Shown piece by piece: positions 1 through 35,763 of a stretch of DNA of 35,763 nt. The notes below the pieces were generated by a model. The model saw only the letters and a list, made by a program, of their open reading frames with translations. It was not told where the DNA came from and did no database searches. Position 1 is the first letter of the stretch. The number at the start of each line of letters is the position of its first letter. The position numbers and the translations under genes were made by a program. Source of the stretch: Pseudolabrys sp. (lineage in GTDB: Bacteria > Pseudomonadota > Alphaproteobacteria > Rhizobiales > Xanthobacteraceae); the NCBI GenBank assembly GCA_019689975.1, contig JADGGK010000030.1, forward strand, positions 1 to 35,763, given 5' to 3'.

Positions 1-255
1 GATGCCCGACGCGAGGGGCATACCTCAGCGGCGATCGGTACGGCAATGCACAAGATCAAATGCCGCAGCGGCGGCCCCGCGGGCGGCGGTTCTCAGCCGT
101 TCGCCGCCGCGCGCTCGCTGCCGCAGACGATATCGACGGCGCGCGCGACCCCGTCGGCATAGACCTCGCCGAAGAGCACCGCGCCGAACCGGCGCGCCGC
201 GGCGAGCTTCCATTGCCACACCCGGTGCTCGGCGACGTCCGCGGTGCGAATGCCG

Positions 256-831
256 TCAAGCAGATCGCGGATCGCGGCCGTCGAGCACGTGCAGCAGAGT
301 CAAGCCGTCGGCTTCGGCGCGCGGCGTTCCGATCCCAGCGAGCAGACGGCGGCAGCCGTCGTCTTCGGCAGCCGCCGCGGCGAAGACGGCGGCGATGGCC
401 GCCGCCGCGCGCTCCTGAAAGCTTACGACGTGATCGTGCAGCCCGCGCCCCGTTGCCGGCGCAAGCGGATCGCTGGCTTGCGCCGCGAGCTCCGCCGCCT
501 CGTCGGGAAGCAAATCCCGCCTGATCCAGTTCCACAACGGCGCGAGCGACTGGAACGCGATGCGTCCGGGATGCTTGTGGTCCGGCCTATCGTCGACCAG
601 AAACGGCGTGAGCGGGCGGAAGAAGGCTTGCGCGACGCGACCGAGGCGTGCCGCCGGCGCGCCCCCGTTGCGGGCGGACGCGCCCGGCTGATCCGGAACC
701 GGAGGCGGCGCGATGACGGAATCGTCGCCGCCAAGGTCGCGCGCGCATGCTTGGATGAGCAGCGCGCGCGCCTGCGGGGGCAAGTCGCGCAGGAAATGCT
801 GAAGCCGTTCGATGGTGCCCGCGCCCGGCAT
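256..831 (-). CDS. Conserved hypothetical protein, apparently truncated
   Basis: The frame encodes 191 residues. I recall a Rhizobiales family of unknown function with the same layout: an N-terminal helix about leucine-rich repression of length ('LRDLPPQARALL', residues 13-24), then 'FFRPLTPFLVDD' (about 70-81), 'HPGRIAFQSLAPLWNW' (about 86-101) and 'GIGTPRAEAD' (about 165-174). Family members as I remember them continue well beyond this last block, whereas this frame stops some 20 residues after it. A different minus-strand frame stays open and protein-like from about 300 down to a stop at 93-95, which suggests a frameshift or decay at the 3' end. It lies 80 bp downstream of the glycine-zipper lipoprotein gene and may be read with it. 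Function unknown; the ATG at 831 is the only early start. Confidence 0.55.
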   Translation of the reverse strand: MPGAGTIERLQHFLRDLPPQARALLIQACARDLGGDDSVIAPPPVPDQPGASARNGGAPAARLGRVAQAFFRPLTPFLVDDRPDHKHPGRIAFQSLAPLWNWIRRDLLPDEAAELAAQASDPLAPATGRGLHDHVVSFQERAAAAIAAVFAAAAAEDDGCRRLLAGIGTPRAEADGLTLLHVLDGRDPRSA

Positions 832-911
832 GGCCGGCTTCGCCCCGCTTCGAGCCGAGCAGGATTGATAACCGCGCCGGCGTTAAGAAGCTGTTAAGCA
901 TGCGCGCCCGC

Positions 912-1400
912 TCAGCCGAGCGGCGTCCAGCTTCCGTCGGGGTTGCGGCAGGCGGTGCCGCGGGCGGTCTCGGGCCGGCCGTCGATATAGATCGTGTGCG
1001 TATAGGAGCGGCAACGCCGACCATCGTCGTCGTAATATGGTCCCGGAACCACCGTGCCGTAGCGGCCGGTTTGCGGATTGCGCCAGGACACCGGTGCGCC
1101 GGGCGCGCCGTCGTTGAGCGCGGCAAGCTGCGCGGCATAGGCGCGCTGCCTGTCCTCCTCGTCCATGGCCGCGCCGATCCGATTGCCGATCAGCGCGCCG
1201 AGGCCGGCGCCGACGACCGCGCCGGTCACGTGCGCGGCGGTGCCGCCGCCGATCTGCGAGCCGATCAGCGCGCCGCCCAAGGCGCCGAGCAGGGTGCCGG
1301 TATTTTCCTTCGGCCCCGGACCATAGGGATCGCCGCTGCCGGCGCAGGCGGCGAGCGCAAGCGTCAGCAGGAACACGGCGGCGCATCGGCTGGTGGACAT
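912..1400 (-). CDS. Glycine-zipper 2TM lipoprotein (17 kDa surface antigen type)
   Basis: This 162-residue protein is probably an outer-membrane-associated lipoprotein. The N-terminus is a lipoprotein signal with lipobox LAAC and lipidated Cys19. A glycine-zipper segment at about residues 36-75 has repeated GxxxG steps ('GALGGALIGSQIGGG', 'GAVVGAGLGALIGNRIGAAM'), typical of the Rickettsia 17-kDa antigen / 2TM fold. The C-terminal part (about 100-162) carries a WRNPQTGRYGTV block followed by a conserved CRSYTHTIYIDGRPE region and ends NPDGSWTPLG, as in other family members. The start at 1400 is preferred over a longer frame because GGAGG sits 6 nt upstream and the signal peptide begins there. 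The gene is 87 bp downstream of the histidine kinase gene and in the same direction. Confidence 0.85.
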   Translation of the reverse strand: MSTSRCAAVFLLTLALAACAGSGDPYGPGPKENTGTLLGALGGALIGSQIGGGTAAHVTGAVVGAGLGALIGNRIGAAMDEEDRQRAYAAQLAALNDGAPGAPVSWRNPQTGRYGTVVPGPYYDDDGRRCRSYTHTIYIDGRPETARGTACRNPDGSWTPLG

Positions 1401-1487
1401 GTCGACCTCCGCGAACAGGGCCGGCACGGACCGGCCCGCGCCGCCGGCGCAACGTGAGGCAAGGATTCGGGCAAAAGTCCGGCGCAT

Positions 1488-2861
1488 TCAGGCCGCCGGC
1501 AGCACGAGTTCGGCGCGCAGGCCGCCGAGCGGCGCCGCGCCGAGCGCGAGGCCGCCGCCGTAGAGCTTGGCAAGTTCGGTGACGATCGACAGGCCGAGCC
1601 CGGAACCCGGCTTGGTCTCGTCGAGCCGGCGCCCCCGCTTGGCGACCTGCTCGCGTTCCGCCGGCGACAGCCCGCGACCGTCGTCGTCGATGACGATGCG
1701 CACGGTGCCTTGGCCGCCGGCCTGCGGCGGCTGCCGCGCGACTTCGATCGCCACGCGCGAGACCGCCCATTTGCACGCGTTGTCGACGAGATTGCCGACC
1801 ATTTCCTCGAGATCGGGACGCTCGCCGCGGAAGCGCGCCGCGGCGTCGGCGTGCAGCTCGATGGCGATGCCTTTGTCGCGATGGATCTTTTCCATCGTGC
1901 GGGCGAGCGCGGCGACCACCGGGGCGACCTCGGTGACCGTCCCGATCACCTTCGTGCGTGCCGACAACCGGGCGCGCTCGAGGTGCCGCGCGACCTGGTC
2001 GCGCATGATCGCCGCCTGCTCGAGAACCTTCGCCGCAAGCGGATCGGCGCCGCGGGCGGTGGCCTCGTTGACGATGACCGACAGCGGCGTCTTGAGCGCG
2101 TGCGCGAGATTGCCCACATGCGTGCGCGCGCGCTCCACGATCTCCTTGTTGGCGTCGATCAACGCATTCGTCTCGCGCACGAGCGGCGCGATTTCTTCCG
2201 GAAAGTCGCCGCTCAGCCGCTCGGCGGTGCCGGCGCGAATGGCGGCGAGGCCGCGGGTGATCCGCTTGAGCGGGGCAAGCCCGAATCGCACCTGGAACAT
2301 GGTGGTGAGCAGCAGCACGGCCGCGAGCAGGCCGAAGGTGAGCATCAGCGCCTCGTCGAAGGCATGGGTCTCGTCCGTGATCTCGGCGGCATCGCCGGCG
2401 ATCGCGACGAGATAGTGGCCGTCCTCGCCGAGGTCGATGGTGCGCTCGACGACGCGCAGCTTCTGATCCTCCGGGCCGTTGACATAGCCTTCGCGCGAGC
2501 CGCCCGCGTCCGCCGGCACGCCTTGATCTTCCAGATGCGGCAGGCCGCCGTCCCACAGCGAACGCGAGGAGCGCACTTCATGTTTGTCGGGATCGAGCCG
2601 CGTCACCTGCCAGTACCAGCCCGACAAAGGCAGCTCGAACAACGGTTCGCTCAGCGACTGGGGAAATTTTTCGCCCGGCTCCTCGGGCGAAGAAAGATCG
2701 GCCACCAGCGTGCGCAGATAGACCCCGAGCCGCCGGTCGAAAGCGCGCTCGACAGCCTGCCGATAAAGCGAGGAAAGGACGATGCCGGTGATGACGAGAA
2801 TGACGGCGGTCCAGGCGGCGGCCGATAGGAACAGACGCAGCGCAAGCGAGTTGGCGCGCAT
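1488..2861 (-). CDS. feuQ: Sensor histidine kinase, FeuQ-like
   Basis: A 457-residue inner-membrane kinase that would autophosphorylate and pass phosphate to the adjacent FeuP-like regulator. TM1 spans about residues 9-32, a periplasmic sensor region runs to about 168, and TM2 spans about 171-190. A HAMP-like linker (about 190-245) leads to the H-box 'NLAHALKTP' with phospho-acceptor His254. The N-box is 'NLVDNACKW' (357-365), the G1 box 'DDDGRG' (392-397) and the G2 box 'GSGLGLSI' (419-426). Length and layout match PhoQ/FeuQ kinases of Rhizobiales. The ATG lies 3 nt after the regulator's stop codon, so the pair should be translationally linked. In Sinorhizobium FeuPQ controls genes including the cyclic glucan exporter; whether targets are the same here cannot be told from the sequence. 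Confidence 0.88.
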   Translation of the reverse strand: MRANSLALRLFLSAAAWTAVILVITGIVLSSLYRQAVERAFDRRLGVYLRTLVADLSSPEEPGEKFPQSLSEPLFELPLSGWYWQVTRLDPDKHEVRSSRSLWDGGLPHLEDQGVPADAGGSREGYVNGPEDQKLRVVERTIDLGEDGHYLVAIAGDAAEITDETHAFDEALMLTFGLLAAVLLLTTMFQVRFGLAPLKRITRGLAAIRAGTAERLSGDFPEEIAPLVRETNALIDANKEIVERARTHVGNLAHALKTPLSVIVNEATARGADPLAAKVLEQAAIMRDQVARHLERARLSARTKVIGTVTEVAPVVAALARTMEKIHRDKGIAIELHADAAARFRGERPDLEEMVGNLVDNACKWAVSRVAIEVARQPPQAGGQGTVRIVIDDDGRGLSPAEREQVAKRGRRLDETKPGSGLGLSIVTELAKLYGGGLALGAAPLGGLRAELVLPAA

Positions 2862-2864
2862 CGC

Positions 2865-3533
2865 TCAGCGCGCTTCCGGCGGCGAGAGCAGATAGCCGAG
2901 GCCGCGCACGGTCTGGATGATGTCGACGCCGAGCTTCTTGCGAATGCGGCCGATGAAGACCTCGATCGTGTTCGAATCGCGGTCGAAATTCTGGTCGTAC
3001 AGATGCTCGACCAGTTCGGTACGGGACACCACGCGTCCGCTGTGGTGCATGAGATAGGCGAGCAGCCGGTATTCGTGCGAGGTGAGCTTGACGGGATTGC
3101 CATCCACGGATACGCGACCGGTGCGCGTGTCGAGCCGCACCGGTCCGCAGTTGAACTCGCTCTTGGCATGGCCGGTCGAACGGCGCAGCAGCGCGCGCAC
3201 GCGCGCCAGCACTTCCTCGAGATGGAACGGCTTGGCCACATAATCGTCGGCGCCGGCGTCGAAGCCCTGCACCTTGTCGCTCCATCGGTCGCGCGCCGTC
3301 AGCATCAGCACCGGCATGGAGCGACCGGCGCGCCGCCACGCCTCCAGCACCGAGATGCCGTCCATCTTGGGCAGGCCGATATCGAGAATGACCGCGTCGT
3401 AGGGTTCGCTTTCGCCGAGATAATGCCCTTCTTCGCCGTCGAACGCGCGGTCGACGACATAACCGGCATCGGTCAGCGCGGCGGTGAGCTGCCGGTTGAG
3501 ATCGGGATCGTCCTCGACGACGAGGAGGCGCAA
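2865..3533 (-). CDS. feuP: OmpR-family response regulator, FeuP-like
   Basis: This 222-residue regulator has a receiver domain (residues 1-115) with acidic pocket 'EDD' (7-9), phosphorylation site Asp51 in 'ILDIGLPKMDG', a conserved Thr79 and Lys101 in 'VAKPFH'. A winged-helix DNA-binding domain follows (about 125-218), ending 'TVRGLGYLLSPP', with the OmpR signatures 'LTSHEYRLLAYLM' and 'DSNTIEVFIGRIRKKLG'. The stretch 'FDGEEGHYLGESEPYDAVILD' closely resembles rhizobial FeuP proteins as I remember them, which is why this name is used over PhoP. It is transcribed between the PepSY-type gene (15 bp upstream) and feuQ (3 bp downstream). Confidence 0.9.
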   Translation of the reverse strand: MRLLVVEDDPDLNRQLTAALTDAGYVVDRAFDGEEGHYLGESEPYDAVILDIGLPKMDGISVLEAWRRAGRSMPVLMLTARDRWSDKVQGFDAGADDYVAKPFHLEEVLARVRALLRRSTGHAKSEFNCGPVRLDTRTGRVSVDGNPVKLTSHEYRLLAYLMHHSGRVVSRTELVEHLYDQNFDRDSNTIEVFIGRIRKKLGVDIIQTVRGLGYLLSPPEAR

Positions 3534-3548
3534 GGCGTTCGTCTCCGC

Positions 3549-3866
3549 TCAGCGGCCGATATGATACTCGCTGGTCACGGCGTCAACGGTCGCGTTGACC
3601 ACTTTGCCACTGCTGCCGAGCAGAGTCAGCACATAGACCAGCCGGTCGTCGCGATGGCACAAGCGGGCGCGGATCACTTCCGAACGCTGGCGATGCTCGC
3701 GCAGAATCCTCAAGGCCTGCGCGAGCGGGATGGCACGCCGGGCGGCCACCGCCGCGCGCTGCTCGGCCTTGGTGAGACAGGACGGGCGCGGCGCTTCCGC
3801 GGCGGCGGCCGGACCGGCCAACAGGCCGCACATGAGGACGATCATCAGGCGTCGGCAGACCGGCAT
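3549..3866 (-). CDS. Small secreted PepSY-type protein upstream of feuP (possible FeuN counterpart)
   Basis: The protein has 105 residues. It carries a signal peptide (residues 1 to about 24, ending 'AGPAAAAEA') and a mature domain with PepSY-like features: helix 'LTKAEQRAAVAARRAIPLAQALRILR', then strand pattern 'EVIRARLCHRDDRLVYVLTLLG' and 'GKVVNATVDAVTSEYHIGR'. Two cysteines (in 'PSCL' and 'RLCH') could pair. PepSY domains often inhibit or modulate a partner. In Sinorhizobium the small periplasmic protein FeuN, encoded just before feuPQ, restrains the kinase; the same place and export signal make that the leading inference here. A second ATG at 3845 also leaves a usable signal peptide. Neither start has a clear Shine-Dalgarno sequence, so the start is uncertain. 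Confidence 0.75.
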   Translation of the reverse strand: MPVCRRLMIVLMCGLLAGPAAAAEAPRPSCLTKAEQRAAVAARRAIPLAQALRILREHRQRSEVIRARLCHRDDRLVYVLTLLGSSGKVVNATVDAVTSEYHIGR

Positions 3867-3927
3867 AGGCGGGGTGTTAACGGCGCGCCGGTGAACGCAG
3901 GCTGAATGCCCGCGATCCGCGGCAGGG

Positions 3928-4614
3928 TCAGCCATCGGTCGGGAAACCCTCGAACGAGGCATAAGAATCAAGCGGTTCGCGCGGCGAGCGCCAGGAATTG
4001 ATGGGCGCGGTTTCGTCGGCATAGCCGAGCGCCATGCCGGAATAGATCATCAAATTGTCGGGAAGTTTGAGGAAGGCGCGCACGGTCTTGTGGAACGACA
4101 CCCAGGCCTGCTGCGGGCAGGTGTGCAGGCCATGCCCGCGCGCGACCAATGCCACCGTCTGCAGGAAGCCGCCGATATCCGCCCACTGTGCCGGCCCGTG
4201 GGCCTTCTCGCGCGCGAAGAATAGCGCCACCGGCGCGCCGAAGAACTCATAGTTCCGCGCATATTGCCGGTAGCGCGCCGGCCTGTCCTCGCGCGCGACG
4301 CCGATCGAGCGGTAGAGCATCTCGCCGACCTCGAAGCGGCGGCTGCGGTAGGGCTCGGTCAGCGGTTCGGGATAGATGACGTATTCCGCCCCCTCGCCTT
4401 TGGGCAATTCGGTGGCCATGCGCGGGGCGAGCAGCGCCTTAAGCTCCTCCACCCGCTTGCCGGCCAGGGCATAGACGCGCCACGGCTGCATGTTGCCGGC
4501 CGATGGCGCGCGCGCCGCGCGCGCGAGAATGTCGCGGACGACGGCTTCGGGAACGGGGGTGGGCAGGAAGGCGCGGCAGGAATAGCGCGAGGCAACGGCT
4601 TCGAACACGTGCAT
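3928..4614 (-). CDS. Nitroreductase family protein
   Basis: This 228-residue cytoplasmic flavoprotein belongs to the nitroreductase superfamily, whose members use FMN and NAD(P)H to reduce nitroaromatics, quinones or similar acceptors. Recognisable parts are the N-terminal 'SRYSCRAFLPTPVP' FMN-contact block (residues 9-22), 'RAPSAGNMQPWRVYAL' (about 36-51), a central helix 'DIGGFLQTVALVARGHGLHTC' and the C-terminal 'SGMALGYADETAPINSWRSPREPLDSY' block. The substrate cannot be deduced. The start at 4614 has GGAGC 9 nt upstream and begins exactly at the domain; a longer frame to 4794 overlaps the holin gene and is not supported. It sits 29 bp downstream of the GTA lysis genes but looks like an ordinary chromosomal gene. 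Confidence 0.9.
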   Translation of the reverse strand: MHVFEAVASRYSCRAFLPTPVPEAVVRDILARAARAPSAGNMQPWRVYALAGKRVEELKALLAPRMATELPKGEGAEYVIYPEPLTEPYRSRRFEVGEMLYRSIGVAREDRPARYRQYARNYEFFGAPVALFFAREKAHGPAQWADIGGFLQTVALVARGHGLHTCPQQAWVSFHKTVRAFLKLPDNLMIYSGMALGYADETAPINSWRSPREPLDSYASFEGFPTDG

Positions 4615-4643
4615 GGATGGAGCTCCGCGAAAGGCCGCGGAAC

Positions 4644-5048
4644 TTACTTCCTCGCCAGGATCTGCGCCACCTTCTCCAGGCTGCGGCCGCCGAAATAGGC
4701 GCCGAGCACGATCGTCGCCCATTGCGCGACGTCGCCGGACAAGGGCTCGGTGGTGCCGAGCCCCAGCACCTTGTCCCATACGACCACCTTCCACGCATAG
4801 GCGACGAAGGCGAAGGCGAAGAGCGGGCGCGGCAGCGCCGTCAGCAGGCGCCCCTGTTCGGCGATCAGCGCCTGCGTGGCGAGCGCGCGCTCGCGTGCTT
4901 CCACCGCGAGCTCGCGCGCGGCAAGGTCGGCGGCGATCTTTTCGCTCGCATTGTCGGCGGCAAGCCGCGCGCGATAAGCCTCGAGCGCGGCCTGTGCGAA
5001 AGGGCCGCCGAGCAGACGACCGAGCCAGGCAAGGATGCGCGCGAGCAT
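4644..5048 (-). CDS. GTA-type 3TM holin family protein
   Basis: A 134-residue protein with an N-terminal amphipathic segment, a charged helical part rich in Ala, Glu and Arg (about residues 21-65), then the pattern 'LPRPLFAFAFVAYAWKVVVWD' (about 72-92) and a last hydrophobic segment 'QWATIVLGAYFGGRSLEKV' (about 110-128). The 'LPRP' entry into the membrane and the terminal 'YFGGR' match the GTA holin 3TM family. The inferred role is a membrane pore that lets the muramidase next door reach the wall to release particles. Its ATG overlaps the stop of the upstream small membrane protein (TAATG), indicating translational coupling. It is the last gene of the minus-strand GTA array. Confidence 0.78.
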   Translation of the reverse strand: MLARILAWLGRLLGGPFAQAALEAYRARLAADNASEKIAADLAARELAVEARERALATQALIAEQGRLLTALPRPLFAFAFVAYAWKVVVWDKVLGLGTTEPLSGDVAQWATIVLGAYFGGRSLEKVAQILARK

Positions 5049-5287
5049 TACCCGCCCCGCTGCGGCTTGCCGGCCGTGCGCCGGCGCGCGAGCTCGGTGA
5101 TCAGCCCGATCGCGATCACGTAATAGGGGACGTATTGCGGCTGCAGCGCCGCCTGCAGCGCGCCGGTGAGATCGCGATCGGCGGCGGTGGCCTCGAGCGC
5201 CGCCAGCACGAAGCCGAACAGCGCCACCATGCGCGCCCATGCGATGGTGAGCGAATGCTTGAACCATGCCTTGATTTTCGTCCACAT
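5048..5287 (-). CDS. Small membrane protein of the lysis cassette
   Basis: The product has 79 residues and two likely membrane segments (about 13-34, 'LTIAWARMVALFGFVLAALEA', and about 51-66, 'YVPYYVIAIGLITELA'), with a basic C-terminus 'RRRTAGKPQRGG'. No named family is recognised. It sits between the muramidase and the 3TM holin and is coupled to the latter by a TAATG overlap. A second holin subunit or a holin regulator is a reasonable inference from location and topology only. GGAG lies about 10 nt before the ATG. GTA lysis regions in other Rhizobiales often carry a comparable short membrane ORF, but I cannot confirm homology. Confidence 0.65.
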   Translation of the reverse strand: MWTKIKAWFKHSLTIAWARMVALFGFVLAALEATAADRDLTGALQAALQPQYVPYYVIAIGLITELARRRTAGKPQRGG

Positions 5288-5301
5288 CGTCCCTTCTCCG
5301 T

Positions 5302-5835
5302 TCAGGCTTGTGCCGTTTGCCGGGCCATCGCGAGCGCCGCCGCCTTGACCTCGCCGACGCGGCGGCCCCAGCCTCGGCCGAAGACCGGCCAGGTCTTTAG
5401 CGAGCGCAGGAAACGCAGACGCTCGTCGCAGATCGCCTCGATCAGCGCGGCGGCATCGGCGCCGCGCGCCGCGATGACGACGGCGTCGGTGACCGCGCCG
5501 GCCTGCTCCGCCAGCCCGAGGGCGCGCCGCAGCGCCCTGCCGGCGCGGCCGATGCCGGAATTGACCCCATAGTCGAAGACGGCATAGTCGAGCCCGGCGG
5601 CGAGTTCCTCGCAGCGCAATGCGTCCCAGTAATGCGCGCGGTAGATCGCCGCGGCCTCCTCGCGCCGCATTTCCTTGACGTCGGACGGCGTGGCGTCGGG
5701 ATTCACGTAGCGCCGATAGTCGGCGATGGTGATGCCGAAATTGGTCGGGCCTCCGGGGTCGGCCGGATGATTGGTATAGCCGCCTTCGTGCACGAGCAGC
5801 AGGGCAAGGCAGGAGTCGAAGCCTGACGCGGCCAT
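5302..5835 (-). CDS. GH108 N-acetylmuramidase (endolysin)
   Basis: A 177-residue peptidoglycan hydrolase that cleaves the glycan backbone. The N-terminus has the glycoside hydrolase family 108 signature 'HEGGYTNHPADPGGPTNFGI', with the catalytic Glu17 in 'EGGY'. The C-terminal half (about 90-165) corresponds to the predicted peptidoglycan-binding 3 domain, including 'DYGVNSGIGRAGRALRRALGL' and 'ICDERLRFLRSLKTWPVFGRGWGRRV'. There is no signal peptide, so export would need the neighbouring holin. The start at 5835 is chosen because GGAG lies 7 nt before it and the domain begins at once; the frame extends further upstream without protein character. It lies 79 bp after the DUF2793 gene. Confidence 0.92.
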   Translation of the reverse strand: MAASGFDSCLALLLVHEGGYTNHPADPGGPTNFGITIADYRRYVNPDATPSDVKEMRREEAAAIYRAHYWDALRCEELAAGLDYAVFDYGVNSGIGRAGRALRRALGLAEQAGAVTDAVVIAARGADAAALIEAICDERLRFLRSLKTWPVFGRGWGRRVGEVKAAALAMARQTAQA

Positions 5836-5914
5836 GCGATCGCTCCGTTTATCGCTTATCGCTCTGTGCGAGGTGCGCCCGGCGCGGTGGCGACCGACGA
5901 GGGTGCCCGCGCGC

Positions 5915-6619
5915 TCACGCGCTCGGCGCGCTCGTCTCGATGAAATAGACGACGAGGCGCACCTTGCCGCCGGTGAAACTGCCGCCATTGGCGGTGATGC
6001 GGACCCTGGTATCGGCATAGAACGCGGTCGGGCCGATGACCCCGACATTGGTCGCGCCCGGCGCCGTGCCAAGGAGATCGCCGAATTTGCCCGGCTCGCC
6101 CGCAATGCCCACGGCATAGGAGGCGGCGCCGGTGATGGCGAGCGTCGTGCGCGCGGCAACGCCGAGCACGATCGCGCGATCGGGGATGAAGGCGGGGTCG
6201 GCGGTTTCGGCAAAAGCCCCGGCAAGCGACAGCTCCTCCTCCTTGGCGCGAAGCGTCACGCGCCCCCCATGCGCGGTGAGCGCGATGCCGTCGCGCCAGA
6301 CGCCGTCCTCGTAGGTGACGGTCAGCCGCTCCGCCTTGACCCAGGCCTTGAGACCCGAGACCGGCGCCAGGCGCAGCCAGCCGCCGCCGCTGAACAGCGC
6401 GATCTGCCCGTCCCATCCGCTCCAGGCGCCGCTCGCGCCGGCGGCGGGGATGTAGCAGGCGCCGTCGGCGGGCGCCTCCGGCGGCGCGGCGAGCGTGCGG
6501 CTCTCGACGCAGAGCTGAAGCAGCGCGTCGATGAGCGCGAGCGCCTCATTGTGGGTGACGTGCTTCTGCGCCTGCGCGGCTTCGATCGCCGGCAGGGCGA
6601 AACGCGGCGTGGCGGTCAT
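5915..6619 (-). CDS. DUF2793 domain protein (phage/GTA tail-associated)
   Basis: The product has 234 residues. The first ~95 residues show the DUF2793 pattern: 'RFALPAIEAAQAQKHVTHNEALALIDALLQL' (split here as 6-18 and 19-36), then 'PPEAPADGACYI' and 'GAWSGWDGQIALFSGGGWLRLAP'. The remainder (about 110-234) is a beta-rich region with Gly-rich turns ending 'SFTGGKVRLVVYFIETSAPSA', compatible with a tail-fibre or adhesin end domain. DUF2793 proteins are regularly encoded next to the GTA host-specificity gene. An accessory fibre or carbohydrate-binding role is inference. The gene starts 112 bp after the megatron gene. A longer frame up to 6922 would overlap that gene and is rejected. Confidence 0.88.
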   Translation of the reverse strand: MTATPRFALPAIEAAQAQKHVTHNEALALIDALLQLCVESRTLAAPPEAPADGACYIPAAGASGAWSGWDGQIALFSGGGWLRLAPVSGLKAWVKAERLTVTYEDGVWRDGIALTAHGGRVTLRAKEEELSLAGAFAETADPAFIPDRAIVLGVAARTTLAITGAASYAVGIAGEPGKFGDLLGTAPGATNVGVIGPTAFYADTRVRITANGGSFTGGKVRLVVYFIETSAPSA

Positions 6620-6731
6620 GGATCGTCTCCCGAATGTCGAAGGCGCGGTTGCCGGCTCGCACGCGGGAACTCCGACATGCGCGCTCGAGCCTGCCCCGCG
6701 CGGCGGCGGCGCGACGCGGATCCTGCGACAC

Positions 6732-9700
6732 TCAAAGGCGGCACGTCGTCTCCGTCGCGAAGCCGCGGCCGACGGTGGCCGAAACCTGCGCCACGCGCAC
6801 GGCAAGGTGCGTCTGCGGCTGGCCGAAATCGGCGAGTTCGTCGCCCGCGGCGTAGAGCGCCCACGGCGTCGCAACCAGGAGCGTTCGCACCACGGCGCCC
6901 GCGGCGAGAATGTCGAGCGCATATTGCTCGCTCGCTTCGCCGAGCGGCACCTCGCCCACCCAACCGTCGCCGTCGACGCGCGTGCGGCGGATCCAGCGGA
7001 ACATCACGCCGTCCGTGCCGCGCGAGGCCGTCACATGGACCGGCGCGAGCGGCTTGAGCGCGGTCGCCCGGGGCGTGGCTGCGAGCGAGACCGCGCTCGC
7101 ATCGCCAATGTCGCGACTGGCGGCAACGACGCGCAGCTGCAGCGGACGTTCCAGGGCCGATAGTCCGCTCGCGATCGGTACCACATGTTCGTCGAGCAGC
7201 ACGAAAGGCGCGCCGGCAGGCAGCGGCGTACCCATGGCCCACTCGCTGCCGCCCTGGCCGCGCAGCAGGCGCGCAAGGCGGTAGATGCGATCGCCCACGA
7301 GCTCGGCCTGCGCGAACTGAATCACCTCCCAGGCGCCGTCGGGCCGCTGCAGCGCCGCGGCGTTGGCGCCGGCGAACAGCGCCGCCTCGCTCGTCGACGA
7401 CAGCGCGCCGCCGTAAAGCTGCACGCGCAGGGAAACATTGTGCCAACGCGCGCTCGGACCCGGCGCGAGCGCGTCGAGCGTGACCCCCATCCTTGCCGGT
7501 GCGTGCACGAGCGCCGCGCGCGTGAAGCTCATGCCGTCGGCGGTCGCGAACACCGCGACCGGCCCCGGCCACGGGTCGGCGAAGACCGCGATCCGCGCGA
7601 GCACCGGCGGCTCGGTCGCGTCGAGCGAAGGCAGGTCGAGCACGAGCGCATGCAACGGCCCGAGCGGCAGCGGCGGCGGCGGCACGCGCAGGCGCGGCGG
7701 CGCGAGCGGCAGTCCGAACACGTCCGGGTCGACCGAGCGCCCCTTGAGCGCGCGGCATTCGGTGTCGACGATCTCCTGCACCTCGACGAGACGCCGGCGA
7801 CCGTTGACCGTAAGCCCGATCACGTCGCCGGGCGTGAGCGCGAGGCGGCTCATCGGCAGCACGATGTCCACGCTCTCGCGTCCGGCCCACAGATCCTGCA
7901 GCCAGATCTCCGCGCGACGCCGCGCCGCCGCGTCGCTCGCGACCATGGCGAGTTCGGCCCGGGCGCTGTGGGCGGAGCCGCCGACGAGACGCCGCGAGGC
8001 GGCGGCAGCGCGCTGGTAATCGGCGCCGATGTCGGTATAACCGATGACCACCTCGCGCGGCAGGTCGCACTCCTGCGCGCGGACGATCTGCGCCGGCGCG
8101 CCATGGCCGGAGAGCGCGAGCGCCTCTTCATCGATCTCCATCACCGGCGCGCCGCCGCGCGGCCTGAAGCGCAACACGCCGTCCTGCTCCGCGGCGTCGA
8201 AGGCGAAGGCGAGCGCGAGGGGATCGAGCATGGCGCGCGCGCTCATCGGCCGGTCGACCACATAGCCGTCCGGTCCTTCGCCCAGCGCGCTCGTGTCCGC
8301 GCCGGCGATGCCGCTGTCGGCGAGGACTGCCGCGACGAGCCCGTCGAGCGGCGCGCCGCCGAGCCGGCCGGTCAACCAATGGCCGGTCTGCCAGTTGGCG
8401 CCGTCGCTCCAGACGTCCTCCGCGGCGGGAAAGCTCGGATAGGGTCGCGCGTCCCACGTCCACAGGTGGATGCCGTCGGGCGCGATCATGCGGCCGCCAT
8501 AGAGGCTCGACAACGGATTGAGGACGGCGGGGCCGAAAGCGGGATCGAAGGCGCCCAATACGGCCTCGAGGAAACGGCGCTGGATCAGGTCATCGCGCGT
8601 GCCGCGGGAAAAATGAGGCAGGCCTGACTCCGACGATTTCGGATCGGGAAACACGCTCGGCTGGTTGGCTCCCTTGTCGACCGCGGGGCAGCCGAGCTCG
8701 GTGAGCCAGATCGGCTTCGACTGCGGCACCCAGGCGGTGGGCGCGGCGAGCTCGACGCCGGCAACGCGCTCGTAATGAGGCTGCGACCAGAAATTCCACA
8801 GGTCCTTCTGCCGGAACAGCCACGGCTTGCCGAGCCCGTCCGTGATCGGCGTGCGCTGCTGCGCGGCGCGCGCGGCCGCATCGGCATAGAACCAGTCATA
8901 GGCCTCGCCGCGCCGAAGATTGCCGGCGAGATAATCATGGCTGTAGATGCTCGCGGACAGCGCGCGGTCGAGTGCATCCGCCTCCTCGCGCCAGTCGGCG
9001 AGCGGCGCGTAATAGTCGATGCCGACGACATCGATCGCGGGCGAGGCCCACAGCCGGTCGAGCGGGAAACGTATCTCGTTCGCATCGATCACATGCGCGC
9101 CGTATTCGGTCCAATCGGCGCCGTAGGTCACCACGCAATCGTCGCCGAGCAGCTGCTTGGCCTCGGCGGCGAGCGCGCAGAGCGCATCGACCGCAGGATA
9201 GACGCCGGGCGCGGCACGCACGCGCGTGAGCGCCTTAAGCTCCGAGCCGATGAGAAAGGCGTCGACGCCGCCCGCGCCGGCAGCGAGCGTGGCGTAGTGC
9301 AGGATCATGCGGCGATAGTTCCACGCATCGGGGCCGCCGGAGAAAAATGCATCGACCTGGGCGGCGGCCGCGGCGGTTCCGTCGGGCGACCCCGGTCGTC
9401 CCGGCGCCGGATCGCAGGTGATGCGACCGCGCCACGGATAGGCCGGCTGCGCCGGCGCTCCCGTCCACGGATCGGCGCACGCATTGTCCGCCGGAATATC
9501 CATCATCAGGAACGGATAAAGCGTGACCTTGAGCCCGCGCGCCTTGAGCTCCGCGATGAGGTGCCGCACGGCATCGTCGGAGGGGGTGCCGCCGAAGGCA
9601 GGTCGGCCCTCCACCTGCGAGACAAGTCGCGCGCTTGCGCGATCGAGGCCGGCCACCGACCAGACGGCGCCCGCCGTCGCCTTGATCGCACTGTCCACCG

Positions 9701-10574
9701 ACGGCATCACGCGGCATTGGCCGCAGCGCAGATCGGTGCCGAACCAGGCCACGACGATGGCCACGCGCGCAAGATTGGGCGCCAGCGCCTGCAGCTCGTC
9801 GAGCGCGGCGACGACGTCGGACGGCGCGTGGCCCACGTGCCGGTTCTCCGGCGCCGAACGGCCCGGTCCCATCTGCCGCACCACGGTCGCGGGTTCGTAG
9901 CCGAACTCGGTCGCGCCCGGGATCAGCGTGACCGCGCGGATCATGCGTTCGAGCTTGCCCACCGGCCGCACCACCTCGAACGAGAGTTGCGGGATTCGGT
10001 TGCCGAAGGCGGCGAGCGGCAGGCGCTCGAACACGACATAGGCGAGTCCGCGATAGGCGGGCGCGTCACCCTCCTTGGCGATGATCAGCGGATCGGGCGT
10101 CTGCGCCTCGTCGCCGCGGTAGACGCGCAGGTTGACTCCCTCGAGGTCGAGCGGCTTGCCGTCCGCCCACACGCGCAGCACCGCGCCGATCGGTCCCTCG
10201 CACAGGCCGACGGCGAGATTGGCAAAATAGGAATAGGTCGTGGTGGTCGTGGTGACGCGGCCGCCCATTCCCTTTCCGCCGCTCGACTGTGACTGCGTGC
10301 TCGCCACTTCCTCGAGGCGGGTCGCCCAGATCACCTGTCCCGCAACGCGCGCGCGGCCGTAGACACGCGGAATCGGCGCGCCGGCGGTCGAGCTCATCAC
10401 GCCGAGGTCGGCAAGGCGCGGGCCCGCGAGCGCGACGGTGCGCGAGCCGAACAGCGCCTGGTCGATGGCATGACCGGCGAGCGCGCCGACGAGGCGACCG
10501 ACGAGCGCGCCGGTCGGGCCGAACAATGACGAGCCCGCCGCGCTGCCGGCGACGGAGAGGACAAGAGCGGCCAT
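6732..10574 (-). CDS. GTA host-specificity / megatron tail protein (gp15-like)
   Basis: At 1280 residues this is the largest GTA protein. It forms the distal tail tip and fibre that contacts the recipient cell. The N-terminus has a Gly/Ala-rich hydrophobic segment (1-40). Then come 'GAPIPRVYGRARVAGQVIWATRLEE' (about 65-90) and a Ser/Thr-rich loop near 95-110. A TIM-barrel-like (GTA_TIM) domain follows at about 420-720, containing 'WTEYG', 'WASPAIDVVGIDYYAPLADWR' and 'KPIWLTELGCPAVDKGANQPSVF'. Next are a phage-tail-3 type domain (about 780-940, 'VIGYTDIGADYQ', 'SRLALTPGDVIGLTV') and an Rcc01698-like C-terminal region with 'LLRGQGGSEWAMG'. Length and domain order match RcGTA gp15. GGAT lies 9 nt before the ATG. 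Unlike the compact canonical cluster, its promoter-proximal neighbour gp14 is separated from it by an opposite-strand gene. Confidence 0.95.
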   Translation of the reverse strand: MAALVLSVAGSAAGSSLFGPTGALVGRLVGALAGHAIDQALFGSRTVALAGPRLADLGVMSSTAGAPIPRVYGRARVAGQVIWATRLEEVASTQSQSSGGKGMGGRVTTTTTTYSYFANLAVGLCEGPIGAVLRVWADGKPLDLEGVNLRVYRGDEAQTPDPLIIAKEGDAPAYRGLAYVVFERLPLAAFGNRIPQLSFEVVRPVGKLERMIRAVTLIPGATEFGYEPATVVRQMGPGRSAPENRHVGHAPSDVVAALDELQALAPNLARVAIVVAWFGTDLRCGQCRVMPSVDSAIKATAGAVWSVAGLDRASARLVSQVEGRPAFGGTPSDDAVRHLIAELKARGLKVTLYPFLMMDIPADNACADPWTGAPAQPAYPWRGRITCDPAPGRPGSPDGTAAAAAQVDAFFSGGPDAWNYRRMILHYATLAAGAGGVDAFLIGSELKALTRVRAAPGVYPAVDALCALAAEAKQLLGDDCVVTYGADWTEYGAHVIDANEIRFPLDRLWASPAIDVVGIDYYAPLADWREEADALDRALSASIYSHDYLAGNLRRGEAYDWFYADAAARAAQQRTPITDGLGKPWLFRQKDLWNFWSQPHYERVAGVELAAPTAWVPQSKPIWLTELGCPAVDKGANQPSVFPDPKSSESGLPHFSRGTRDDLIQRRFLEAVLGAFDPAFGPAVLNPLSSLYGGRMIAPDGIHLWTWDARPYPSFPAAEDVWSDGANWQTGHWLTGRLGGAPLDGLVAAVLADSGIAGADTSALGEGPDGYVVDRPMSARAMLDPLALAFAFDAAEQDGVLRFRPRGGAPVMEIDEEALALSGHGAPAQIVRAQECDLPREVVIGYTDIGADYQRAAAASRRLVGGSAHSARAELAMVASDAAARRRAEIWLQDLWAGRESVDIVLPMSRLALTPGDVIGLTVNGRRRLVEVQEIVDTECRALKGRSVDPDVFGLPLAPPRLRVPPPPLPLGPLHALVLDLPSLDATEPPVLARIAVFADPWPGPVAVFATADGMSFTRAALVHAPARMGVTLDALAPGPSARWHNVSLRVQLYGGALSSTSEAALFAGANAAALQRPDGAWEVIQFAQAELVGDRIYRLARLLRGQGGSEWAMGTPLPAGAPFVLLDEHVVPIASGLSALERPLQLRVVAASRDIGDASAVSLAATPRATALKPLAPVHVTASRGTDGVMFRWIRRTRVDGDGWVGEVPLGEASEQYALDILAAGAVVRTLLVATPWALYAAGDELADFGQPQTHLAVRVAQVSATVGRGFATETTCRL

Positions 10575-11113
10575 GATGGGATCCTGAAAGGCGAGCGGTG
10601 GCGCGCTGCGATCGCTGGCCGAGGCGCGCAGTCACGCTCGCTCCACGAACGAGGACCGCGGCGTCTCGAGCCGGCAATCCGTCGCGTCGTCCGTCCCGGA
10701 TCGACTCCTGCGCGAGGCGCGCGAGGAGCATGCGGAATGACGCGGTTGAGGCAGCCGCGACAGCGGCGAATTGACCGCCCGAGCGCGGCGACAGGCTCGG
10801 TCGCATCGGCGCATGTCGGGCGCGCCGGGTGCGCGTTCGCGAGCTCCGCGATTTAAGTCCTCGAGCGGCCCTTGCGTCGAAAGGCGGCCGACACCGGACG
10901 GATCGGAACCGACGCCCAGGTCATGTCCGTCCGTCAGTATTCGGCATTCGGCCGCGTTCCGCAGCCGGCGGCGCCATTCCCATGCGACTCTCGTTCGCCG
11001 GCTTTCCGGTGGACATGTTGCCTAAATGTGACAGACGGGGAGCCGAACCATGCTAGGGTGGCCGAGAAATACTGCTTCATCTGTTTCTATCTTTCTTTGA
11101 TTTGGGGGCGCTC
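10575..11113. other. Intergenic region between megatron and outer-membrane protein genes
   Basis: About 540 bp without a credible gene. It must hold a minus-strand promoter for the megatron-lysis segment, or receive read-through from gp14 across the inverted outer-membrane gene. It also holds the plus-strand promoter of that gene near 11028-11056. A weak GATC...GCGAGGAGC...GAATGACG stretch at about 10698-10744 recalls a worn copy of the dispersed palindromic repeat. The part nearest 11050-11100 is visibly AT-richer than its surroundings. Confidence 0.5.
11028..11056 (+). promoter_or_regulatory. Candidate promoter of the outer-membrane barrel gene
   Basis: GTGACA (11028-11033) and TGCTAG (11051-11056) are 17 bp apart and lie in the only AT-richer stretch before the gene, about 58 bp upstream of its ATG. 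The -35 agrees well with the housekeeping consensus and the -10 only partly. Judged by eye. Confidence 0.35.
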
Positions 11114-11833
11114 ATGAAAAACGGTTTCTTCGTTGCTGTTGCGGCGGTCGTTGCAACACTCGGTCTGGTGAGCCAATCGCCTGCCGCCCCTGTTGCCATC
11201 CGAGACAGCTGGAGCGGATGTTATCTGGGCGGAAATGTCGGCTACGGCTGGTCACCGACCAAATGGAGCGCTCCCGACAGCGGCATCGAGGTCGCCTCGC
11301 ACAGCGTCGACGGCGTCGTCGGCGGCGGCCAGATAGGCTGCGATTATCAGTTCGCGCCGCAATGGGTCGTCGGCATCCGCGGGATGTGGGACGCGGCCGG
11401 GATGAAAGGCAGCAGCGCCAATGCGCTCGACCCCGCGTTGATCGACTCGAGCAAGGTGACGTGGATCGCGACCCTCACCGGACGCGTCGGCTATGTCATC
11501 GAGCCGATGACTCTGCTCTATATTCAGGCGGGCGCGGCCTGGGCGCATGCCAAATATACGGAGTGCTGCACGACGGTTCCGCCGCCCCCGCCGCCGATAC
11601 CGGACGGGTTCGCGAACCCGACCCGGAGCGGGTGGACGATCGGCGGCGGACTCGAGCACAAGTTCACGCCAAATCTTTCCGCTTTCATCGAATATGATTA
11701 CATCGGCCTGGGCGGCGACAGCGTCACCTTCACGCCCACGGGCCCGACCACGACGCCCTTCGTCTACCATATCGAGCAGAACATCCACCTCGTTCTGATC
11801 GGGCTCAATTACCGCTTCGGCCCGTTTCCTTGA
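11114..11833 (+). CDS. Outer-membrane beta-barrel protein (Omp25/Omp31-like)
   Basis: This 239-residue protein has a signal peptide ('FFVAVAAVVATLGLVSQSPAA', residues 4-24) and an eight-stranded-barrel pattern of alternating residues. Examples are 'WSGCYLGGNVGYGW', 'VVGGGQIGCDYQFAPQWVVGI', 'WIATLTGRVGYVI', 'LLYIQAGAAWAHAKY', 'WTIGGGLEHKF' and 'LSAFIEYDYIGLG', ending 'LVLIGLNYRFGPFP'. This matches the porin-family / Omp25-Omp31 barrels of Rhizobiales. An unusual loop around residues 154-168 has adjacent cysteines followed by six prolines. The ATG at 11114 has a GGGGGCG ribosome site; a TTG 12 nt earlier is less likely. The gene stands against the strand of the GTA array, between gp14 and gp15. 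Confidence 0.85.
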   Translation: MKNGFFVAVAAVVATLGLVSQSPAAPVAIRDSWSGCYLGGNVGYGWSPTKWSAPDSGIEVASHSVDGVVGGGQIGCDYQFAPQWVVGIRGMWDAAGMKGSSANALDPALIDSSKVTWIATLTGRVGYVIEPMTLLYIQAGAAWAHAKYTECCTTVPPPPPPIPDGFANPTRSGWTIGGGLEHKFTPNLSAFIEYDYIGLGGDSVTFTPTGPTTTPFVYHIEQNIHLVLIGLNYRFGPFP

Positions 11834-11905
11834 ACGCGCACGTCCTTCGCGGCCGGCGATCCAAGGCGACCGGCATGAGCCCCGGCCGCGTCCTCAGGTG
11901 CCGCC

Positions 11906-12340
11906 TTACGTCACGCCCGGAAAGCGGAACGCATAGGCAAGCCGGCGGCGCCACCACGGCGCGAGCGCGACTTCCGCGACCGCCGCGCCGTCATGGGCGT
12001 GCACCATCGTGCTTTCGCTGGCGATGATGGCGGCGTGCTTGGCGGGCAGATGCGTGCGCCAGCGGAACAGCACGACGTCGCCGGGCGCGATGGCCCGGCA
12101 GGGGATTGGGAGGAGATGCCGCGCGGCGGCCTCGGCCAGCGTCTCCTTGCCCGCTGCCTCCGCCCAGTCGGGCGCGTAGGGCGGCACGCGCTCGGGTTCT
12201 TCACCCACGACGTCGCGCCAGACGCCGCGCACGAGCCCGAGGCAATCGCAGCCGACGCCCTTGAGGGACGCCTGGTGCCGATAGGGCGTGCCGATCCACG
12301 AACGGGCGGCGGCAACGATGCGTTCTCGGGTTACGGACAT
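11906..12340 (-). CDS. GTA NlpC/P60 peptidase (gp14-like)
   Basis: A 144-residue NlpC/P60 cysteine peptidase, thought to cut recipient peptidoglycan peptides as the tail penetrates. The family pattern is clear: 'ARSWIGTPYRHQASLKGVGCD' (about 12-32), catalytic Cys33 in 'CDCLGLVRG', an 'APGDVVLFRW' strand (about 85-94) and the catalytic His102 in 'LPAKHAAII'. Closing segments are 'MVHAHDGAAVAEV' and 'RRRLAYAFRFPG'. Length fits the GTA gp14 family. The start at 12340 is set by homology; an ATG two codons upstream (12346) and one at 12388 are also in frame, and no start has a strong ribosome site. It lies 94 bp after the DUF2163 gene. Confidence 0.9.
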   Translation of the reverse strand: MSVTRERIVAAARSWIGTPYRHQASLKGVGCDCLGLVRGVWRDVVGEEPERVPPYAPDWAEAAGKETLAEAAARHLLPIPCRAIAPGDVVLFRWRTHLPAKHAAIIASESTMVHAHDGAAVAEVALAPWWRRRLAYAFRFPGVT

Positions 12341-12434
12341 TGACATCCACGCGTTGGTTTCCGGCATCATCCGTCGCGACGCGTCCATGCGGCCGCGGCC
12401 GCACGGGCCTGCCGCAGGAGCGATGCGCGCCAGG

Positions 12435-13325
12435 TTACGACTGCAGGCTCTCGCCGTCGTTTCCCGCCGCCCCTTGCGTCGGATAGCTGAAGACGAAGTC
12501 GTTGCCGGGAATATGCGGGAAGCCGCGGAAATTCACCGCATTGTTGAATTTGTCGCAGCAGGTCCCAAAGCGCTTGTCGCAACCCGCGGTGACGACGAAG
12601 GCGTCGCCGACCGCAATCGGCTCCGGCATCGCCTGCCATAGATCGAGCGTCACCGCCTCGTCCTTGCGGTGGATCTTGATTTCCACCGCGAGCCCGCGAT
12701 TGGCGCCGCCCGTGAATTCGAGCCGGCCGGCCGTGAACCAGCCGTCGGCGAACGCGTCGAGCCCGCTCGCGCGGAACGACGAGGCGCTGAGCAGCGCGGC
12801 GATCGCGCCCGCGCCGCGATGGGCCGGCAAGGCGAGATCGATCCCGCAGCGGGCATCGCCGAGGTCGGCCGCGCAGGACGTCGTGTAGAAGCGGCCGGTC
12901 TGCTGCGCGAGCGGCTGCGCCACGCCGCGCAGCTCCGCCGTGAAGGCCCGACCCGCGCGCCTGACCTCGCCGAGCGTGCCCTTCGCAACGAGCACGCGCA
13001 GCCGGGGCTCGCTCCAGTCGACGAGCCACAATTCGACGGCGGCCGCGTCATAGCGCCCCGCGGCGAGATCACTCTCGTTGAGCGATTCGTCGCAAAGCGC
13101 GCCGGAAAGCTCCATGCCGTCGACCGCGAGCCCCAGGCGCTGCGTCGCCTCGCTCGCCGACAGTCCGCTGCCGGCCCTGCAGACGATGTTGCCCACGACG
13201 ACGTCCTCGTCGTGGTCGGTGAAGCCTTGCGTCACGCCGTCGTTGCGCGCGATCAGCCAGCAGCGACAGAGCGTCGTGACGCCGGAATTGAGCTTGTCCT
13301 GGAGGGCGGGCGGAAGGGTGCGCAT
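12435..13325 (-). CDS. DUF2163 GTA tail hub protein (gp13-like)
   Basis: 296 residues. The N-terminal DUF2163 domain (about 1-165) starts 'LPPALQDKLNSGVTTLCRCW' and includes 'GFTDHDEDVVV' and 'YDAAAVELWLVDWSEP'. The C-terminal BR0599-like domain (about 190-280) contains 'FTAGRLEFTGGANRGLAVEIK' (split across 197-217), 'GDAFVVTAGCDKRFGTCCDKF' and 'NFRGFPHIPGNDF'. Several cysteines in the C-terminal domain match an iron-sulphur ligand pattern described for the RcGTA hub. The protein links the tail tube to the tip. The gene is 109 bp from DUF2460 upstream and ends with TAA. Confidence 0.93.
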   Translation of the reverse strand: MRTLPPALQDKLNSGVTTLCRCWLIARNDGVTQGFTDHDEDVVVGNIVCRAGSGLSASEATQRLGLAVDGMELSGALCDESLNESDLAAGRYDAAAVELWLVDWSEPRLRVLVAKGTLGEVRRAGRAFTAELRGVAQPLAQQTGRFYTTSCAADLGDARCGIDLALPAHRGAGAIAALLSASSFRASGLDAFADGWFTAGRLEFTGGANRGLAVEIKIHRKDEAVTLDLWQAMPEPIAVGDAFVVTAGCDKRFGTCCDKFNNAVNFRGFPHIPGNDFVFSYPTQGAAGNDGESLQS

Positions 13326-13456
13326 GGGATCGTTCTCGCGCTACGCGTCGACAATTCACGGCCGTGAGCGGCGCCCGGGTGCGGTTTTCCTCACGCGCGA
13401 GCCTGCATCCCGCCCGCTCGAGCCGCGGAGGAGCCGCGTCGAGGGCGCGCCGCCCG

Positions 13457-14098
13457 TTACGGCCTGATTTCCACCAGCGGGATTTTCGGGATCGCGCCGG
13501 CGGCGAAGGCGGAAAGATCGACCTCGAGGTAATCCGTATCGAAACGCACCGGCACGTCGAACAGGAATCCCGCGGTCACCGTCGCGCCGAGCGGCGGGAT
13601 GCGACCGGGAAGGAAGGTGACGATGCCCGTCGTGGCATCGACGGTGAAATCGACGCCTTCCGCCGCCGCGATCCCGTCGACCGCGACGCGCACGCTGCCG
13701 GGCACCGGTTTGGCGATCGGCCGCCGGTAGGGCGCATGGAGCGCTCCGTAGGTCTTGACGAGAGCGAAGCGATCGGTGGCTCCGTCGCCGCTGCCGATCA
13801 CCTGATCGGTCGGCGTGACCGATGCGTCGGGTGCGGCGGAGGAATGATCGAGCCGGTCGCGCCAGCGGAAGCCGTAGAGACGGCCGCGCCGCTCTTCAAA
13901 GAACGCGACCACCCGCGCCAGCTCCTGATAGGTCTTCACCCCGTAGCCGGCGTCGTAACGGCGGCGCGAATGCGCCCAACGCGCATTGCGCTCCTCGGCG
14001 CCCGAGCCGAGCGTGACGACTTCGGTGAGCCGCTGCGGCCCGCCCGCGCTCCTGAGCGCGATGTCGAGCGGAAACAGGATTTCGTGGAACGCGCTCAT
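13457..14098 (-). CDS. DUF2460 GTA distal tail protein (gp12-like)
   Basis: The protein has 213 residues. The DUF2460 pattern runs through its full length: 'FHEILFPLDIALRSAGGPQ' at the N-terminus, 'RRRYDAGYGVKTYQELARVVAF' and 'GRLYGFRWRDRLDHSS' in the middle, and 'FDVPVRFDTDYLEVDL' with 'IPLVEIRP' at the C-terminus. In RcGTA this protein forms the distal tail ring that joins tube and hub. Length matches the family. The gene lies 63 bp after the tape measure gene, in the conserved GTA order. Confidence 0.94.
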   Translation of the reverse strand: MSAFHEILFPLDIALRSAGGPQRLTEVVTLGSGAEERNARWAHSRRRYDAGYGVKTYQELARVVAFFEERRGRLYGFRWRDRLDHSSAAPDASVTPTDQVIGSGDGATDRFALVKTYGALHAPYRRPIAKPVPGSVRVAVDGIAAAEGVDFTVDATTGIVTFLPGRIPPLGATVTAGFLFDVPVRFDTDYLEVDLSAFAAGAIPKIPLVEIRP

Positions 14099-14161
14099 CA
14101 GACGATTCCGCTACGCCTGGCCGCGCGACGCGGGCCTGCGGTCGCGCGCGGCGCGAGGGGG

Positions 14162-14761
14162 TCACAAACCGCGCTGGCCGCGCGCCACGGCGCGCGCGAT
14201 CTGACCGGTGAGATAGGCCTCCGAGCGGCGGAAGCTGCCGAGGTCGGGCGTCGCGATCTGCACCGAGACATTCGCGCTCGGCGTCGCGCCTGCGAGCGCC
14301 ACGCCGAGGCGGCCGTCGCTTGCGCGCGCGAGCGGCAATATCGCCTCGGGACCGGCCTCGCCCGCGAGGCCGAGGCCGCCGTCGAGCGGGAAATAGCCCG
14401 GTGCGCGGATCACGCCGCCGTCGGCAAACGGCGCGATCAGGGCCAAGCCACCCTGCCCGGCCGCGCTTGCCGGGCCGCCCAGCGACCTGACGATGCCTTC
14501 GATGCCGCCGGTAATGTCCCTAACGAGCGGCTTGAGCGCTGCCTGCACCGCCATGTTGGAGAGTCTCGACGCCAGCGATTTGAGCACCTCATCGAGCTGC
14601 CGTCCGCCGGCGGTGGCCTGCGTGAAGGCCTTGGTGATCGCGCCGGCAAAGGCATTCGCGCTGAGCGCCATTTCGTCGGCGCGGCCGCGCAGGCGCGCGG
14701 CCTGCGTCTCCCACTCGCCCGCGGCAAGATCGCCGTTCGTTCCCTCGTCAACGGCGGTCAT
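14162..14761 (-). CDS. Short GTA tail tape measure protein (gp11-like)
   Basis: This protein has 199 residues. A helical N-terminal half (about 15-85) with 'LRGRADEMALSANAFAGAITK' and 'GRQLDEVLKSLASRLSNMAV' is followed by the conserved block 'FADGGVIRAPGYFPLDGGLGL', then 'GEAGPEAILPLARASDGRLGV' and an RS-rich C-terminus 'FRRSEAYLTGQIARAVARGQRG'. The 'GEAGPEAILPL' motif is the hallmark of tape measure proteins. The small size implies a short tail of the GTA type, since the tape measure sets tail length. Its start overlaps the upstream chaperone gene by 14 bp, a sign of coupled translation. Confidence 0.92.
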   Translation of the reverse strand: MTAVDEGTNGDLAAGEWETQAARLRGRADEMALSANAFAGAITKAFTQATAGGRQLDEVLKSLASRLSNMAVQAALKPLVRDITGGIEGIVRSLGGPASAAGQGGLALIAPFADGGVIRAPGYFPLDGGLGLAGEAGPEAILPLARASDGRLGVALAGATPSANVSVQIATPDLGSFRRSEAYLTGQIARAVARGQRGL

Positions 14762-14939
14762 CGGGATATCTCCGCATCAGCTCTTCGAAGCGGCTACGAT
14801 CGAGCGGCGCGCCGCGTCGGCCCAGAAACTCGATCACGCACGCAAGTTCGCGCGGCGTCATGCGCCAGAAATCGTCCGGCGCAAGCTTCAGCACGCCGAG
14901 CCCGAAGCCGATCGCCTGTTTCCATGGGAACGGTTGCAT
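14748..14939 (-). CDS. Small phage tail assembly chaperone (rcc01693-type)
   Basis: A 63-residue protein with the recognisable pattern 'FPWKQAIGFGLGVLKLAPDDF' (4-24) followed by 'MTPRELACVIEFLGRR' (27-42). This is the GTA family that lies between gp10 and gp11 (called gp10.1 in RcGTA) and is a predicted tail tape measure chaperone. It overlaps the tape measure gene by 14 bp. In other GTAs and lambda-like phages the two chaperone parts flank a programmed frameshift; here the upstream gp10-like gene ends 92 bp away, so no fusion is likely. Confidence 0.88.
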   Translation of the reverse strand: MQPFPWKQAIGFGLGVLKLAPDDFWRMTPRELACVIEFLGRRGAPLDRSRFEELMRRYPDDRR

Positions 14940-15031
14940 CCGCGGCGCACCCCGTCGCGATCCGATCCGTCGCGCCCGCCCGCGATCCTCGCCATGCGCG
15001 CTGCGTCAACCGATGCGCGTCGCATCGCGCG

Positions 15032-15340
15032 CTAATCGGCGAAGGTCGCCGTGATCAGCGCGGCGGCAATCCGCACATAGGCCTGCGCGCCGCCATCGGC
15101 GGCCATGGCGGCGACCTCCTCATCGCTCACGGTCTCGCCGGCCCCGCGCAGGCCGGCGCCGATGATGCGCACGAGGTCGCGCGCCTTGAGGCGACCCGAC
15201 GCGAAGCGCTCGCTCAGCGCCACGAGGTCGTCGGCGCCGAAGGCGTCTTCCAGTTCCGCCAGCGCGCCGAGCGTGAGCACGAGGCGACGCTTGACGCCGC
15301 CGAGTTCGGCTTCGATCTCGCCGCGATGCCTGTTGGGCAT
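15032..15340 (-). CDS. GTA gp10-like tail assembly chaperone
   Basis: The product has 102 residues and the GTA_gp10 pattern: 'HRGEIEAELGGVKRRLVLTLG' (4-24), 'ALAELEDAFGADDLVALSERF' (25-45) and a helical C-terminal half 'LVRIIGAGLRGAGETVSDEEV'. The family covers tail tube or tape measure chaperones of HK97-like phages and GTAs. It follows the tail tube gene after 80 bp and precedes the short chaperone, the usual order. The start is the first ATG and gives the normal family length. Confidence 0.88.
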   Translation of the reverse strand: MPNRHRGEIEAELGGVKRRLVLTLGALAELEDAFGADDLVALSERFASGRLKARDLVRIIGAGLRGAGETVSDEEVAAMAADGGAQAYVRIAAALITATFAD

Positions 15341-15420
15341 GGTCCCGCCTTTCTCGCCGTTTGGTGTGCGTTGCCCTTCGTCCCGCGCCCGGACCTGGCG
15401 TCATCCGCGCCACCCGCCGA

Positions 15421-15846
15421 TCAGGATGGCGGCGGCGGGAGCGCCGCAAAGGTCAGCTCGCCCGCCGACTCGAGCGAGAATTCATATGTCACCTCGCCAT
15501 TGTGCTCGCCGGCGAATTCGAGATTGGTGATCTGGAACGGTCCCTCGAGCGCGCCGAAATCAGGAATGACTATCTGAAAATTGGCAATTGCGCCGGCGAA
15601 GAAATTCTGCCGCATGAGCGCATCCGACGCCGCGTCCTTGAACAGGCCGCGGCCCGCCACCGATGCGCGCTTGATACCGGCGCCGTCGAGCAACTCGCGC
15701 CAGCGATTGGCGCTCTCGGCGTGGGTGATGTCGACGCTCTCCGCGTTGAAGGCGAGCCTGCGCGCGCGCAGACCGGCGACGGTGACGAACGCGCCGTCAT
15801 CATCGGCGATCTTGACGAGCAGGTCCTTACCTCGCTGGGCGCTCAT
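15421..15846 (-). CDS. GTA major tail (tube) protein, gp9-like
   Basis: The 141-residue product forms the stacked rings of the tail tube. The family start 'MSAQRGKDLLVKIADDDGAF' (1-20) is followed by 'VTVAGLRARRLAFNAESVDIT' (21-41) and 'SANRWRELLDGAGIKRASVAG' (45-65). It ends with 'FQITNLEFAGEHNGEVTYEFS' and 'LESAGELTFAALPPP'. This is the TP901-1-like / GTA major tail pattern. The start at 15846 has AGGGAGA 9 nt upstream and is preferred to an ATG at 15873. A proline run closes the protein. Confidence 0.92.
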   Translation of the reverse strand: MSAQRGKDLLVKIADDDGAFVTVAGLRARRLAFNAESVDITHAESANRWRELLDGAGIKRASVAGRGLFKDAASDALMRQNFFAGAIANFQIVIPDFGALEGPFQITNLEFAGEHNGEVTYEFSLESAGELTFAALPPPPS

Positions 15847-15972
15847 GGTTGCGATCTCCCTGCTTGAGCTCATGCCGACCGGATCGACTCGGCACCCGCA
15901 TCGCGAGGCGCCCGACGAGGGACGGCGACGTCATCCAATCCCTGCGGCGCCGCATCGACGACGCATGCATCT

Positions 15973-16022
15973 GTGGCACTGCCCATCCCGGATCGCTTCG
16001 CTCTGCTCGCACTGCCGTGACG
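15973..16022. repeat. Degenerate half copy of the dispersed palindromic repeat
   Basis: This segment reads TGGCACTGCCC, then GGATCGCTTCGCTC and TGCTCGCACTGCCGTGACG. It aligns with the right half of the repeat seen at the right edge of the window (GGATTGCTTCG, then GCTCCTCGCAATGACG), with several substitutions. It fills part of the 199-bp gap between the tail tube and DUF3168 genes, which is otherwise wide for this operon. Confidence 0.5.
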
Positions 16023-16045
16023 GGCCAATGCCGCCGACATCGGCG

Positions 16046-16456
16046 CTAGCGGGGCTCGGTGACGGCGCGGAAGCGCACCAGCGCGTGATAGGTGCGGCCG
16101 TCCGCCTCGCGTCTGACGTCGGCAACCGCGAAACGCAGATTGACGAGATGGTGATCGGCAAGCGCCAGCGGCGCTTCGTCGAGCGCCTGCAGCAAAGCGC
16201 CGGCGATGAGATGCGCCTGCCTGTGTCCGCCCTCGCGCGACCAGGCATGCAGCGTGAGCTGGTGCTCCGTCCCCGCCTCGCCGCCGGTCGAATAGTCGGA
16301 CATACGCGCCTCGCCGAGCGTCACATAGGGAAACGCCACGCCGCGCGGCGGCTCGTCGTAGATCTTCGGTCCGCCGAGCAGGGCAAGGAGCGCGGTGTCG
16401 GCGGCGAGCGCGGCGCGCACGGCAGCGCGCAGCGCGGCGGAAGCGGCGATGGCCAT
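16046..16456 (-). CDS. DUF3168 GTA tail terminator (gp8-like)
   Basis: A 136-residue protein of the DUF3168 family, the ring that ends the tail tube and docks it to the head connector. Visible pattern: 'LRAAVRAALAADTALLALLGG' (9-29), 'KIYDEPPRGVAFPYVTLGEAR' (31-51), 'TEHQLTLHAWSREGGHRQAH' (63-82), 'LNLRFAVADVRREADGR' near 107-121 and a final strand 'HALVRFRAVTEP'. The start at 16456 has AAGGGA 6 nt before it. The neighbouring genes on both sides are in the standard GTA order. Confidence 0.92.
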   Translation of the reverse strand: MAIAASAALRAAVRAALAADTALLALLGGPKIYDEPPRGVAFPYVTLGEARMSDYSTGGEAGTEHQLTLHAWSREGGHRQAHLIAGALLQALDEAPLALADHHLVNLRFAVADVRREADGRTYHALVRFRAVTEPR

Positions 16457-16500
16457 TGCTGTTCCCTTTCCTCAGTCCGGCAGGACGCGGGCCGTTGCGG

Positions 16501-16821
16501 TCAATCGTCCCATTCTTCGGCGTCGATCACGAGAAAGCGGCCGTCCTCGCTCGGACGCGTCGCGAGCACGCGGTAGACGCGCGCGCCCTCGCGCAGGCGG
16601 TGGCGCGTGCTCACGTCGTCGCGCATACGGATGATGACCGTCATGCGCCGCACCTGCCCGAGCGAATCGGCGGCGGCCGCAGAGCGCGCCGCGAGCGGCA
16701 CGATCCGCGCCCAGAGCCTTGCCGCCGCCTGATAGGCGCGCGTGACGCCGCCGGCGCCGTCGTCGCTCTCGAGCGGCGCTTCCAGCGTGAGCCGGCGGTT
16801 CAGCTCGCCGGGCTGAATCAC
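16501..16821 (-). CDS. GTA head-tail adaptor (gp7-like)
   Basis: 106 residues. The phage head-tail joining family signature is present: 'GELNRRLTLEAPLESDDGAGG' (5-25), 'LWARIVPL' (36-43), a central 'VRRMTVIIRMRDDVSTRHRL' (58-77) and 'RVYRVLATRPSEDGRFLVIDA' (82-102). The start is GTG, and its first bases overlap the TGA of the connector gene (GTGA), so translation is probably coupled. The role is to plug or stop the connector between portal and tail. Confidence 0.92.
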   Translation of the reverse strand: MIQPGELNRRLTLEAPLESDDGAGGVTRAYQAAARLWARIVPLAARSAAAADSLGQVRRMTVIIRMRDDVSTRHRLREGARVYRVLATRPSEDGRFLVIDAEEWDD

Positions 16822-17387
16822 AGCGACACCAGGCGAAACGGCGCGAGCAACGCGGCGACCGTCTGCGGCAACAGCGCCGTCTCGTGGCCGATGGCGACAA
16901 GACCGCGGTTTTCATACCAATGCGCGACCAACAGGCGCACCGCCTGGCGCAGCGGCTCGGGAATCGCGGCGCCGGTCTCGCCATAGCCGCATACGACATC
17001 GAGCGCGATGCCGGCCGCGATGCGCCCCGGCCGCGGCAATGCCGAAGGCGCGAAGGCGAGCACGCTTGCGGCGTTGTCGACGACGAAGGCCTGCGTGTCG
17101 AGATCGCGCGCCGCGCCATTCTCGTCATAGACGCGCGCGGCGGCGAGCGCCTGCAGCGGCGCGGGTCGGATCTCGATGCGGCCCTCCTCCGGCCAGCCAT
17201 CGAGCGACAGTCGCCAGCGCTGGGTGATGAGCGCGGCGCGCGTCGCGTTCTCGACATGCGAGCGCGCGCCGCTGACGAGCGCCGTGATCAAATCGTCGTC
17301 ATCGTCATGCTCGACGCGAAGAAAATTTTTCGCCTCGGCAAGCGTGATGGGTTCGACGACGGGTGGCGCGAGCAGGGTCGCAGACAT
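16818..17387 (-). CDS. Head-tail connector (gp6-like, phiE125 gp8 family)
   Basis: Coding 189 residues, this adaptor binds beneath the portal. The N-terminal pattern 'PITLAEAKNFLRVEHDDDDDL' (14-34), with 'ITALVSGARSHVENATRAALI' after it, is typical of the phiE125 gp8 / HK97 gp6 family. It ends 'PEPLRQAVRLLVAHWYENRG' and 'ALLPQTVAALLAPFRLVSL'. The start at 17387 is chosen because AGAGGAG lies 9 nt upstream and the family begins with this methionine; the frame runs back to 17489 without support. It faces the divergent trypsin-like gene across a 110-bp gap that must contain a minus-strand promoter or receive read-through from the capsid gene. Confidence 0.93.
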   Translation of the reverse strand: MSATLLAPPVVEPITLAEAKNFLRVEHDDDDDLITALVSGARSHVENATRAALITQRWRLSLDGWPEEGRIEIRPAPLQALAAARVYDENGAARDLDTQAFVVDNAASVLAFAPSALPRPGRIAAGIALDVVCGYGETGAAIPEPLRQAVRLLVAHWYENRGLVAIGHETALLPQTVAALLAPFRLVSL

Positions 17388-17461
17388 GGGACTCGCTCCT
17401 CTCCGAACCGGGTCGGCGCGCCGGCGCGCGGCCGGGCGCGCGCCCCAGACCGCCGCATGTG

Positions 17462-17467
17462 TTGACA
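17462..17467 (+). promoter_or_regulatory. Possible -35 element of the trypsin-like protease gene
   Basis: A perfect TTGACA lies 30 bp before the ATG. The sequence 17 bp further on (CTCAAA) is a poor -10, so use of this site is doubtful. Confidence 0.25.
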
Positions 17468-17497
17468 AGCCGCGAGGCGGCTGGCTCAAAAGCGCCG

Positions 17498-18244
17498 ATG
17501 CGTCGCACGCTCCTCGCCTTGGCCGCCCTCCTCCCGATGCCGTGCGCCCATGCCATCACCGGCGATGCGCCGCCGGCGCCGCCCTGGGCGGCGCGGCCGA
17601 TCGTGATGGTGGTCGATGCGCGGGGCGATCTCTGCACCGGAACGGCGCTCGCGCGCGATCTCGTGCTCACCGCCGCGCATTGCGTGACGCGGCCGCTGCG
17701 CTACGCGGTCAAGATCTTTCAGACCGGCGACAGCCTTGCCGTCGCCGCCGTCGTGCATCATCCGCGTTTCGATCCCGCGAGCTTTGCGGCGGGCCGTGCG
17801 ACGGCCGATGTGGCGCTGCTCAAGCTTGCCGCGCCGCTGCCCGACGTCGTCGTGCCCGCCGCGCTTGCCGCGCCGCGGCGTGTCCAAGCGGGCGAGACGC
17901 TCGTGATCGCCGGCTTTGGCACAACGCGCGCCGGCACCGCGCTCGGCCTCGGTATTCCGCGCGCCGTGCCGCTCGTCGTCACCGGCCGACCGGGATCGCT
18001 GCAGATCCGCCTCTACGACGCGGCCACCCGCAACCAGCGCCCCGGCCGCGGCGCCTGCACCGGCGATTCCGGCGGTCCCGCCTTCGACGGCGACGGCCCG
18101 CTGGTCATCGGCGTGGTGAGCTGGACCACCGCCGCGCGCGACGAAGAAGGCTGCGGCGGCCTCACCGGCCTCACGCCGCTGCTGCTCTATCGCGCCTGGC
18201 TCGCCGCGGCGGCGCGCCGGTTCGGCGCCGACATCGCGCCCTGA
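17498..18244 (+). CDS. Secreted trypsin-like serine protease (S1)
   Basis: A 248-residue S1 family protease. A signal peptide (1-19, ending 'CAHA') is followed by a chymotrypsin fold with all three catalytic residues: His61 in 'LTAAHC', Asp104 in 'ADVALLKL' and Ser191 in 'CTGDSGGP'. Cys46/Cys62 and Cys187/Cys219 fit the usual disulphides. The specificity pocket position six residues before Ser191 is not an obvious Asp, so trypsin-like specificity is unproven. It would act in the periplasm or outside the cell. The gene lies on the opposite strand within the GTA head genes, between the capsid and connector genes, with its stop 47 bp from the capsid stop. TTGACA at 17462-17467 may be its -35. 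The ATG at 17498 is selected by the signal peptide. Confidence 0.93.
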   Translation: MRRTLLALAALLPMPCAHAITGDAPPAPPWAARPIVMVVDARGDLCTGTALARDLVLTAAHCVTRPLRYAVKIFQTGDSLAVAAVVHHPRFDPASFAAGRATADVALLKLAAPLPDVVVPAALAAPRRVQAGETLVIAGFGTTRAGTALGLGIPRAVPLVVTGRPGSLQIRLYDAATRNQRPGRGACTGDSGGPAFDGDGPLVIGVVSWTTAARDEEGCGGLTGLTPLLLYRAWLAAAARRFGADIAP

Positions 18245-18291
18245 AGCCGATGCGCCGCGCTCGTCGCCTCGCGGCGGGCGGGCGCTTGCGC

Positions 18292-19548
18292 TCACGATGC
18301 CGCGAACCTCAGGAGCTTGATGGCGTCGAAATCCTGCACGCCGCCGCCCACGCGCTTGGTGGTGTAGAACAGCACATAGGGCTTGGCGCTGTAGGGATCG
18401 CGCAGCACGGAGACGCCGGTGCGGTCGACGATCAGGTAGCCGCGCTTGAAGTCGCCGAAGGCGATCGACAGCGAATTGGCGGCGATGTCCGGCATATCCT
18501 CGGCCTCGACCACGGGAAAGGTCATCAGCGACGGCCGCCCTCCCGCCTGCACCGGCGGCTGCCACAGGTAATTGCCGGTCGAATCCTTGAACTTGCGAAC
18601 GACCGATTGCGTCTTGCGGTTCATCACGAAGACGCCGTTCTGCCGGTAGCCCGCCTTCACCGCATAGACCAGGTCGATCAGCAGGTCGGAGGGATTGCTG
18701 GTCGGAAAGGCGCCGGCCGTCCCGCTCGGCAGATAGCCGATATTGCCCCAGCTCCACGCGCCATTGTCGACCACCGGATAGGCGAGGAAACCCCGCGGCT
18801 TGTTGACGCCGTCGCCGGAGACGAAAGCCGCACCCTCCTGCGCGGCGAAGGCCTGCTCGACCTCCTGCGCGAGCCAGGCATCGATGTTGACCGCCGCGTC
18901 CTCGAGCAGCGTCGAGGTCGCCGCCGGTTGGGCGTAGAGCTCCATCGCCGGGAACGACAATTCGTCGAGCACCGGCGCGGCGGTCTGGACGCGCGGGTCG
19001 CTTTCGCCGACCCAGCCGACCGCCGGACCCGCCACCACGACCGGTCTCTTGTAGACGTTGCCGCTGATCGTGCGCACGGTGGCGATGGCGCGGACGGGCG
19101 AGAGAGTGGCGAGCCGCTCGCCGATCATCGTCTCCACCTCGGGCGGCGCAAGATAGCCGCCGTCCGCGGCCGAACCGACCGACATGGCCTTGAGCTCGAG
19201 CGTGCGCAGCGCGGTCGCGTCGCCGCTGCGCAGATAGGCGTCGAAGGCCGCCTTGTGCTCGCGCGCCGCGACCGCCGGCGGCTCGCCGCGATCGGCGCCG
19301 ATCGCCGGACGCGCCGCCTTCAGGACGATCTCGTCGAGCTTGCGTGCCTGCGCCTCGATCGCGGCGTTGATGCGCGCGAGCTTCTCCTCCAGCACGACAT
19401 CGCCGCCGCGCCTGGCGATCTCGGCGAGGCGCTCGTCGTTCGCCTCCTTGAAGGCCTCGAAGGCGCGCATCATCTCGGCATGCGTCACCACGGCTTCCGG
19501 CGGGATTCCGGCTTTGGTCTCGATATCGGTTGCGGTGCTGATGTCCAT
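18292..19548 (-). CDS. HK97-type major capsid protein (GTA gp5-like)
   Basis: A 418-residue capsid protein. The N-terminal ~100 residues are a charged coiled-coil delta domain ('RAFEAFKEANDERLAEIARRG', 'EEKLARINAAIEAQARKLDEI') that guides assembly and is removed by the prohead protease. The HK97 fold begins near 'KAMSVGSAADGGYLAPPEVE' (about 123-142) and includes 'FPAMELYAQPAATSTLLEDA', 'AAFVSGDGVNKPRGFLAYP' and the late 'VFVMNRKTQSVVRKFKDSTG'. It ends 'YVLFYTTKRVGGGVQDFDAIK' just before the last residues. AAGGAG lies about 9 nt before the ATG at 19548, setting the start. Length agrees with the GTA/HK97 family, and the fold looks intact. Confidence 0.95.
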   Translation of the reverse strand: MDISTATDIETKAGIPPEAVVTHAEMMRAFEAFKEANDERLAEIARRGGDVVLEEKLARINAAIEAQARKLDEIVLKAARPAIGADRGEPPAVAAREHKAAFDAYLRSGDATALRTLELKAMSVGSAADGGYLAPPEVETMIGERLATLSPVRAIATVRTISGNVYKRPVVVAGPAVGWVGESDPRVQTAAPVLDELSFPAMELYAQPAATSTLLEDAAVNIDAWLAQEVEQAFAAQEGAAFVSGDGVNKPRGFLAYPVVDNGAWSWGNIGYLPSGTAGAFPTSNPSDLLIDLVYAVKAGYRQNGVFVMNRKTQSVVRKFKDSTGNYLWQPPVQAGGRPSLMTFPVVEAEDMPDIAANSLSIAFGDFKRGYLIVDRTGVSVLRDPYSAKPYVLFYTTKRVGGGVQDFDAIKLLRFAAS

Positions 19549-19648
19549 TCGGGTTCTCCTTGCGGTTTGGTGACGTGTTCGGATAGGGCGCGCCCGCGGC
19601 CATTGCGGCCATTGCCGCGCGTTGGAAGAGGACTCCTTGGCGCGAACC

Positions 19649-20284
19649 TCACGGCGCGGATGATCGCCACTCGCCGCGTTGCGGCGAAGACGGCCGCCCT
19701 TGGGCGCTTCCCGCAGCGATCTTTTCTTGCCCGCCCCACGCGCGGAGCGGCGACGGGCGCGCTTGGCGGCGCGCGCAATGTCCGTGTCCGTCCGCATGGG
19801 CGTTTGCCTGCTTGACCCGACGCACGCGGGCGCCGGAAAGCAGCGGGAAGGTGACGATGGAAATCTCCCAGAGGTCGACCGCGTAGAGCCGGCGCACGCG
19901 CGTTGCCGGATCGACGCGGGCCCTGGCGGCGCGAAAGCCGATCGACAGCCCGTCGATCGCGCCCGCTTCGATGAGCGCGATGAGCTCGCGCGCCCGCGCG
20001 ACCTCCGGGATGAGCCGGCCGCGCGCGAACAGGCCGCGATGGTCTTCCGCGAGTTCGAGCCAGATGCCCACCGGTTCGGATGGGTCGTGCTGGAACAGCA
20101 TCGGCACGCGCCGCGGCGGCCGCAGACGCAGCGTCTGCGCGAAAGCGCCGGGCATCACCATGTCGCGCGCCTCGTCGACGGCGCCAAACAGGCTGGCATA
20201 GCCTTCGACACTGCCGTCCGCCGCGATGCGCGGCCGCGGCACGAACGCCGACGCTGCAACGGGATCGGTGTCGGATTGAAGCAT
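19649..20284 (-). CDS. HK97-family prohead protease (GTA gp4-like) with unusual C-terminal tail
   Basis: The product has 211 residues. The U35-type protease core is clear: 'GYASLFGAVDEARDMVMPGAF' (28-48), catalytic His65 in 'VPMLFQHDP', 'GLFARGRLI' and Ser115 in 'AIDGLSIGFRA', followed by 'LYAVDLWEISIVTFPLLSGAR'. It would trim the capsid delta domain. After about residue 155 the protein continues 'VRRVKQANAHADGHGH', then a Ser/Pro/Gly/Arg-rich stretch with 'GGQEKIAAGSAQGRPSSP'. This tail is unlike the core and resembles translated interspersed repeat DNA, so the original stop may have been lost. The start at 20284 has AAGGAG 6 nt upstream. The catalytic assignments are by family resemblance. 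Confidence 0.9.
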   Translation of the reverse strand: MLQSDTDPVAASAFVPRPRIAADGSVEGYASLFGAVDEARDMVMPGAFAQTLRLRPPRRVPMLFQHDPSEPVGIWLELAEDHRGLFARGRLIPEVARARELIALIEAGAIDGLSIGFRAARARVDPATRVRRLYAVDLWEISIVTFPLLSGARVRRVKQANAHADGHGHCARRQARPSPLRAWGGQEKIAAGSAQGRPSSPQRGEWRSSAP

Positions 20285-20477
20285 GGGTCGCTCCTTGCTC
20301 GCCCGCCTGCAGGCGAGATCGACCGCCAAGAACAGAGGGAACCGATGCGCAAAGGACGCGTGCAATCCGCGCAAGACGCGCGCATCGACGCGCGCATCGA
20401 TGCGCGGCAGGGGCGCGTCCGCCGTCGACCCGGCTCGCGCCGCCTTCCGCCCCCGCGCCCCGCGCAGGAGGGAATGA

Positions 20478-20651
20478 TCAGCGTGCGGCGCGCCGCGCTC
20501 GCGCCTTCGCAATCCGCCCGTCGCGCGGCGGTCGACGCCGCCGTGCGACGCGGTCGAGATGATCGAGAAATTCGCGAAAGACCGCGAGCGGATCGAGAGC
20601 GGGCTTCCGCCCCTCGCGCACCGATCGCGGCAGGTCGCGCGCCGTTTCCAT
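20478..20651 (-). CDS. Small basic ORF between portal and protease
   Basis: Fifty-seven residues: an N-terminal 'METARDLPRSVREGRKPALD', a helix 'PLAVFREFLDHLDRVARRRR', and a very basic end rich in Arg and Ala. No family is recognised. Support comes from a strong ribosome site (GGAGG, 6 nt before the ATG) and the shared strand and location with the GTA head genes. It would fit a small accessory or nucleic-acid-binding product. Arg/Ala-rich frames are common by chance at this GC content, so it could be spurious. Confidence 0.45.
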   Translation of the reverse strand: METARDLPRSVREGRKPALDPLAVFREFLDHLDRVARRRRPPRDGRIAKARARRAAR

Positions 20652-20775
20652 GAAGATCCTCCGATATGCTGGTGCCGCCGCGGCGGATGAAGCCGCATCG
20701 GGCACGCTCATCGCCGTGGTCTCGCATGCGCCTTGAGCTCAAGGGCGCCCCGGGCGCGACCGGCGCCGGGGCGTC

Positions 20776-20955
20776 CTACCGAAAAAGATCGTTGAAGCGC
20801 GCTAGCTCGCGCACGAAATCATCGAAGCGGCGGCGCGCCTCCCCGAGTTCGCGCAGCCCATAGCAGGCGAGCGCCGAGGCCGCGCTCGCCCACAGGAACA
20901 GCGCAAGGTGCGCCAAATCGCCGCGTGCAACGAAAACGTCGATCAGTTCGGTCAT
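20776..20955 (-). CDS. Small single-TM protein of the GTA portal region
   Basis: The 59-residue ORF reads 'MTELIDVFVARGDLAHLALF', then 'LWASAASALACYGLRELGEA' and 'RRRFDDFVRELARFNDLFR', ending in TAG. It has one membrane segment (about residues 15-33) and a charged amphipathic C-terminal helix. I recall very similar short proteins at this place, between portal and prohead protease, in Rhizobiales GTA clusters, where small ORFs (gp3.5-like) are usual. The role is unknown. It is missed by a 60-residue cut-off. Amino-acid composition is balanced, unlike chance frames in this GC-rich DNA. Confidence 0.75.
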   Translation of the reverse strand: MTELIDVFVARGDLAHLALFLWASAASALACYGLRELGEARRRFDDFVRELARFNDLFR

Positions 20956-21036
20956 GGCCGGTTGCCGAGCGCCGACGACAATGCCGAAGCGGATTTCCCA
21001 GCGATGGACCCGTTCGGGCGCGCGCCCATTCGGCCC

Positions 21037-21157
21037 GTCATTGCGAGCCCGTCATTGCGAGCCCCGGGGCGAAAACGGGGGCGAGGCAATCGGGAACGCC
21101 GGTGCCAGACCGACCCCGGATTGCCTCGTCGCCCGCGCGGGCGCCTTCTCGCGATGA
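21037..21157. repeat. Dispersed palindromic repeat copy inside the GTA cluster
   Basis: Left arm GTCATTGCGAGCCC occurs twice in direct succession (21037 and 21050). Then come GAGGCAATCGGGA in the middle, GGATTGCCTCGTCGCCC, and a right arm TTCTCGCGATGA. The arms and inner GCAATC / GGATTGCC are inverted with respect to each other, so a long hairpin is possible. It lies between the 59-residue ORF and the divergent 112-residue exported protein gene. Confidence 0.75.
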
Positions 21158-21238
21158 AGATGCCAATTCAATCCGTTCGGAATCCGCTTTATTTAAAGAG
21201 CGTCAAGCGGGGCGACGCCGCCAGCATCGGAGGCCGCG

Positions 21239-21577
21239 ATGCGCGCCCTTATGTCTGCCCTGCTGCTCCTTGCCGCGATCGCGAGCGCCGCACGCGCGGA
21301 AATTCGCATCGACGAATCGCGCTATGTCGACGGCAAGCTCGTCATCCGCGGCGAGACCGCGCCCCGCCGCACGGTCACGCTCGATGACCGATTTACGACC
21401 ACGAGCGACGCGGATGGCACTTTCGCATTCAGCGTCAACGAGAAGCCGTTCACCTGCATGAGCGAGATTCGCGCGGGCAACGACGTCTATTCGGCTGTGA
21501 TTGCGGGCTGCCTCGACGCCGGCGATGTCGAGCGCCCGCCGCCGGCGGAGCAGTCCGCGACCGGAGCCGCGCGTTAG
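21239..21577 (+). CDS. Small exported protein of unknown function
   Basis: The product has 112 residues with a signal peptide (1-20, 'LMSALLLLAAIASAARA'). The mature part has a beta pattern 'EIRIDESRYVDGKLVIRGETA', then 'RRTVTLDDRFTTTSDADGTFA' and 'SVNEKPFTCMSEIRAGNDVYS', plus two cysteines that may pair (in 'FTCMSE' and 'AGCLDA'). The centre recalls carboxypeptidase-regulatory or Ig-like folds ('APRRTVTLDDRF...DADGTFAFSV'). Similar exported proteins occur in Rhizobiales, but I know no function. GGAGG lies 5 nt before the ATG. It converges on the portal gene, 14 bp stop to stop, and is the third plus-strand gene inside the GTA array. Confidence 0.78.
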   Translation: MRALMSALLLLAAIASAARAEIRIDESRYVDGKLVIRGETAPRRTVTLDDRFTTTSDADGTFAFSVNEKPFTCMSEIRAGNDVYSAVIAGCLDAGDVERPPPAEQSATGAAR

Positions 21578-21591
21578 CGCGGAGCGCCGCC

Positions 21592-22782
21592 TCAGGCGAA
21601 CGCGTCGCCGCCCTCCACCGCGCCGTAGCCGACCGCCGCTCGCTTCTCGTTGACGGTCAGGAACGGCGCCCGGGTGACGCGCTCCCACAGCGCGGCGCGA
21701 TCGGCGGCAAGCGCGGCGATGCGGTCGGCATCGGGGGCGAGCGTGAGCCCCGCGCCGAAGCTCGGGCTGAGCCATTGTGCGAGCGCGGCGCCGATGCGCT
21801 GGCCGAGCGGCAAGACCGTCTGCCGCACGAACACGCGGCTCGCCTCCTGATAGTTCGAATAGGTATTGTCGCCCGGGATCGCGAGCAGCATGGGCGGCAC
21901 GCCGAAGGCGAGCGCGATCTCGCGCGCGGCCGCGTGCTTGGCCTCCATGAAATCCATGTCCTTGGGCGACAACGACATCGCCTTCCAATCGAGCCCTCCC
22001 TCGAGGATCAAGGGACGGCCCGCATTGGCGGCGCCCTGGTATTGGCGATCGAGCTCGCGCTTGAGACGCTCGAACTGCGGCTCGGACAGCATGCCGCCGT
22101 CCGGGCCGGCATAGACCAGCGCGCCCGAGGGGCAGGCGGCATTGTCGAGCAGCGCCTTGTTCCACCGCGCAGCCGCATTGTGCGTATCGACCGCGGCGCT
22201 CGCTGCTTCAAGCGGGCTCATGCCGTAATGGTCGTCGAGCGGATTGAACAGGGTCAGATGCAGGATCGGCGGCTGGCGCGCATCCTGATCGAAGCGCACC
22301 CGCGCGCCGTTGACCGTGTAGTCATAGGCCTGCGGCCAACCGTTCGGACCGGCCACGACCTTCATGCGATCGGGACGCAACGCGTAGAGCTCGCGCACGC
22401 GCGCCTCTGCCTGCTCCTCGCCCGGAAGACTCACGGCCTCGACATAGGCATTGCCGGACAACAGGAGATAGGCGGCGACGCTTTCCAGGAACGAGGCGCC
22501 GTCCTGGCGCGGGTTGGGCCGCGCGAGCAAATCGATGAGCGGATGGCGCGTCAATTCCCGCTCGCCCTCGTAAAGCACGAAGGCAAGCGCACCGACGCTT
22601 TCGGCCACCAGACGCACCGCGCGATAGACGATCGCATTCCTGGCGAAACCCTCGCGCGTGAGCGCGGCATAGTCCCGCGGCGTCCAGCGTGCGCGCGCGC
22701 CGGCATCGAAGGCGATGAGGCGAGCGATGCGCGACGCCTTGGCCTCGGGCGCGAGCAGCAAATTCTTGAGACGGTCAAGCAT
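21592..22782 (-). CDS. HK97-family portal protein (GTA gp3-like)
   Basis: This 396-residue protein forms the dodecameric ring through which DNA enters the head. The family pattern is evident: 'FARNAIVYRAVRLVAESVGAL' (about 46-66), 'LARPNPRQDGASFLESVAAYL', 'LLSGNAYVEAV', 'DRMKVVAGPNGWPQAYDYTVN', 'LFNPLDDHYGMSPLEAASAAV' and 'EARHAAAREIALAFGVPPML'-like text with 'GDNTYSNYQEASRVFVRQTVL'. It is the first minus-strand structural gene of the window. No ribosome site stands before the ATG, and an open in-frame stretch continues upstream without a start codon. A terminase gene, normally next, is absent. Confidence 0.94.
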   Translation of the reverse strand: MLDRLKNLLLAPEAKASRIARLIAFDAGARARWTPRDYAALTREGFARNAIVYRAVRLVAESVGALAFVLYEGERELTRHPLIDLLARPNPRQDGASFLESVAAYLLLSGNAYVEAVSLPGEEQAEARVRELYALRPDRMKVVAGPNGWPQAYDYTVNGARVRFDQDARQPPILHLTLFNPLDDHYGMSPLEAASAAVDTHNAAARWNKALLDNAACPSGALVYAGPDGGMLSEPQFERLKRELDRQYQGAANAGRPLILEGGLDWKAMSLSPKDMDFMEAKHAAAREIALAFGVPPMLLAIPGDNTYSNYQEASRVFVRQTVLPLGQRIGAALAQWLSPSFGAGLTLAPDADRIAALAADRAALWERVTRAPFLTVNEKRAAVGYGAVEGGDAFA

Positions 22783-23168
22783 GGTTGACGAAACGAGGCA
22801 GCGGCCGCGCGCGGTCGCTCGCCGCGGCTCGCCGCCGTCCGCCCCGGCATCCGGCGGCTTCGGCTTCGGGTTTGGGTTCGGCTTTGGGTCCGGCCTCGGC
22901 TTTGCCTTTGCCTTGGCGCAACTCTGGAGCGTGCCGATTTCCTATCAGGACAGACGTCCGCTGTCAAGCGGTCGTTCCTAGGATTATTTCTGCACAACCC
23001 CAGGCTGTGGATAACCCGCGGCGGCCTGGGCGAGGAAGGCGGCCGGGACTAGGACGGGGCCGGCGCCGGCCTGCGCCTTGCGCCGCGCGGGCGGCACGGC
23101 AAGAACCGGATTGCGTCGCCGCCGCTTGCGGGCGTCCTCGCCGCGACGGTGGGGCGGGGCGCGGCGCC
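22783..23168. other. Region upstream of the portal gene: promoter candidate, hexamer-like repeat, no terminase
   Basis: No gene is supported here. 22853-22915 is a degenerate GGCTTY/GGGTTY hexamer run; read on the minus strand in the portal frame it gives alternating Lys-Pro residues, but no start codon precedes it. A minus-strand promoter candidate lies at 22939-22967. 23108-23160 resembles a worn half of the dispersed repeat (GGATTGCGTCGCCGCCGCTTGCGGGCG). The terminase genes gp1/gp2 expected at this point are not present. Confidence 0.6.
22939..22967 (-). promoter_or_regulatory. Candidate promoter of the GTA head genes
   Basis: On the minus strand TTGACA (22967-22962) is followed after 17 bp by TAGGAA (22944-22939), about 157 bp before the portal ATG. 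The -35 is a perfect match to the housekeeping consensus and the -10 is weak. If used, the portal and head genes have their own promoter and do not depend on an upstream terminase gene. Confidence 0.4.
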
Positions 23169-23576
23169 TCAACGGGCGGCTCGGTTCGCGTCATAGCGGG
23201 CCCGGGCCGCGGCGATGGCGACGCGGTGCTTCAGCGCCCATGTCTCCAGCGCGCTCACCGGTTCGAGCAGGGAGCGGCCGAGCCTGGTCAGCGCATAATC
23301 GACCCGCGGCGGAATGGTGGGATGAACCGTGCGCGTGACGAGGCCGTCGCGCTCGAGCGCGCGCAAGGTGAGCGTCAGCATGCGCTGCGAGATCGACCCC
23401 AGCGCCCGGCGCAGCTCGTTGAAGCGCCGCGCGCCTCGGCCGAGCTCGGAGACCACGAGCACCGTCCACTTGTCGCCGATGCGCGAGAGCACTTCGCTCA
23501 CCGCGCGGCAATCCTCGGCGACATGCAGGTGACCGGGTATGCGCTTTGTGCCCTCTTGCGCGCCGCGCGCGGTCAT
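23169..23576 (-). CDS. HxlR-family transcriptional regulator
   Basis: A 135-residue winged-helix DNA-binding protein. The HxlR core is seen as 'CRAVSEVLSRIGDKWTVLVVS' (23-43), 'RRFNELRRALGSISQRMLTLT' (50-70) and 'LRALERDGLVTRTVHPTIPPR' (71-91), then 'VDYALTRLGRSLLEPVSALETW'-type C-terminal text. A single Cys23 just before the domain is the position used for redox or quinone sensing in HxlR members such as YodB and HypR. It is divergent from the FMN reductase gene with only 49 bp between start codons, so it very likely represses that gene and itself. Confidence 0.92.
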   Translation of the reverse strand: MTARGAQEGTKRIPGHLHVAEDCRAVSEVLSRIGDKWTVLVVSELGRGARRFNELRRALGSISQRMLTLTLRALERDGLVTRTVHPTIPPRVDYALTRLGRSLLEPVSALETWALKHRVAIAAARARYDANRAAR

Positions 23577-23625
23577 CTATCTAGCCTTGGTATAAATCCA
23601 TAACTTAGCCGATATAGGACGTGCC
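23577..23625. promoter_or_regulatory. Divergent promoter/operator between HxlR and FMN reductase genes
   Basis: This 49-bp AT-rich gap must serve both genes. For the plus strand, TTGGTA (23587-23592) and GATATA (23611-23616) are 18 bp apart, only 10 bp before the ATG. That would give a leader of a few bases or none. TATAAATC and GATATAGG around a central TAACTTAG could form the operator half-sites, spaced about two helical turns apart, overlapping the promoter. Confidence 0.5.
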
Positions 23626-24207
23626 ATGACTACACTCAAGCTCGGCGTGATCGTCGGTTCGAACCGGCGGGAATCGATCAACCGCAAGCTGGCGCAGGCC
23701 CTGGCGAGACTGGGCGGCCAGGTCTTCGCCGCGAGCTTCATCCCGATCGACGACCTGCCGATGTACAACCAGGATCACGAAAACCCGGTGCCGGACAAGG
23801 TCGCGCACTTCAAGGCGGCGGTGGCCGCCTCCGAGGCGCTGCTGTTCGTCACCCCCGAGCATAGCCGCTCGATCCCGGCGGTGTTGAAGAATGCCATTGA
23901 CTGGGGCGCGCGGCCCTGGGGCAAGAGCTCCTGGCCCGGCAAGCCCGCCGCCGTCATCGGTACCTCGGGCGGGGCGATCTCGACCGCGATCGCGCAGCAG
24001 CACCTGAAGTCCGTACTCCTGACCCAGGGGCTGCACGTGGTGGGCGGCGAGGCCTATATTCAGTTCAAGCCGGAGATGATCGATGCCGCGGGCAACGTGA
24101 CCGACGACAATGTACGCGAGTTCCTGCGGTCTTTCATCGATCGGTTCGCCGCTTTTGCGGCGCGTTTCGCCGCGCCGGCCACGTCGGCCGGCGAGCGTGC
24201 CGCCTGA
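23626..24207 (+). CDS. NADPH-dependent FMN reductase / quinone reductase
   Basis: This 193-residue flavodoxin-fold enzyme uses NAD(P)H and FMN to reduce quinones, azo dyes or chromate. The phosphate-binding loop 'GSNRRESINRKLAQAL' (11-26), the 'PMYNQDHE' segment (45-52), the FMN ring loop 'TPEHSRSIPAVLKNAIDW' (76-93) and 'GTSGGAISTA' (112-121) are all present. The family is EmrA/ChrR/YieF-like. The substrate cannot be fixed from sequence. With the divergent HxlR regulator it forms a pair like YodB/AzoR, where electrophilic quinones induce the reductase. The C-terminus has an Ala/Arg-rich extra tail. Confidence 0.94.
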   Translation: MTTLKLGVIVGSNRRESINRKLAQALARLGGQVFAASFIPIDDLPMYNQDHENPVPDKVAHFKAAVAASEALLFVTPEHSRSIPAVLKNAIDWGARPWGKSSWPGKPAAVIGTSGGAISTAIAQQHLKSVLLTQGLHVVGGEAYIQFKPEMIDAAGNVTDDNVREFLRSFIDRFAAFAARFAAPATSAGERAA

Positions 24208-24237
24208 CGCGGATGCCGGTGGTATTGGACGGTGACG

Positions 24238-24323
24238 CGTCATCGCGAGCGAAGCGACGCAATCGCCTGTTGTCCTGACTCCGGATTGCGTCGCCGCCCC
24301 TTGCGGGGCTGCTCGCGATGACG
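24238..24323. repeat. Complete palindromic repeat with nested inverted arms
   Basis: Outer arms CGTCATCGCGAGC (24238-24250) and GCTCGCGATGACG (24311-24323) are perfect 13-bp inverses. Inner arms GCGACGCAAT (24254-24263) and ATTGCGTCGC (24285-24294) are perfect 10-bp inverses. Another GC-rich hairpin, GCCCCTTGCGGGGC, lies between the right-hand arms. In RNA this makes a long branched hairpin between the FMN reductase and pirin genes. It is the cleanest copy of the family in the window. Confidence 0.85.
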
Positions 24324-24426
24324 AGGCGGGGTCGATCCGAGCCGAACCTGCTCGAGCCGATCCCGCCGGTCTTATGCTCTGATGCAAGTTCTTATGCACA
24401 ACGTGTGCAAAACGTGAGCCGCGCCC

Positions 24427-25332
24427 ATGTCCATTCGCCCGATCAAGCGCATCGTGCAATCCAAGCCGACGCTCGAGGGCGCCGGCGTGCGCCTGCGCCG
24501 CGCATTCGGCTTCGGCGACACCGCCGAGACCGATCCCTTCCTCCTGCTCGACGATTTCCGCAACGACCGGCCGAGCGACTATCTCGCCGGCTTCCCGTGG
24601 CACCCGCACCGCGGCATCGAGACCATCACTTATGTCTTGAGCGGCAGCGTCGAGCACGGTGACAGCCTCGGCAATCGCGGCACGCTCGGCGCCGGCGACG
24701 TGCAGTGGATGACGGCGGGACGCGGCATCATGCACCAGGAGATGCCCAAGGGCGACGCACTCGGGCGCATGCACGGCTTCCAGCTGTGGGCCAATCTCCC
24801 CTCCGCGCTCAAAATGACCGCGCCGCGCTACCAGGATATCAAGGCCGCCGACATCCCGGAGGTGGTGGACGATGACGGCACGCGCGTGCGCGTCGTGTGC
24901 GGCGAGTTCTGGGGCAAGAAAGGCCCGGTCGACGGGGTTGCCGCCGATCCGCGCTATCTCGACGTCTTCGTGCCCGCGGGACTGCGCAAGACCTTGCGCG
25001 TGGAAGTGGAGCGCCATGCCTTCGCCTATGTTTTCGAGGGCGACGGCGCATTCGCCTATGCCTCGAAACCGTTCGGCGTGCTGAGCGAGAAGCAGATCGA
25101 CGGCGAGGAGGTCTTGCTGCGCGAGCCGGCCGGCGACCGGTCGCTGGTGCTGTTCGACCAAGGCGACGAGATCGTCGTGCAGGCCGGCGAGCGCGGCATC
25201 CGCTTCCTGCTCGTCTCCGGCAAGCCGATCAGGGAGCCCATCGCCTGGTACGGGCCGATCGTGATGAACACGCAGGCCGAGCTGAAGCAGGCGGTCGAGG
25301 ATCTGCGCAACGGCACCTTCATCAGGGCCTGA
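24427..25332 (+). CDS. Pirin family protein
   Basis: A 301-residue bicupin. The N-terminal cupin has the metal ligands His59 and His61 in 'FPWHPHRGIET' and His103/Glu105 in 'GIMHQEMP', all four as in human pirin. The C-terminal cupin (about 190-290) starts 'LDVFVPAGLRKTLRV' and ends with the family block 'PIREPIAWYGPIVMNTQAEL'. Bacterial pirins such as YhhW have quercetinase activity or bind metabolic enzymes; the role here is open. The gene follows the FMN reductase gene by 219 bp, with the palindromic repeat between, and precedes a convergent AraC gene. Confidence 0.95.
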   Translation: MSIRPIKRIVQSKPTLEGAGVRLRRAFGFGDTAETDPFLLLDDFRNDRPSDYLAGFPWHPHRGIETITYVLSGSVEHGDSLGNRGTLGAGDVQWMTAGRGIMHQEMPKGDALGRMHGFQLWANLPSALKMTAPRYQDIKAADIPEVVDDDGTRVRVVCGEFWGKKGPVDGVAADPRYLDVFVPAGLRKTLRVEVERHAFAYVFEGDGAFAYASKPFGVLSEKQIDGEEVLLREPAGDRSLVLFDQGDEIVVQAGERGIRFLLVSGKPIREPIAWYGPIVMNTQAELKQAVEDLRNGTFIRA

Positions 25333-25358
25333 GGCGGCCGCGCGCGGCGACGGCTGCG

Positions 25359-25829
25359 TCAGGCAAGGCTGCGGCGATAGCGGCTCGGCGACATTCCCGT
25401 CGCCCGGCGGAATGCCGCCGAGAACGAGCTCGTCTCGGCGAAACCGAGCTGGCGCGCGATGTCGGTGATCGAACGCGTCGGTTCGCCCAGCATCGCCTTC
25501 GCCCGCGCGATGCGGCGTGCCATGTGATAGCGGTGCGGCGGCAGGCCGAAACTGCGCTTGAACGCGCGCGCGAAATGATAAGGGCTGAGATTGACGAGTT
25601 TGGCCAGCACCGCCAGCGGCAAGTCGTCGCCGATATGCGTTTCGATATAGTCCGCAACCTTCCGCCGCTGCCAGCCGCTCAGGCCGCCGCGCGCGAACGC
25701 CGTCGCCGCGTCGAGTAAAGGCGGAGCGCCCGGCGGTCTTGCATCCGCGGTCGCGGCATCGTTCACAACGGCGTGGTTAGACGAAAGGATGAGGAAGAGT
25801 CGCTGATCGTCCGATCCGAACTCCGCCAT
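25359..25829 (-). CDS. AraC-family transcriptional regulator
   Basis: The protein has 156 residues, with a C-terminal AraC DNA-binding domain (about 55-156): the first helix-turn-helix is around 'LPLAVLAKLVNLSPYHFARAF' (70-90) and the second around 'SITDIARQLGFAETSSFSAAF' (120-140), closing 'RRATGMSPSRYRRSLA'. The short N-terminal part (1-50) is not a recognisable ligand-binding domain, so it is a small single-domain member. The start at 25829 has GGGAG 5 nt upstream; a longer frame to 25997 runs into the AT-rich upstream region and is not favoured. It converges with the pirin gene, 26 bp apart. Confidence 0.88.
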   Translation of the reverse strand: MAEFGSDDQRLFLILSSNHAVVNDAATADARPPGAPPLLDAATAFARGGLSGWQRRKVADYIETHIGDDLPLAVLAKLVNLSPYHFARAFKRSFGLPPHRYHMARRIARAKAMLGEPTRSITDIARQLGFAETSSFSAAFRRATGMSPSRYRRSLA

Positions 25830-26473
25830 GCGTTCTCCCGGGGAACCGCGTTGCGACAGCCTTCCCGGAACGTTCCCCCTTCCCGCGTCTGGTTGTTTTG
25901 TTGTTTTTTGTTGTTTTATTGGCGCCGCTCGCTCGCGGCGGACGATCGTTGCCGGCCTTGTGCGTGATATCGCCGGATTCGTCGCCATCGACAACACACG
26001 CTTTGGTGAGTTTACCGCAAATTTATGGAATGAAACTCATTCGCGCGTTGCATGCGAGGCCTGCGCGGGCGCGGCGCTAAATGCGCAAATCCGAACAAGA
26101 GGCAGCAATTTTCGACAAGCAAGACGCGCGTGTCGTCCCCATTTATCGGCGTGGACGGCGCCGCATGCGGCGGCGCCATGGGAACTGAAAAGAAAATGAA
26201 ACCTGCGGTTAGGATGATTTTACCTAACGCGGCGTTGACGCCATCGTCGAAACGGCTTGTGCTCGCTGCCGGCGGCGAAGCTCTCGCTCCGCCGGGGTCC
26301 GGCGCACCGACGGTGAGCGAACAACGCGCCGACAGCCAGAAAGAGCACACGACAGCAAACCAATGAACGACGCCGTCCATCGGCGTTGGAGCGGGCGCGC
26401 CTTGCGGCTCAGCGGGCGCGAGCTCCGGAACCACTATGAGAGTCGAGAATCGCAAAAGTCGAGGAGAAATTCG
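25830..26473. other. 644-bp intergenic region with AT-rich tract and inverted repeats
   Basis: No gene is supported. It holds the 10-bp palindrome GGAACGTTCC (25867-25876), a T/G-only run of TTG and TTTT units (25891-25920), and a second AT-richer patch near 26000-26040. An inverted repeat GTTAGG / CCTAAC lies at 26208-26228, and a strong GC inverted repeat around 26158-26179 (GGCGCCGC...GCGGCGCC). Promoters for the AraC gene (minus) and the 98-residue exported protein (plus) must lie here. Confidence 0.6.
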
Positions 26474-26770
26474 ATGAAACGTTTCGTCGTCACAGGCGCG
26501 CTGCTGGCCGCCCTCGCGGCGTCGCCGGCGTTCGCACAGGCCTACAACCCCGAGGACGGAACCGGCAATGTCATTGTCGATCCGCCCTCCTGGCAGGCGC
26601 AAAAGATTGCGCCGATGAACCGCGGCACCTTTGCCTATGCGCCGGCGCGCACGCGCGCGGACAACGCCTTCGCCTATGCGTCGCAGGGATCATATGGCAT
26701 CGATCCCAACAGTCCCGCGGCGACCGGCGGCGGCAGTCTCGGCTACAATCAACTGCTGCTGCAGTACTGA
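26474..26770 (+). CDS. Small exported protein of unknown function
   Basis: A 98-residue protein with a clear signal peptide (1-22, 'FVVTGALLAALAASPAFAQA'). The mature part is short and rich in Tyr, Asn, Ala and Pro: 'YNPEDGTGNVIVDPPSWQAQ', then 'APMNRGTFAYAPARTRADNA' and a Gly/Ser-rich end 'TGGGSLGYNQLLLQY'. No domain is recognised, though short periplasmic proteins of this make-up are common in Bradyrhizobium-like bacteria. GGAG lies 9 nt before the ATG, supporting this start over an in-frame ATG at 26363. A terminator follows. Confidence 0.75.
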   Translation: MKRFVVTGALLAALAASPAFAQAYNPEDGTGNVIVDPPSWQAQKIAPMNRGTFAYAPARTRADNAFAYASQGSYGIDPNSPAATGGGSLGYNQLLLQY

Positions 26771-26818
26771 GTCGCAGCGGATCGCAAGCGCTTCGCGCGC
26801 CTCGTCGCGCGCGTGCGG

Positions 26819-26849
26819 GGGCGGGCCTCGTGCCCGCCCTCGGCGTTTT
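26819..26849. terminator. Rho-independent terminator-like hairpin
   Basis: A perfect 8-bp stem GGGCGGGC (26819-26826) / GCCCGCCC (26832-26839) with loop CTCGT is followed on the plus strand by TCGGCGTTTT. It lies 48 bp after the stop of the small exported protein gene, and the exporter gene converges from the right. The T-tract is short and interrupted. Confidence 0.6.
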
Positions 26850-26945
26850 CCGGAAGGCGGGCGAGGAGGCGCGCGGATTGCGCCGTGATCCCGCGCGAGC
26901 GAGGCGGAACCGCCGCTCGCCGTGCGCCGTCGTCGCCGCGCGCCA

Positions 26946-28526
26946 TCAAGGCGTGCCCGCGCCCGGCCTGCCCCGTGCGGCGGGCGCCTCCTGCGCCGAG
27001 GGGATCGGCGTTGCCGGAGCGCTCGGCGCGCCGGCCTCGGCAGAGTGCCTGGCGGGACCTTTGAGCGCCCGCTCCTCCATGGCGATGACGAAGGCCGCGC
27101 CGAAGGCCAGAACCAAGGCGCAGGCCAGGAACACGAATCGGAAGGCATGCGCGAGCACGGGACCGCTTGCCGCGCGCGCGAGCATCTCGATCGGCGTCCC
27201 GCTCTCGCCGCCGAGCCCGCCGAGCACGATGGCGCCGAGCGCGGCGACCAACAACGCGGACGCGAGCGCGCGAAAGAAATTGGCGGCGCCGGTGGCAATG
27301 CCCATCTGGTGGCGCGCGACCGCGTTCTGCATGCACACCGTCGACACCGGAAAGACGCTTCCCAGGCCCGAGCCGATGAACGCGAGCAATGTCAGCACGC
27401 CCCCTATCGGCAACGCGTCGGGCCAGATCGCCAGCGCCGCGAGCGCGAGGATGGCGACCGCGAGCCCGGCGAGCGGCATGCGCTTGTAGCGCCGCACGTG
27501 CACGAGCGCGCGCCCGGTGATGGTGGAGAAGACCACGGTCGCGCTCATCAGCGGGATCAGCGCCAGGCCCGACTGGCTCGCCGACAGGCGCAGCACGGTC
27601 TCGAAATAGAGCGGCACATAGATGGTCATGCCGACGAGCGTCGCCATGGCGCAAGCGCCGGCGAGCGCGGCCGTGCGCACCACCGGATTGCCGAGCACGG
27701 CCAGCGGCAGGAACGGATCGGCCGCCCGCGCCAGGCGCCAGGCGAACAGCCCCCACAGCACGGCCGAAACCGCGAGCAGCGCGCCACAATCGGCCGAAAT
27801 CCAGGCAAAGCGCCGACCGCCCCAGGTCAGCATCAACATGAGCGCGACCGCCGCGGCCATCATCAGCGCCGCGCCGAGCAGATCGAGGCTGCGCTGGCGC
27901 GGGTGAAAGGGCACGCGGCGCAGCACGCTCGCGGTCATGCCGAGCGCGGCAAGACCGAGCGGCAGGTTGATCCAGAAGATCAGCGACCAGTCGACATGCT
28001 CGGTGAGGAAACCGCCGAGAACCGGGCCGCCGACCGAGGAAAGCGCGAACACGGCGGCGATATAGCCCTGATAGCGACCGCGTTCGCGCGGCGAGACGAC
28101 GTCGGCGATGATGGTCTGCGCCAGCGCCATCAGGCCGCCGCCGCCGAGCCCCTGCAGCGCGCGCGCGAAAATGAGCGCGGACATGCTGCCGGCGAGCGCG
28201 CAAGCGAGCGAACCGATCACGAAAATGCCGATCGCCGCGAGCATGGTGACGCGCCGGCCATGCACGTCGGCCAGTTTGCCGTAGAGCGGCGTCACGGCCG
28301 TGCCGGTCAAGAGATAGGCGGTGACGATCCAGGACAGATCGCCGAGGTCGCCGAAATGCCGGCCGATGGTCGGCAGCGCCGTCGCCACGATCGTCTGGTC
28401 GAGCGCGCCCAGAAACATGCCGAGCATGAGCCCGATGATGACGGCGCGGATCTCCTCGTGACGCAACGGCACGGGCTCGCCGAGGCGCGGCGCGCTCGAT
28501 CCGCGATCGTGGGTGCTCGCATCCAT
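26946..28526 (-). CDS. DHA2-family MFS multidrug exporter (14 TM)
   Basis: A 526-residue inner-membrane drug/proton antiporter of the DHA2 (EmrB/QacA) family. The first TM carries 'LGALDQTIVATALPTI' (39-54), the DHA2 motif D1 with Asp43. Motif A is 'GKLADVHGRR' (83-92), and motif C is in 'SSVGGPVLGGFLTEHVDW'. About fourteen hydrophobic segments are visible, and the C-terminus is a disordered Ala/Pro-rich tail of about 40 residues. Substrates are unknown. The ATG at 28526 is chosen since the membrane domain begins about 28 residues later; an ATG at 28559 is possible, and neither has a good ribosome site. No membrane-fusion partner gene is adjacent. Confidence 0.93.
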   Translation of the reverse strand: MDASTHDRGSSAPRLGEPVPLRHEEIRAVIIGLMLGMFLGALDQTIVATALPTIGRHFGDLGDLSWIVTAYLLTGTAVTPLYGKLADVHGRRVTMLAAIGIFVIGSLACALAGSMSALIFARALQGLGGGGLMALAQTIIADVVSPRERGRYQGYIAAVFALSSVGGPVLGGFLTEHVDWSLIFWINLPLGLAALGMTASVLRRVPFHPRQRSLDLLGAALMMAAAVALMLMLTWGGRRFAWISADCGALLAVSAVLWGLFAWRLARAADPFLPLAVLGNPVVRTAALAGACAMATLVGMTIYVPLYFETVLRLSASQSGLALIPLMSATVVFSTITGRALVHVRRYKRMPLAGLAVAILALAALAIWPDALPIGGVLTLLAFIGSGLGSVFPVSTVCMQNAVARHQMGIATGAANFFRALASALLVAALGAIVLGGLGGESGTPIEMLARAASGPVLAHAFRFVFLACALVLAFGAAFVIAMEERALKGPARHSAEAGAPSAPATPIPSAQEAPAARGRPGAGTP

Positions 28527-28740
28527 AGGCGCGGCTTGATGCCGTGTCGCGGGCTTCATGGCAATGCAAGCAAACGCGGGTCTGGCATGACCGGGAGGAA
28601 TCGCGGCATCCGGCCACGGGCTGCGGTCATGCCGCGCCGCCGGGCGGGACGATCGCGGCACCGCATGCGAAGGCGCGCTCGGCCCGGCCGCCGCGCGCGG
28701 CCGGAAGCCGCGGCGGATCCCGCGCGATCAGCCGCCCCCT

Positions 28741-29235
28741 TCATCGCGACGCGCGCTTGCTGCCGCGCGCGCCTTTCGGCCACCTGCCCGGCCAGCGCAC
28801 GATATGGTGCACGAGTTCCTCGTCCGGCACCTCGCGGTCGGTCGCCGCGACGCGGCCGCGTACCGACACGCCGGCCTCGTGCACGGTCTCGCGCGAACCC
28901 GAAACGAGAGGATGCCACCAGGGCAGATCCTGGCCGTTGGCGAGAAGACGGTAAGCGCAGGTCGGCGGCAGCCAGGCAAGACGCTTGACGTTGCGCGGGG
29001 TGAGCCGCACGCAATCCTTTACGCGCGCCTGACGATGCGCATAGTCGCTGCAACGGCAGCTCTCGCAATCGAGCAATCGGCAGGCGACGTCGGTGAACAG
29101 CGTCCGCCGGGTATCGGCGTCGATGAGCTTGTTGAGGCAGCAGCGGCCGCAGCCGTCGCACAGGCTTTCCCATTCGGCCCTGGTCATCTCGGAGAGCCGC
29201 TTGCGGCGCCAGAAGGGAACGGCGGGTTCGGGCAT
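28741..29235 (-). CDS. YcgN-family cysteine cluster protein (UPF0260)
   Basis: The product has 164 residues. The family cysteines are present in order: Cys26, 29, 32 and 33 in '[13 protein letters not shown]', Cys52 in 'DVACRLLD', Cys57, 60 and 62 in 'CESCRC', and Cys75 in 'VKDCVRLTP'. Also visible are '[21 protein letters not shown]' and '[21 protein letters not shown]'. The pattern suggests a metal or Fe-S cluster protein, but its function is not known. The start at 29235 has GGAG 8 nt upstream. The C-terminus is Lys/Arg-rich. The family is broadly conserved in Proteobacteria. Confidence 0.95.
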
Positions 29236-29636
29236 CGGCGGTCTCCGGCCGGGTCGCGTCATCCCTAGCGCGGATGCGGCGCGAATGCCAACCGCTCGCG
29301 GCGCCCGAGCCCGCGGCCTCGCGCCGTCGCGCACCGCAAGGGATGCTGGAAGGGATGCCGGCGATGCGTGCCGCGCCCGACCCTCTATGCCGGCGGCGGG
29401 CGAGCCGTGCCGCGGCCGCTCGGGTTGCACCGCCGCTTTTTGCCCGCATTTTTGCTTCATTTTGATCGGCGGAGGGCGGCACCCGGCCCGTGTGGCGCGC
29501 TGGCGGCCGGTGCGCTAAAAGGGCGCCGCCGAAAGGCCGAAACGCCGCGATCCGTCAACGCGTCCGGCCGTGGGCGGGCCCGCGCGCCGCGCCCCGCTGA
29601 GCCTTCTGGGACGAGCGTTTTGAGAGAGCCTTCGCC
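29236..29636. other. Intergenic region before the penicillin-binding protein gene
   Basis: This 401-bp gap between divergent genes shows no credible reading frame. Frames that stay open are Arg/Ala/Pro-rich chance frames. A short AT-richer stretch at 29441-29466 is the likeliest place for a promoter, but I could not pick -35 and -10 boxes with confidence. Confidence 0.5.
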
Positions 29637-31880
29637 GTGCGCAAGCTGTTGCCCGAAGACTTGATGCGCCGCATCCGCCGGCTCCTGCTCGGCATCGACG
29701 CATGGATCGACTTTTCGCTGTTCCGTTCGGCGCGCGGCGCGCGCGAGACTTATGAGCGTTTCTCCACCTTCATGGACCGTTTCCACGTCGCCGGTTGGCG
29801 GCGGTGGCTCAACGAGCTTGCCTCCGAATGTGCCACGCTCGGCACCGCCGGCGCGCTGCTCATGCTCGCGCTCGCCATGCCCGCTTTCCAGGAAACGTCC
29901 GACGACGACTGGCTGAAAAAATCCGAGCTCGCGGTGACCTTCCTCGATCGCTACGGCAACGAGATCGGCACGCGCGGCATCCGCCACAACGATTCGATCC
30001 CGCTCGACGAGTTTCCCGATCACCTCATCAAGGCCGTGCTGGCGACCGAGGACCGCCGCTTCTACGATCATTTCGGCGTGGACATCGGCGGCACCCTGCG
30101 CGCGCTCATCGCCAACACCAAGGCGGGGGGCGTGGTCCAGGGCGGCTCGACCATCACGCAACAGCTCGCCAAGAACCTGTTTCTCAGCAACGAGCGCACG
30201 CTCGACCGCAAGATCAAGGAGGCGTTCCTCGCGCTATGGCTCGAGACGCATCTGACCAAGAACGAGATTTTGAAGCTCTATCTCGATCGCGCCTATATGG
30301 GCGGCGGCGCCTTCGGCGTCGACGCGGCAGCGCGCTATTATTTCAATAAATCGGCGCGCGACGTAAACCTTGCCGAGGCGGCGATGCTCGCCGGCCTGTT
30401 CAAGGCACCGAGCAAGTTCTCGCCGCTCGCCAACCTGCCGGCCGCGCGCGCACGCGCCAATGTCGTGCTCGACAATCTCGTGGAAGCGGGATTCATGACC
30501 GAAGGCCAGGTGTTCGGCGCCCGCCGCTTCCCCGCCACCCCGGTCGACCGCCGCGACGAACACGCGCCCAACTATTATCTCGACTGGGCCTTCGACGAGA
30601 TGAAGAAACTCGTCGACACCTTCCCCAAGACGATGAACGAGCGCGTGTTCGTCGTGCGCACCGCGCTCGATCCCAACCTGCAGCGGGCCTCGGAGCTCGC
30701 GGTGGAAAACTCGCTGCGTCAATTCGGCAACGAATACAATGCCCACCAGGCGGCGGCCGTGTTGATGGACGTCGACGGCGCGGTGCGCGCCATGGTCGGG
30801 GGGCGCGACTACGGCGCAAGCCAGTTCAACCGGGCGACCGACGCCATGCGCCAGCCCGGCTCCTCGTTCAAGCCCTATGTCTATGCAACGGCCTTGGAGC
30901 ACGGCTTCAAGCCGTCGTCGATCGTCGTCGATGCGCCGGTGTGCATCGGCAACTGGTGCCCGCACAATTACGGCGGCGGCTACCGCGGATCGATGACGCT
31001 GATCACCGCGCTCACGCATTCCATCAATACCGTCGCCGTGCGGCTGTCGATCGCGATCGGCGACGGCAATGCCAAACTCGGTCGCGCCCGCATCATCAAG
31101 ACCGCGCACGACCTGGGCATCAAGTCTCCGCTGCCGGACACCCCCTCGCTGCCCATCGGCGCCGACGCCGTCACTCTGCTCGAGCACACCGGCGCCTACG
31201 CGACCTTCCCCAATCTCGGCAAGCGGGTGGTGCCGCATGCGATTCTCGAGGTGCGCACCGGCAGCGGCAAGCTCGTCTGGCGTTTCGACCGCGACGGGCC
31301 CAAGCCCAAGCAGGTGCTGCCGCCGCACGTCGCCCAGGACATGATCACGATGATGAACAGCGTGGTCGAGAACGGGACCGGCCGCCGCGCGCGCCTCGAC
31401 GGCATCGCCGCCGCCGGCAAGACGGGGACGACCAACGCCTATCGCGACGCCTGGTTCATGGGATATACGGGCAATTTCGTCTGCGGCGTGTGGTTCGGGA
31501 ACGACAACTACGAATCGACCAATCGCATGACCGGAGGCTCGCTGCCGGCCATGACCTGGCATGCAATCATGAGCTACGCGCATCAGGGCATCGAGATCAA
31601 ACAGCTCCCGGGAATTCCCGTGCCGCAGGAACGGCAGCCGGAAGCCGCCGGACGGCTTGCGGCGAGGAACGGCGAGCCGCCGCCCCCGCCGCGGCCGATC
31701 ATGCTCACCAAGCGCGGAGGCGAGATTTTGGTGCGGATCGAACGCATGATGGACGAGGCCAACCGCGCGCTCGGCCCGCTGCCGTCGACCGCGTCGATCC
31801 GGAAACAGCAAGCCGCCGCCCCCAATGCGGGCGATGCGCTCGCCTCCGCCCTCGAGGGACGGGCATTCGAGCGAAACTGA
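29637..31880 (+). CDS. Class A penicillin-binding protein (PBP1A-type)
   Basis: A 747-residue bifunctional cell-wall synthase. After a cytoplasmic leader, a TM segment spans about 66-84. The GT51 glycosyltransferase domain (about 110-285) has catalytic Glu138 in 'TEDRRFYDHFG' and 'GGSTITQQLAKNL' (169-181). The transpeptidase domain has the three active-site motifs: SxxK at Ser409-Lys412 in 'RQPGSSFKPY', SxN at Ser462-Asn464 and KTG at Lys595-Gly597. The C-terminal tail is Pro/Ala-rich. The start is GTG at 29637, with GAGAG about 10 nt upstream; an ATG nine codons later is possible. It polymerises and cross-links peptidoglycan in the periplasm. Confidence 0.96.
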   Translation: MRKLLPEDLMRRIRRLLLGIDAWIDFSLFRSARGARETYERFSTFMDRFHVAGWRRWLNELASECATLGTAGALLMLALAMPAFQETSDDDWLKKSELAVTFLDRYGNEIGTRGIRHNDSIPLDEFPDHLIKAVLATEDRRFYDHFGVDIGGTLRALIANTKAGGVVQGGSTITQQLAKNLFLSNERTLDRKIKEAFLALWLETHLTKNEILKLYLDRAYMGGGAFGVDAAARYYFNKSARDVNLAEAAMLAGLFKAPSKFSPLANLPAARARANVVLDNLVEAGFMTEGQVFGARRFPATPVDRRDEHAPNYYLDWAFDEMKKLVDTFPKTMNERVFVVRTALDPNLQRASELAVENSLRQFGNEYNAHQAAAVLMDVDGAVRAMVGGRDYGASQFNRATDAMRQPGSSFKPYVYATALEHGFKPSSIVVDAPVCIGNWCPHNYGGGYRGSMTLITALTHSINTVAVRLSIAIGDGNAKLGRARIIKTAHDLGIKSPLPDTPSLPIGADAVTLLEHTGAYATFPNLGKRVVPHAILEVRTGSGKLVWRFDRDGPKPKQVLPPHVAQDMITMMNSVVENGTGRRARLDGIAAAGKTGTTNAYRDAWFMGYTGNFVCGVWFGNDNYESTNRMTGGSLPAMTWHAIMSYAHQGIEIKQLPGIPVPQERQPEAAGRLAARNGEPPPPPRPIMLTKRGGEILVRIERMMDEANRALGPLPSTASIRKQQAAAPNAGDALASALEGRAFERN

Positions 31881-31953
31881 TGCCGCGCCTTCGCCTCCTC
31901 GCCGCCTCCGGCATGCGGCGGCCGCCGTCCCTGCTTTCGCCAGCGGATCGCAC

Positions 31954-32532
31954 GTGCGGCTGCTAGTGGCAACGTTGTTGACGCTCTCGCTCGCCGCGGT
32001 CATCGGGCTGGGCGCGACCTATGTCTCGGTGACGCACGGGCAGGGTTTCGGCGCCCTGCGGATCGGCGCCTGGACCGCGCTGCCGAAATCCGGCACGCCG
32101 GAGATCGACCCCTACGCGAAGGCGACGCTCGCCCGGCTCGGTCGCCTGCCGGTCGCGCTCGGCGACGGAGTCGAGTTCCTCGCGCGCGCCGACGACGAGG
32201 GCCGGCCGCTCGACGGGCGATGTGACGTCGAACTCGCGGGCATGACGCCGGCCGCGCGCTACTGGACGCTGACGCTGTACGGGCTCAACGGCGCGCTCGT
32301 CGCCAATTCGATCCAGCGCTATGGCTTCACCAGCCAGGAGATCCTGCGCCGCGCCGACGGGAGTTTCGCGATCACGATCGCGCCGCGCGTCAGTCCGGGC
32401 AACTGGCTGCCGACCGGCGGCATCGAGCGCTACCTGCTCGCGCTGCGCCTTTACGACACGCCGGTGGGCGTCGCCACCAAGGAAGGCCGCGAGGTGCCGA
32501 TGCCCACCCTGATGACGAAGAGCTGTTCCTGA
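31954..32532 (+). CDS. DUF1214 domain protein (membrane anchored)
   Basis: The protein has 192 residues. An N-terminal membrane anchor (3-24, 'LLVATLLTLSLAAVIGLGATY') precedes the family pattern 'GALRIGAWTALPKSGTPEIDP', 'YAKATLARLGRLPVALGDGVE', 'RPLDGRCDVELAGMTPAARYW', 'GFTSQEILRRADGSF' and 'SPGNWLPTGGIERYLLALRLY', ending with 'VGVATKEGREVPMP'. The start is a GTG at 31954, chosen because the anchor and family begin there; the frame opens earlier but overlaps the PBP gene. Its TGA overlaps the ATG of the DUF1254 gene (TGATG). The function of this family pair is not known. Confidence 0.9.
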   Translation: MRLLVATLLTLSLAAVIGLGATYVSVTHGQGFGALRIGAWTALPKSGTPEIDPYAKATLARLGRLPVALGDGVEFLARADDEGRPLDGRCDVELAGMTPAARYWTLTLYGLNGALVANSIQRYGFTSQEILRRADGSFAITIAPRVSPGNWLPTGGIERYLLALRLYDTPVGVATKEGREVPMPTLMTKSCS

Positions 32533-33092
32533 TGCGCTGGCTGTTGATCCTCCTCGGCGGCCTGATGCTCGGCGGCATCGCGCATGTCGCCGCGATCTTC
32601 GTCCTGCCGCGGACGGCGACGCAGGATGCCTATGCGCGGCTCGCGCCGATCGCGCCGGTCAATACCGTCGTGGCGCTGCCCGCGCCCGGGCCGGACAAGG
32701 CGATCATGCCGTTCATGGACCCGGCCTTCGCCGCCGCCGTCTGTCGCTACGACCTTTCCGGCGGCGCGCTCAAGCTCACCGTTCCGGTGAGCCAGGCCTA
32801 CACCTCCGTGTCGTTCTACACGCGCGAAGACGTGGCCTATTACGCGATCAACGACCGCGCCGCCGGTCGCCGTGCCATCGAACTCGATCTGATGACGGCC
32901 GCGCAGCACAGCGAGCTGCCGGAAGACGAGAATATCACCGCGGCCGATCGCTTGATCGTGGAGTCGCCCACGACCACCGGGCTCATCGTCATCCGCGCGC
33001 TCGCACCGGCGCCGGCCTTGTTGCCGACGACCCAGGCGACGATCGGCGCCGCCCGCTGCGGCCGGGCCGAGACGGCCAAGGCCGGGGAGTGA
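32532..33092 (+). CDS. DUF1254 domain protein
   Basis: This 186-residue protein has an N-terminal hydrophobic anchor (3-25, 'LLILLGGLMLGGIAHVAAIFV'). The DUF1254 pattern follows: 'LPRTATQDAYARLAPIAPVNT', 'MPFMDPAFAAAVCRYDLSGG', 'LKLTVPVSQAYTSVSFYTR' and 'YAINDRAAGRRAIELDLMT', with 'ADRLIVESPTTTGLIVIRALA' near the end. It is translationally coupled to the DUF1214 gene by a 1-nt overlap. The two domains are also known fused in larger proteins. The inferred location is the periplasmic face of the inner membrane. Confidence 0.9.
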   Translation: MRWLLILLGGLMLGGIAHVAAIFVLPRTATQDAYARLAPIAPVNTVVALPAPGPDKAIMPFMDPAFAAAVCRYDLSGGALKLTVPVSQAYTSVSFYTREDVAYYAINDRAAGRRAIELDLMTAAQHSELPEDENITAADRLIVESPTTTGLIVIRALAPAPALLPTTQATIGAARCGRAETAKAGE

Positions 33093-33857
33093 TCACGTGG
33101 CCGCGGCGAGGCTGGGCTCGCGCGTCCAGGTCGGCACCGCATGGCCGCGATAGTAATCGAGGCGTGCCTCGAGTTCGTTGAGCAGGCGTTCCACCTCGCC
33201 GGCCTGCGGCGACGGCGCCGCCGCGACCAGGTGTCCGAGCGCCGAACGATAGACCCGGATCCGCAGCCTGAGGCTCGCGCAAACCGCCTCGACGACGCGC
33301 GCATTCTCGCGCACGCGGGCGAGCGCCTTCCTGCGCTCGGTTTTGCGGAGATCGGGAACGAGCGCCATGCTCTTGCGCCGCTTCTCGTCGAGGTCGAGGA
33401 CGCGCGTCGCGGTTTCGAAAAACGGCGGGATCCGGGTCAGGTCGCGGCGGATGTCGTCGGCAAGGCGCGCATAACGCGAGGCCGGCGAGGCCTGCGCGGG
33501 GCGGTAGATGCGCTTCCATCGCGCGACGCGGTCGTCGCCGGCGCGGCCGCGGACCGCGGCAAGCTCGTCGAGAGGGGCAGGCGGCAGCCACGCCTCCCGC
33601 TCGGACGGGCCCGCGATCAGCGGATCGGCGAGCTCGCGCAGCAAATGTTCGTCGCCGGTGAGCGGCAGTTCCCATGCCCCGGTCGCGGCCGCGACGGTTC
33701 CGACCCAGTGGTGAAGCTCTTCGGCCGCGAACGAAGGCTCCTCCTCGCCGAAATCACCGCTCGCCGCACAACCCATGAGCGCGCCCGCGCACAGCAGGCT
33801 CATCGCCAGGCAGCGCCACCGCGTGCTGGCGTCGCGCGAGGATGCCGGTCGGTTCAT
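33093..33857 (-). CDS. Hypothetical lipoprotein
   Basis: A 254-residue protein with a lipoprotein signal: a basic start, a hydrophobic core, and lipobox LMGC with Cys30. The mature part is mostly helical and charged, with 'AAEELHHWVGTVAAATGAWEL', 'ARWKRIYRPAQASPASRYARL', 'ADDIRRDLTRIPPFFETATRV' and 'LDLDEKRRKSMALVPDLRKTE', and a second helical part at about 200-240. No named domain is recognised; it resembles a conserved Rhizobiales hypothetical. The ATG at 33857 is inferred from the signal peptide; a longer frame to 33896 is possible. It converges directly on the DUF1254 gene, with adjoining stop codons. Confidence 0.78.
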   Translation of the reverse strand: MNRPASSRDASTRWRCLAMSLLCAGALMGCAASGDFGEEEPSFAAEELHHWVGTVAAATGAWELPLTGDEHLLRELADPLIAGPSEREAWLPPAPLDELAAVRGRAGDDRVARWKRIYRPAQASPASRYARLADDIRRDLTRIPPFFETATRVLDLDEKRRKSMALVPDLRKTERRKALARVRENARVVEAVCASLRLRIRVYRSALGHLVAAAPSPQAGEVERLLNELEARLDYYRGHAVPTWTREPSLAAAT

Positions 33858-33885
33858 CGTGATGGCCGGCCCCGGGTTTCGTCGC

Positions 33886-34080
33886 TCAGCGGGCAAGGCG
33901 GCGCCGGCGACGACGACCGCTCGCGCTGCCGGATTGCGGTTCGCGCGATGAGCCGTCGGGATCGCGCTCGATGCGGATCACCGGGAGAATAATGACGGTC
34001 GCCGGCTCGCCCGGCGCGGCGACGAGCCGGCCGGCCTGCGGCGGCTGCGCCGCGTCGGGAAACCGGATGACTTCGCCCAT
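33886..34080 (-). CDS. Small conserved-looking protein with basic C-terminus
   Basis: The product has 64 residues: 'MGEVIRFPDAAQPPQAGRLV', a strand-forming middle 'PATVIILPVIRIERDPDGSS', and a C-terminus with a run of arginines ('SGRRRRRRLAR'). The start 'GEVIRFPDAA' recalls short proteins in Rhizobiales that begin similarly, but I know no function. GGGGGA lies 6 nt before the ATG. It ends 28 bp before the lipoprotein gene and is probably co-transcribed with it. The balanced middle part argues against a chance frame. Confidence 0.62.
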   Translation of the reverse strand: MGEVIRFPDAAQPPQAGRLVAAPGEPATVIILPVIRIERDPDGSSREPQSGSASGRRRRRRLAR

Positions 34081-34241
34081 GGCAATCCCCCACGTCCGTC
34101 CGGCGGCTCGCCGCTCGAGGCTCGGCCGGATCGGCGCCTTGGCCCGATTAAAGGCGTCCCAAGGTTAACGGTCTGCTAACGCGACGCCGCTAATTTGCGC
34201 CATCCGCGCCGCCGGTTGCATTCGTGTCTCGCCGCGTCCCC

Positions 34242-35126
34242 ATGGCCAAGCCCGCCGTCCCCCCGCCGCTCGACTCGCTGGTCGATCTCGCCTGCCGCGA
34301 CGGCGTCGACATCCGGCCGACTTTGTTGCGCGTTCTCACCGACCTTTACGTGGAGCAGCCGAGGCACAGCGCGGAGGAGGAAATCCAGTATGTCGAGCTG
34401 GCGCTGGGATTGATCGACAAGGTCGATGCCGCGACCCGCGCGGCGGTCATGGCGCGGCTCTCCGCCTATCGCGGCGCGCCGGCGGCGGTGCTGCGCCATC
34501 TCGAAAGCCGCGGCGCCGGCGCAGCGGCCGAATTGCCGCGAACCCCGCCCGACGACAAGGCGCTCGCCGACCTGTTCTTCGACGCGGGCGCGGCGGACCG
34601 GCGCCTCATCTTGGTCAATCTCGACGTCGTGGCCGGGCGCGCGCCGGCGCCTGCACCGGAGGAGACCATCCAGGCGCTCGAGGCGGCCGCGCTCGCGCAC
34701 CGTGCCGCCGATTTCGCCCGCGTCCTGGCGAAGGCACTGGGCGTTCGCGACGCGCTGGCGAGGAGGATCGTGGACGACGAGCAAGGCGAGCCGCTCGCGG
34801 TCGCCGCCAAGGCCCTCGGCATGCCGCCGGCCGTATTCCAGCGCGTCCTGCTCACGCTCAACCCGGCGATTGCGCGTTCGGTCGCGCGCGTTCACGCGCT
34901 TTCCGCGCTCTATGACGACATCACGGCGGCGGCCGCCGCGCACATGGTCGACATCTGGCGCAAAGCCGCCGCGCGGCGGCCGACGCATGCGCCCCATCTG
35001 TGGGACGACGAGAAGCGTGCCGCGCGCTCGCTCGCCCATCCGGCGCCGCGTCCGGCGCCGCGCCGGCAGAACGACTGGCTGCAGGCGCAACCGCGCGCGC
35101 GCGCGGGCACCGGCCGTTCCGATTGA
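34242..35126 (+). CDS. DUF2336 domain protein
   Basis: A 294-residue, mostly helical protein: 'LDSLVDLACRDGVDIRPTLLR', 'VLTDLYVEQPRHSAEEEIQYV', 'LALGLIDKVDAATRAAVMARL', 'DDKALADLFFDAGAADRRLIL', and a DUF2336-like C-terminal half with 'LRVLAKALGVRDALARRIV'-type repeats and 'MPPAVFQRVLLTLNPAIARSV'. Helical-repeat DUF2336 proteins are common in Alphaproteobacteria and their role is not settled. The last 50 residues are Ala/Pro/Arg-rich and disordered. ATG 34242 is preferred; a GTG at 34224 is in frame, and neither has a ribosome site. Confidence 0.85.
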   Translation: MAKPAVPPPLDSLVDLACRDGVDIRPTLLRVLTDLYVEQPRHSAEEEIQYVELALGLIDKVDAATRAAVMARLSAYRGAPAAVLRHLESRGAGAAAELPRTPPDDKALADLFFDAGAADRRLILVNLDVVAGRAPAPAPEETIQALEAAALAHRAADFARVLAKALGVRDALARRIVDDEQGEPLAVAAKALGMPPAVFQRVLLTLNPAIARSVARVHALSALYDDITAAAAAHMVDIWRKAAARRPTHAPHLWDDEKRAARSLAHPAPRPAPRRQNDWLQAQPRARAGTGRSD

Positions 35127-35763
35127 CCGCCGCCGTGGCGCTTGCCTCGGCTGGAAGCCGCGATCGGTGTCATAGACCCATCGTTGCGAGCGCGGCGCCC
35201 TTCTGCCTCATGACGCGCCCGCGCGCCCTTCCCCGTCATTGCGCGCCCGAGCGGCTTGTCCGCCGTCATTGCGAGCCCGAGTGGCTTTTCCGCCGTCATT
35301 GCGAGCCCGAGCGCAGCGAGGGCGAAGCAATCCGGAAACGGCGGCCCCACGAATGCGGGCATTGTGTCCGTGGCACGGGCTGTGACTGGATTGCTTCGGC
35401 GGCTCGCGCCGCCTCGCAATGACGGCGGAAATGCGGTGCCACAATGACCGCGTGTCGTGTCTGTGGCACGGCATGGTCTGGATTGCTTCGTCGCCGCTGG
35501 CGCGGCTCCTCGCAATGACGGCATTGTCATTGCGCGCCCGCGCGCCCTTCCCCGTCATTGCGAGCCCGAGCGCAGCGAGGGCGAAGCAATCCAGAAACGG
35601 CCGGCCCACGAATGCGGGCATCGGGTCTGTGGCACGGGCTGTGACTGGATTGCTTCGGCGGCTTGCGCCGCCTCGCAATGACGGCGGAAATGCGGTGCCA
35701 CAATGACCGCGTGTCGTGTCTGTGGCACGGCATGGTCTGGATTGCTTCGTCGCCGCTGGCGCG
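35127..35763. repeat. Expanded array of the dispersed palindromic repeat
   Basis: No gene is present. A 30-bp unit beginning GTCATTGCGAGCCCGAG occurs three times in a row (starts 35235, 35265, 35295; the first has one change). A larger unit of 259 bp begins at 35295 and restarts at 35554, continuing to the window edge with only a few differences. Each large unit contains the left arm GTCATTGCGAGC, GAAGCAATCC, then GGATTGCTTCG and CTCGCAATGACG, so it is a pair of hairpins. Frames open across it are by-products of the repeat. Confidence 0.88.

Follow-up and report, generated by a model that had tools for sequence, protein, structure and literature searches.

GTAs of the Alphaproteobacteria are usually recognised as a contiguous gene cluster headed by the terminase. 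An RcGTA-type agent is characterised by particles loaded with random host DNA of about 4 kb. The gene order of RcGTA, from Rhodobacter capsulatus, is the reference used here, and a further GTA is known from Bartonella, which belongs to the same bacterial order as the genome analysed. In the core cluster of RcGTA the small terminase gene g1 directly precedes the large terminase gene g2, and RcGTA is itself encoded at several loci, those for tail fibre, head spike and maturation being ectopic (PMC6854486). In the GafYZ system of CcGTA (Caulobacter crescentus), the GafZ site lies between the -35 and -10 elements and serves anti-termination, by which the polymerase reads through a terminator that follows the terminase gene, and GafZ has one chromosomal target (PMC11150451). 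The Bartonella GTA has been termed unrelated to RcGTA (PMC9836097). Titles and opening abstract lines of the papers listed by literature searches mention neither a relocated or duplicated GTA terminase nor the promoter element described below in the Hyphomicrobiales.

The window analysed here is the entire 35,763-bp contig C146 of a 3.57-Mb draft genome (G000) in 201 contigs. Positions 4644–22782 hold an RcGTA-type gene cluster that contains three plus-strand genes and lacks a terminase upstream of the portal (Table 1). From the portal to the lysis region, the minus-strand GTA genes are open frames in RcGTA order as judged by Pfam and PDB comparison. This agrees with an earlier note on this DNA, which had described an intact portal-to-lysis gene set in GTA order, split by three plus-strand genes and without a terminase before the portal; the plus-strand genes are real ORFs. 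The head–tail order is like that of RcGTA, and the capsid, portal and megatron match solved RcGTA proteins; a difference is that the DUF2793, endolysin and holin-like genes, which we take to be the counterparts of the RcGTA tail-fibre and lysis genes, here directly follow the megatron. Values of dN/dS across six structural genes are 0.17–0.37. The phage-like gene order and the presence of lysis genes would also fit a tailed prophage, but this reading is extremely unlikely given that the top PDB matches are RcGTA proteins, that integrase, repressor and replication genes are absent from the 10 flanking proteins scanned, and that the cluster sits among host-type genes with comparable flanks in relatives.

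Table 1 Features of the cluster and its upstream flank, in the direction of the GTA genes
Feature	Position	Strand	Evidence or remarks
HxlR-type regulator, adjoins portal	23169..23576	-	PF01638 1e-28
Candidate GTA-type promoter element	22931..22968	-	CTTGACA (-35), dyad AGCG-N3-GTCT, TAGGAA (-10), GGCAC; ends 149 bp before portal start
GTA portal protein (g3, Rcc01684-like)	21592..22782	-	PF04860 1e-91; PDB RcGTA portal E 2e-123
Inverted insert 1, small secreted-looking protein, portal/protease junction	21239..21577	+	ORF, coding score 31.7; Pfam search without match
Small conserved protein, g3.5 position (cluster c12)	20776..20955	-	family in 11/19 loci compared, window counted; Pfam search without match
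Prohead serine protease (g4)	19649..20284	-	PF04586 9e-36
Major capsid protein (g5, Rcc01687-like)	18292..19548	-	PF05065 1e-88; PDB RcGTA capsid E 4e-95
Inverted insert 2, trypsin-like serine protease, capsid/connector junction	17498..18244	+	PF00089 3e-25; ORF from 17363
Head-tail connector (g6)	16818..17387	-	PF05135 5e-13
Head completion protein (g7)	16501..16821	-	PF05521 1e-21
Tail completion protein (g8)	16046..16456	-	PF11367 2e-41
Tail tube protein (g9)	15421..15846	-	PF06199 9e-45
GTA-gp10	15032..15340	-	PF11836 8e-30
Tail assembly chaperone	14748..14939	-	PF09550 2e-22
Tape-measure position ORF (g11)	14162..14761	-	position and homologues in relatives; Pfam search without match
Distal tail protein DUF2460 (g12)	13457..14098	-	PF09343 4e-84
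Baseplate hub (g13)	12435..13325	-	PF09931 3e-57, PF09356 3e-33
NlpC/P60 tail peptidase (g14)	11906..12370	-	PF00877 5e-7
Inverted insert 3, outer-membrane beta-barrel protein, g14/g15 junction	11114..11833	+	PF13505 2e-13
Megatron (g15, GTA_TIM)	6732..10574	-	PF13547 2e-134; PDB RcGTA chain 6tba_8A E 3e-281
DUF2793 protein, putative tail fibre	5915..6619	-	PF10983 9e-30
GH108 endolysin	5302..5835	-	PF05838 9e-29
Small lysis-block protein (cluster c23)	5048..5287	-	kept in L181, L182, L193; Pfam search without match
Holin-like protein	4644..5048	-	PF11351 GTA_holin_3TM E 0.033, below cut-off; equivalent position in relatives

The proteins scanned from the portal out to the end of the contig include no terminase and are of host types only (HxlR, FMN reductase, pirin, MFS, CxxCxxCC, PBP and DUF2336). 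The terS–terL pair that heads the RcGTA-type layout is therefore absent from the window, a paralogous pair lying on contig C196, and we regard the cluster as an RcGTA-type variant whose layout is not canonical. Homologues of the HxlR regulator (73–79% identical) lie beyond terS in loci L093 and L100, and in genomes G034 and G091 the terS–terL pair, here called the A block, sits between the portal and HxlR; in the window HxlR and portal are adjacent and the A block between them is missing. Portals without an upstream terminase also occur in six other genomes.

When the whole genome was searched with the TerL protein, a single TerL came up, on the 6-kb contig C196 beside TerS and surrounded by non-GTA genes. 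Pfam Terminase_6C (PF17289) recovers the identical single TerL, and the Pfam TerL model PF03354 has zero matches in the genome. As the only TerL found is that of C196, these results support the proposal that the GTA genome is split, with its terminase encoded elsewhere. In a TerL tree of 83 rows, the 15 copies that do not precede a portal group in a single clade (support 100/99) nested among the portal-linked A copies, and a tree of 100 rows agrees (0.997). Copy B2 occupies an unlinked site in same-genus genomes, in addition to A, and some Rhodoplanes- and Tardiphaga-type genomes, whether or not they have A, carry a copy within the cluster, B1. Both A and B2 occur in G034, G070, G091 and G110, and the window's genome has B2 alone, with neither A nor B1. 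The C196 terminase belongs to the duplicated lineage B2, and the original portal-linked copy is missing from the window.

All positions of TerL-B2 that were checked (Walker, nuclease and GTA-type cysteine) are retained, and dN/dS for B2 is 0.30–0.38. The cysteine, which marks GTA TerLs (PMC7947584), is present in 99 of 100 aligned TerLs, the exception being the divergent L168; at position 310 in TerL-B2 it would correspond to RcGTA position 292. The TerS proteins here have weak Pfam matches to two HTH models (each in 6 of 12 members, with E up to 0.05), whereas RcGTA TerS is without a DNA-binding domain.

C196 was kept as a host contig because its 4-mer composition and GC match. Its 4-mer distance is 0.130, against 0.124–0.155 for 6-kb pieces of the window and at least 0.172 for pieces of that size taken from ten loci in eight other genomes, the other host-genome contigs in this comparison being C201 and C42 only (of 199 others). 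These values favour, but do not prove, that C196 belongs to the host genome. Its TerL groups with that of G003, a genome outside the genus, and its YiiX-like gene best matches a copy on C102 in its own genome (69%) and one in G003 (64%).

The missing terminase could reflect an assembly artefact, with the terminase block really lying beside the portal or C196 being foreign. The genome is a draft, the TerL and YiiX-like gene of C196 are nearest to those of G003 among other genomes, and contigs C201 and C42, which carry extra GTA-like tail genes, are off in composition and may be foreign. We nevertheless consider this explanation very unlikely, because the HxlR/promoter/portal junction is internal to the window's contig, C196 carries a B2 rather than an A terminase among non-GTA genes and matches in composition, and the six other genomes likewise want a terminase upstream of the portal. 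The earlier note had allowed for a terminase just past a mis-assembled junction; this looks unlikely from the junction context, because a GTA-type promoter lies about 150 bp before the portal start and the portal adjoins the HxlR gene that flanks the block in relatives. C201 and C42 had also been candidates for a second GTA cluster on account of extra megatron matches. Their proteins are 48–64% identical to window genes, and the two contigs are 86% identical to each other in DNA. We set them aside as prophage or foreign because their composition is off and the genome has no second portal (E 0.001) or second capsid (1e-20).

The two separate loci have a promoter element in common. The element was first spotted by eye in blastn output of upstream regions and tested afterwards. 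Its 38-bp consensus, from 94 sites, has TTGACA, an AGCG-N3-CGCT dyad in the -35/-10 spacer, and TAGGGT; the dyad of the window copy is imperfect, its right arm (GTCT) differing at 2 of 4 positions. The 3.57-Mb genome has two copies of the pattern TTGACAGCGNNNNNCTG, one before the window portal and one before terS-B2, and none of its reversed control. Using two patterns, we found a third site, before an orphan TerS-like gene on C16 beside engB. With a scoring matrix built from the 94 sites, the window's top site scores 20.0 and its next best -4.8, and scores in 10 block-shuffled windows are at most 1.0. The C196 site scores 14.1, and most sites 33–58.

Across loci that partly supplied the matrix itself, the element precedes 102 of 113 A terminases, 7 of 9 of the B2 type and none of the 10 B1 copies inside clusters. 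The 11 A loci that miss it include L168, whose divergent TerL lacks the cysteine. These counts leave out nine loci that duplicate another row's genome, the fragment L195, short or accessory loci, and rows with short flanks (8 A, 2 B2 and 4 portal rows). Counting each gene once, with identical sequences absent, gave the same three fractions. In an independent test on loci fetched later, the element precedes 11 of 12 B2 and 10 of 13 A-like terminases. Pooling all B2 terminases with enough flank, 18 of 21 have the element and 3 lack it. In genomes with B1 only, it lies before the portal in 6 of 6.

We infer that this candidate element is the GTA promoter. As in CcGTA, there is a dyad between -35 and -10 of the GTA promoter, as well as a GafZ homologue. 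The Caulobacter dyad, however, is GCGCCCG-CTGGCGC, with a degenerate -35 that needs GafY, whereas here the -35 is TTGACA, the dyad is AGCG-N3-CGCT and GafY is undetected. The DUF6456/GafZ homologue is present as one copy (C56:12953-13354, E 9e-48), between genes recognised by eye as mucR-like and sufE-like. GafY was sought through its DnaA domain IV and not detected in this genome, where the sole PF08299 match is a 519-aa frame taken as DnaA itself.

Taken together, the window is probably the structural half of a split RcGTA-type GTA whose separately placed units have a promoter type in common. An ancestor in the family would have carried a second terS–terL pair, lineage B, besides the portal-linked pair A; the window lineage would then have lost the A block that separated HxlR from the portal, leaving only the unlinked B2 on C196. 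TerS–TerL B2 would be transcribed from its own promoter copy on C196, and its motor would dock on the portal encoded in the window and package DNA into the window-encoded capsids. The dyad may recruit the GafZ/DUF6456 anti-terminator of the host genome, which by analogy with Caulobacter would act at the element. Given the common promoter type, the structural and terminase halves are probably induced together. The element links a structural cluster with a terminase encoded at a separate locus, offers a way to trace the GTA regulon by sequence throughout the Hyphomicrobiales, and makes replacement of an original motor by its duplicate testable.

An alternative is that loss of A ended packaging and that the GTA is defective, the rest of the cluster and the unlinked B2 decaying or serving otherwise. 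B2 persists in two genomes whose GTA gene set is incomplete. In G003 its frame is intact and has the promoter element, with no close GTA portal, capsid (1e-20), megatron or DUF6456; distant phage-like portal, capsid and connector genes (24–31% identical) on a separate contig might encode the client of B2 there. G110 retains B2, with a portal match that ends at residue 304 and abuts two-component genes, pointing to outright cluster deletion, and without capsid and megatron matches. A working GTA is therefore not required for B2 retention. Another outright deletion is seen in G066, where an N-terminal fragment of TerL continues into a holin-like tail. The low promoter scores at the window and C196 and the missing GafY would also suit a defective GTA, but GafY is equally undetected in the A-bearing G034, G070 and G091. 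Moreover, the structural genes are open and conserved with the low dN/dS values given above, TerL-B2 retains its checked positions, and the promoter type is common to both halves. A defective GTA is therefore unlikely, if the most serious of the alternatives.

The idea that the GTA of this bacterial family forms a dispersed regulon with exchangeable packaging motors is speculative and probably does not hold. Terminase pairs and lone TerS-like DNA-binding proteins would lie scattered along the chromosome, each behind the same GTA promoter, and the pair present or expressed would decide which DNA enters the particles. The window species would then use a replacement motor and the extra TerS-like protein encoded on C16, and would package DNA less randomly than RcGTA with its TerS devoid of the DNA-binding domain. 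If true, GTA cargo choice would be an evolvable trait.

How the cluster is transcribed across the inverted genes bears on the same element. The earlier note had stated that several promoters, or read-through past the inverted genes, would be needed, and had inferred multi-promoter control; each block after an inverted gene would then have a promoter of its own. Multi-promoter control holds insofar as the structural cluster, terS–terL and the orphan terS-like gene each carry one site, but there is none inside the window array: we found no GTA-type element (the one promoter type covered) before the capsid, connector or megatron genes or those after the three inverted genes, and the next-best score is within the block-shuffled range. 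A second site does precede the portal in relatives L108, L111 and L151, in which inserts part terminase and portal. Internal promoters in the window nonetheless seem distinctly unlikely. As the single element lies before the portal, the inverted genes are more probably crossed by read-through than bypassed with many promoters, and portal-to-holin transcription would most likely run from this one promoter across all three. Long read-through, rather than new promoters, would be a simple account of the tolerance for inverted host genes.

Related clusters of the Hyphomicrobiales (Pseudolabrys, Rhodopseudomonas, Afipia, Rhodoplanes and Tardiphaga) have the same genes, many with an antisense trypsin-like insert and most with the element; most keep A before the portal, whereas the window's genome has B2 only. 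The presence of inverted genes does not set this genome apart, since many related clusters have such inserts, and inserts are common at head-gene junctions. Antisense homologues of insert 1 adjoin the equivalent genes in L009 and L111, and in 37 of 72 loci the capsid/connector junction holds a trypsin-like gene, antisense and never sense. The g14/g15 junction is rarely broken: among 21 junctions, antisense inserts occur only in the window and L005, and looser gene calling adds two smaller inserts, in L006 and L193. Inserts are not mostly antisense overall, with 112 sense and 104 antisense called ORFs; among those of at least 100 aa there are 53 sense and 89 antisense, or 53 and 45 when the trypsin-like genes are left out.

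The window spans contig C146 in full. Its minus-strand array encodes, in order, the portal, protease, capsid, connector, head and tail completion proteins, tail tube, gp10, chaperone, an ORF in the tape-measure position, distal tail, hub, NlpC/P60, megatron, DUF2793, GH108 and a holin-like protein, and every gene from portal to holin-like is an open frame. The top matches of the portal, capsid and megatron are solved Rhodobacter capsulatus GTA (RcGTA) proteins (E values 2e-123, 4e-95 and 3e-281, respectively), and the ten proteins scanned from the flanks all belong to host types. Three opposite-strand genes lie within the array and no terminase is found upstream of the window portal, so that the open frames and protein matches confirm the arrangement described in the earlier note.

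Coordinates of the GTA array, its inverted genes and promoter-like sites
Feature	Sequence	Position	Strand
GTA array, portal to holin-like gene	window	22782 to 4644	-
Inverted gene	window	21239-21577	+
Inverted trypsin-like gene, between capsid and connector	window	17498-18244	+
Inverted barrel gene	window	11114-11833	+
Shared element before portal	window	22931-22968	-
Counterpart of G034 orphan TerS-like site	window	28526-28741	
Third element site	contig C16 (L232)	111970-112007	
GTA-type promoter before two-gene pair (Afipia)	L014	100	
GTA-type promoter before two-gene pair (Afipia)	L017	1355	

A terminase search of the whole genome (3.57 Mb in 201 contigs, 98.9% complete) finds one TerL, on the 6,006-bp contig C196, immediately after a TerS and followed by non-GTA genes; there is no second TerL or TerL piece at E 0.001. 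C196 matches the window in 4-mer composition and is a separate contig from it. In the same-genus genome G034 a single contig holds both the equivalent terS-terL pair and the GTA cluster, about 1.75 Mb apart.

Across 119 family genomes, TerL matches are present in 80 and portal matches in 79 (E 0.001), and capsid matches at 1e-20 in 73. Four same-genus genomes (G034, G070, G091 and G110) have two TerLs each. The first is 59-64% identical to the TerL of the window's genome and adjoins the portal, or in G110 lies on a 3.3-kb contig without a portal; the second is 70-74% identical and lies away from any portal. In a tree of 83 TerLs the 15 copies without a portal downstream group in one clade (support 100/99), and this clade branches from within the portal-linked copies (lineage A) of the same family. 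A 100-row tree is concordant (support 0.997) and divides this clade into copies within GTA clusters (B1) and unlinked copies (B2). The window's genome has B2 only. The split locus proposed earlier is supported and explained. TerL matches at 1e-40 occur in 34 of 43 genus genomes, with B2-type TerL in 17; among these 17, no full-length A-type TerL is found in the window's genome, G156, G146 or G136, and G139, G144 and G148 have, besides B2, just N-terminal TerL pieces. Elsewhere, an N-terminal TerL piece continues into a holin-like tail in G066 (L183) and a portal piece sits immediately next to two-component genes in G110 (L195), these clusters apparently having been reduced by internal deletion. 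A genome named Bacillus subtilis SK6B4 (L052) carries a Pseudochrobactrum-like GTA cluster in the TerL tree and is probably mislabelled or contaminated.

Synteny with relatives places the missing genes. G034 and G091 have the order HxlR, other genes, terS, terL, a small gene and portal, whereas the window lacks the terminase pair and has a gap of 386 bp from HxlR to portal; the A block is absent from a mid-contig position. B2 is itself mobile among genomes, because its neighbours (identified by eye) differ: at the Pseudolabrys site it has TRAP-transporter and outer-membrane protein genes on one side and a fumarylacetoacetate-hydrolase-like gene on the other, in four genomes of other genera (G012, G056, G038 and G092; loci L102, L105, L107 and L110) the unlinked terL-B2 lies among mur/fts cell-wall genes, and in the window's genome it is at neither site. 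G012 has a second B2 copy at a Pseudolabrys-like site.

Comparison of upstream regions reveals CTTGACAGCGGACGTCTGTCCTGATAGGAAATCGGCAC before the window portal and CTTGACAGCGGACCGCTGTTAGGCCTATAGT before terS-B2. Exact TTGACAGCGNNNNNCTG occurs in the window's genome at just these two places (reversed control 0), and 1-4 times in each of five other genomes (reversed controls 0-3). A set of 94 sites that precede terL, terS or portal yields the consensus TCCTTGACAGCGTGACGCTGCTCCGGTAGGGTTTCGGCAT, with strong conservation of both arms of AGCG-N3-CGCT. A threshold of 12 gives 134 sites across 2.40 Mb of loci, and 118 of these lie ahead of a terminase or portal. Sites precede the terminase in 102/113 A, 7/9 B2 and 0/10 B1 cases (a recount agrees), in loci that partly supplied the matrix; they also precede 9/25 portals without terL within 3.2 kb. 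In B1-only genomes the element is before the portal in 6/6 (L152, L153, L154, L156, L161 and L177). On an independent set of loci the matrix recovers 11/12 B2 (scores 34-59; the exception, G156, scores 3.3) and 10/13 A-like cases; two of the three A-like loci without a site have incomplete genes. The window and C196 elements score below most sites. The window portal site, at 20.0 against -4.8 for the next best and 1.0 for the top of ten block-shuffled windows, is the sole one of its type above background, and multi-promoter control within the cluster is thus not supported.

A longer pattern with two mismatches allowed finds one further site in the window's genome, on C16 (reversed control 0), preceding an orphan TerS-like gene that adjoins an engB-like gene. 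The 215-aa product has DIPEDIDEFRENLARRIEAF close to its C-terminus, and its best TerS match is the same genome's TerS-B2 (36%, 9e-21). G070 and G091 have an orphan TerS-like gene behind the element with the same engB neighbour, and similar genes stand behind it in several other genomes. In G034 (L206) an orphan TerS-like gene follows a GTA promoter between an MFS transporter and a CxxCxxCC protein; its counterpart position in the window contains no gene. In Afipia, a two-gene pair resembling a RES-Xre toxin-antitoxin system, located upstream of the GTA cluster, likewise has a GTA-type promoter before it.

The search for GafA finds one protein with DUF6456, the domain of GafZ/GafA-C, in the window's genome, between mucR-like and sufE-like genes, matching the neighbourhood that PMC9638019 gives for Hyphomicrobiales gafA. 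No second DnaA-domain-IV match, as expected of GafY, is found in the window's genome or in any of the five Pseudolabrys genomes searched (L209-L212 and L214), and GafZ may therefore act without GafY in Pseudolabrys. In G012 (L213) a DnaA-like gafY gene precedes gafZ. According to PMC11150451, Caulobacter GafZ binds a near-palindrome that lies between the -10 and -35 elements in the GTA promoter, and it enables polymerase to read past a terminator that follows the terminase gene. The dyad of the Hyphomicrobiales element is likewise placed between -35 and -10. A GafZ-type anti-terminator could thus load at the portal promoter and carry polymerase through the inverted genes, and the same factor would turn on terS-terL B2.

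The trypsin-like gene occupies a fixed capsid-connector position across several families. In 72 relatives the sequence compared contains both capsid and connector; of these, 37 have the gene on the opposite strand, 0 on the same strand, and 35 lack it. Judged by record title, carriers include Rhodopseudomonas, Afipia, Ancylobacter, Phreatobacter, Bosea, Chelatococcus and Enterovirga; the gene is absent from the named Rhizobiaceae isolates in this set of 72 but present in one MAG named Rhizobium sp. Q54 (L003). It may serve the GTA or be silenced by GTA read-through. Inserts concentrate at head-gene junctions and rarely interrupt the stretch from connector to megatron, so the barrel gene is in an unusual place. 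Looser gene calling gives smaller antisense ORFs at the same junction in L006 and L193.

B2 can persist beyond the GTA, because two genomes keep it without a complete one. G003 retains B2 and the element; no DUF6456 protein is found in it, nor a close GTA portal, capsid or megatron. On a separate contig it carries phage-like versions of portal, capsid and connector that are distantly related (24-31%). G110 retains B2 despite a shortened portal match, and neither capsid nor megatron is found there. Nei-Gojobori dN/dS is 0.30-0.38 for B2, 0.17-0.37 for six GTA genes and 0.38-0.55 for the trypsin-like gene; these values show constraint, the end of which cannot be dated from them. Two further contigs of the window's genome, C201 (L190) and C42 (L191), differ from the window in composition, have no GTA-type promoter site and carry GTA-like tail gene sets, with NlpC and megatron on both, to which C201 adds a hub and a partial DUF2460. 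Their tail genes are 48-64% identical to those of the window and 86% identical to each other in DNA.
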